A model generated the notes under the pieces. The model saw only the letters and a program-made list of their open reading frames with translations. It was not told the origin of the DNA and did not search any database. Position numbers and translations under genes: made by a program. A DNA stretch of 35,852 nt from Saprospiraceae bacterium. GTDB lineage: Bacteria > Bacteroidota > Bacteroidia > Chitinophagales > Saprospiraceae. The DNA is taken from NCBI GenBank assembly GCA_026989035.1, contig JALSKB010000002.1, positions 1 through 35,852 on the forward strand, given 5' to 3'. Shown here piece after piece: positions 1-35,852 of the stretch. How positions within the stretch are numbered: the first letter of the stretch is position 1; each line of letters opens with the position of its first letter.

Positions 1-1
1 C

Positions 2-350
2 CGCGAAGAAGTCATTCCGGCTGAGTACAAGACCATCACCAAAAAGGTCATCAAAACACCGGCTACTTATCGCGAAGAAGTCATTCCGGCTGAATACAAG
101 ACCATCACCAAAAAGGTCATCAAAACACCGGCCAAAGTAGTCGAAGAAGTGATTCCCGCTGAGTACAAGACCATCACCAAAAAGGTCGTTAAAACGGCTC
201 CTGGCGTACAAGAAAAAGATGTCGCCGTTGAATACACCACCATTACGCGGAAAGTCGTAGATGTACCTGCTCAGGTAAAAGAAGTACAGGTGCCGGCTCA
301 ATACGAGACGGTTACAACCCGCAAATTGGTCAAAAAAGGTGGTTTCACCG
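2..350 (+). repeat. 69-bp tandem coding repeat (23 aa), at least five units
   Basis: Units start at 2, 71, 140, 209 and 278. Units 1 and 2 are nearly identical at DNA level, unit 3 has several changes, and units 4 and 5 keep only the pattern (VPAxYxTVT). Divergence increases toward the peptidoglycan-binding domain. More copies probably lie left of the window. Confidence 0.9.
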
Positions 351-565
351 AGTGGCGTGAAATCCTCTGCGCCAACCAGGTTACCAGCTATACCATCCGC
401 CAAATCCAAAAGGCTCTCAAAGAGCGCGGTTATGATCCCGGCCCCATCGACAACATCCTGGGCTCGCGGACAAAAGCCGCCCTCGTCAAATTCCAAAGAG
501 ACAACGGCCTGCCTGTAGGCCAGCTCGACCTGGAAACGCTACGTGCCCTTGGCGTACAGTACTGA
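2..565 (+). CDS. Tandem-repeat protein with C-terminal peptidoglycan-binding domain (5' partial)
   Basis: The reading frame is open from the window edge, so the N-terminus is missing. The visible 187 residues begin with tandem 23-residue units (REEVIPAEYKTITKKVIKTP plus three variable residues) with period 69 bp at 2-70, 71-139 and 140-208, followed by two diverged units at 209-277 and from 278. The first two units differ by one base over their first 60, so the duplication is recent or kept homogeneous. The last ~65 residues fit a PG_binding_1 domain: RQIQKALKERGYDPGPID, then LGSRTKAALVKFQRDNGLP and LETLRALGV. PG_binding_1 domains bind cell-wall peptidoglycan, so the protein is probably an envelope protein with a beta-rich repeat stalk; that role is inference. 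It ends in TGA just before a strong terminator. Confidence 0.85.
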   Translation, partial: REEVIPAEYKTITKKVIKTPATYREEVIPAEYKTITKKVIKTPAKVVEEVIPAEYKTITKKVVKTAPGVQEKDVAVEYTTITRKVVDVPAQVKEVQVPAQYETVTTRKLVKKGGFTEWREILCANQVTSYTIRQIQKALKERGYDPGPIDNILGSRTKAALVKFQRDNGLPVGQLDLETLRALGVQY

Positions 566-566
566 T

Positions 567-603
567 AAAAAAACGAGGCAGCCAAAGGCTGCCTCGTTTT
601 TTT
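567..603 (+). terminator. Rho-independent terminator
   Basis: A perfect 17-bp inverted repeat (567-583 and 587-603) with a three-base AAA loop. The GC core is CGAGGCAGCC/GGCTGCCTCG, preceded by seven A and followed by seven T, so it could act in both directions. It begins one base after the stop codon of the upstream gene. Confidence 0.95.
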
Positions 604-673
604 GCCCTGCACTCTTCTCCAAGCAATTTGCATGGAGTCTCTCAAAACACACAAACAATCACAGTCGGAAAAT

Positions 674-766
674 TATACCTAAACCGAAAGGATTTGGAAT
701 ATTCACAAAAAATATGAAGAGAACCGGATACTGAAACCTCCTAAACCACTTTGTCTTAAGTATATC
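674..766 (-). repeat. Dispersed 3'-flanking repeat, copy A (degenerate)
   Basis: It contains AAACCGAAAGGATTTGG, a following ATATTCAC, and CCTCCTAAACCACTT...AAGTATAT, matching the better-preserved copies at 2421-2521 and 5451-5560. It ends next to the stop codon of the minus-strand carbonic anhydrase gene (771), so on that gene's mRNA it would be 3' UTR. This is the most decayed of the three copies. Confidence 0.6.
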
Positions 767-770
767 AAAC

Positions 771-1289
771 TCACTTCTCATCAAACCAAGACGAATACTT
801 GACGTAATTTTTTGCGATGCGCTCTACGTAAAAGGCAAAATTTTCAGCTCCCAGAGCTTTGACCTTTTTGGCCGGCACACCGGCATAGATGTACCCGCTT
901 TCCAGACGGCTACCCTCCAGCACCACGGCTCCGGCAGCGATCAGCACCTCATCTTCGACCACGGCCCCATCCATCACAATGGCGCCCATACCTACCAAAA
1001 CGCGGTTTCCTATGGTACAGCCATGTACAATCGCCCGATGCCCTATAGAGACCTCATCCCCGATTTCCGTAGGTGCTTTTTGATACGTACCGTGAATCAC
1101 AGCTCCATCCTGCACATTGACGCGATTCCCCATGCGAATATAATGCACGTCGCCCCGCACCACTGCCTGAAACCAAACGCTGCATTCATCTCCCATGACC
1201 ACATCTCCTATAATGGTCGCATTTTCAGCCAGAAAACAACGCTCTCCAAAGCGAGGTGAAAAACCGCGTACGCTTTTGATCAAAGCCAT
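771..1289 (-). CDS. Gamma-class carbonic anhydrase family protein
   Basis: A 172-residue left-handed beta-helix protein built of hexapeptide repeats (e.g. ATIIGD, VLVGMG, VLIAAG). The three zinc-ligand histidines of gamma carbonic anhydrases are present at H66 (VIHG), H84 and H89 (SIGHRAIVHG). Family members hydrate CO2 or bind metal without proven activity (YrdA/PaaY type); activity cannot be read from sequence. The frame extends upstream to a GTG at 1346, but the ATG at 1289 starts exactly where family members start (MALIKSVRGFSPRFGE). Transcribed on the minus strand, possibly after the TraB gene (78 bp gap). A paaY-like paralogue is at 27369. Confidence 0.9.
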   Translation of the reverse strand: MALIKSVRGFSPRFGERCFLAENATIIGDVVMGDECSVWFQAVVRGDVHYIRMGNRVNVQDGAVIHGTYQKAPTEIGDEVSIGHRAIVHGCTIGNRVLVGMGAIVMDGAVVEDEVLIAAGAVVLEGSRLESGYIYAGVPAKKVKALGAENFAFYVERIAKNYVKYSSWFDEK

Positions 1290-1367
1290 GATGTTCTTCT
1301 TTTTGTATCTCCGTGAAATTAGGGACGCTGGCGCATTCCAAAGCACTTCAGCATCAGTATAATAAAA

Positions 1368-2324
1368 TCAAGGCTGCACAGCAGATACTCGATAACCGGC
1401 TGCCCTCAACAAGCGCACCACCCCCTGCTCTCCGCCCAGATGCCCTGCACCAACGGCAAAAAAGACCGGCCCTTCCGCCATTAATTTCTGCATACCTGAA
1501 ATCCAATTCTTGTTGCGCCCAACGACAAACAAATCGCTGTACTTCCTGGTAAATTCATCTTGCAAGAGCAACATGGCTGCCAACGAATCTACATCTTGCG
1601 CCTTATACGTGGTTATCAAAGCCTCCATAGAAGGGCTTGCTTCTTTTTCCTCCTCTGAAGCCTCTTCTTCATGCAAGGCATCACGCAGCAAGTCGGCCTG
1701 TTCAGAATAAGGAATCTTATCAAACAGGCTCATTTGAAAAGAAGCTGTTTCCAGCCCATCCATCTCTTTACCCGATTCTTGAGCTTTGCGAAGCAACTCC
1801 ATTTCATAAGAAGTAGTCGCTTCCATTCCTTCTTCATTTGCATCAGACAGCCCGGCCCCTACCTGATCTTGTTGTAAAAAGAACAAGATAAAAATGGGCT
1901 TCCAATTCTTTATCATAAACATGGGCATGCCTTGGTCTTTCATACGCTTGGAAACCAAGGCATAATCTTCTTCCGAAAGCAAATCCTCCAAAGTGGTATC
2001 ACCCTCCATAGTCATTTTCCCCATCAATCCGATCATATTAAAAGGAGACATGGCTTTCTCCAAATCTATTTCAAAAACCACCTTATCGCATTTGGCGAAA
2101 GCCTCTTCAAAGCCTTTCGGCAAAAAGAAATCCTCTTCACCAATCACGTGAATGGTGCCAAAGAGATAGGAGGTATCAGTCATATCCGGAGCCGTAATCC
2201 GCCACAACAAGGCATGCTCCAAACTATCGGTCGGAGGATTAGCCGCTCTCAGGCCGAAAGAGCTCAACATCAAGAATAAAAAAAGTGAAAACTTTTCACC
2301 CGGAGAAAGAGAATTATAGTTCAT
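1368..2324 (-). CDS. TraB/GumN family protein (exported)
   Basis: 318 residues. It begins with a short polar segment and a hydrophobic stretch (FSLFLFLMLSSFGLRA) typical of a signal peptide. TraB/GumN hallmarks follow: LFGTIHV near residues 54-60, and close to the C-terminus FFAVGAGHLGGEQGV with H295. The family is related to TIKI metalloproteases; a peptidase role in bacteria is not established. A TTG at 2327 directly precedes the ATG at 2324, and I prefer the ATG. Two copies of the dispersed 13-mer lie inside this gene only 9 bp apart (2091-2103 and 2112-2124). Confidence 0.85.
   Translation of the reverse strand: MNYNSLSPGEKFSLFLFLMLSSFGLRAANPPTDSLEHALLWRITAPDMTDTSYLFGTIHVIGEEDFFLPKGFEEAFAKCDKVVFEIDLEKAMSPFNMIGLMGKMTMEGDTTLEDLLSEEDYALVSKRMKDQGMPMFMIKNWKPIFILFFLQQDQVGAGLSDANEEGMEATTSYEMELLRKAQESGKEMDGLETASFQMSLFDKIPYSEQADLLRDALHEEEASEEEKEASPSMEALITTYKAQDVDSLAAMLLLQDEFTRKYSDLFVVGRNKNWISGMQKLMAEGPVFFAVGAGHLGGEQGVVRLLRAAGYRVSAVQP
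2091..2103 (+). repeat. Dispersed 13-mer, GGC-GAAA-GCC form
   Basis: TTTGGCGAAAGCC inside the TraB gene; on the coding strand it is read as Ala-Phe-Ala-Lys. Confidence 0.85.
2112..2124 (-). repeat. Dispersed 13-mer, GCC-GAAA-GGC form
   Basis: GCCTTTCGGCAAA on the plus strand; on the coding strand of the TraB gene it is read as Leu-Pro-Lys-Gly, a different frame from its neighbour at 2091. Confidence 0.85.
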
Positions 2325-2420
2325 CAAGTTGCCTATTTATACCCAATCCACCTGTGCGCCATACCAGCTGGCAGTACCGAAAGATTTGGGATGTTCAAAG
2401 TCTGCAAATAGCTCAAACAC

Positions 2421-2521
2421 AAACTGAAATAGTTTAGGATATTTACAACTCGCTAACGGGCAAAAGGCAGGGAATTTGAGAGGCTGACGCCTCCCAAACC
2501 ATTTCGCCACGAGTATATTGA
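2421..2521 (-). repeat. Dispersed 3'-flanking repeat, copy B
   Basis: It aligns along its length with the copy at 5451-5560: AAACTGAAATAGTTTAGGAT, TATTTAC, then the hairpin TTTGAGAGGC (2475-2484), loop TGAC, GCCTCCCAAA (2489-2498), then CCATTTCGCCACGAGTATA. It sits immediately 3' of the minus-strand dsbD-like gene (stop at 2537). Further upstream (2335-2400) is a second, weaker match to the start of the element (TATACCCAATCC and CCGAAAGATTTGGGAT). Confidence 0.75.
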
Positions 2522-2536
2522 CAAAAGCGGTATAGC

Positions 2537-5164
2537 CTACTCTTGTTCACCATTTCTGTATTTTTCGAAATTTCTCAATCCACATTCCAAAAAGGTCTTG
2601 TACTCCTCTTTATCCGGAGTATAAGCCACCGGTTTATTCAGCACTTTTTTGCCATCCGAACTGAGCAAAACGTAATAAGGCTGAGAATTTCGATTGAAGT
2701 GTATCGCCTGAAAATCAGCCCATTTGTTGCCTACAGTACGCATGGTACGCTGACTAAAAGGCGAAGTATAGGGCATATCTAAAGTTGTGCGATCATCCAC
2801 ATAGAGAGAGATGAGCACGTATTTGTCCCTGATAAGCTCAAAGACACCATCCTGGCTCCAGACATTGTCTTCCATCTTTCGGCAATTGACACAGCCATAA
2901 CCCGAAAAGTCCAACAAAATAGGCTTGTTCTGTTTTTTGGCGAGAGCCAAACCCTCTTCAAAGTCGTGGTGGCAATCCAGATTCAACGGGCACTCTTTCG
3001 GATAGATGTAGCTATGCCCTGCAGGGGGAGCCAGACCGCTGAGTAGAGGTGGCGTTTTAAAAGTTCCGGACTGTTCGCTATATCGATATCCCAACAGCAA
3101 ATACAACATAAAGGCAAAGCTGAGAAGGGCCATAGCTATACGGCCGGGTTTTAATTTTTGTACAGGAGCCTCGTGTGGAAAGCGGATATAACCCAAAAAA
3201 TACAAGCCCAGAGCCAGCGCACACAAAACCCAAACAGCTAAAAACAATTCATAAGGCAGAAACTTCCAGCCCATGGTCAGGTCAGCGATAGACAAAAACT
3301 TCATAGCCAGGGCTATTTCCACAAAACCCAATGTAACTTTCACCTGATTCATCCACCCTCCTGATTTAGGCAGGCTATTTAACCAGGCAGGGAAGGCGGC
3401 AAAAAGAGCAAAAGGCAAGGCTAAAGCTGTTGAAAAACCAAACATCCCCATCAACGGCCCAGCAGGGATACCTCCCAAAATGACAGGGCCTCCTCCCGTA
3501 GCTGTTTCAACCAGCAAGGTTCCGATAATTGGCCCGGTACAGGAAAAAGAAACCAACGCCAAGGTGAAAGCCATAAAAAAAATGCCGATCAAACCACCCC
3601 GCTCAGCTGCTTTATCGGATTTGTTTACCCAGGAACTGGGCAGTGTAATTTCGTAGTAACCAAAAAACGAAAAAGCAAAAGCAATAAACAAAACAGCAAA
3701 AAAGATATTAAACCAAGCATTGGTAGAAAGCAAATTCAAAGCGTCTGCACCAAAAATCGCCGTTACGGCTAAGCCCAACAGCACATAAATCACAACAATA
3801 GACAAGCCATAAATCAACGCATTGCGCAAACCCTTTGCCTTGCCATCACTTGATTTTGTAAAAAAACTGACCGTCAAAGGAATCATGGGAAACACACAAG
3901 GTGTCAACAAAGCAAACAATCCTCCGGCAAAACCTAACAAGAAAATAAACCACAGACCTGACCTTTCTTTAGGAACAGTCGGCTCACCACTGCAACTCCG
4001 GTCCGACCAACTGTAGTCAAAGGTATAATCCACGGGAGTGCCTTTCAACTCATACTTTCCGGAAGCAAAGCCCGTTTCCGAAGTATGGTTTGTGGCATCA
4101 CCCGTATTCAAGTCAAAGGAAAAGCCTACCGAAGAAGGGGGTAGGCAGCGCTCATCATCACAAGTTACAAACTCCAGCTCACCTTTAACGGGCCGTGTAA
4201 CATCCATAACTCGCACTTTCTGCCGAAAGACTACCGGCCCCTCTACAAATTTAATTACCCTTACTCCACCAAAAAGCGGATCCGGCCCTTCCTTTTTGTG
4301 GCCTTCTTCTTTTACCTCTCCTTCCAGCTCGAAATGATCGCCCTCTTCAAAAGAAAAACTGGTAGGCTCCGGCCCTCCATCAGAAGTGTGTTGAGAATAC
4401 AGACTCCAACCAGGCTCCAAGTCGGCACGAAATATCAATTCGTACTCCTCGCCCCCTAAGGACTTAGATTCAAAAGTCCAACTCACTGGTTGGAGGAATC
4501 CTTCTTCCGGTTTCTTCACCAAATCTTCCATTTCTTCTTCTTCCTCGAAAGATAAATTGACATCCTCTTCCGCCTCTAGCAAAGATGATGGAGCAACATC
4601 GTTACTGTTCGTTGTATGAGTAATGTACTGCTCTTCTCCCTGCATCTCCCCTTCCTGCGAAGATGTTTTCCGAGAAGAAGAAGTTTCCTCCTCAGGCGAG
4701 GTAGATTGAATCTGCTCTAAATCAAAAGAGAACTCTACATCTGTGGGCGGCAGGCATTGGGTATCGTCGCAGGTCATGAAAGTCAAATATCCCGTAATTG
4801 GTTTATCGATTTCCCTCACCTTGACTTTCTGCTTAAAAATTGCCTCATCGTAAAACTTGACCAATTGCATCTCAAAAATGGGGTCAAAAACCTCCTTGCG
4901 ATGGGGACCACCTTCTTCTACCCGACCCAAACGCTCATAGTGATCACCCTCATCAAAAGTAAAAGAAGTCGGAATGGGGCCGTCTTCTCCCTCAATAAAC
5001 TGAGAATAAATGGCCCACTTAGGATCTATCCGGGCTTTAAAAATCAGGAGGTATTCCTCTCCGCCGAGAGCCTGTGCCTCCGTACTCCATTTTACCGGTT
5101 CAACAATTTGGCCCGAGGCACTCCAGCCTACAAGCAAAAGGACAAGAGCAAAAAACTGCTTCAT
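2537..5164 (-). CDS. dsbD: DsbD-type thiol:disulfide interchange protein with duplicated N-terminal domain
   Basis: 875 residues. After a signal peptide (MKQFFALVLLLVGWSASG) come two DsbD-alpha-like beta-sandwich domains at about 21-150 and 224-352, each with LGGEEY, a WxxYSQ motif and a CDDxxCLPP pair (C132/C137 and C335/C340). A Ser/Glu-rich acidic linker (150-222) separates them. A multi-spanning CcdA/DsbD-beta domain follows (about 403-690) with the conserved TPCVFPMIP (C423) and a later SCTGPIIG. The C-terminal thioredoxin-like domain carries CVNC at C758/C761. DsbD passes reducing power from cytoplasmic thioredoxin across the membrane to periplasmic partners. Single-alpha homologues are about 200 residues shorter. 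A -7-like TATGTTTG lies at 5318-5325 (minus) without a convincing -33 element. Confidence 0.93.
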   Translation of the reverse strand: MKQFFALVLLLVGWSASGQIVEPVKWSTEAQALGGEEYLLIFKARIDPKWAIYSQFIEGEDGPIPTSFTFDEGDHYERLGRVEEGGPHRKEVFDPIFEMQLVKFYDEAIFKQKVKVREIDKPITGYLTFMTCDDTQCLPPTDVEFSFDLEQIQSTSPEEETSSSRKTSSQEGEMQGEEQYITHTTNSNDVAPSSLLEAEEDVNLSFEEEEEMEDLVKKPEEGFLQPVSWTFESKSLGGEEYELIFRADLEPGWSLYSQHTSDGGPEPTSFSFEEGDHFELEGEVKEEGHKKEGPDPLFGGVRVIKFVEGPVVFRQKVRVMDVTRPVKGELEFVTCDDERCLPPSSVGFSFDLNTGDATNHTSETGFASGKYELKGTPVDYTFDYSWSDRSCSGEPTVPKERSGLWFIFLLGFAGGLFALLTPCVFPMIPLTVSFFTKSSDGKAKGLRNALIYGLSIVVIYVLLGLAVTAIFGADALNLLSTNAWFNIFFAVLFIAFAFSFFGYYEITLPSSWVNKSDKAAERGGLIGIFFMAFTLALVSFSCTGPIIGTLLVETATGGGPVILGGIPAGPLMGMFGFSTALALPFALFAAFPAWLNSLPKSGGWMNQVKVTLGFVEIALAMKFLSIADLTMGWKFLPYELFLAVWVLCALALGLYFLGYIRFPHEAPVQKLKPGRIAMALLSFAFMLYLLLGYRYSEQSGTFKTPPLLSGLAPPAGHSYIYPKECPLNLDCHHDFEEGLALAKKQNKPILLDFSGYGCVNCRKMEDNVWSQDGVFELIRDKYVLISLYVDDRTTLDMPYTSPFSQRTMRTVGNKWADFQAIHFNRNSQPYYVLLSSDGKKVLNKPVAYTPDKEEYKTFLECGLRNFEKYRNGEQE

Positions 5165-5377
5165 CTCATATTTGATTTTGAAACTTCCGACCCTACAGAC
5201 CTGATAAAGACCTGCGCATCGTCTTTTCTATATACGATTGGCCGCTCAAAAAGTTGTACCAAGTCGGCAAGAAGACAAATACGATTCCACTCCATGGGTC
5301 CTTGCCAAAAAGCAAGGCAAACATACTCCTTTTCAGGCAATCCACTGCCCCCTAGGTAATACAAAGATCGGGGTAAG
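5165..5377. other. Intergenic region 5' of dsbD, no gene seen
   Basis: This is the first part of a 402-bp gap. Short frames here lack start context and family resemblance. It must hold the promoter of the minus-strand dsbD gene, but only a lone -7-like box (5318-5325) is visible. The rest of the gap is repeat sequence, described separately. Confidence 0.6.
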
Positions 5378-5445
5378 AGACGCACGATCGTGCGTCTGCA
5401 CAAACGTGCACCCAATGACGTATGATGTCCGTCACGGTCAATTGG
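5378..5445 (+). repeat. Palindromic bracket repeat, left copy
   Basis: A perfect 20-base palindrome AGACGCACGATCGTGCGTCT (5378-5397), a small hairpin TGCAC-AAAC-GTGCA (5397-5410), then GTCCGTCACGGTCAATTGG (5427-5445). The same parts in the same order and orientation recur at 7172-7267 on the other side of the AAA-ATPase/nuclease gene. Confidence 0.85.
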
Positions 5446-5450
5446 AGAAA

Positions 5451-5560
5451 TATACCCAAACCGAAATGGTTTGGGGTATTTACGCCCCACAAACCAGCGA
5501 AAGATAAGGAGTTTGAGAGACTAAGGCCTCCCAAACCACTTCGCCATGAGAATACACTTA
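5451..5560 (-). repeat. Dispersed 3'-flanking repeat, copy C
   Basis: The best-preserved copy. One hairpin is CCCAAACC (5455-5462), loop GAAAT, GGTTTGGG (5468-5475). A second pairs TTTGAGAG (5512-5519) with CTCCCAAA (5528-5535) with one mismatch. It ends with CCACTTCGCCATGAGAATA just before the minus-strand stop at 5567. Read on that gene's transcript it is a two-hairpin 3' UTR; there is no strong U-tract, so a standard terminator is uncertain. Confidence 0.75.
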
Positions 5561-5566
5561 CCGGTT

Positions 5567-7090
5567 TCAGCAATTTTCCCAGACCAGCTCTACTTCACAT
5601 TTCCGACCATTGAAGTTGACGCCCACAGCTATCAGCTTTTTGCCCGTAGAGCGGTATGTATCTAAGTAGCCTCTTTGTTTAATCTGCTCCAGGGCCTCCT
5701 CAGGCGATTTGTTTAACTTAAACTCAAAGCAATAAACCTTGTCTTGCAAAGCCACCACCACATCGGAGCGGCCCAGAGCCGTGCTCTCTTCACTGCGCAC
5801 TTCCAGTCCGGCGTATTTGAAAAACAAGTGTATGGTCGCATGGTAAAACCGTTCGCCTTGTTCTTGCAGTTGATACGGCAAACTGCGAAACAAGTTGTTC
5901 AACAAATCCCGCAGCAAAGCCATGTCCTCCTTGCGCAGAGCCTTGATCACCGACAAGGTCAGACTCCGCACCTGCAGCAAATCCGAGCGGCTGAAAGCGT
6001 GTATCAAGTACTCCAGCATGGACTCTTTTACTTCCCTGTTGGGATAACCCAGGGTGTAGAGCCGCGTATCGCGATTGTATTTCTTGACCGTCAGATAGCC
6101 CGTCTGGAACAACAAGGCTGTCAGGTTCAAGTGATCCAAATCAAAAGAATCAAAGGCCGATTCGCTGACTTCTATGCCATCCAGCTCCACGTACTCTCGT
6201 TCGCTGATCAGCTCAATCAAAAAAGTCGGCGTAGCCGTCTTGAACCAATGATTGGAAAAACGAAGACTGTCAAATAGCAGCAAAATACTGAAGGGATTGT
6301 ACACGAAGTGCTTCCCATCCCAGCTGTAGCCGTTGTACCATTCCCTGATCTTGGGCAAGGGGTCTTGCTGCTCTTCTTCGGCTAAAGCTTTGATGTGCTC
6401 TTGAAAGTAGTGCTCCAATTCCTCCTGGGTATAACCCAGCATAGTGACATAGCGGGGGTGCATGGTGATGTCGTTTAAGTTGTTCAAGTCCGAAAAGATG
6501 CTCACCCGACTAAACTTCGACACCCCCGTGATGAACACCAGGCGGATGTAGGCGTCGCTGTCCTTGATGATGGAGTAGAAATTCTTCAGCACCTGCTGGT
6601 TGGCCTTGGCCTGCTCTATATCTCCACCCAGGTAGTCGATGATGGGCTTGTCGTACTCGTCGATCAACAAGACCACCTGACCTTCAGACGAAAGTTTTTT
6701 GATGACCTTTTCAAATTTTTGAGAGAGGACTTTTTCCGCTATGTCTAAATCTCTCTGCTCAATGATCTCGTCCAAGTGGGCGTGCAAGGCCTGTTCTAAA
6801 CCCAGCTCCTTGTGCCCTATGCTGCTAAAGGGAATGTGCAAAATCGGATTTTTCTTCTCCCAGTTCCACCGGTCTGCTATCCACAAGCCCTCAAACAGTT
6901 CTCTGCTGCCGCTGAACAGCTCCTTTAAGGTACTGACCAACAGCGATTTGCCAAAACGGCGCGGGCGGGAGAGGAAGTAATACTTCCCTCCCGTAACCAA
7001 GGTGTGGATGTATTCTGTCTTATCGACATAGAGATAGCCGCCTCTGCGCAATTCCGAAAAATCCTGTATGCCGACGGGCAGTTTCTTCAT
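5567..7090 (-). CDS. AAA-ATPase-like / PD-(D/E)XK nuclease-superfamily protein
   Basis: 507 residues. The N-terminus has the family signature PVGIQDFSELRRGGYLYVDKT and a Walker A of unusual form, RPRRFGKSLL (residues 42-51, K48). Walker B is VVLLIDEYDKP (D144/E145). The C-terminus has a nuclease-like core: GRSD (D443), then CFEFKL (E456, K458), then ALEQIKQRGY. This matches the AAA-ATPase-like plus PD-(D/E)XK (DUF1703) family, often present in many copies in Bacteroidota and of unknown role. The start is ATG at 7090 with TATCTTTG five bases upstream. The gene sits between direct copies of a palindromic repeat (5378-5445 and 7172-7267) and is followed by a dispersed 3' repeat, which suggests a movable or amplified unit. 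No frameshift is seen. Confidence 0.9.
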   Translation of the reverse strand: MKKLPVGIQDFSELRRGGYLYVDKTEYIHTLVTGGKYYFLSRPRRFGKSLLVSTLKELFSGSRELFEGLWIADRWNWEKKNPILHIPFSSIGHKELGLEQALHAHLDEIIEQRDLDIAEKVLSQKFEKVIKKLSSEGQVVLLIDEYDKPIIDYLGGDIEQAKANQQVLKNFYSIIKDSDAYIRLVFITGVSKFSRVSIFSDLNNLNDITMHPRYVTMLGYTQEELEHYFQEHIKALAEEEQQDPLPKIREWYNGYSWDGKHFVYNPFSILLLFDSLRFSNHWFKTATPTFLIELISEREYVELDGIEVSESAFDSFDLDHLNLTALLFQTGYLTVKKYNRDTRLYTLGYPNREVKESMLEYLIHAFSRSDLLQVRSLTLSVIKALRKEDMALLRDLLNNLFRSLPYQLQEQGERFYHATIHLFFKYAGLEVRSEESTALGRSDVVVALQDKVYCFEFKLNKSPEEALEQIKQRGYLDTYRSTGKKLIAVGVNFNGRKCEVELVWENC

Positions 7091-7095
7091 GTAAG

Positions 7096-7103
7096 CAAAG
7101 ATA
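7096..7103 (-). promoter_or_regulatory. -7 box TATCTTTG for the AAA-ATPase gene
   Basis: TATCTTTG on the minus strand ends five bases before the ATG at 7090, fitting the Bacteroidota -7 consensus TAnnTTTG. The start of transcription should fall at or next to the ATG. No TTTG is found at the usual -33 distance. Confidence 0.55.
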
Positions 7104-7171
7104 GGGCTAATTGGGTTAATTCGGTTAATCGGGGAATGGGGTCAATTGGGAAAATGGATTCCCCCCGCTAG

Positions 7172-7267
7172 AGACGCATAAATTGTGCGTCTGTACAGCC
7201 GTGCATTTGACCACACGTTACGATCGTTACGTCCGTCACGACGATCACGTTTGTCACGGTTAACCGG
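7172..7267 (+). repeat. Palindromic bracket repeat, right copy
   Basis: AGACGCA (7172-7178) pairs with TGCGTCT (7186-7192), followed by GTACAGCCGTGCA, GTCCGTCACG (7231-7240) and GTCACGGTTAACCGG (7253-7267). Parts and order match the left copy at 5378-5445, with an insertion rich in ACGATCGT-type palindromes. Between here and the gene, 7104-7150 holds short iterations of GGTTAATCGG/GGTTAATTCGG. Confidence 0.8.
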
Positions 7268-7326
7268 TTCTACCGATTACACCAATTCCACACCAGCTTT
7301 CCCAGACAAATTGGATAGGACTTCAA

Positions 7327-7644
7327 TCATTGGTCAGGCACAACTACCGACTCCCCGATCCAACGTTCATAGCTTTCATTGGCTTGCACCTCTGTTCTGA
7401 TGATACAAGGTGTGTCGTAGGGATGAAGCTTCAACAGGCGTTGTTCAACCAAGGGATACAGCTCGGAAGTCGTCTTGAGTAAAGAGACCCACTCGCCCTC
7501 CGTTTGCACCTCTCCTTCCCACCAATAAGCACTTTGTATGGGAAAGAGATTCGCACAGGCGATCAACTTTTCTTCCAGCAATAAGCGACTGAGTTTGCGA
7601 GCAGTCTCTTCATCGGGATGTGTTACGTATAAGACAGAAAACAT
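7327..7644 (-). CDS. cutA: Divalent-cation tolerance protein CutA
   Basis: 105 residues, the usual CutA length. Family features: VLYVTHPDEETARKLSRLLL at the N-terminus, LIACANLFPIQSAYWWEGEVQ in the middle and LHPYDTPCIIRTEV near the end. CutA is a small trimeric alpha/beta protein named for copper tolerance; its biochemical function is unsettled. Start ATG at 7644. It is divergent from prfB, with about 200 bp between the starts. Confidence 0.93.
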   Translation of the reverse strand: MFSVLYVTHPDEETARKLSRLLLEEKLIACANLFPIQSAYWWEGEVQTEGEWVSLLKTTSELYPLVEQRLLKLHPYDTPCIIRTEVQANESYERWIGESVVVPDQ

Positions 7645-7783
7645 TTGCGCTATTGATTTTGATGATTTGTTCTAAGACAAAGGCAGACTTAATGCCCGTA
7701 ACAAATGGTTGGGTATAAAAATACAGATAAAATCCATAAGGTCTCCCCTTTCTCACCCTGCTGTCAAAAAACATGTGTTCTCC

Positions 7784-7815
7784 TTTGACAGATTTTGGCG
7801 AAAGCCTTATCTTTG
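7784..7815 (+). promoter_or_regulatory. Predicted prfB promoter (TTTG-N20-TATCTTTG)
   Basis: TTTG at 7784-7787 and TATCTTTG at 7808-7815 are separated by 20 bases, matching the Bacteroidota housekeeping consensus (TTTG at -33, TAnnTTTG at -7). Transcription would begin near 7820, giving a leader of about 22 nt before the ATG at 7843. A copy of the dispersed 13-mer fills the spacer. Confidence 0.7.
7794..7806 (+). repeat. Dispersed 13-mer, GGC-GAAA-GCC form, in the prfB promoter spacer
   Basis: TTTGGCGAAAGCC lies between the -33 and -7 elements of prfB, abutting the -7 box. Confidence 0.85.
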
Positions 7816-7842
7816 CACGCTGTTCACCTAAAAAACAAAACC

Positions 7843-8926
7843 ATGACTCAGGAGCAAATGAAGGACCTGAAGGCCAGGCTGGCCCTTTTAAGGAGGTATC
7901 TTTGACGTGGATGAACGCCTCCTCCAAATTGAAGACAAAGAACAAATCGCTGCAGACCCCAATCTCTGGAATGATCCGGCTTATGCCGAAAAGATCATGA
8001 AAGAATTGAAACTGCACAAACACTGGGTCGAGCAATATCGACAAGCCGAAGAAAAGATATCAGAGGTAGAGATTCTCCAAGAATTTCAGGCTGAAGGCGA
8101 AGCTTCCGAAGAAGAAGTTGATGCGGCTTATCGGGAAGCCTTGCAAGCCATAGAGGAGTTGGAGTTCAAATCTACCTTGAACAAGCCCGAAGATGCCCTT
8201 AGTGCCATACTGGAAATCAATGCCGGAGCCGGAGGAACAGAGGCCAACGATTGGGCTTCTATGTTGGAGCGCATGTACGTCATGTGGGCAGAGCACAAAG
8301 GTTATAAAGTCCGAGAATTGAATCGGGTGCCGGGCGATACCGCAGGCATCAAATCCGTAGAGCTGGAAATCGAAGGCGACTTCGTTTATGGTCAACTCAA
8401 AGGCGAAAACGGGGTGCATCGCCTGGTACGCATCAGCCCTTTTAACGCTCAAGGCAAACGACAAACCTCCTTTGCTTCTGTTTTTGTGCATCCCATGGTG
8501 GACGACACCATCGAAATAAAAATCAGCCCTGCGGATTTAGAGTGGGACACCTTCCGCTCCAGTGGTGCAGGTGGACAGCACGTCAACAAAGTAGAAACAG
8601 CTGTTCGGGTCAGACACAAACCATCAGGCCTGGTGGTGGAGTGTCAGGAAGGGAGGTCTCAACATAGCAATCGCGAAAAAGCGCTACAAATGCTCAAATC
8701 GCGCCTCTACGAGAGAGAATTGCAAAAACAACTCGAAGAGCGCGACAAAGTGGAGGCCCAGAAAATGAAAAACGAGTGGGGTTCTCAAATCCGAAGCTAT
8801 GTCTTAGACGACCGCTGGGTGAAAGACCTGCGTACCAACTACAAAATCAACAACCCCGATGACATCCTCAACGGAAATCTAGACCCCTTCATCAAAGCCT
8901 ATTTGATGCACAAAAAAAGTAAGTGA
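7843..8926 (+). CDS. prfB: Peptide chain release factor 2 (programmed +1 frameshift)
   Basis: RF2 ends translation at UGA and UAA. The gene is read as join(7843..7902, 7904..8926). The first 20 codons from ATG 7843 ([20 protein letters not shown]) run into an in-frame TGA at 7903; a +1 shift on CTT continues with [14 protein letters not shown] to give 360 residues, normal for RF2. The tripeptide that selects RF2 stop codons, SPF, is at about 198-200 ([15 protein letters not shown]), and the catalytic GGQ is at about 243-245 ([18 protein letters not shown]). The frame after the shift could start at GTG 7907, but that would lose the conserved N-terminus. It converges with pheS, 22 bp apart. Confidence 0.96.
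7891..7906 (+). promoter_or_regulatory. RF2 programmed +1 frameshift site
   Basis: Shine-Dalgarno-like AGGAGG (7891-7896), then TAT, the slippery CTT (7900-7902), the in-frame TGA (7903-7905) and C. The three-base gap between AGGAGG and CTT and the TGA-C context match the classical RF2 autoregulatory site, where low RF2 favours the shift and so restores RF2 synthesis. Confidence 0.95.
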
Positions 8927-8948
8927 AAGAATGGCAAAAGGATAAGGG

Positions 8949-9986
8949 CTACAAGGCCGCTTTAAACTGCTTGAGAAAGCGCAGGTCGTTTTCAAAAAAG
9001 AGGCGAATGTCTCCTATGCGGTACTGCAACATCGCCTGACGCTCTATACCCATGCCAAAAGCAAAGCCGGAATAACGATTGGGGTCTATGCCGCAATTTT
9101 CCAGCACATTGGGATCTACCATGCCACAGCCGAGAATCTCCAACCACCCTGTCCCTTTGGTGATGCGGTAGTCGGTTTCGCTTTGAAGGCCCCAATAGAC
9201 ATCCATTTCTGCGCTCGGTTCGGTAAAAGGGAAAAAGGAGGGTCTCAAACGGATACGGGCATCCGGCCCGTACATCTGTCGAGCAAAGTAGAGCATGGTT
9301 TGCTTCATATCGGCAAAAGAGACGCCTTCGTCGATGTACAAACCTTCTACCTGGTGAAATTGACAGTGGGAACGAGCTGAAATGGTTTCATTGCGATAAA
9401 CGCGGCCGGGGGCTATGATTCGAATAGGGGGCTTCTGCGATTCCATCACCCTGGATTGAACACTGGAGGTATGGGTGCGCAACAACATGGCCGGATCGTT
9501 CATCAAATAGTAGGTATCCTGCATATCGCGTGCAGGATGATCCTCCGGCGTATTCATCGCCGTGAAATTATGCCAGTCGTCTTCTATTTCAGGGCCTTGA
9601 GCTATGGTAAAGCCTATGCGGGAAAAGACATCTATAATGCGATCCATGACAATAGCCACCGGATGGCGAGCACCCAATTCCAAAGGTTCTGCCGGAGCAG
9701 TGAGGTCCAATTTGTCCACCTCCTCGGCCTCTTGCCCCGCCTCTATACTTGCTTTAAGTGCTTTGTATTTTTCCTCTGCCAATTGTTTGGCCTTGTTCAA
9801 CAACTGCCCAAAGACAGGTCGCTGCTCAGCTTCGAGTTCACGAATGCCTTTTTGCAAGGGTTTAATCACATTTTTAGCCCCCACAAATTTTTTGCGAAAT
9901 TGCTCCAACGCCTCGGCATCAGCAGCTTGTGCCTGCTCTATTTCCGTAATAAACCGTTTGAGCTGCTCAAATAAATCCATAGACAT
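8949..9986 (-). CDS. pheS: Phenylalanine-tRNA ligase alpha subunit
   Basis: 345 residues. PheS is the catalytic subunit that charges tRNA-Phe. It has an N-terminal coiled coil (about 1-90), then the class II core with GRVYRNETISARSHCQFHQVEGL (motif 2 region) and the C-terminal GFAFGMGIERQAMLQYRIGDIR (motif 3). The frame extends to a GTG at 10004, but the ATG at 9986 (MSMDLFEQL, with AAGAAG six bases upstream) or 9980 fits better. pheT is not adjacent, as is common in this phylum. It is divergent from the CaCA exchanger gene. Confidence 0.95.
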   Translation of the reverse strand: MSMDLFEQLKRFITEIEQAQAADAEALEQFRKKFVGAKNVIKPLQKGIRELEAEQRPVFGQLLNKAKQLAEEKYKALKASIEAGQEAEEVDKLDLTAPAEPLELGARHPVAIVMDRIIDVFSRIGFTIAQGPEIEDDWHNFTAMNTPEDHPARDMQDTYYLMNDPAMLLRTHTSSVQSRVMESQKPPIRIIAPGRVYRNETISARSHCQFHQVEGLYIDEGVSFADMKQTMLYFARQMYGPDARIRLRPSFFPFTEPSAEMDVYWGLQSETDYRITKGTGWLEILGCGMVDPNVLENCGIDPNRYSGFAFGMGIERQAMLQYRIGDIRLFFENDLRFLKQFKAAL

Positions 9987-10038
9987 AAGCTTCTTTAACA
10001 GCACCCCTGAGGGCTAAGCAAAAGATGAAAAGAACGCA

Positions 10039-10068
10039 CAAAGATAGGTGATTTGCCGCAAGTGCAAA
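10039..10068 (-). promoter_or_regulatory. Predicted pheS promoter
   Basis: On the minus strand TTTG (10065-10068) precedes TATCTTTG (10039-10046) by 18 bases, one short of the usual 19-21. The implied leader to the ATG at 9986 is about 45-50 nt. Confidence 0.5.
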
Positions 10069-10070
10069 AC

Positions 10071-10087
10071 ATTTGCCGAAAGGCAAA
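10071..10087 (+). repeat. Dispersed 13-mer, extended palindrome TTTGCC-GAAA-GGCAAA
   Basis: ATTTGCCGAAAGGCAAA in the divergent pheS/CaCA intergenic space; six base pairs can flank the GAAA loop. It lies upstream of both promoters' -7 boxes. Confidence 0.85.
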
Positions 10088-10109
10088 GATGGAATACCCT
10101 ACACCTTCT

Positions 10110-10117
10110 TATCTTTG
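10110..10117 (+). promoter_or_regulatory. -7 box TATCTTTG for the CaCA exchanger gene
   Basis: TATCTTTG ends five bases before the ATG at 10123. No TTTG stands 19-21 bases upstream. The predicted transcript starts at or beside the ATG. Confidence 0.55.
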
Positions 10118-10122
10118 CGCTC

Positions 10123-11073
10123 ATGTTTTGGAATATTTTTTTGTATTTACTTATTTTAATCGTTAGCTTAGCGGTATTGATAAAATCCTCTGACCTTTTC
10201 GTAGCTTATGCCGAACGCATAGGTCGAGCTTGGGGCATTCCCTCTTTCATCATTGGCATAACCATCATTGCCTTCGGCACCTCTCTGCCGGAGCTATCCT
10301 CCTCCATCGTCGCTGTAATAGACGGGCATTCGAGCATTGTTTTGGGAAGCGTAATCGGCTCCAACATCACCAATGTACTCTTGGTGCTGGGCATCGTAGC
10401 CGTCATGGCCAAAAGCATTACGCTACAACTGCGCGTACTCGATTTAGACGTTCCCCTGCTTATCGTAGCAGCCATACTCTCCTGGTTTGCTTTAAGCGAC
10501 GGAGAATTTTCCTTTGTCGAAGCCATACTTTTTCTCTTTGCCTTGGCTTCTTTCATCGCCAACACCCTGGCCAACAAAGAAGAACAGGAAAGGGAGATAG
10601 CCCCCAAGGTCAGTTGGAAATCCTATCTGTTACTCATTCTTTCCGGCATAGGCGTCTTTCTCGGAGCCAAATACACCGTTTTTGGCATCAAAGAACTGGC
10701 CACGCTGGCGCACATCAAAGAAGAGTTCATTGCCATTACGCTGGTTGCGCTCGGCACCTCTTTGCCGGAAGTCATGGTGAGTATTTCTGCCGTCCGACAG
10801 GGAAAAACCGACATGGCTGTGGGTAACATCATCGGCTCCAATGTCTTTAACACCTTTGCCGTGCTGGCCATCCCATCTTTTTTCGGAGCACTGGAAATTT
10901 CACCGAGCATATTGTATTTCGGCTTGCCCTTTATGGTCGCCATCACCGTGCTCTTCGGCTTCATCTGCGTAACGGGACGCATCTCTCGCTGGGAAGGCTT
11001 AATGCTGCTAACGCTCTATGCCTATTTCGTGTACGAATTGGTCTTGGAGTTTCTGCAAGAAAGCAGCGGCTAA
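10123..11073 (+). CDS. Calcium/sodium antiporter of the CaCA superfamily
   Basis: 316 residues, hydrophobic throughout. It carries the two inverted alpha-repeats that form the ion site of sodium/calcium exchangers: GTSLPELSSSIVAV...GSVIGSNITNVLLVLG in the first half and GTSLPEVMVSISAV...GNIIGSNVFNTFAVL in the second. Members such as YrbG exchange Na+ (or H+) for Ca2+ in the inner membrane; direction and cation are not readable here. The frame extends upstream to 10048, but those residues are hydrophilic and unlike the family, and the -7 box at 10110-10117 would lie inside them. Its TAA overlaps the stop of the convergent M28 gene. Confidence 0.92.
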   Translation: MFWNIFLYLLILIVSLAVLIKSSDLFVAYAERIGRAWGIPSFIIGITIIAFGTSLPELSSSIVAVIDGHSSIVLGSVIGSNITNVLLVLGIVAVMAKSITLQLRVLDLDVPLLIVAAILSWFALSDGEFSFVEAILFLFALASFIANTLANKEEQEREIAPKVSWKSYLLLILSGIGVFLGAKYTVFGIKELATLAHIKEEFIAITLVALGTSLPEVMVSISAVRQGKTDMAVGNIIGSNVFNTFAVLAIPSFFGALEISPSILYFGLPFMVAITVLFGFICVTGRISRWEGLMLLTLYAYFVYELVLEFLQESSG

Positions 11074-12059
11074 AAAGCCTGTCCTGCCTCTCTATAAATC
11101 ACAGCCAACAGCACTTGCCCAACTGCGCCCAAAGTGTTTTTATCTATGGCTTGAAGATCGTCTTGAGGCGTATGCCAATGCGGAACGAAACCCGTAGATG
11201 AACCTGCAGGTCGGTTGATGATATCTATCATCGGCAAACCAGCTATAGTATTTACAAAGTAATGATCATCCACTAAAGGGCCGGTAGGAATATTCACAAA
11301 CAAATGCCCATATCCCATTTTTTGGGCCAAGCTCCACACCTTATTCATCTGCTGAGGGGCATACGTCATAGAAACCTGTTCTTTGGTAAAACGAGCATTT
11401 TTAGCCCCGACCATATCCAGCAAAATTCCGTATTGCGGCACAGGCGTAGTCAAATGACGAGCGTAATATTGAGCTCCTAAGCCCCAACTGTCTTCAGCCC
11501 CCCCCGATTCACCGTAATCTTCCAAATCAAACAAAACCAAATCAACCCCAAAATTATCAAAGGGGTGTGCTGCTATTTGTCGTGCAATTTCCAACAAAAC
11601 AGCTACACCGGAAGCCCCGTCATCGGCGCCGGGTACCGGCTTGTCGGGTTCTGTACTAAGGGGCGAGTCGGAAAAAGGGCGTGAATCCCAATGAGCAGCC
11701 AATAAAATTCGCCTTTTTTCCGAAGGCTTATAGCGGGCTATGATGTTTACACCTTCATGAGTTTTGCCGTCAAAAGTTTTTTGTTGAAACTTTTGCTCCA
11801 GCACATCAAAGCCATACTCTTTAAACTTTCGAACAAACCATTTTCGAGCAGCTTCGTGGGCCGGGGTGCTTGGCACCCTGGGGCCAAAGGCCAATTGTTT
11901 GGCTACAAAGACATAAGAAGAATCCTTGTTGAATGCCGGAACCGTATAGTGCTTGACCTCTTTTTGGGGCAAAGGGGGTGGTTTAGGCGGTTCGTTTTTG
12001 CAAGCTGTCCAGGAGAAAAGTAAAGACAAAAAGAAAAACAAAAGCGTTCTGACTTTCAT
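11070..12059 (-). CDS. M28-family zinc peptidase / glutaminyl-cyclase-like lipoprotein
   Basis: 329 residues. MKVRTLLFFFLSLLFSWTAC looks like a lipoprotein signal ending at Cys20, followed by a Pro/Lys-rich spacer. Zinc-site motifs of the M28 fold are visible: AAHWDSR (His, Asp), PGADDGASGVAVLLE (bridging Asp), a FDLEDYG acidic stretch, and a late PHWHTPQDD. The pattern LAFGPRVPSTPAHEAARKWF and the overall order resemble glutaminyl-peptide cyclotransferase-like members (M28E), which can be cyclases or aminopeptidases. An upstream in-frame start at 12119 is unlikely because it would bury the signal peptide. Last gene of a probable thiL-linked minus-strand unit. Confidence 0.85.
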   Translation of the reverse strand: MKVRTLLFFFLSLLFSWTACKNEPPKPPPLPQKEVKHYTVPAFNKDSSYVFVAKQLAFGPRVPSTPAHEAARKWFVRKFKEYGFDVLEQKFQQKTFDGKTHEGVNIIARYKPSEKRRILLAAHWDSRPFSDSPLSTEPDKPVPGADDGASGVAVLLEIARQIAAHPFDNFGVDLVLFDLEDYGESGGAEDSWGLGAQYYARHLTTPVPQYGILLDMVGAKNARFTKEQVSMTYAPQQMNKVWSLAQKMGYGHLFVNIPTGPLVDDHYFVNTIAGLPMIDIINRPAGSSTGFVPHWHTPQDDLQAIDKNTLGAVGQVLLAVIYREAGQAF

Positions 12060-12076
12060 AAAAGAAAGAAGTTTAG

Positions 12077-12110
12077 GGCTTTCGCCAAACGAGATGTATT
12101 TGGCGAAAGC
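12077..12110. repeat. Perfect inverted pair of the dispersed 13-mer between thiL and the M28 gene
   Basis: GCTTTCGCCAAA (12078-12089) and TTTGGCGAAAGC (12099-12110) form a perfect 12-bp inverted repeat around nine bases. The left arm extends to an exact 13-mer (12077-12089); the right arm differs in its last base. It lies 10 bp past the thiL stop and could act as a terminator or processing hairpin, though no T-run follows. Confidence 0.85.
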
Positions 12111-12119
12111 TGCAAACAA

Positions 12120-13157
12120 TTAAAAGTGCTTCCAACCCTGAGCCTCCAAAGGGACGACCTTGCCTCCTGTCGTATGCAAATGCAAACCGTCCTTGGCAGC
12201 AACCATCTCTCCGGCTATATAGATATCGGGCAGAAATTTGATTTTGTTGATGTCTTGGGGCGAAATGGTAAAAAGCAACTCGTAGTCTTCACCTCCACTC
12301 AGCGCACAGGTCAGCGGGGGCAAATTGAGCTCCAAAGCAGCCATTTCGGTTTCGGGATGGATGGGAATACCGGATTCCTCCAGATAAGCACCTAAACCCG
12401 ATTGCTTGCAAAGGTGAAACAAATCGGAAGCCAGGCCATCGGAAATGTCTATCATGGCAGTGGGTTTCAAATCCGATTTTTCAAAGAAGCGAATCATGTC
12501 TTTGCGAGCCTCGGGCTTGAGCTGTCGTTCGATGAGATAGGCGTATTTTTCCAACTCGGGCGAGGCTTGCGGGGCAACCTTATTCACCTGCTTTTCCCGC
12601 TCCAAAATTTGCAAGCCCACATAAGCCGCTCCTAAATTGCCCGTGATGCAGATGATGTCTCCCTCACGAGCGCCGGAACGATACGCTATCTTTTCAGGAA
12701 AAGCACACCCCAAAACCGCCACATTCAACACCAAACCGCGCGGAGAAGAAGTGGTATCTCCTCCCACCAAATCGACCTTATACAGCTCACAAGCCTTGTA
12801 CACACCCTTGTAGATTTCTTCCATGGCCTCCACCGAAAAGCGGTTGGAAATGGCAAAAGAAAAAGTCAATTGCGTGGGGTGGGCATTCATGGCGTAAATG
12901 TCCGACAAATTGGCTATAACCGCCTTGTACCCCAAATGCATCAAGGGCGTATAGGCCAAGTCAAAGTGGATGCCCTCTATCAGGCTGTCGGTACTGAGCA
13001 AGGTATAAGGCCCCCTTTTTTCATCGCAAAAATTGATCACCGCCGCATCATCGCCCACACCTTTAACCGTAGATTCCCGGCAAGGGGAAAAATCGGCGGT
13101 CAAGTGTTCAATGAGTCCAAATTCGCCCAGGGTATTGACATCGGTCTTCTTAGCCAT
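12120..13157 (-). CDS. thiL: Thiamine-monophosphate kinase
   Basis: 345 residues. ThiL phosphorylates thiamine monophosphate to the active cofactor thiamine diphosphate. Family features: GEFGLIEHL near the start, the GVGDDAAVI nucleotide/Mg site, LLSTDSLIEGIHFDL, ANLSDIYAMNAHPTQ, DLVGGDTTSSPRG, DISDGLASDL and the C-terminal CALSGGEDYELLFT. The frame reaches back to 13268, but the ATG at 13157 (MAKKTDVNTLGEFGL) fits homologues; the extra residues overlap the upstream peroxiredoxin. The gap to the peroxiredoxin stop is 19 bp, so the two are probably co-transcribed. No other thiamine genes are nearby. Confidence 0.94.
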   Translation of the reverse strand: MAKKTDVNTLGEFGLIEHLTADFSPCRESTVKGVGDDAAVINFCDEKRGPYTLLSTDSLIEGIHFDLAYTPLMHLGYKAVIANLSDIYAMNAHPTQLTFSFAISNRFSVEAMEEIYKGVYKACELYKVDLVGGDTTSSPRGLVLNVAVLGCAFPEKIAYRSGAREGDIICITGNLGAAYVGLQILEREKQVNKVAPQASPELEKYAYLIERQLKPEARKDMIRFFEKSDLKPTAMIDISDGLASDLFHLCKQSGLGAYLEESGIPIHPETEMAALELNLPPLTCALSGGEDYELLFTISPQDINKIKFLPDIYIAGEMVAAKDGLHLHTTGGKVVPLEAQGWKHF

Positions 13158-13176
13158 AAAGTCGTTTGAGATTTGT

Positions 13177-13647
13177 TCAGGAAAGCTCGGCAAGAGCCGC
13201 TTTAATGGCTTCAAAGTCGGGCAGTTCGCCTGCATTTTCCAAGACCTCTGCGTATTGAATGATGCCATCCTTATCTACCACAAAAGCCGAACGCTTGGCC
13301 ACGCCTTGCATGCCCAGGACAAACTCCTCGTACAAAGCACCGTAAGCCCGTGCAGCCTGACGGTTAAAATCCGACAACAGGGGAAAGTTTAGGTTTTGTT
13401 CTTCTTTAAATTTCCCCAAAGAAAAAGGCGAATCCACGGAAATGGCCAAAACCTGAGTGTTCAGGTTTTGATAATTGGCGATGTCATCGCGGGTAGCGCA
13501 AAGCTCTTTGGTGCAAACGCCCGTAAAAGCCAGGGGGAAGAAGAGAATCAAGACATTCTGCCCTTGAAAATCGGACAAAGAAACCATGTTTTTTTCGGTA
13601 TCCGGAAGCGTAAAATCCGGTGCTCTCATTCCTTTTGAAAGGCCCAT
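13177..13647 (-). CDS. Peroxiredoxin (AhpC/TSA superfamily, AhpE/Bcp-like)
   Basis: 156 residues with a thioredoxin fold. The peroxidatic cysteine is C45 in FFPLAFTGVCTKELC, with the active-site P-x3-T-x2-C pattern (P38, T42, C45). A second cysteine at C50 is spaced as in Bcp-type atypical 2-Cys enzymes, while PLAFTGVCT resembles AhpE-type enzymes; I cannot settle the subclass. It would reduce hydrogen or organic peroxides in the cytoplasm. A well-formed promoter lies upstream (13711-13742), so this is probably the first gene of a peroxiredoxin-thiL-M28 unit. Confidence 0.93.
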   Translation of the reverse strand: MGLSKGMRAPDFTLPDTEKNMVSLSDFQGQNVLILFFPLAFTGVCTKELCATRDDIANYQNLNTQVLAISVDSPFSLGKFKEEQNLNFPLLSDFNRQAARAYGALYEEFVLGMQGVAKRSAFVVDKDGIIQYAEVLENAGELPDFEAIKAALAELS

Positions 13648-13710
13648 ACGACTTATTTTTTTGAAAGGTTAGGAAAAGGACAACTCGCCCATGTAGCCGT
13701 TTAAACAGCT

Positions 13711-13742
13711 CAAAGGTACAGGTATCGGGGCTTTCGCCCAAA
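13711..13742 (-). promoter_or_regulatory. Predicted peroxiredoxin promoter (TTTG-N20-TACCTTTG)
   Basis: On the minus strand TTTG (13739-13742) and TACCTTTG (13711-13718) are exactly 20 bases apart, a full match to the Bacteroidota consensus. The TTTG is part of a variant of the dispersed motif. Confidence 0.7.
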
Positions 13743-13743
13743 T
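13727..13743 (-). repeat. Dispersed motif variant with longer stem (GGGC-TTTC-GCCC)
   Basis: GGGGCTTTCGCCCAAAT: one extra base pair relative to the 13-mer. It overlaps the -33 element of the peroxiredoxin promoter. Confidence 0.6.
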
Positions 13744-13792
13744 GTTAGGCCGTGCCGAACCAAGCTCCCCGAACAAAAAGTACCGATCAGAC

Positions 13793-15916
13793 CTATTTCA
13801 CCAAGGTCAGATCTCCGTAATACGTACCGGTAGTGCAATCTAAAAACTCAATGTCGATGAGGTAAGCATACACTCCCGGCTCAAGAGGCCGTCCATTGGC
13901 AGAGCGACCGTCCCAACCGAGTTTTTCGTTGTTGAGCGGAATGTCAGTCACTTCAAACAGCAACTCCCCCCAACGAGAGTAAATCTGAAGGCGGGAAATG
14001 GAAATGGCTACAGCGCTTCCGTAAGCCGTAAAGTAATCGTTGATGCCGTCTCCATTGGGAGAGAACGCATTGGGAATATAAATGGGCCGAACGGGCCGAA
14101 CGGAAACCGTAACGGTGTCTTCATCGCTACAGCCGTCCAGATCCACCGCTGTCAGCACAAAATCGGAACTCACCAGAGGTGTAGCCGTGGGCGTCAGGCA
14201 TTCCAAACAAGACAGCGGCTCAAGGATGCACTCTCCTACGGGCTGAATCCACAAAGGCGTAGCCGGACTGAGCGCCTCCTGAATGCTGCCTTCTAAAATG
14301 ACGGATTCCCCCAAGTCAATTTCCCTGTCAGGGCCGGCATCTACTATCAGAGGTGGAGGGTCTATCAGTTCCACCTCCAGCGAATCTACACAGCCCTTGA
14401 TGTCTTGGATAAAGACTTCATAGCTTCCGGCAGGCAGCTCGATAAAATTCCCCGAAGTTTGATAGAACTCTTGGTCTATGCTGAATTGATAGGCCGGAGT
14501 GCCCCCGCTGCCCGAAGTGCTGATAGAACCATTGAAATCTCCATGACAGTTGGGGTCATTGCTCCCATCCAATTGAATATCCAAATTCGTTGCCGGATCA
14601 CAACAAGGTTCGATGAAAATTTCCCGTAAGTCGGATACCGTGCACCCGGCATCGGTCTCCACTTCCAAAACAACGGTTTTACTACCAAAAGATTCGTAAA
14701 CTACGGTATGAGGCCCTGGCCCCGTAGCCGTAGCGGGATTAGCGCCCTCGCTGAAATACCAGGTATAGGATACCGCTGTCATCCCCTGAGGAATGATGGT
14801 CTCATCCGTAAAGGTGATTTCATCTATATCACATTGCCCCCCCAATTCGGGTTCCACCTCAAAACTCGTTTTAGGCCCCAAAAAAGTGCTGGAACCTCCC
14901 CAGGTGATGGAAAAGCCATGCCCGGTATTGCTAAAATTGTTGACAACCAGGGCATAGGATTTGCCCGACTCTAAGTTGATGTGAGATACAAAATTGTCAT
15001 CGCTCGAAGAACAACCCGGAAATTCTTGCGTATCCGTAGAAGACAGAGATAAACCCGTGGCACCCGTACAAGGCTCCCAAACCTCAAAAGGAGCTCCGAT
15101 ATTTTCCCCCGAAGCCATGCAGCGCAGCAAGATTTTACCCGAACAGTCGTCTATGCCGTTGGGTAACTCGTAAACGATAAAATCCAAATCATCCGTAGGA
15201 TTCGTAGGCGTCAGGGTGAAAGTTAGCGGCCCCGGTTGATCGCAGGTCCACTTGTACCAGACTGAAGCAAACTCTTCTTGTATACAACTGGCCGGATCTA
15301 CTTCATTAGTATTGAGACCTGCTCCCTGAATACTCTCTACGGTAAAAGGCGATTTGTCGCAAAGCACTACGGCCGTAGCACAATCCGAGCTGGGATCGGG
15401 TGGTTGGTTGAAATTGTTGACGCACAACTTAAAGGTGCCCGTATTCCCAAAACGAGCTGAAACGCGAATGTAATAAGTTTCCCCGGGAATCAAAGGCCCT
15501 GCAAAGCTCTCAATGACGTTTTGATTGAAGGCATCCGAAGCACAGGCTATTTCCGTCAGGTTAGAACAATCCCCGCTGTAAATTGCAAATTCCGGATTTT
15601 CCAAGGTTCCTTCGGGGGCAAGCGGTATGTTGCCAACCACCGTTACGTGTAAATCTTTGGCCTGGGCTGTAAATACAAACCACACATCTCGGGTAGGCGC
15701 GTTGAAGGGGAAACAGCCGGGCAGTGCTTGGGGAGACTCCGTAGCACCTGCAGTAGAAAAAGCGCCAGAGCCAGAGCACCAATTGTCCAGGTTAGTCAAT
15801 GAAATGGCTTGGTTGCAAACGTCGTTGGAAGGCTGGGCATACAAAAAGCCGGGGGCTTTCGCCAAATGCCATCCGGTTAGCAAAACAAAAATGACAAAAC
15901 GGAAAAGTTTTCTCAT
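13793..15916 (-). CDS. Secreted PKD/SprB-type protein with gliding-motility C-terminal domain (type IX cargo)
   Basis: 707 residues with signal peptide MRKLFRFVIFVLLTGWHLA. Two cysteine-bearing beta-sandwich segments lie in the N-terminal half (NDVCNQAISL...RDVWFVFTA and DCATAVVLC...FASVWYKWT), similar to domains that precede PKD repeats. A PKD-like domain (YTWYFSEGANPATATG...KTVVLEVETDAGC) and a SprB-like repeat (DPNCHGDFNGSISTSGSGG) follow. The last ~90 residues have the gliding-motility-associated signature YIPNAFSPNGDGINDYF, LQIYSRWGELLFE, GVYAYLIDIEF and a terminal YYGDLTLVK. Such a domain directs export by the type IX secretion system (type B sorting), so a cell-surface or secreted adhesin-like role is likely. 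The ATG at 15916 is preferred over a TTG at 15946. Confidence 0.9.
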   Translation of the reverse strand: MRKLFRFVIFVLLTGWHLAKAPGFLYAQPSNDVCNQAISLTNLDNWCSGSGAFSTAGATESPQALPGCFPFNAPTRDVWFVFTAQAKDLHVTVVGNIPLAPEGTLENPEFAIYSGDCSNLTEIACASDAFNQNVIESFAGPLIPGETYYIRVSARFGNTGTFKLCVNNFNQPPDPSSDCATAVVLCDKSPFTVESIQGAGLNTNEVDPASCIQEEFASVWYKWTCDQPGPLTFTLTPTNPTDDLDFIVYELPNGIDDCSGKILLRCMASGENIGAPFEVWEPCTGATGLSLSSTDTQEFPGCSSSDDNFVSHINLESGKSYALVVNNFSNTGHGFSITWGGSSTFLGPKTSFEVEPELGGQCDIDEITFTDETIIPQGMTAVSYTWYFSEGANPATATGPGPHTVVYESFGSKTVVLEVETDAGCTVSDLREIFIEPCCDPATNLDIQLDGSNDPNCHGDFNGSISTSGSGGTPAYQFSIDQEFYQTSGNFIELPAGSYEVFIQDIKGCVDSLEVELIDPPPLIVDAGPDREIDLGESVILEGSIQEALSPATPLWIQPVGECILEPLSCLECLTPTATPLVSSDFVLTAVDLDGCSDEDTVTVSVRPVRPIYIPNAFSPNGDGINDYFTAYGSAVAISISRLQIYSRWGELLFEVTDIPLNNEKLGWDGRSANGRPLEPGVYAYLIDIEFLDCTTGTYYGDLTLVK
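15854..15866 (-). repeat. Dispersed 13-mer, GGC-GAAA-GCC form
   Basis: It falls inside the signal peptide region of the type IX cargo gene, read His-Leu-Ala-Lys-Ala. Confidence 0.85.
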
Positions 15917-16009
15917 GGCTCTCACAAATTTTTCGCTGCCGGCCAAATGCCGGAAGACACTATTTTAAAACGCACATTGGCTGAACTTAGTGGCTCGCGA
16001 GCTTTACTT

Positions 16010-16052
16010 TTTTGTCGGGAGCACAAGGATTGCTACTTTTAGGCCGACAAAA
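16010..16052. repeat. Inverted repeat upstream of pssA
   Basis: TTTTGTCGG (16010-16018) and CCGACAAAA (16044-16052) form a perfect 9-bp inverted repeat around 25 bases, 37 bp before the pssA ATG. It could be an operator or a leader hairpin; nothing else supports either. Confidence 0.45.
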
Positions 16053-16088
16053 GGCTTTATCCTCATCGGCCGGATTGAAACAGCTCAG

Positions 16089-16787
16089 ATGCGAAGACAC
16101 ATTCCCAACCTCATCACCCTCTTAAACCTCCTGCTGGGCAGTACGGCTCTCGTAGCTCTATTTGCCGAAAGGCCTCAAACGGCGGTGCTGCTGTTTTTCG
16201 CTGCCGGTTTGGCCGACTTCTGCGACGGCTTGACAGCCCGCCTGCTCAAAGCCAAATCGGCTGTGGGCAAAGAGTTGGATTCCCTGGCTGACATGGTTTC
16301 TTTCGGCTTGTTGCCTGCTGCTGCCCTGTATCAGCTCTTGCAAGATGCCTTACCTAGTCCGACGCCCTTAGACTGGAGAAGCCTGCTCGCCTTTCTGCTG
16401 GCGGCTTCCGCCGCCTTGCGTCTGGCCCGCTTTAACCTGGACAAACGTCAGGAGCAGGATTTTATCGGACTACCCACGCCGGCTACAGCGCTCTTCTTTA
16501 TGGGTCTGCTGCTGATACACAGCCTCCAAAGTACAAGCTGGAGCGCTTTACTCGAAAACCCCATCCTCCTGTATGTCGCTCTGCTGCTGTTTTCTGCTTT
16601 GCAATTGGCTCCACTAAAGCTCTTCAGTCTAAAATTTCAGGGCTTGAGCTGGAAAAAGAACGCTTTTCGCTATACCTTTGTGCTGACGTTTATGGCTCTC
16701 TTGCTCTGGCTACGCGAGTTTGCCATACCTCTTGTCATCCTCTGGTATGTCGTTCTCGGCATGCTAAAGCAGAGCAGAAAAAATTGA
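16089..16787 (+). CDS. pssA: CDP-diacylglycerol-serine O-phosphatidyltransferase
   Basis: 232 residues, integral membrane. The CDP-alcohol phosphotransferase motif D-G-x2-A-R-x8-G-x3-D-x3-D is complete: D46, G47, A50, R51, G60, D64, D68 (DGLTARLLKAKSAVGKELD). Together with the N-terminal RRHIPNLITLLNLLLG it fits bacterial type II phosphatidylserine synthases, which make phosphatidylserine, precursor of phosphatidylethanolamine. The frame opens at 15990, but the ATG at 16089 starts at the conserved N-terminus. First gene of a plus-strand run (pssA-purS-rsmI-Spo0M-like-BatA-like). Confidence 0.93.
   Translation: MRRHIPNLITLLNLLLGSTALVALFAERPQTAVLLFFAAGLADFCDGLTARLLKAKSAVGKELDSLADMVSFGLLPAAALYQLLQDALPSPTPLDWRSLLAFLLAASAALRLARFNLDKRQEQDFIGLPTPATALFFMGLLLIHSLQSTSWSALLENPILLYVALLLFSALQLAPLKLFSLKFQGLSWKKNAFRYTFVLTFMALLLWLREFAIPLVILWYVVLGMLKQSRKN
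16161..16173 (+). repeat. Dispersed 13-mer, GCC-GAAA-GGC form
   Basis: TTTGCCGAAAGGC inside pssA, read Phe-Ala-Glu-Arg in the loop after the first membrane segment. Confidence 0.85.
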
Positions 16788-16828
16788 TTGTAAATCGCCT
16801 GCTACAGGCAGGCATGCCTCGAAAGACT

Positions 16829-17089
16829 ATGCACTACAAAGCAGAAATAAACATCATGCCTCGTAAGGAATTGCTCGACCCCCAGGGTAAAACCGTAGCC
16901 CGCAGCATGAAACAACTGGGCCTGCACGGCATACAAAACGTGCGCATTGGCAAGCACATCAGCATGGAAGTCAAAGCCCAAACTGAAGAAGAAGCCCGCA
17001 AGCAGGTAGAGGAAGCCTGCACCCGCTTGTTGGCCAACCTCATCATGGAAAAATACGAAATCGTCAGCCTGGAGGCCTGCCCCGATTGA
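16829..17089 (+). CDS. purS: Phosphoribosylformylglycinamidine synthase, PurS subunit
   Basis: 86 residues. The sequence HYKAEINIMPRKELLDPQGK, then ARSMKQLGLHGIQNVRIGKHI and EEACTRLLANLIMEKYEI, is the PurS pattern. PurS is the small structural subunit that couples PurQ (glutaminase) and PurL in the fourth step of purine synthesis. Neither purL nor purQ is in the window. ATG 16829 is chosen by alignment to the family; other ATGs lie upstream at 16814 and the frame opens at 16784. It lies 41 bp after pssA. Confidence 0.9.
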   Translation: MHYKAEINIMPRKELLDPQGKTVARSMKQLGLHGIQNVRIGKHISMEVKAQTEEEARKQVEEACTRLLANLIMEKYEIVSLEACPD

Positions 17090-17112
17090 GCACCTGGCTC
17101 TCCATACCTACA

Positions 17113-17137
17113 CCTGCCCGGAAGACGCCCGGACAGG
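17113..17137 (+). other. Hairpin between purS and rsmI
   Basis: CCTGCCCGG (17113-17121) can pair with CCGGACAGG (17129-17137) with one mismatch and a seven-base loop. There is no following T-run, so it is not a normal terminator; a processing or attenuation hairpin is possible. Confidence 0.35.
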
Positions 17138-17210
17138 CACGAGCTTGACAACAACTAAAAAACAGGGCGCTACGTGGCAAGTCCACCCAAAAGCCTTTTG
17201 CAAGGAGCAT

Positions 17211-17915
17211 ATGCTGTACCTCATTCCCACGCCCATCGGCCATTTGGAAGACATCACCTTGCGCGCCCTGCGCCTGCTGAAAGAAGTGGACCTCATCCTG
17301 GCCGAAGACACCCGCCTCACCGGGCGACTGCTCAAGCACTACGACATCAGCACGCCCATGCAAGCCTTCCACGCCCACAACGAGCACAGCAGAGTACAAA
17401 AAATTTTGGATGAACTGCAAGCCGGAAAAAAGCTGGGGCTGGTATCCGATGCCGGCACGCCAGGCATTTCCGACCCGGGCTTCCTGCTGGTACGGGCTTG
17501 CCTGGAAGCAGGCATCCAAGTGGAAAGCCTGCCCGGCCCCACGGCTTTTGTCCCGGCCCTTACCGCTTCCGGCCTACCCTGCGACCGCTTTCACTTCGAG
17601 GGCTTTCTGCCTCATAAAAAAGGACGCAAAAAGCGCCTTGAATATCTGGCATCCCTGCCTCATACTTTCATCTTGTACGAATCGCCACACCGCATTGCCC
17701 GCTGTTTGCACGAGCTGGAAGCCCATTGTGGCCCCGACCGCCCCGCCTGTCTGGCCCGCGAACTCAGCAAAATCCACGAAGAATTTCTCCGCGGCACCCT
17801 TTCCCATTTGGCGAAAGCCGCAGAAAAACGTACCTTAAAAGGCGAAATGGTCTTGATTGTCGGTGGTCAAGCTTCCGACAAACGCAACAAAACGACGAGA
17901 AAAGATGATCGGTAG
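17211..17915 (+). CDS. rsmI: 16S rRNA (cytidine(1402)-2'-O)-methyltransferase
   Basis: 234 residues. RsmI 2'-O-methylates C1402 in the 16S rRNA decoding centre. Tetrapyrrole methylase fold motifs: MLYLIPTPIGHLEDITLRAL at the start, LILAEDTRLTGRLLKHY, HNEHSR, LVSDAGTPGISDPGFLLV and SLPGPTAFVPALTASGLP, then the typical GFLPHKKGRKKRLE and ARELSKIHEEFLRGTL. The ATG at 17211 has a good AGGAG five bases upstream; the frame opens at 17145 with a poorer start. The stop overlaps the next gene's start by 11 bases. Confidence 0.95.
   Translation: MLYLIPTPIGHLEDITLRALRLLKEVDLILAEDTRLTGRLLKHYDISTPMQAFHAHNEHSRVQKILDELQAGKKLGLVSDAGTPGISDPGFLLVRACLEAGIQVESLPGPTAFVPALTASGLPCDRFHFEGFLPHKKGRKKRLEYLASLPHTFILYESPHRIARCLHELEAHCGPDRPACLARELSKIHEEFLRGTLSHLAKAAEKRTLKGEMVLIVGGQASDKRNKTTRKDDR
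17807..17819 (+). repeat. Dispersed 13-mer, GGC-GAAA-GCC form
   Basis: TTTGGCGAAAGCC near the 3' end of rsmI, read Leu-Ala-Lys-Ala. Confidence 0.85.
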
Positions 17916-18372
17916 AATCAAACAGTGGCTCGGCATAGAAGGTGTAAAAGTGGAGCTCGTCATTCCCGACGAAATTTCCGAAAAAAACGGATTTGTAGAA
18001 GGCCGGCTGCGCTTCACTTCCCTGAACGACCAAATGGTCGAACAAGTCAAAGTAGTGTTCATCGAACGCTATGTCCGCGGAAGACGCAAAGAAAAGCGCA
18101 TAGATGAATACGAACTGGGCAGTACGGTGCTCAACACGCCCTTTGCCGTACCTGCCGGCAAAACAGTAGAACGAAACTTTAAACTACCCTTCAAGCTCGT
18201 CCATTCCGACATGGAAAATATGGCCAGGCGCAATATCTTTGCCCGCGGCCTGGTGGGCGCTCTAAAACTGTTAGAAGGCGTAAAATCGGAATTCCGCATA
18301 GAAGCTGAGGCCAAAGTCAAAGGGGTGGCCCTCAATCCTTTCGACCGAAAGGCCATTGCCGTGAAGAAGTAG
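17905..18372 (+). CDS. Spo0M-like / arrestin-fold protein
   Basis: 155 residues, no signal peptide or membrane segment. IEGVKVELVIPDEISEKNGFVEGRLRFTS followed by VEQVKVVFIERYVRGRRKEKRIDEYELG, and a later PFKLVHSDMENMARRN, resemble the beta-sandwich Spo0M (sporulation-control) family, which has an arrestin-like fold and no known enzyme activity. The name is historical: this phylum does not form spores. ATG 17905 is inside the end of rsmI (11-base overlap), implying translational coupling. It lies 15 bp before the BatA-like gene. Confidence 0.6.
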   Translation: MIGRIKQWLGIEGVKVELVIPDEISEKNGFVEGRLRFTSLNDQMVEQVKVVFIERYVRGRRKEKRIDEYELGSTVLNTPFAVPAGKTVERNFKLPFKLVHSDMENMARRNIFARGLVGALKLLEGVKSEFRIEAEAKVKGVALNPFDRKAIAVKK

Positions 18373-18387
18373 TTCAAAAAAAGCACT

Positions 18388-20421
18388 ATGCAGTTCTTAT
18401 ATCCCGGATTCTTATGGGCGCTGGCCTTCTTGGCCATACCCGTTCTCATTCACTTGTTTTACTTTCGGCGCTTCAAGCGGGTTTACTTCACCAATGTGCG
18501 CTTTTTGCGGGAAGTGCAAGAAGAAACCAGTGCCCGAAGACGCCTGCGCAACCTGCTGGTACTGGCCATGCGCCTGTTGGCCCTGAGCATGCTGGTACTG
18601 GCTTTTGCCCAACCCTTCCTTTCCCGAAAGGAAAACCTCAAACAAGGCCCGCGAGCCGTGAGTATCTACCTGGACAACTCCTTCAGCATGCAGGCCGAAA
18701 GCAGCGATGCCGCCTTGTTTGAACTCGCCCGACAACGCGCACGCGAAATCGTCAACGCCTATTCCAACGAAGACCGCTTTCAAATCCTGACCAACGAACT
18801 GAGCGAACGCCAACACCTGCTGCTGGAAAAAGAAGAAGCCTTAAACCTCATCGAAGAACTCGACTACAGCCCCATAACCCGTCCACTTTCGCAAATCCTG
18901 GATATCCAGCAAAGTGTAATCCAAAAAGCCAAAGACTTACATGCGGTGCTCTATCTGCTGTCGGATTTTCAACGCAGCATCACCAACTTCCAACCCTTAC
19001 AAGACAGCTCTCTGGAGGTGTATCTGGTGCCCATGCAAGCCGTCGTACAAACCAACATCAGCATAGACAGCGCCTGGTTCGAAAATCCCATCCGTGCCTT
19101 AGGGCAAACGTACAAGCTCTTTACCCGCCTGAGTAACTACGGGGAAGAAGCTCAAGAAGACGTACGCCTGGGCCTAACTCACGAAGGAGAAACCAAACCG
19201 GCAGGCACACTGGACATCCCGGCGGGAAAAACCATCACTGATACCATCAAATTAACCATGCTTCAAAGCGGCTGGCATCAAGCCGAATTGAACGTGGACG
19301 ACTACCCCGTGCAATTCGACGACCGGTATTACTTCGCCTTCCCGCTCAGCAAAGAATTGCCCGTACTCAACATCTATGCCGAAAAACCGCATCCTGCCTT
19401 GCGCCAGGCTTTTGAAGCCATGCCACAATTGCGCTACGAAGAGAAACCGCTGTCCCGACTGGACTACTCCACATTCAACACTTACAAACTCATCGTTTTG
19501 GATGAAGCCCTGCGCCTTTCTTCGGGCCTAATCGCCGAATTGAAACAATACCTGGCACAAGGAGGCAAACTGCTCATCTTTCCACACCCCCAGGCCGACA
19601 TCTCCTCCTATCGCCAACTAAGCGCCGCGCTGAGCAGTGCTCAGCTGGCCAGGTGGGAAGAAATAGAACAGGGCGTCACGCACATCAACACCGAAGAATT
19701 CATCTTTCGGGAAGTCTTTGAAAACACCGATGAGGCCCTCCGCTTACCGGTTACTCAAGGGCGCTATCAACTCAATTTGCCCCCCTCCTCCAGCGGAGAA
19801 ATGCTCCTCAGCTACCGCGACGGCTCTGCCTTCTTGGCCAAAACCGAATGGGGCAAAGGCTTGGTTTATACCTGCGCCGCTCCACTCGACGAACAGTACA
19901 GCAACCTGACCCGCAATGCGGAAATCTTCGTTCCCATGTTATTCCGCATGGTTCTGGCCGGAAGTAAAGCTCCGGCTATAGCACACACCATCGGCAAGGA
20001 AGAATGGCTGGAAGTTGAACAACTGCCCCTTCAAGACCAAAGCGAACCGGTCTATAAAATGGCCGGCCCGGGAGGAGAATTCATACCTGAGCAACAAATC
20101 ACAAACTCCGGCCTGCGCATCCACCTGCGCAACCAGATACAAAAAGCCGGTTTTTACAGCCTGTATCTGGAAAAAGACAAGCCCTTATACGTCTTTGCCT
20201 TCAATTACGACCGCCGCGAGTCTGACCTACAGACTTTCTCTCCGGATGATCTGCAACGCCAATGGCCCCAAATGCAAGTGCTTGACACCTATGCCCGAGC
20301 GGACTTCTCCCAATACATCAGCGAACAGGAAAAAGGCCTCTCTCTCTGGCGTTGGTTCCTCATAGCAGCCCTGCTCTTCCTCGGCCTCGAAGGGCTTATC
20401 TTGCGCTTTTTCAAAGCCTAA
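18388..20421 (+). CDS. BatA-domain / VWA-like membrane protein
   Basis: 677 residues. The N-terminus MQFLYPGFLWALAFLAIPVLIHLFYFRRFK, then RRRLRNLLVLAMRLLALSMLVLAFAQPFL, is the aerotolerance-regulator (BatA) N-terminal domain with two membrane segments. The next part contains YLDNSFSMQ, where the MIDAS motif DxSxS of von Willebrand A domains is present as DNSFS, and LLSDFQRS. A long periplasmic-like region and a C-terminal membrane helix (LWRWFLIAALLFLGLEGLIL) follow. Related Bacteroidota proteins sit with MoxR/DUF58 clusters; here that cluster is about 7.6 kb away (27993). Last gene of the pssA run. Function unknown. Confidence 0.85.
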   Translation: MQFLYPGFLWALAFLAIPVLIHLFYFRRFKRVYFTNVRFLREVQEETSARRRLRNLLVLAMRLLALSMLVLAFAQPFLSRKENLKQGPRAVSIYLDNSFSMQAESSDAALFELARQRAREIVNAYSNEDRFQILTNELSERQHLLLEKEEALNLIEELDYSPITRPLSQILDIQQSVIQKAKDLHAVLYLLSDFQRSITNFQPLQDSSLEVYLVPMQAVVQTNISIDSAWFENPIRALGQTYKLFTRLSNYGEEAQEDVRLGLTHEGETKPAGTLDIPAGKTITDTIKLTMLQSGWHQAELNVDDYPVQFDDRYYFAFPLSKELPVLNIYAEKPHPALRQAFEAMPQLRYEEKPLSRLDYSTFNTYKLIVLDEALRLSSGLIAELKQYLAQGGKLLIFPHPQADISSYRQLSAALSSAQLARWEEIEQGVTHINTEEFIFREVFENTDEALRLPVTQGRYQLNLPPSSSGEMLLSYRDGSAFLAKTEWGKGLVYTCAAPLDEQYSNLTRNAEIFVPMLFRMVLAGSKAPAIAHTIGKEEWLEVEQLPLQDQSEPVYKMAGPGGEFIPEQQITNSGLRIHLRNQIQKAGFYSLYLEKDKPLYVFAFNYDRRESDLQTFSPDDLQRQWPQMQVLDTYARADFSQYISEQEKGLSLWRWFLIAALLFLGLEGLILRFFKA

Positions 20422-20544
20422 AACCCCGCCCAAAGCATTTTTTTCAAAAAAAATCAATCAAAAGGGGTAAGAACTTCCCGCCTTAGCAGATGTGAAGGTG
20501 AGGGGAAAGCCTCTCAGTTCTCAAAACCTGTGGATTTTTTTTCT
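20422..20544. other. Intergenic region after the BatA-like gene; structured, no ORF
   Basis: This is the first part of a 344-bp gap. It contains ATTTTTTT-C-AAAAAAAAT (20437-20454) and a hairpin GAGGGG-AAAG-CCTCTC (20500-20515, one wobble pair). No convincing coding frame. The hairpin and the terminator that follows could form the end of a small RNA or an attenuator. Confidence 0.4.
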
Positions 20545-20585
20545 GCCCGGCTCTGCTTCCCCCTTGGCAAGGGTCGGGCTTTTTT
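20545..20585 (+). terminator. Rho-independent terminator, branched stem
   Basis: Outer stem GCCCG (20545-20549) / CGGGC (20575-20579) encloses an inner hairpin CCCTT-GGC-AAGGG (20561-20573) and is followed by TTTTTT (20580-20585). It lies about 130 bp after the BatA-like stop, far for a simple operon end. Confidence 0.65.
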
Positions 20586-20765
20586 ACTCTTATGGCCCTA
20601 GTACTGCACTCCTCATTTTAGCTATCTTTACCACAGTAAACCATGCCACTGACCTGGATGTCACCTTACCCAAAGCGCTTGCAGAAAAAACGAGTTTTTA
20701 GCGGTAAGCAAACGCCACGCAGTGGACAACACACCATAACACACCCAACATCCAACTTCATTGCC

Positions 20766-22736
20766 ATGAGAAAGCTGTTGTTCTTTTTTCTATCGGCCTT
20801 TTTCATCACTCAAAACTTGATAGCACAGGAAGAGCGCCCCGTAGATTTTAGCACACAACAAGAAGGAGATGCCTTGCGCTTTATCCCTCAGCCTCCTCCT
20901 TTACAGCAAATGGCCGGCGCGCCACCCGCCTATTGGCAATACTTCTGGGAATTCGGAGATGGCAGCTTCTCCTTTGAAGAACAACCTCTGCACGCCTATC
21001 CCGACGGCGGAGAATATGAGGTCATCTTGGCTCTGACGGCCACCTATGACCACGGCAAACCACCTAAAGAAAAACCCAAAAAAGTACGGGGCAACAGCAG
21101 CGGCTGGGCCTCCAACCAGCCCATGCCCAACGTCCTGCCCAAGCCCAAAGACGCCATCGCCCTGCAAGCCGTGCGCAATCCAAGGCCCGAAGAAAGCTTC
21201 ATCCTCATCCTCAGCTACCACAACCCCACCCAACACACCATAGACGGGCAAATCACGGTCAATTACAACGAAACGGCCTTTGGCTACGAGCTATTCACCT
21301 TCCGGGAAGCCCGCACCCACTACGGCGAAACCCCAGCACAAGGGCTGAGCTTGCTGCTGCCCGAAGACCAAACGATAGAAGCCTCGGCCTATGCCTGCAC
21401 AGAAGAAGGGCTGCCTTTCGGCAAATGGGAAAGCAAAACACCCATTCCCTCAATGGCTTATAAAAACAAAAACTCCGACTTCGGCCAGTCCGAAGGTTGG
21501 TTCTTCCAAAACCTGGCCCCGGGAGAAACTCGAAACCTCTTCATGAGTTTCGACGCCTCACCCCAAATGCTGCAAGACACCAACGTCATCATCCACTTCC
21601 AAGCCCGATTACAAGACGCCAGCGGCCAACTGGACGAAACTTTCGACCTGGCACTTTCCATCGTCTCCTCCCACGACCCCAACTACCTGGCCGTTGACAA
21701 ACGCCTGAGAAGCTATCGGGGCATTCGCAAAAAGACCTTCAAATACGAAGTGCACTTCCAAAACAACGGAGACGGACCAGCCAACAAAATCCGCGTCAGC
21801 GTAAACATCCCCGAAGGCCTCAACCCGGAATCACTGGAAGTCTTGGACTTCTACCCCGAGTGCCCCATTTGCCCGAAAGGGCAAACCATAATCGGTAGCT
21901 GCTTAGACACCGCTTTATACAGCAACCGCGTGGAATTCACCTTCCACAACATCTATCTACCCGGAACAAAACAGCAAGGCGTGAGCAAGCGGGATTCCAC
22001 CAAGGGCTTTATCCGCTATGCCCTCAAACCCGGCAAAAAGACCGAAAAACGCAAAATGAAAAGCCGGGCTTCCATTTTCTTCGACAACGATGCTCCCATC
22101 ATCACCCGACCGGCTAACACCCGCTTTAAGTGGGGTATATCGCCCGGTCTGGTTTTATCCCGCCCCTTCTACCCCGACACCGTAAGCCAATGGCGACTGG
22201 GTTTTGTGGCAGCCCCCTTCAAACCCTATAAACCCTACTTGCAAATGGAAATACACGGGGGCATAGGCTTCAAAGCCAAAAAAACAGAGCAGGAAATGGA
22301 CACCACTTCCTTTGTCATTCCAGGACAAAATTTCCAAACCGACTCCATTTACACGACACAGAAAAACATTTCAACTTCACGCTTTTCTATGGAGTTCGTC
22401 CCCTTGCACTTGCGCCACAACCTGGGGGGCTTCTTTGCTCTGGGCGCCGGAGTCTCCGTAGAATGGGCTCAGGAAGTCCACGATGTTACGGCTTTTCGCT
22501 CTCTGACTGAAATTTGCCAAATCGGTTCCGCTGGCACATTTTGCCATACCGATGTAAACCCGGGAACGACTTCTGAAGAGTACAGAACCTCTTCCCAATA
22601 CTTTGCTCCATCGCTCTTTGCCGAAATGAGCCTGGGCACCGTACGCCTTGGACCTTCCGTAGGTTTGCGGGCCTATCTCCCCCTCTCCGATAAACGAAAA
22701 TTTTACCTAACTGCTTTCGGCTTATGGCGGTTTTGA
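20766..22736 (+). CDS. Exported PKD-domain protein with repeat-like middle and barrel-like C-terminus
   Basis: 656 residues. Signal peptide MRKLLFFFLSAFFITQNLIAQ. A PKD domain is visible around 25-100 (YFWEFGDGSFSFEEQPLHAYPDGGEYEVIL). The middle holds a DUF11-like segment (VDKRLRSYRGIRKKTFKYEVHFQNNGDGPANKIRVSVNIPEG) with CPIC nearby and SIFFDNDAPI. The last ~180 residues alternate polar and hydrophobic residues in short strands and end in LTAFGLWRF, with the terminal Phe common in outer-membrane beta-barrels. The arrangement suggests a surface-exposed module held by a small barrel; this is inference. The upstream ATG at 20643 (122 bp earlier) is in frame, but the signal peptide favours 20766. 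A TATCTTTA box lies at 20624-20631. Confidence 0.75.
   Translation: MRKLLFFFLSAFFITQNLIAQEERPVDFSTQQEGDALRFIPQPPPLQQMAGAPPAYWQYFWEFGDGSFSFEEQPLHAYPDGGEYEVILALTATYDHGKPPKEKPKKVRGNSSGWASNQPMPNVLPKPKDAIALQAVRNPRPEESFILILSYHNPTQHTIDGQITVNYNETAFGYELFTFREARTHYGETPAQGLSLLLPEDQTIEASAYACTEEGLPFGKWESKTPIPSMAYKNKNSDFGQSEGWFFQNLAPGETRNLFMSFDASPQMLQDTNVIIHFQARLQDASGQLDETFDLALSIVSSHDPNYLAVDKRLRSYRGIRKKTFKYEVHFQNNGDGPANKIRVSVNIPEGLNPESLEVLDFYPECPICPKGQTIIGSCLDTALYSNRVEFTFHNIYLPGTKQQGVSKRDSTKGFIRYALKPGKKTEKRKMKSRASIFFDNDAPIITRPANTRFKWGISPGLVLSRPFYPDTVSQWRLGFVAAPFKPYKPYLQMEIHGGIGFKAKKTEQEMDTTSFVIPGQNFQTDSIYTTQKNISTSRFSMEFVPLHLRHNLGGFFALGAGVSVEWAQEVHDVTAFRSLTEICQIGSAGTFCHTDVNPGTTSEEYRTSSQYFAPSLFAEMSLGTVRLGPSVGLRAYLPLSDKRKFYLTAFGLWRF
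21413..21425 (-). repeat. Dispersed 13-mer, GCC-GAAA-GGC form
   Basis: GCCTTTCGGCAAA inside the PKD/barrel gene, read Pro-Phe-Gly-Lys. Confidence 0.85.
21867..21885 (+). repeat. Dispersed motif variant with longer stem
   Basis: ATTTGCCCGAAAGGGCAAA in the PKD/barrel gene: the stem is one pair longer (TTTGCCC/GGGCAAA) around the GAAA loop, with perfect pairing over seven bases. Confidence 0.65.
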
Positions 22737-22751
22737 ATTGGCCTTTTCAGT

Positions 22752-23510
22752 TCACTCAAACAAAAACACCAGGTTTTCTCCATGAGTGAAAAAAGAAAAA
22801 TCGTAAGCACTAAGCGCATTAAAAACGCTTTTTGAACATCCGGGCTTCATCTGATCGTGCACTTCAATGATGAGACAACGGGTTCGAGAAAGCCAAGTTT
22901 CCGCATTGGCCTCAAACAGCTCTTTTTCATAACCTTCTATGTCTATCTTGACAACATCAAAGCGATCAAACCCAAACTGCTGCCGAAGGCCCTCCGGACT
23001 AATGCTTTGCACCCTATTTCGGAAAGACGCATTGTCGGTACCTGCCCATTCTCCTGTAACAAAGTTGGAGGTCACCGAACCACTACCTGTAACACTCAGC
23101 TCCACATCATCTCGTGCGGCCAGTGCTTTGTTCAAGCAAATGATGTTGGCATAAGGGCTGGTATTTTTCTCCAGCATATAAAAATTAGACAGCTCCGGCT
23201 CAATAGCAAAAATGGTGGCATTTGGATATTTGTTGGCAAAGAAAACAGCTGCCAAGCCAATGTGCGCCCCTGCATCTACAATGATGCGGGGCTCAAAACC
23301 AAGGGAGATGTCGTATTCTCGACGGACAAACACCTGATAAAAAATCGGCAAATCGCTGGTATGCGGACGCAAACTAAAAGGGTGAGCCATGCCCTTACAG
23401 CTCATGTGTTGGACCCTGTGGGTCTTAATTTTATAGCCCGTTTCCAGTCCTTTATACAGACCAAAGGCCTTGATGTAAGTGTACATTGATTTGAGTACCC
23501 GAAGGAGCAT
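22752..23510 (-). CDS. FkbM-family methyltransferase
   Basis: 252 residues. SAM-binding core: EPRIIVDAGAHIGLAAVFFANKYPNATIFAIEPE (motif I with DAGAHIG), then NKALAARDD, and the FkbM-typical FDVVKIDIEGYEKELFEAN. FkbM enzymes O-methylate sugars or secondary metabolites; the substrate is unknown here. Start ATG 23510, with another ATG at 23486 (MYTYIKAFG) also possible. It follows asnS on the same strand (about 80 bp) and converges with the PKD/barrel gene, 15 bp between stops. Confidence 0.9.
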   Translation of the reverse strand: MLLRVLKSMYTYIKAFGLYKGLETGYKIKTHRVQHMSCKGMAHPFSLRPHTSDLPIFYQVFVRREYDISLGFEPRIIVDAGAHIGLAAVFFANKYPNATIFAIEPELSNFYMLEKNTSPYANIICLNKALAARDDVELSVTGSGSVTSNFVTGEWAGTDNASFRNRVQSISPEGLRQQFGFDRFDVVKIDIEGYEKELFEANAETWLSRTRCLIIEVHDQMKPGCSKSVFNALSAYDFSFFTHGENLVFLFE

Positions 23511-23589
23511 ACGAGAGGCCTTAACTTACACCCAAATATCGGCATGGATTTTATTTGCCATTATGGCCTTACCCGGCAAATCACCCCTT

Positions 23590-25023
23590 TTAAAACTCTG
23601 CATGCCCCGGATAGCGCGGAAAGGCAATCACATCTCGGATGTTGCTCATGCCCGAAACAAACTGAACCAAACGCTCAAAGCCCAGCCCAAAGCCGGCATG
23701 TGGAGCGCCACCGAATTTGCGCAAGTCCAGGTACCACTGCATTTCTTCCTGAGGGATATTCATTTCCATCATGCGCTGCTGCAACAGATCATAGCGCTCT
23801 TCCCGCTGCGAGCCACCGATGACTTCTCCGATACCCGGGAAGAGCACATCCATGGCTGCCACGGTCTTGCCATCATCGTTCAAACGCATGTAAAAAGCCT
23901 TGATGTCCTTGGGATAATCACAGACAATAACGGGCCGGCCGAATTTCTTTTCCACCAGCCAACGCTCGTGCTCTGCCTGCAAATCTTTGCCCCATTCCAC
24001 CGGAAACTGAAAACGTCCCTTTTTATAAGGCTTAGACCCCTGCAACAAGCGAATAGCCTCGGTATAAGTAATGCGTTCAAAGGGGTGTTCCAAAACAAAG
24101 TTCAGCGTTTCCAATAGACCCATGGGGCGACGCTCTTCCTTCTTTTTATTGCGCTCTTCCTGTTCGAGGCGCTTATCCAGGAAGTTTAAATCTCTCTCGT
24201 AATTCTCCAAAGCATAGCGAATGAGGTACTTGAGAAAGTCCTCCGCCAGGTCCATGTCGTCTTTTAAATCAAAGAAGGCCGCTTCGGGTTCTATCATCCA
24301 AAATTCCGCCAGATGCCTTGGCGTATTGGATTTCTCAGCGCGAAAAGTCGGTCCAAAGGTGTACACCCTGCCCAAAGCCAAAGCTCCTGTTTCCGCTTGC
24401 AACTGCCCCGATACCGTGAGGTTCGTCGGGTGGCCGAAAAAATCCTGCTTCCAATCGACAGCACCATCCTCTGTACGCGGTGGGTCGTTCAAATCCAAAG
24501 TCGTTACGCGAAACATTTCTCCCGCACCTTCTGCATCGCTGCCTGTAATAATGGGCGTATGCAAGTAATAGAAGTGATTTTCGTGAAAATATCGGTGAAT
24601 GGCATAACCCAGGCCGTGGCGCAGGCGAAAGACCGAACTCAGGGTCTGCGTACGCAAGCGGAAAGCCGCATGTTCGCGCAAAAACTCCATCGTCATGCGC
24701 TTGGGTTGCAAGGGGTATTCGCTCAAGGGGTTGTCACCCAAGACCTCCACCTCTTCCACCTGAAGTTCATATTTTTGCCCCGCAGCAGGAGACTCGACCA
24801 ACTTGCCTCGCGCACGCACACAGGCGTGAAAGCCTATTTGTTTCAACAGGTTTTCGTCCAGCTTTTCAGGGTCCACAACCAGCTGCAAATTTTCTGCCGT
24901 GGAGCCATCGTTCAGCGCGATGAAACGCTGATTGCGAAATGCCCGCACCCAGCCCGCTACCGTTACTTCCTCTCCCGGAACGGCTTTGGCCAACACATCA
25001 GCAAGGGTTTTCTTTAAGCTCAT
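23590..25023 (-). CDS. asnS: Asparagine-tRNA ligase
   Basis: 477 residues. It charges tRNA-Asn. An N-terminal OB-fold anticodon-binding domain (VTVAGWVRAFRNQRFIALNDGS) is followed by the class IIb catalytic core: FRLRHGLGYAIHRYFHENHFYYLHTPIITGSDAEGAGEMF, the motif 2 region GRVYTFGPTFRAEKSNTPRHLAEFWMIEPE, and motif 3 GFGLGFERLVQFVSGMSNIRDVIAFPRYPG. Start ATG 25023. Length and motifs are complete. Confidence 0.96.
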   Translation of the reverse strand: MSLKKTLADVLAKAVPGEEVTVAGWVRAFRNQRFIALNDGSTAENLQLVVDPEKLDENLLKQIGFHACVRARGKLVESPAAGQKYELQVEEVEVLGDNPLSEYPLQPKRMTMEFLREHAAFRLRTQTLSSVFRLRHGLGYAIHRYFHENHFYYLHTPIITGSDAEGAGEMFRVTTLDLNDPPRTEDGAVDWKQDFFGHPTNLTVSGQLQAETGALALGRVYTFGPTFRAEKSNTPRHLAEFWMIEPEAAFFDLKDDMDLAEDFLKYLIRYALENYERDLNFLDKRLEQEERNKKKEERRPMGLLETLNFVLEHPFERITYTEAIRLLQGSKPYKKGRFQFPVEWGKDLQAEHERWLVEKKFGRPVIVCDYPKDIKAFYMRLNDDGKTVAAMDVLFPGIGEVIGGSQREERYDLLQQRMMEMNIPQEEMQWYLDLRKFGGAPHAGFGLGFERLVQFVSGMSNIRDVIAFPRYPGHAEF

Positions 25024-25037
25024 ACACTTTGCTTTTA

Positions 25038-25050
25038 GCCTTTCGGCAAA
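25038..25050 (-). repeat. Dispersed 13-mer, GCC-GAAA-GGC form, in the asnS leader
   Basis: GCCTTTCGGCAAA, 14 bp upstream of the asnS ATG and downstream of the likely promoter, so it would be transcribed in the 5' UTR. Confidence 0.85.
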
Positions 25051-25078
25051 TGGAGATTATCCTTTGCTATAAACGCAG

Positions 25079-25086
25079 CAAAGGTA
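25079..25086 (-). promoter_or_regulatory. Possible -7 box TACCTTTG for asnS
   Basis: TACCTTTG on the minus strand, 55 bp upstream of the ATG; the flanking CAAAGGTACAGG matches the peroxiredoxin promoter base for base. No clear -33 element. Confidence 0.45.
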
Positions 25087-25141
25087 CAGGCTTTTTTTGT
25101 TCTTCTACATCATAGAAGCACTTTTCAGGCGTTGTTCAAAC

Positions 25142-26038
25142 ATGAGACCACAGCACTTATATCGCCTGGCAGCGCTCAGCGTTTTGCTCGGCCGGGCTTA
25201 TCAACATTTGTTTTGGGATGCTCCTTTCAGAGCCCTGCTTTGGGATGAAGCCCGCATGCGGCCTTTGGTCGAAGCGCTGTTCGGCTATTCCTGGAGGGAC
25301 TGGGTCAGTAGCCCCTCGGCTCATGCCGTCATACAGAACCTCATCACCGGCATGGGCGGCTTTTATCTCCTGGCCGCGCTGATCGTCTTATTTGCCGAAA
25401 GGCTACCCAAAAAAGTCGTACAAAGCACCCTTTTGCTGGCAACGGGCTTGCTCACTTTGCTGGCGCTGATGTATTGGAAAGAAAAATTTTTCCATCTCGG
25501 GCAATTGTTTGAATACAGCTTGCAGATAGCTGCCTTACCTCTTTTTCTGCTTTCGCAAAACGGAGGATTACCCGCTCTTCGTAGTCGAACTCTCCTCATC
25601 AAGGCAGCCATCGCCCTCACCTTCATCTGCCATGGCCTTTACGCCATAGGCGTTTATCCTCGCCCGGGTGATTTCGTTACCATGTTGATGCAGGGGCTGT
25701 GGCTGAACGAAGGGCAGGCTATCACGGCTTTGAAGACTGCCGGCCTGCTCGATTTCACCGCCGCTCTTTTGCTCTTTACACCCGAAGGGGTAAGCCTGTT
25801 CAAGCGAAACAGCCCTTGGGCGCATCGCCTTTTTAGGGCAGCTCTCTGGTACTGCATCATCTGGGGTTTACTCACAGCCCTAGCCAGGGTTTGGTCCCAT
25901 TTCTATCTGCCTTTCTGGCTGGAGAGCCTGCACCAATGGGCTTGGCAAACCATCGTACGCCTCCCCCATTTTTTTATTCCCCTGGCACTGCTGTTGCAAC
26001 AAGCCCCAAAAGAGGCAGCACAGACCTTGAGGCTTTAA
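25142..26038 (+). CDS. Polytopic membrane protein with DoxX-like segments
   Basis: 298 residues, about eight hydrophobic segments and no signal peptide. Two stretches look alike: GRAYQHLFWDAPFRALLW...GFYLLAALIVLF in the first half and CHGLYAIGVYPRPGDFVTMLMQGL...GLLDFTAALLLF in the second. The latter resembles DoxX-like membrane proteins, so an internal duplication is possible. The ATG at 25142 follows a GC-rich start region; the frame opens at 25097. Function unknown. It is divergent from asnS (118 bp). Confidence 0.6.
   Translation: MRPQHLYRLAALSVLLGRAYQHLFWDAPFRALLWDEARMRPLVEALFGYSWRDWVSSPSAHAVIQNLITGMGGFYLLAALIVLFAERLPKKVVQSTLLLATGLLTLLALMYWKEKFFHLGQLFEYSLQIAALPLFLLSQNGGLPALRSRTLLIKAAIALTFICHGLYAIGVYPRPGDFVTMLMQGLWLNEGQAITALKTAGLLDFTAALLLFTPEGVSLFKRNSPWAHRLFRAALWYCIIWGLLTALARVWSHFYLPFWLESLHQWAWQTIVRLPHFFIPLALLLQQAPKEAAQTLRL
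25391..25403 (+). repeat. Dispersed 13-mer, GCC-GAAA-GGC form
   Basis: TTTGCCGAAAGGC in the DoxX-like gene, read Phe-Ala-Glu-Arg, the same frame as in pssA although the proteins are unrelated. Confidence 0.85.
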
Positions 26039-26137
26039 ATCCGGCAAGCGCCAAAAGGCTTATCTCTACAAAACAGCTTAGGCGTAAAAATGCGTAGATT
26101 TGGCTTGATTCGGACCCTTGCACTACGGGTTTCGGCT

Positions 26138-26145
26138 TATCTTTG
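26138..26145 (+). promoter_or_regulatory. -7 box TATCTTTG for the thiolase gene
   Basis: TATCTTTG ends five bases before the ATG at 26151. No TTTG at the -33 distance. Predicts a leaderless transcript. Confidence 0.55.
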
Positions 26146-26150
26146 CCGGC

Positions 26151-27365
26151 ATGAAACAAGCATACATCGTTTCCGGGCTGCGGACACCCATAGGAAAATT
26201 CCGCGGCAGCCTTTCACCCGTGCGAACCGATGACCTGGCAGCGCTGGTACTGAAAGCTCTGGTAGAAAGACACCCCCAAATCCCGCCTGATGCCTATGAA
26301 GACGTCTTCATGGGGTGCGCCAATCAGGCTGGCGAAGACAACCGCAACGTGGCGCGCATGGCCTTGCTGCTGGCCGGTTTGCCCTGGAAAGTAGCCGGAG
26401 AAACCATCAACAGGTTGTGCGCCTCAGGCATGTCGGCCGTCATACACGCCCGCCGCGCCATCGCCTGTGAAGAAGGCGAGCTTTTCCTCGCAGGTGGTGT
26501 GGAGCATATGACGCGAGGCCCCTGGGTCATATCCAAAGCCTCCCAGGCCTTTGGTCGCGATAGTCAGATGTTCGACTCCAGTTTCGGCTGGCGATTTGTC
26601 AATCCCAAAATGGAAGCACTCTACGGTACACACAGCATGGGGCAAACGGCCGAACATTTGGCGGAAGCCATGAACATCTCGCGCAAAGACCAGGACCTCT
26701 TTGCCTGGCGCTCCCAGCAAAAAGCTGCTGCAGCTCAAAAAAACGGCCGCCTGGCTGAAGAAATCGTACCCGTAGAAATCCCTCGTCGCAAAGCCGATCC
26801 GCTGATTTTCTCCGAAGATGAATTCATCAAGCCCGATACCACGCCCGAAGTACTTGCGCGCTTGCGCACGGCTTTCAAATCCGCCGAAGAGGGCGGCACT
26901 GTAACAGCGGGCAATGCCTCCGGCCTCAACGATGGAGCGGCAGCCCTGCTCATTGCTTCGGAAAAAGCCGTAAAACAATACGAACTCAAACCCCTGGCTC
27001 GCATCGTTTCTTCCGGCGTAGCCGGCGTAGAACCCCGCATCATGGGAATAGGCCCTGTCTATGCTTCTGAAAAAGCCCTGCAAAGGGCCGGCCTCCAGCT
27101 CCAGGACATGGACATCATCGAACTGAACGAAGCCTTTGCCGCCCAGTCTTTGGCTTGCACCCGCAGCTGGAACATCCCCGACGACGACCCCCGTCTCAAC
27201 CCCAACGGAGGGGCTATTGCTCTGGGGCATCCGCTCGGCATGTCCGGGGCCAGAATCCTGCTCACTGCCGCCATGGAGCTTCAAAAGCGGCAAGCCCGAT
27301 ACGCCCTGGTAAGCATGTGTGTAGGTGTGGGTCAAGGCTGTGCCGTCATACTCGAAAAAGCCTGA
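26151..27365 (+). CDS. Thiolase (acetyl-CoA C-acyltransferase, PcaF/PaaJ-like)
   Basis: 404 residues, a full-length thiolase. Nucleophile C90 in NRLCASGM, H360 in [14 protein letters not shown] and the second cysteine C390 in SMCVGVGQG are all present, so it should be active. The start [21 protein letters not shown] and the [17 protein letters not shown] segment resemble beta-ketoadipyl-CoA thiolases (PcaF/PaaJ) as well as FadA-type enzymes. These cleave 3-oxoacyl-CoA with CoA to acetyl-CoA plus a shortened acyl-CoA. The next gene, 3 bp downstream, is paaY-like, favouring the PaaJ role. A motif with one mismatch (ATTTGGCGGAAGCC) is at 26656-26669. A 456-codon antisense frame overlaps it and is judged spurious. 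Confidence 0.9.
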
Positions 27366-27368
27366 AAC

Positions 27369-27989
27369 ATGATTTATTCCTTTAAAGGCATAAAACCCGT
27401 CATCCACCCCTCGGCCTTCGTACATCCGCAAGCCACCATCATCGGAGATATCCTCATTGGCAAAGATGTTTACATAGCTGCAGGTGCCGTGTTGCGCGGA
27501 GATTGGGGACGCATTAGCGTAGCCGACGGATGCAACATCCAGGACAATTGCGTCGTACACGTCTTCCCCGGCAAGGATACCACCTTCGGAGAAAACGCCC
27601 ACATAGGGCATGCTGCCATTGTCCACGGTGCACAAATCGGCCGAGACACCCTCATAGGTATGGCAGCCGTCATCCTCGACAACGCCGTCATAGGAGACGG
27701 AAGCATCATCGGTGCAGGCAGCGTCGTTAAAACAGCAGAATGCATCCCGCCGCGCAGCCTGGTCGTCGGCAATCCGGCCCGCATTGTAAAACAAGTATCA
27801 GACAAAATGCTGGCCTGGAAGACCAAAGGCACTGAGCTCTATCAACAATTGGCTCGGGAATCTCACACAGTTCTCGAAGTTTGTGAGCCACTCAGAGAAA
27901 TGCCCCGGGACAGGCCGAGTAGTGAAGAGCTTTATGCAGGGCTATACGAAATCTGGAAAGCCATAGACAAACAGCCCAAAGACAAATAA
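27369..27989 (+). CDS. paaY: PaaY-like gamma-carbonic-anhydrase-fold thioesterase
   Basis: 206 residues. Left-handed beta-helix with the zinc histidines at H64 (VVHVFPG), H81 and H86 (NAHIGHAAIVHG). SAFVHPQATIIGD, RGDWGRISVADGCNIQDNCVVH, FPGKDTTFGENAHIGH and a C-terminal helical extension are characteristic of PaaY/CaiE, longer than plain gamma carbonic anhydrases such as the one at 771-1289. PaaY removes dead-end CoA esters formed in phenylacetate breakdown. Its place 3 bp after the thiolase supports an aromatic-CoA link. The other paa genes are not in the window. It converges with the DUF58 gene, 3 bp between stops. Confidence 0.85.
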   Translation: MIYSFKGIKPVIHPSAFVHPQATIIGDILIGKDVYIAAGAVLRGDWGRISVADGCNIQDNCVVHVFPGKDTTFGENAHIGHAAIVHGAQIGRDTLIGMAAVILDNAVIGDGSIIGAGSVVKTAECIPPRSLVVGNPARIVKQVSDKMLAWKTKGTELYQQLARESHTVLEVCEPLREMPRDRPSSEELYAGLYEIWKAIDKQPKDK

Positions 27990-27992
27990 CCC

Positions 27993-29333
27993 TTAAATCA
28001 ATCCGCGAGCCTTCAACTCCAGATACTTGTTAATCACGCCCACACTCAAGTCTGCAGGTTTAACGAGCAAAGCCTGAATGCCGTAATTTTGCAATTTTTG
28101 CACCATTTCGTACTTGCTGTGGATGAGATGTTGAGCATGAGTTCTCGTATAAATACCCTCCACGTCTTCCACTGCTTGCATGGCTAAGGCTTCCACTTCT
28201 GTGTTTTCAAAAAAGACCACCAACAACAAGTGTCTCAGATTGATGCGTCGCAAAAGAGGCAAAGCCCTGTCCAAGGCGTGATGGCTCTCAAAATTAGTGA
28301 ACAAGATGAGCAAGCTGCGATGCTTGACGAACATACGAGTCGCCTGATACAAAAGCTCAAAATCACTCTCCACCAATCGATGGTGCTGATCGTACAAAGC
28401 TTCTAAAACAGCAGACAGTTGGCTTGGCTTTTTGTCTGCCATCAACACATCTCCCAATTTGTCTGAAAAGGTAATCAGGCCGGCTTTGTCGTGCTTGAGA
28501 AGTACGATGTTTAAAAGGGCCAGAGAAGCATTGATGGCATAATCCAACAAGGTCAAGCCCTCAAAAGGCATGTGCATAATACGCCCCTTGTCCAAGACGC
28601 AGTAAATGTTCTGTGAACGCTCTTCCTGATAGTGATTGACCATTAGGCGATGGCGCCGGCCGGTAGCCTTCCAGTTGATGTGCCGGTAATCATCGCCTTT
28701 GACGTATTCCTTGATTTGGTCGAATTCATAGCTGTGACCTATACGTCGTACCTTTCGAATACCTGCACGATCACCCACGCGATCAAAAGCCAAAAAGGCA
28801 TAGCGCTTCATCTGGATGATTGACGGATAAACCGGCAAGACTTCTTCTTCCGCCAGGCTAAACTTTCGCTGCAGCAAGCCCAGAGAGCTGCTGAGATACG
28901 CGTGCAAAGCTCCAAAGACATATTCCCCGCGTTGAACAGGGCGCAACTTGTAGCTCAGTCGTTGCTTTTCGCCTTTTTGCAAACGCGTTTTTAAAAAAAA
29001 GTCTCGCTTTTGAAATTGTATCGGCAATTCATCAATCAAAGAAACATATACGGGAAAAGAAAGCAGATTTTCAATCTCGATGTCAACTTTATTGAAATCG
29101 CTAAGTGAAAAGAGCTTGGGCAAATGACGCTTTAAATACAAGGGTTTCTTCTTCTTATACAACAGAAGGCCGTCTGCCAGTAAAAACGCAAGCAAAATAA
29201 TCAGCAGGGATTGAGCCAGCGCAAAACACCAGGGAACAAAAAAACCACAAACAAAGAGCAACACCAAGCCTCCCAACAAGAAAAACAATCTTTTCCCCAA
29301 ATACAAACTATGCCAGAAATCTTTCAAACTCAT
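27993..29333 (-). CDS. DUF58-domain protein
   Basis: 446 residues. Two N-terminal membrane helices (RLFFLLGGLVLLFVCGFFVP and LIILLAFLLADGLLL), then a beta-rich segment and the DUF58 signature VRRIGHSYEFDQIKEYVKGDDYRHINWKATGRR. The remainder is VWA-like (CVLDKGRIM, LITFSDKLGDVL, LLILFTNFESH). DUF58 proteins are partners of MoxR ATPases. The ATG at 29333 shares its A with the TGA of the MoxR gene (TGATG), so translation is coupled. Last gene of the operon starting at 34420. Confidence 0.9.
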   Translation of the reverse strand: MSLKDFWHSLYLGKRLFFLLGGLVLLFVCGFFVPWCFALAQSLLIILLAFLLADGLLLYKKKKPLYLKRHLPKLFSLSDFNKVDIEIENLLSFPVYVSLIDELPIQFQKRDFFLKTRLQKGEKQRLSYKLRPVQRGEYVFGALHAYLSSSLGLLQRKFSLAEEEVLPVYPSIIQMKRYAFLAFDRVGDRAGIRKVRRIGHSYEFDQIKEYVKGDDYRHINWKATGRRHRLMVNHYQEERSQNIYCVLDKGRIMHMPFEGLTLLDYAINASLALLNIVLLKHDKAGLITFSDKLGDVLMADKKPSQLSAVLEALYDQHHRLVESDFELLYQATRMFVKHRSLLILFTNFESHHALDRALPLLRRINLRHLLLVVFFENTEVEALAMQAVEDVEGIYTRTHAQHLIHSKYEMVQKLQNYGIQALLVKPADLSVGVINKYLELKARGLI

Positions 29334-30391
29334 CAACGCGGCACTTCAATCTGTTCTAAAATTTCAGTAACGACATGCTTCACTTCCAAACCTTCCATTT
29401 CCCTTTCGGGAGTCAAAATCAACCTATGGCGCAAAACGGGAAAGGTTACGGCTCGAATGTCATCAGGCGTAACAAAATCACGCCCTTGTAAAGCAGCTAT
29501 GGCCTTAGCCCCTTTCATGATGCTTAAAGACGCACGAGGTGATGCTCCCAGGAAAAGATCGGGATGTTCTCGCGTTTTATGTACGACTTCTGCAATATAG
29601 CCCAGCAGATCGGAGCGAACATAAATCTTTTCTATCAACTGCCTGAATTTTAAAATCTCTTCTTCACTCAACACAGCCTCCACATCATCTTCCACTCGTT
29701 GATCGAAATCTTGGGCGAAGCGCTCCAGAATGGCTCGTTCGTCATCCAAACCCGGATAATCCGCTTTGAGTAAAAAGAAGAAACGATCGAGCTGAGCCTC
29801 CGGCAAGCGGTAAGTACCTTCTTGTTCAATGGGGTTTTGCGTAGCCACCACAAAAAACAGATCACCCAAGGCATAGGTAGTCCCGTCTATGGTAGCTTGA
29901 TGCTCTTCCATCACCTCAAACAAAGCCGATTGGGTCTTAGCCGGCGCGCGGTTGATCTCATCTACCAACACAATTTGCGCAAATACGGGGCCGGCGACAA
30001 AAGAAAAATCGTTTTCTTTCATGTTGTACACCGTGGTACCCAACACATCACTGGGCATGAGATCGGGAGTAAACTGCAGGCGAGAAAATTTCAGCTTGAG
30101 GGTTTTGGCCAGCATGCGAGCCAACAGCGTTTTCGCTATACCCGGCACACCTTCGATTAACACATGGCCTCCGGCAAAAAGTGCTATCAACAACTCGTCG
30201 ATAAGCTCTGCCTGCCCGACAATGACTTTTCGCAATTCTGCTCTAACTTTTTCCACAGAACTTTGTAAAGGCTGCAAATCAAGCCTGGCGATATGAGCAG
30301 CTGCCTCGGGTTCATAGGGAGAGGCTACCGGAGATTCCACTTCTCGAGGAACCTGCTGCTCTTCGGGGTTTAGGTTTAGTTCTTCCGACAT
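29333..30391 (-). CDS. MoxR-family AAA+ ATPase
   Basis: 352 residues. Walker A GVPGIAKT (81-88), Walker B VLVDEIN (141-147, D144/E145), sensor region FVVATQNPIEQEGTYRLPEAQLDRF and the C-terminal lid (FLGASPRASLSIMKGAKAIAAL). MoxR ATPases act as chaperones for assembly or metal insertion into VWA-domain partners. The first ~40 residues are acidic and Pro-rich, likely disordered. It is one base from the DUF58 ATG downstream and 2 bp after the DUF4350 stop upstream. Confidence 0.95.
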   Translation of the reverse strand: MSEELNLNPEEQQVPREVESPVASPYEPEAAAHIARLDLQPLQSSVEKVRAELRKVIVGQAELIDELLIALFAGGHVLIEGVPGIAKTLLARMLAKTLKLKFSRLQFTPDLMPSDVLGTTVYNMKENDFSFVAGPVFAQIVLVDEINRAPAKTQSALFEVMEEHQATIDGTTYALGDLFFVVATQNPIEQEGTYRLPEAQLDRFFFLLKADYPGLDDERAILERFAQDFDQRVEDDVEAVLSEEEILKFRQLIEKIYVRSDLLGYIAEVVHKTREHPDLFLGASPRASLSIMKGAKAIAALQGRDFVTPDDIRAVTFPVLRHRLILTPEREMEGLEVKHVVTEILEQIEVPR

Positions 30392-30393
30392 AT

Positions 30394-31788
30394 TTAAGAT
30401 GGTTTTGAGTTTGAAACTTTCTTCCTGTCCTGTTCGTAAAAAGCACTCAACAACTTGTGCAAGCTAATCAAAACAGGTTCTTCAAAGCGAGAAGAGCGCT
30501 CTACGTTTTTTTTCAACAAAAAAATCTTTTCAATTAACTCTTGAGACACACCACTCCGGCGGGCCAGTGCTGAAGCTTGCTTTGAAGAAAGCTCACCGTG
30601 TAAAGATAAGGCATAATGCCTATGCACATAGCCTACCCACAGCCGCAACATTTCCAGCCCCAACTTTCTATGATTCCCCTTCAAAAAAGTCAATTGCCCG
30701 ATCAAAGCAACATATTCCATGGAGGTGTTTTTCGGCTGCACCAAAACGGGAACAATCCGCTGACGACGCTTCCCCATAAACAAGACAAACAACAAACCCG
30801 AACTCAACAACAAATACCAAGCCCAAGCCAAAGAAGGCTGAGAAAGTACGTATTTCAAAGGAGTTTGAGACAGCGTAGGATACACATCATCAATATCGTC
30901 AAAGGCAAAAGTAGGCCTACTGTCCCAATAGATGTGGCCTTTCGGCAAATGTGCAAAAACCGCAGAGGCATAGGCAAAACCTTCCTCCTCCAACAAGCTG
31001 TAATTGGTGAAAGCCAAGGGCGTGGAATGCAGGTAAATCTTCCCTTTGCCGAAAGGCAAATAGAAAAAATTTACGCCTAAGGGTTCTTCTTCACCCTCCT
31101 CATTTTCATAGACATAATCCCCTATGCGAATTCGGCCCAAAGCTCTTAGCGCTATTTCTTCATCAGGACAAGCAGACCAACACGGACACAGAAGTTCTTC
31201 TCCCAACTCATGCCAATTGAATAACCCTACTTCGTAATCAGATCTAAAAAGCAAAGTATGAGAAAGAATTGTGGAATCCAGGGTGAGTTCAAGAACGGCG
31301 AGAGAGTCCCTGTAAAAATCGTAAAAAAACTCATCGTAAAAATCTTCCTGTAAAACAGGGTATTCTTCTCCGTTTTCATATTGAATGAACCAAGAGCCAT
31401 CATGCTTTCGCCAACACATCCGATAAAGCAAAGAAACGGGTAATCCTTCCGATGCTATAAAAGCCACATGCCCCTCTTCCACAAAATCCAGCAAGCGCTC
31501 ATTCTCCACCGAATCGTAATTCATCTGCACTCCAATAAAGACAAAAGCAGAAGAGTCATCTCTTTCGTCAAAGGTGAGGCTATCTTCCAAAACCGTGAAA
31601 TCCCTTGAAGAATTTTTCAGTAAATCATAGATGAAATACAAAGCATAAGGGTCTTTACTTTCGACTTGATAATTGGGATACCACCAGGAGTAACGGGCAC
31701 CAAATTTCTTGGGTAAAACCAGAAACACAACAAACAGGGCTGCTCCTGCGACCAACAATCCTATACTCTTTCTTGTCTTATCACTCAT
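30394..31788 (-). CDS. DUF4350-domain membrane protein
   Basis: 464 residues. An N-terminal helix (SIGLLVAGAALFVVFLVLP), then GARYSWWYPNYQVESKDPYALYFIYDLLKNSSRDFTVLE as in DUF4350 proteins, a Rossmann-like extracellular or periplasmic part (FVFIGVQMNYD, VAFIASEGLP, GKIYLHSTPLAFTNYSLL), a second helix (AWAWYLLLSSGLLFVLFMGKRR) and a cytoplasmic tail. The family fits the MoxR cluster; its activity is unknown. It overlaps the end of the SpoIIM/DUF4129 ORF by eight bases, and two copies of the dispersed motif lie within it. Confidence 0.8.
   Translation of the reverse strand: MSDKTRKSIGLLVAGAALFVVFLVLPKKFGARYSWWYPNYQVESKDPYALYFIYDLLKNSSRDFTVLEDSLTFDERDDSSAFVFIGVQMNYDSVENERLLDFVEEGHVAFIASEGLPVSLLYRMCWRKHDGSWFIQYENGEEYPVLQEDFYDEFFYDFYRDSLAVLELTLDSTILSHTLLFRSDYEVGLFNWHELGEELLCPCWSACPDEEIALRALGRIRIGDYVYENEEGEEEPLGVNFFYLPFGKGKIYLHSTPLAFTNYSLLEEEGFAYASAVFAHLPKGHIYWDSRPTFAFDDIDDVYPTLSQTPLKYVLSQPSLAWAWYLLLSSGLLFVLFMGKRRQRIVPVLVQPKNTSMEYVALIGQLTFLKGNHRKLGLEMLRLWVGYVHRHYALSLHGELSSKQASALARRSGVSQELIEKIFLLKKNVERSSRFEEPVLISLHKLLSAFYEQDRKKVSNSKPS
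30937..30949 (-). repeat. Dispersed 13-mer, GCC-GAAA-GGC form
   Basis: GCCTTTCGGCAAA in the DUF4350 gene, read Leu-Pro-Lys-Gly. Confidence 0.85.
31045..31061 (+). repeat. Dispersed 13-mer, extended palindrome
   Basis: TTTGCCGAAAGGCAAAT in the DUF4350 gene, 95 bp from the copy at 30937; read Pro-Phe-Gly-Lys on the coding strand, a different frame from its neighbour. Confidence 0.85.
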
Positions 31789-34420
31789 TATCGGAAGAAG
31801 TGCTTCTCAGTTCAGTAAAAAAATGTTCAAATTTTTCTTTAATCAAAGCATAAGCCTCTGCATCTACGGAATATTCGCCGTATCCGGTATAATCAAAAAT
31901 GCGAGTTAAATCAGAAAAAAGCGCAAAGAAATCTGTTCCGGAAAGCTCTCTGAGAAGTTCTCCATTGGTTTTGTCTTTACTCCAAATAACGAGCTTTTTT
32001 TGCACCAGAAGCTGCAAGGCTTGTAAGTAGATGAGACGTACTGCCAAGGCGTACTCACCATTTCGCTCTGCCTGTTGCCGAGGTGTCTCAATATCCGCTT
32101 CCTCCAGATGAAGACGCAAATACTCCACCGTTTGCTCCCCGGAAAGTTCACCTCCGATTTTCTTTTTCTTCGGCATAAAAAGTGGCTCACCGGTGGCCAA
32201 AGAGGCTATCCCCCAAACGATCACGGCAATGAGAATGACAAGCCCCACTACCCGAAAAACAGCAATCCACAATTCCGCGCTACGCTTTTCTCTTTTCTGC
32301 TCTATTTGCCTTTTTTCCTTCTTCTTTTTCTCTTTCTCAGGCAAAGGAGGATAATCTACCGTACTAACTAAAGCTTCCCAACGCTCTTTGTCTAAACCCT
32401 GAACCTCTGCTGCTTGAGCTTGCAAAGGTACTGAAAAAAAACAAGACGAAAACAAAAAGAAAGAAACAAGAAACACTATAGCTTTTAAAATGGAGCCGGC
32501 ACCCTTTCCGGAGCCTTCCCTTTCTTCCTTTTCCAGACCTCTAATGCGTTTCGACATGCCCAACTGTTCTATCCGATTCTTTAAAGCCTCCGCCGTATGG
32601 ATTTCTTTTACGGTAAAATACATCTGCCCCATAGCGATAAAAACCAAGGTAAAGTACGTCAAAAAGGCAAAGAGGTACATCCAGATAAAAACCCAGGAGA
32701 CGATCTTTGACCCGAGTTCATCATCTGCCACAAAAAAGTTCATAGATATAAACTGCAGCAACAAATTAGGCAAAGGAGTCTGCAAAAACAAAAAGAGAAA
32801 AAAGCCAATCAAGCCTATGGATAAAGCCAGGATGACATACTGAGAAAATCCATTGGCAATGGTTTTTATCGACTCAAAAAGGGAAGCATTCATCATATTG
32901 TTCCTCCACTCCTTCCAAATAGAAATAAAGGCTGCCAGACTTATCCAAGAGATCAGTACAAACTCCAAGAACAAAGACATATCGCCAAAAAGATGAATAG
33001 ACCAGAGCAAACCTCCCATAAGAGGAAACAAAGCGCCAATAGACTTCCAAACTTCCTCTCCCGACTTTTTATCCGACGGAGCCTTGTCAAGCTCTTCAAA
33101 GAAGAATCCTCCGAGCTGATAAGCTAAGATACCCAAAAATATCATTTGCGAAAAACCCGATAAAAGGACAGTGTTCAAATCCATTCTCCCGTTATTCCAA
33201 GATCCAAACAGAAACATGGGCTTATCGAAAACAGCTTGCAAATTCACCTCTGCCTTTCCTTCAGACAAAAATTGGACAACAAACCGAAGAATCAAAAAAA
33301 GCAATGGAATGAGAAGGGAAAACTTAAACAACAAGGGTAACAAACGCCCGGAATACTTTCGAAAAAAAGAAAAAGTATCCACAAATAATTCTCCTCCACT
33401 TCTGGGCTTGTCATAACGTATGGCTTGAAAAGCATCGGGAGTTAATCTGCCCGGAGAAGAGATAAGTGCTCCTCGCTTACGACCGATTTTAATCGGCAAG
33501 TACACGTAATAATAAATCACAAATGCCAGGCAGAGCAAAATAAAAAAGCCTCTAATCCACTGAGGTGCTTGGGTATAACGCGAAAAAAAGCCCTCAACAA
33601 AAGCTGCTATGAGCGTAAGAGGAACAATACCCATCAAAATCTGCACGCCCCGACGAGCCGAACGACGAAAAGATTTTATACGGGAAAGCGTTCCCGGAAA
33701 AAGTAAGCCCATCCCCATCGTCAAACCCGCAGCACCGGAAATTACCGCAGCCGACATCTCCAAGGTACCGTGCAACCAAATCGTCAAAAAAGACGTCCAA
33801 AACAAATCCCGCTCAATAAAAAAATACTGAAACGTGCCTACCATGATGCCGTTGTACAACAAGATGGCTAAACTGCCAATTCCAGCAAAGAGACCTGAAA
33901 AAAAAGTCAGCATATTCACCCATAAATTGTTCATGGCAATGCCCACAGACATGCCCAAAGCATCTCTGCTCCGGTAAACGGCCAAAGGGTCCCCCGAAGC
34001 AATATTCTCCTCCGTCATCATCACATAGCCATCCCCCAGGATGAATCGGGCAAAACCGGGATCATATATACTGGAAAAAACTCCAATCAAAACACTGAGC
34101 GCAAAAAACAGAAAAGACAGACGCATCGCTCCACGAGCCTCATACACCAGCAAGGGAAGATCTTCAGCCCAAAAACGAACAAAATCAGATTTGCGCACTT
34201 TCCTGCGCTTGTACAAGTTGTCAAAAATTTTGCGGGCCAGAGTATTCAGATAAACGCGTACCGAACGAAAACGATAAAAAGTCTGAGCATAGGACAAATC
34301 GTCACTGACCTTCACAAACAACTCACCTAAATCCGAAGGATCAGCCTGCTTTTCCTCAAGCAAAACCTCCAGCTCCTCCCACTTTCTTTTGTTTTGGTCG
34401 ATGAAATCTCGTTCTCGCAT
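31781..34420 (-). CDS. SpoIIM (DUF95) - membrane - DUF4129 fusion protein
   Basis: 879 residues in one uninterrupted frame. Residues 1-310 are SpoIIM-like: MRERDFIDQNKRKWEELEVL, several helices and the WLHGTLEMSA motif (H217, E221). Residues ~340-640 form a second polytopic segment (e.g. LLPLLFKFSLLIPLLFLILRF) that I cannot assign. After a charged stretch comes AIVFLVSFFLFSSCFFSVPLQAQA (to ~671), which looks like an intact signal peptide with an AxA end. A Lys/Glu-rich linker, a helix (WIAVFRVVGLVILIAVIVWG, ~718-737) and a cytoplasmic DUF4129-type domain (YALAVRLIYLQALQLLVQKKLVIWSKDKTN, FDYTGYGEY) follow. In relatives these are usually separate genes in the MoxR operon. The ATG at 34420 is preferred over a TTG at 34435. 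First gene of the operon. Confidence 0.85.
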   Translation of the reverse strand: MRERDFIDQNKRKWEELEVLLEEKQADPSDLGELFVKVSDDLSYAQTFYRFRSVRVYLNTLARKIFDNLYKRRKVRKSDFVRFWAEDLPLLVYEARGAMRLSFLFFALSVLIGVFSSIYDPGFARFILGDGYVMMTEENIASGDPLAVYRSRDALGMSVGIAMNNLWVNMLTFFSGLFAGIGSLAILLYNGIMVGTFQYFFIERDLFWTSFLTIWLHGTLEMSAAVISGAAGLTMGMGLLFPGTLSRIKSFRRSARRGVQILMGIVPLTLIAAFVEGFFSRYTQAPQWIRGFFILLCLAFVIYYYVYLPIKIGRKRGALISSPGRLTPDAFQAIRYDKPRSGGELFVDTFSFFRKYSGRLLPLLFKFSLLIPLLFLILRFVVQFLSEGKAEVNLQAVFDKPMFLFGSWNNGRMDLNTVLLSGFSQMIFLGILAYQLGGFFFEELDKAPSDKKSGEEVWKSIGALFPLMGGLLWSIHLFGDMSLFLEFVLISWISLAAFISIWKEWRNNMMNASLFESIKTIANGFSQYVILALSIGLIGFFLFLFLQTPLPNLLLQFISMNFFVADDELGSKIVSWVFIWMYLFAFLTYFTLVFIAMGQMYFTVKEIHTAEALKNRIEQLGMSKRIRGLEKEEREGSGKGAGSILKAIVFLVSFFLFSSCFFSVPLQAQAAEVQGLDKERWEALVSTVDYPPLPEKEKKKKEKRQIEQKREKRSAELWIAVFRVVGLVILIAVIVWGIASLATGEPLFMPKKKKIGGELSGEQTVEYLRLHLEEADIETPRQQAERNGEYALAVRLIYLQALQLLVQKKLVIWSKDKTNGELLRELSGTDFFALFSDLTRIFDYTGYGEYSVDAEAYALIKEKFEHFFTELRSTSSDNE

Positions 34421-34442
34421 GGGGTAAAAATACAACTTTTAC

Positions 34443-34450
34443 TATATTTG
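34443..34450 (+). promoter_or_regulatory. Possible -7 box TATATTTG for the RDD gene
   Basis: TATATTTG 20 bp before the RDD start codon in the 50-bp divergent space. No -33 element; the opposite-strand promoter of the MoxR operon is not visible. Confidence 0.4.
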
Positions 34451-34470
34451 AGCCAAAATCCTCCAAAGCC

Positions 34471-35223
34471 ATGCCAGCAACGCTATTTATAGTAACCCCA
34501 CAACAAGTACGCATCGAGTACGAACTGGCAACACTTGGAGAGCGCTTCATCGCCAAAATCATCGACATCCTTCTCTTCTCTGTCGCCTATTACTTCTTTA
34601 CTTATATCTTTTTTGAGCTGACAGCAGCAGCTCTACAAGATACATGGTTCACCTTATACCTTTTCTTTTTCTTCCTGCCTCTCTTCAGCTTTTTGCTCTA
34701 CCATTTTCTTTTTGAACTTTTTAAAAACGGACAGACGCCTGGAAAAATGTTGCTCTCCCTGCGCGTCGTACCCCTCGATCAGTGGGAGCCCAAGCTCAGT
34801 CACTATGCGCTAAGGGCAATCTTTCTCATACCCGACCTCATCATGAGCATGGGTATCTTCGGCGCCCTGTTCATCAGCGGCTCCCCCCTGAGACAACGCA
34901 TGGGAGATCTGACAGCCCATAGCGCTGTAGTTCGCCTGAAAACACAGCGCACTTTCTCTATAACAAATATATTAAAAATAAATAACAAGAAAATCAAAAA
35001 AATCACCTGGCCTCGCCTCAAAGAATTGACCGATGAAGACATGCTTCTCGTCAAAGAAACACTCCAACGCTATAAACTCTACAACAACAAGAGCCACCGC
35101 CAAGCGCTGCAACAACTGTGCGTAAAGATGGCAGAACTACTGCAGACAGAGCCCCCCAAACCCAAAGACAGAGAAAAGTTTCTCAAACGCATACTCAATG
35201 AATACGTGCTGATTACGCGCTAA
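34471..35223 (+). CDS. RDD-family membrane protein
   Basis: 250 residues. RDD features: LATLGERFIAKIIDILLFSVAYYFF (with R and D in the first helix), FFLPLFSFLLYHFLFELFKNGQTPGKMLLSLRVV (NGQTPGK after helix 2) and RQRMGDLTAHSAVV (the late D). A long charged, helical C-terminal tail of ~85 residues follows (KELTDEDMLLVKETLQRYK), probably cytoplasmic. RDD genes are regular neighbours of SpoIIM and the MoxR cluster, here transcribed divergently from it. Function in this context unknown. Confidence 0.9.
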   Translation: MPATLFIVTPQQVRIEYELATLGERFIAKIIDILLFSVAYYFFTYIFFELTAAALQDTWFTLYLFFFFLPLFSFLLYHFLFELFKNGQTPGKMLLSLRVVPLDQWEPKLSHYALRAIFLIPDLIMSMGIFGALFISGSPLRQRMGDLTAHSAVVRLKTQRTFSITNILKINNKKIKKITWPRLKELTDEDMLLVKETLQRYKLYNNKSHRQALQQLCVKMAELLQTEPPKPKDREKFLKRILNEYVLITR

Positions 35224-35228
35224 AAAAG

Positions 35229-35852
35229 TTAAACGCTTTCGCGCTCCAGCTCAAAAGTATCGTCATCGTCGGTAGCAGCCCCACTTGTCTTCTCCCAAAT
35301 CCAAACCAAAAACACCGAAACGTATTCCAAGGCAACTATCCATAAGTTTTCAGTATAAACCGGATAGCTGTAGTTGATGTAAGTCCAACTTATGGCATAG
35401 GACCACCACAAAATAAAATAAGGGGGCGATTTGCGAAAAAAAACAGCTAACAAAACGGGAAAACTCAAGTACCAAGGATGTACAATGGTTGCAAAAAGTA
35501 AATAAATCACAAAAGACCAAAAGCAAGTCTCAAGAAAATCTCTAAAATCTCCACGCCTCCGCCACCAGGCAAGCCCCAAAATGATTAAGCCCGCCATCAC
35601 GCCCAGCAAAGGCCCCAGGCGATGGATGTCGTTGTAACCCAATTGCAGATAGCGCAGCCAACGCAACAGATAATACACCGAAGCATTAAACTCAAATTTT
35701 CTAAAATACAAATCCAGGCTTTCGCCAAAATGACTGACAAAAAAACCGTGAAAAAACGGCCAAAACAACAGCAAAAGGGCCACAAGAAGGGTTCCAAACC
35801 AAGGCAAAACCAAAAAACCGCTTTTCTTCTGCCGAATAACATTTGGCGAAAG
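35229..35852 (-). CDS. Membrane glycosyltransferase-like protein (5' truncated by window edge)
   Basis: The frame is open to the window end, leaving the last 207 residues. At least five hydrophobic segments are visible. FFVSHFGESLDLYFRKFEFNASVYYLLRWL and FATIVHPWYLSFPVLLAVFF resemble GT-C-fold mannosyltransferase/DUF2029-type (GT87) proteins. The catalytic N-terminus is outside the window, so this is tentative. The tail ends in an acidic stretch (DDDDTFELERESV). A TTG at 35813 is not the start, because residues upstream are still in frame. It converges with RDD, 5 bp apart. Confidence 0.55.
   Translation of the reverse strand, partial: LSPNVIRQKKSGFLVLPWFGTLLVALLLLFWPFFHGFFVSHFGESLDLYFRKFEFNASVYYLLRWLRYLQLGYNDIHRLGPLLGVMAGLIILGLAWWRRRGDFRDFLETCFWSFVIYLLFATIVHPWYLSFPVLLAVFFRKSPPYFILWWSYAISWTYINYSYPVYTENLWIVALEYVSVFLVWIWEKTSGAATDDDDTFELERESV
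35717..35729 (-). repeat. Dispersed 13-mer, GGC-GAAA-GCC form
   Basis: GGCTTTCGCCAAA in the last gene, read Phe-Gly-Glu-Ser. A further copy, cut by the window edge, is at 35841-35852 (ATTTGGCGAAAG). Confidence 0.85.

Follow-up and report, generated by a model that had tools for sequence, protein, structure and literature searches.

Covarying GNAA mini-hairpins iterated through Saprospiraceae genomes: a possible self-recognition signal read on single-stranded DNA

DUS, USS, Chi, HIP1 and KOPS, the iterated genome signals known so far, are linear words or palindromes of double-stranded DNA, and to our knowledge none has been described as being read by its fold. The 35,852-nt stretch analyzed here (the window) is one whole contig (C2) of a Saprospiraceae genome (G000), the assembly of which comprises 3.12 Mb in 215 contigs. 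The best-scoring matches of its AsnRS in other genomes are Saprospiraceae proteins (70 % identity). The window harbours a 13-base motif dispersed through genes and intergenic DNA, which raises the questions of whether a word or a structure is being repeated, what keeps it in place, and which process might read it.

The motif in the window, the genome and the family

An earlier note on this DNA had reported 14 exact copies of two related 13-mers; all 14 were found at the positions it gave, compared with 0.01 expected from dinucleotide shuffles (none of 100 shuffles matched). The form TTT-GGC-GAAA-GCC is present as an exact match at 2091..2103 (+; with an inverted neighbour at 2112), 7794..7806 (+; intergenic), 12077..12089 (−), 15854..15866 (−), 17807..17819 (+) and 35717..35729 (−). 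The form TTT-GCC-GAAA-GGC is present at 2112..2124 (−), 10072..10084 (+), 16161..16173 (+), 21413..21425 (−), 25038..25050 (−; intergenic), 25391..25403 (+), 30937..30949 (−) and 31045..31057 (+).

Near copies had likewise been listed. The one at 12099..12111 (+; TTTGGCGAAAGCT) was borne out and reads TTT-GGC-GAAA-GCT, with a G.T wobble as its outer pair. The other four exist, but their coordinates required correction: from 13727 to 13729; from 21867 to 21868 (21868..21882, +; TTTGCCCGAAAGGGC, a variant with a 4-bp stem, TTT-GCCC-GAAA-GGGC); from 26656 to 26657 (26657..26669, +; TTTGGCGGAAGCC, the loop variant TTT-GGC-GGAA-GCC); and from 35841 to 35842 (35842..35852, +; TTTGGCGAAAG, a copy severed by the contig end). 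A further paired copy, absent from that list, was detected at 25548..25560 (−; TTTTGCGAAAGCA) and represents the stem variant TTT-TGC-GAAA-GCA. The window also encodes, at 13793–15946 (−), a surface protein with a CHU_C type IX secretion signal and PKD and SprB domains.

Enrichment extends beyond the window and is genome-wide, the two 13-mers occurring 1092 times in G000 (548 forward, 544 reverse) as compared with a single copy of the backward-read control. A count close to Markov expectation, or enrichment restricted to the window, had been named beforehand as grounds for rejecting the motif; neither was observed. TTTGCCGAAAGGC and TTTGGCGAAAGCC were counted 182 and 109 times, respectively, in a sample of 790 kb, for which an order-5 Markov model predicts 0.8 and 0.65. 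The statistics were drawn from 25 % of the fragmented G000 assembly and from portions of its relatives.

Exact 13-mers number 904 and 740 in the congeners G001 and G002, 30–377 in a few other genera of the Saprospiraceae, and 0–4 in the other families of the order. A looser pattern applied to 150 genomes of the family revealed no excess in most genera and a strong one in a minority, for example with counts over control of 3831/267 (G028), 3917/280 (G156), 3332/430 (G163), 2825/222 (G157), 2232/291 (G000), 1867/217 (G101) and 1067/113 (G112). In a phylum-wide sample, strong excess was confined to the Saprospiraceae. Viral contigs carry single exact copies at most among the matches listed, on which basis carriage by phages was discarded.

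Two observations were made alongside. Several genera of another Bacteroidota family (f36; G192, G204, G237, G253 and G295) display an about twofold excess of TTTNNCGNAAGNN. In G032 (L162–L165), the word CCTGACTCCT / AGGAGTCAGG is over-represented (10 times in 80 kb), with kindred words in L072; it may represent a different signal or a repeat.

Pairing of the arms and genus dialects

The earlier note had treated the 13-mer as the motif and had listed a hairpin among its possible roles. The hairpin stands, whereas the conserved unit is not the 13-mer: pairing statistics compiled from the genome sequences show the conserved object to be a small hairpin with covarying arms, composed of 5'-TTT, a stem of 3–4 bp closed by C-G, a GNAA loop and genus-specific flanks. 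The unpairable one-base mixes TTTGCCGAAAGCC and TTTGGCGAAAGGC (GCC/GCC and GGC/GGC) are both absent from 790 kb (1.0 and 0.5 expected). Watson-Crick pairing at the middle stem position was found in 457 of 530 cases in G000, as compared with 217 expected from independent columns; the corresponding values are 60 of 62 (28.6 expected) in G001, 20 of 23 (8.0) in G163 and 59 of 68 (18.5) in G028, a genome with all four types of pair. The rare stems TGC/GCA, CGC/GCG and CAC/GTG were seen solely as pairs.

Scanning a 545-kb subset for TTT-NNN-N4-NNN, paired stems were found to be strongly enriched only with the loops GAAA, GGAA, GCAA and GTAA and with TTTC, the last of which we take to be copies with AAA after them, seen from the opposite strand. 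In this subset, GAAA hairpins were enriched only after 5' TTT. Folding as single-stranded DNA is predicted at −5.8 kcal/mol for the motif and at −0.8 for a mismatched version. A GNAA loop closed by C-G, as in d(cGNNAg) or d(GCGAAGC), is a very stable fold of single-stranded DNA. Flanks in the genus of G000 consist of C at −2 and A at −1, followed downstream of the hairpin by about 8–10 A-rich bases; the preceding A described earlier as usual was indeed found at −1 in 60–74 % of copies in the 545-kb sample.

Enforced pairing of the arms disfavours a HIP1-like palindrome, a methylation site of double-stranded DNA and a nucleoid-protein site, all of which had been proposed, because a reader of double strands has no reason to enforce it. 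Covariation is ordinarily taken as evidence for functional RNA and here reveals a folded signal in genomic DNA; pairing tests in place of k-mer counts thus offer a way to find such signals elsewhere.

Stems and flanks differ between related genera, with pairing retained. G028 uses the stems TGC, TCC, GGC, ACC and others, with loops preferred in the order GCAA>GAAA>GTAA>GGAA, and the form in G101 is GTTTT-GGC-GAAA-GCT with a G.T outer pair. Stem length appears flexible, since 4-bp stems (TGGC/GCCA, GGGC/GCCC) are as frequent as 3-bp ones in G112 (L229–L233).

Action on DNA, origin and spacing of sites

Selection or drive had been suggested to act on DNA and not on protein. This view is supported, as sites track the coding share of the genome (83 % of sites in genes, which make up 87 % of the sequence) and gene-borne sites are about equally often sense and antisense (188 and 181, with gene calls from a simple codon-score script). 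Genes with atypical codon usage, foreign-looking by codon score, displayed no shortage of sites, a point against a self-recognition role in transformation.

In alignments with congeners at about 70 % flank identity, 23 of 34 sites retain the hairpin (the set, built from two congeners, counts some orthologous sites twice). Among these, 19 are identical and four altered, namely by three loop changes and one full stem flip from GGC-GAAA-GCC to GCC-GAAA-GGC; the remaining sites are broken or contain indels. Any 13-mer is identical with a probability of 0.034 in the same alignments. In the window, the site at 35717 is identical in G001 and G002 and that at 16161 is identical in G002, where its flanks are only about 73 % identical, the site at 25391 is broken in G002, and both congeners keep the hairpin at 26657 with a GAAA or GGAA loop. 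Three other genera align gap-free at 26657 and lack the hairpin, which therefore was not inserted there. Sites thus appear to arise by substitution and to be retained afterwards, and the alignments show that selection or molecular drive maintains the signal at its positions.

These results bear on three other explanations. A transcript hairpin acting as terminator, processing site or protein-binding site would be in keeping with the GNRA-like loop, the A-rich 3' side and the tolerance of G.T pairs; such an RNA role, also raised in the earlier note, is nevertheless very unlikely, because the symmetry of sense and antisense sites largely refutes an element of messenger RNA. Moreover, convergent intergenic DNA, the home of terminators, is depleted in G000 (1 site in 7.1 kb, whereas intergenic DNA otherwise has about 0.75 per kb), for which reason a terminator function was dismissed, and an Rfam search of the window yielded no match. 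REP-like hairpins mobilized by a RAYT/Y1 transposase or a similar element would share shortness and high copy number, but the gap-free origin by substitution and the location of most sites inside genes refute mobility as the main route and render it extremely improbable. A search for Y1_Tnp drew a blank in several strongly enriched genomes, and many other genomes carry it; its presence being uncorrelated with hairpin richness, the RAYT/Y1 transposase was rejected both as reader and as mover. Codon or oligonucleotide bias, or mutational correction of quasi-palindromes, has a practically negligible probability: template-switch repair does favour perfect palindromes, but enrichment is tied to 5'-TTT plus GNAA and does not extend to other loops or 5' flanks, and an order-5 Markov model predicts 0.5–1 copies in place of the 182 and 109 seen, which refutes it.

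The two strands are spaced independently. Same-strand pairs less than 4 kb apart number 335 as compared with 420±19.5 expected (below all 400 simulations), whereas opposite-strand pairs are not depleted (457 versus 418 expected). Adjacent sites switch strand in 247 of 399 cases (210±9.7 after shuffling), and the per-strand coefficient of variation (CV) of the gaps is 0.79 versus 0.97±0.04, at a density of about one hairpin per 3.6 kb per strand. Within the contigs of the fragmented assembly, strand balance is even or better (chi2 9.8, 24 df). The spacing and conservation tests were devised after inspection of the data; their effects are far from chance. An orientation-blind reader of double-stranded DNA should space both types of pairs alike, and avoidance on the same strand only implies that each strand is spaced separately. 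The pattern is as expected of a process that reads each strand by itself, on a length scale of about 3 kb, from which we infer that the hairpin is recognized on single-stranded DNA.

Candidate readers and comparison with known signals

Chances appear evenly balanced that the hairpins constitute a structure-defined genomic self-signal, by which one bacterial family marks each chromosome strand with GNAA mini-hairpins read as single-stranded DNA. Such a signal, if real, would represent the first iterated genome signal recognized by fold and not by sequence, with its own receptor and genus-specific dialects. Our favoured reading of their function, advanced tentatively and at slightly less than even confidence, is a self-recognition signal read on single strands, most likely for natural transformation via the pilus-less route of Bacteroidota. 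This route would comprise a DUF5689 surface lipoprotein, an outer-membrane barrel and ComEC, as in Riemerella. The hairpin-carrying strand would be preferentially bound, admitted or protected, and hairpin-forming alleles, being favoured in recombination, would accumulate in the manner of uptake sequences. Each strand would need its own copy every few kilobases, because either strand may enter. A difficulty for this scheme is that incoming DNA usually stays double-stranded as far as ComEC; a receptor at the surface would need to encounter melted DNA or single strands.

Competence of Riemerella, a member of the Bacteroidota, requires ComEC, DprA, RecA, ComF and a DUF5689/DUF5017 surface protein, together with a neighbouring outer-membrane protein and an HhH protein (PMC8459023). 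R. columbina favours its own DNA, and k-mer counting there gave only A/T-rich words (PMC7965970). The hairpin provides a testable lead on own-DNA recognition in pilus-less Bacteroidota, where self-preference is reported without a clear uptake sequence (PMC7965970).

ComEC was detected in 46 of 47 genomes of the family and DUF5689 in 46 of 50 tested, the latter with a strong match in every strongly hairpin-rich one. Both were discarded as discriminators, ComEC being near-universal, hairpin-poor genomes included, and DUF5689 being present also in most poor genomes. None of the gene families compared with the patchy genus distribution (Y1 transposase, ComEC, T2SSE, PD-(D/E)XK AddA/B-like and DUF5689) explains it. 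Uptake by type IV pili was rejected, as the ATPase (PF00437) gave no above-cut-off match in G000 and most enriched genomes and few in the family.

The DUF5689 proteins possess lipoprotein-like N-termini, and the frame upstream of and adjoining their gene resembles, by eye, an outer-membrane barrel (L426, L429; G157, G083); Pfam gave no match for this candidate frame. OB-fold hits for DUF5689, weak and below the Pfam cut-off, would fit binding of single-stranded DNA, whereas hhalign of the DUF5689 profile against the OB domain of AsnRS (one OB family) was negative; a search for a solved structure of DUF5689 found none. Among the DUF5689 loci L425–L444, short versions (440–490 aa) occur in the hairpin-rich genera g1, g27, g29 and g99. 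DUF5017 was found in 8 of 14 hairpin-poor members and in 0 of 6 rich or moderate ones, a weak, post hoc pattern. DUF5689 length and the DUF5017 pattern are regarded as a lead for receptor specificity.

The main rival, although unlikely, is a Chi-like role, in which the hairpin on the unwound strand would attenuate or switch an AddAB- or RecBCD-type helicase-nuclease when double-strand breaks are repaired. One strand is read from each break end, so that sites are needed on both; single-strand reading and strand-autonomous spacing are compatible with this role, as is the density of about one site per 3.6 kb per strand, and AddA/AddB-like PD-(D/E)XK proteins occur in nearly all genomes, G000 included. 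Unlike the usual bias of Chi, however, hairpin sites are strand-balanced within the contigs of the fragmented assembly, and an AddB-like protein of about 930 aa is missing from G112, which is strongly enriched, yet occurs in many genomes without enrichment, an imperfect match for which the AddB-like nuclease was dropped as discriminator. Some other reader of single-stranded DNA is slightly more doubtful, be it replication priming or restart, a nucleoid or SSB-like protein, or a self-mark shielding single strands from a defence nuclease. Strand-specific spacing and the patchy distribution in the family suit it, as do viral contigs with no more than one exact copy among the matches listed; yet the two strands carry the mark equally throughout, where priming on the lagging strand would be expected to favour one of them, and this explanation comes without a candidate gene.

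REPs are intergenic and transposase-linked. Short genome-wide hairpins are common to REP/BIME elements with their RAYTs and to the Saprospiraceae, but those of the latter are intragenic, built by mutation and uncorrelated with Y1 transposase genes. Chi sites are linear words, usually leading-strand-biased, that are read on single strands; the hairpin is similar to them in density and differs in being defined by structure and, within contigs, balanced between the strands. In cyanobacteria, HIP1 (GCGATCGC) is iterated in genes, patchy among genera and debated in function (PMC4390886). It is a palindrome of double-stranded DNA tied to methyltransferases, whereas the Saprospiraceae motif is a stem-loop with a GNAA loop and a freely covarying stem and thus no perfect palindrome of fixed sequence. 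DNA mini-hairpins are used in aptamers (PMC4686876), and no genome-wide use of the d(cGNNAg)/d(GCGAAGC) type was found in searches of open PMC papers.

The DUS of Neisseriaceae and the USS of Pasteurellaceae resemble the hairpin in their roughly one thousand copies, their location in genes and their occurrence in both orientations. The USS has an adjacent A-rich tract, and the hairpin is likewise A-rich alongside. DUS form dialects by genus within one family, some members of which lack DUS (PMC3630211); the same was found for the hairpin in the Saprospiraceae. In contrast to DUS and USS, G000 is without a detected type IV pilus ATPase, and the hairpin is not enriched as terminator pairs. Position and orientation of USS have no effect on uptake (PMC1939737), whereas same-strand sites in the Saprospiraceae repel each other and opposite-strand sites do not. 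Finally, DUS and USS are linear words in double-stranded DNA, while the hairpin is base-paired, with a stem that covaries.

Follow-up and report, generated by a model that had tools for sequence, protein, structure and literature searches.

SpoIIM homologues lie beside vWA and MoxR-type genes in several bacteria (PMC5898192), and a MoxR-Bat operon of Riemerella influences stress resistance (PMC11834572); the MoxR-DUF58-SpoIIM-DUF4129 cluster is the subject of neither report. Our literature search found no papers on SpoIIM or DUF4129 of the MoxR cluster in Bacteroidota and none characterizing the DUF parts of that cluster. A comparable gene layout occurs in the cytochrome b/c1 precursor FbcH of Bradyrhizobium, in which one chain contains two membrane proteins separated by an internal signal peptide and cleavage is known from experiment.

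The locus described here, in a window of 35,852 nucleotides from a Saprospiraceae genome, resembles FbcH in its one-chain layout with an internal signal peptide, but the proteins are unrelated and cleavage of the window product is a prediction. With the SpoIIM family (PF01944/COG1300) of vWA-MoxR neighborhoods it shares a PF01944 match in its N-terminal domain, and it differs in carrying a middle membrane part and DUF4129 on the same chain as SpoIIM. In Bacteroidota MoxR clusters, standalone DUF4129 proteins (PF13559) have in common with the window protein a signal peptide, a loop, a transmembrane helix, and a C-terminal domain, but they are normally encoded by a separate gene directly downstream, whereas the window DUF4129 part has no start of its own. 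We consider it probable that the locus represents a lineage-specific fusion within the Bacteroidota MoxR cluster, with an inherited signal peptide that preserves topology.

Results

The fused gene (31781..34420, minus strand) runs without interruption from an ATG to a TGA and encodes 879 residues in the order SpoIIM, polytopic middle, internal signal peptide, and DUF4129; one copy of it is present in the genome, which totals 3.1 Mb in 215 contigs. The SpoIIM-type part (residues 1 to 320; 33461..34420, minus strand) has a Pfam core at residues 102 to 281 that matches PF01944 with an E value of 4e-34, scoring 118 bits against a curated cutoff of 26.9. No Pfam family was matched by the middle part in the Pfam scan; this part (residues 345 to 635; 32516..33388, minus strand) matched a homologue-derived profile (E value, 5e-67) and ends in the tail RIRGLEKEE, the site of the stop codon in relatives. 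The DUF4129 part contains a transmembrane helix placed by hydropathy at about residues 717 to 736 (32213..32272, minus strand) and a C-terminal helical domain (residues 737 to 879; 31784..32212, minus strand), much of which was modeled by AlphaFold between residues 771 and 870 with a pLDDT of about 80. PF13559, located at residues 797 to 858, scored 21.8 bits in the whole-protein scan, just below the cutoff of 24.8, and 25.2 bits, above it, when the C-terminal part was scanned alone; as the family was matched in 21 of 21 aligned homologues, the assignment to DUF4129 is borderline by score but clear from aligned homologues. The AlphaFold model of the entire protein, built from four input sequences, had a mean pLDDT of 47, too poor for topology, and no solved structure matched the fused protein by sequence. 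The original prediction of an 879-residue frame with SpoIIM, middle, and DUF4129 parts is thus borne out by an open frame in the assembly and by Pfam matches at both ends.

The relatives, compared by a search of related genomes and by scanning their open frames with profiles, indicate which part of this arrangement is new. SpoIIM and the middle part occur in one protein in 61 of 72 tree rows, and in most of the family they share one gene of about 620 codons with a separate DUF4129 gene directly behind it, whereas in some other families (e.g., L023, L092, and L097) all three parts are separate genes. Among the matches listed, the middle part and DUF4129 were split in 56 of the 57 loci in which both were resolved. 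Both congeners of the window organism are split, with a downstream DUF4129 gene that has its own signal peptide; identity to the window protein is 59% over SpoIIM-middle for one of them (G002) and about 50% over DUF4129 for both. A conserved tail, approximately IxxIGxxKRIxGLEKE, closes the middle part in most relatives, and the stop codon comes immediately or at most a few residues later. The region had been proposed as a three-part fusion: comparison with split homologues upholds the joining of DUF4129 to the upstream membrane protein, but the union of SpoIIM with the middle part is old and found widely, and in these alignments the DUF4129 junction is the only new element in the window. Nor is the region a single domain of ancient origin: as a rule DUF4129 has a gene to itself, and the middle part, too, occurs in separate-gene versions. 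The history was probably stepwise, from three genes to two and, in the window, to one. As a separate observation, the SpoIIM profile matched two relatives (L072 in G008 and L073 in G017) in two pieces with extra residues between them, which suggests an insertion inside the SpoIIM part in these genera.

At the DNA level, the middle part of the congeners ends with TAA, and the ATG of DUF4129 follows four bases on in a different frame. The window junction is a net 11 bases longer, as counted by eye from the alignment, and reads through as EREGSGKGAGSILK; both the stop codon and the ATG are lost and EGSGKGAGS stands in their place, within a linker, REGSGKGAGSIL (residues 634 to 645; 32486..32521, minus strand), defined from the DNA alignment with the two congeners and the codon list. 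An assembly or sequencing error that masks two separate genes might be suspected, given that the window genome is fragmented and that the split arrangement holds in both congeners and in nearly all relatives, but we judge it very improbable. There is no ATG across the junction in any of the three frames, so that two genes each starting with ATG would not be regained by correcting one wrong base or indel. In frame, the closest ATG codons are M622, the only one near the junction and located upstream of it, and M749; GTG649 and TTG656 are also in frame but fall within the hydrophobic core of the following segment. The linker is, moreover, several residues long, and the independently fused gene of G464 (see below) comes from a genome of about 30 contigs. 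Non-ATG starts are apparently present in the family, making such an error unlikely rather than impossible: in genus g59 (L043:3403-4203, L047:3400-4200, and L059) no ATG is found near the start of the DUF4129 gene, which probably begins at a TTG three codons past an in-frame stop. Internal initiation at M622 or at a rare start, yielding a separate DUF4129 protein besides the fusion, is likewise improbable. M622 is in frame just ahead of the linker, an N terminus beginning MSKRIRG would provide a charged signal-peptide n-region, and G464 keeps the original DUF4129 Met in frame; against this, M622 falls within the conserved tail of the middle part, and the congeners do not have Met at that position.

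Beyond the linker lies a signal-peptide-like segment, KAIVFLVSFFLFSSCFFSVPLQAQA (residues 646 to 670; 32411..32485, minus strand), that aligns with the N-terminal signal peptides of standalone DUF4129 proteins and keeps a lysine at its own start and LQAQA at its end. The predicted hydrophobic stretch ending in LQAQA, originally placed at residues 648 to 671, was located at about 644 to 665, with LQAQA at 666 to 670, and the alignment with split homologues agrees with the proposal that a signal peptide was retained after fusion; its identity as the inherited DUF4129 signal peptide is well supported by this homology. Most standalone DUF4129 relatives start with a signal peptide whose last residue is small and precedes Gln: of 122, 90 scored as having a good small-x-small site under a simple criterion that we devised, and 95 have a small residue followed by Gln. 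The distance from charge to site is 22 residues in the window and 23 in the congener (5 to 95% range, 13.7 to 23). The tail ahead of the segment carries nine K/R residues between positions 596 and 643 and, by the positive-inside rule, would be cytoplasmic, so that the segment would run outward and the helix at about 717 to 736 would run back; we infer a cytoplasmic location for the DUF4129 domain, matching that in the separate protein. Caution attaches to the loop at residues 663 to 716, which this topology places in the periplasm and which is rich in both K/R (13 residues) and D/E (11 residues).

The original prediction called for the fusion to be sought in relatives, and one independent case emerged in the sampled genomes. 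G464, from a different, distant family, has the three parts in one stop-free 908-residue frame (L137), followed, as in the window, by DUF4350-like, MoxR, and DUF58 genes. It was the sole other fusion among DUF4129 frames from the order, class, and phylum samples; the family search covered best rows only, so the fusions in the survey sample are a lower bound and more may exist. A contig search with the single window protein as the query returned two loci only, both distant. The one family-mate of G464 in the sample (G503) is split, and in a maximum-likelihood tree of the SpoIIM part each fusion stands beside its split relative with 100% bootstrap support; well-supported branches require two independent fusion origins. 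Unlike the window protein, G464 retains the original DUF4129 Met, in frame, ahead of a recognizable signal peptide (VMHATIILCLVSLLTTANPASTQ), and its cleavage motif, NPASTQ, is weaker, so that conservation of cleavage is not clear there.

Several further candidates were rejected. Open frames near 900 residues in g59, g102, and g21 all proved to have stop codons in the DNA, and the long frames of G604 and G523 each contain a stop. A match in G737 was marginal (E value, 7e-4) and outside the DUF4129 core. Stop readthrough, considered from neighbors in frame and separated by one stop, was also set aside: 21 of 56 were in frame, about the one third expected by chance.

Discussion

The window fusion is a variant, rare but recurrent, of an already known gene cluster, and a recurrent fusion of neighboring genes that is topologically neutral is its most likely explanation. 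The upstream SpoIIM-middle gene, normally of about 620 residues, would have been left without its stop codon and the DUF4129 gene behind it without its start codon, giving one polytopic protein; among closely packed operon genes, such paired losses would be an easy route to fusion. Placed after a positively charged cytoplasmic tail, the signal peptide would span the membrane in the orientation that it has in the separate protein, and the periplasmic loop, transmembrane helix, and cytoplasmic domain of DUF4129 would keep their ancestral topology. The fusion may be nearly neutral because the kept signal peptide preserves this topology.

Signal peptidase I may cut the product, at least partly, after A668 or A670 and so release two ordinary proteins. 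In its fullest form, this reading holds that a polyprotein split by signal peptidase I at the inherited internal signal peptide has arisen on two or more occasions and keeps the synthesis of two MoxR-dependent complex partners equal, which we put forward tentatively, as somewhat short of an even prospect. Alternatively, the old signal peptide could now be a plain transmembrane helix, with SpoIIM-middle and DUF4129 permanently tethered 1:1 through a short Gly/Ser linker; taken as a whole, this too is a serious but less than even possibility. The linker EGSGKGAGS is flexible by composition, the 22-residue hydrophobic segment is toward the long end of the range, and the motif in G464 is weak, all of which are consistent with tethering, but Ala-Gln-Ala is kept, needlessly for a pure transmembrane helix, and the segment is no longer than the presumably cleaved version of the congener. 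The alignment with standalone proteins makes the internal segment homologous to an N-terminal signal peptide, as a polyprotein of this kind would have. Retention of Ala-Gln-Ala favors continued cleavage, but a young fusion would keep it anyway. From these sequence features we consider cleavage, whether complete or partial, slightly more likely than permanent tethering. If the product is indeed cut internally, it would be a rare case of a bacterial polyprotein made up of membrane proteins.

It had also been asserted that the fusion shows these domains to work as a complex. This is too strong: two independent fusions raise the likelihood of association but do not prove it, and we regard them as suggestive of physical association between the fused parts. 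That the same pair has fused twice independently does argue for joint production and use of these membrane proteins, and the fusion offers a natural tethered construct for structural work.

The gene neighborhood is that of a Bacteroidota MoxR-DUF58 cluster, and the SpoIIM-DUF4129-MoxR-DUF58 arrangement recurs across the sampled Bacteroidota. Downstream of the fusion, and overlapping its stop by 8 bases, is a DUF4350 gene (30394..31788, minus strand; PF14258 E value, 2e-9), and closely packed on the same strand are adjoining genes for a MoxR-type AAA+ ATPase (29333..30391, minus strand; PF07726 [AAA_3] E value, 1e-62) and a DUF58 protein (27993..29336, minus strand; PF01882 E value, 6e-15). A divergent gene for an RDD-family membrane protein lies upstream (34471..35223, plus strand; PF06271 E value, 1.5e-20), and no sporulation genes were seen adjoining the fusion. 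From this neighborhood, the functional setting is probably a membrane assembly served by MoxR, in which the fused protein would belong to a set of inner-membrane partners acted on by the ATPase. Elsewhere in the window, a 677-residue protein (18388-20421, plus strand), encoded outside the MoxR-DUF58 operon, has a BatA-type (aerotolerance regulator) N terminus, a 697-residue protein (20643-22736, plus strand) contains PKD_4, DUF7619, and DUF7849 domains, and a third gene (5567-7090, minus strand) encodes an AAA-ATPase_like and PD-(D/E)XK nuclease-type protein (PF09820 and PF08011).
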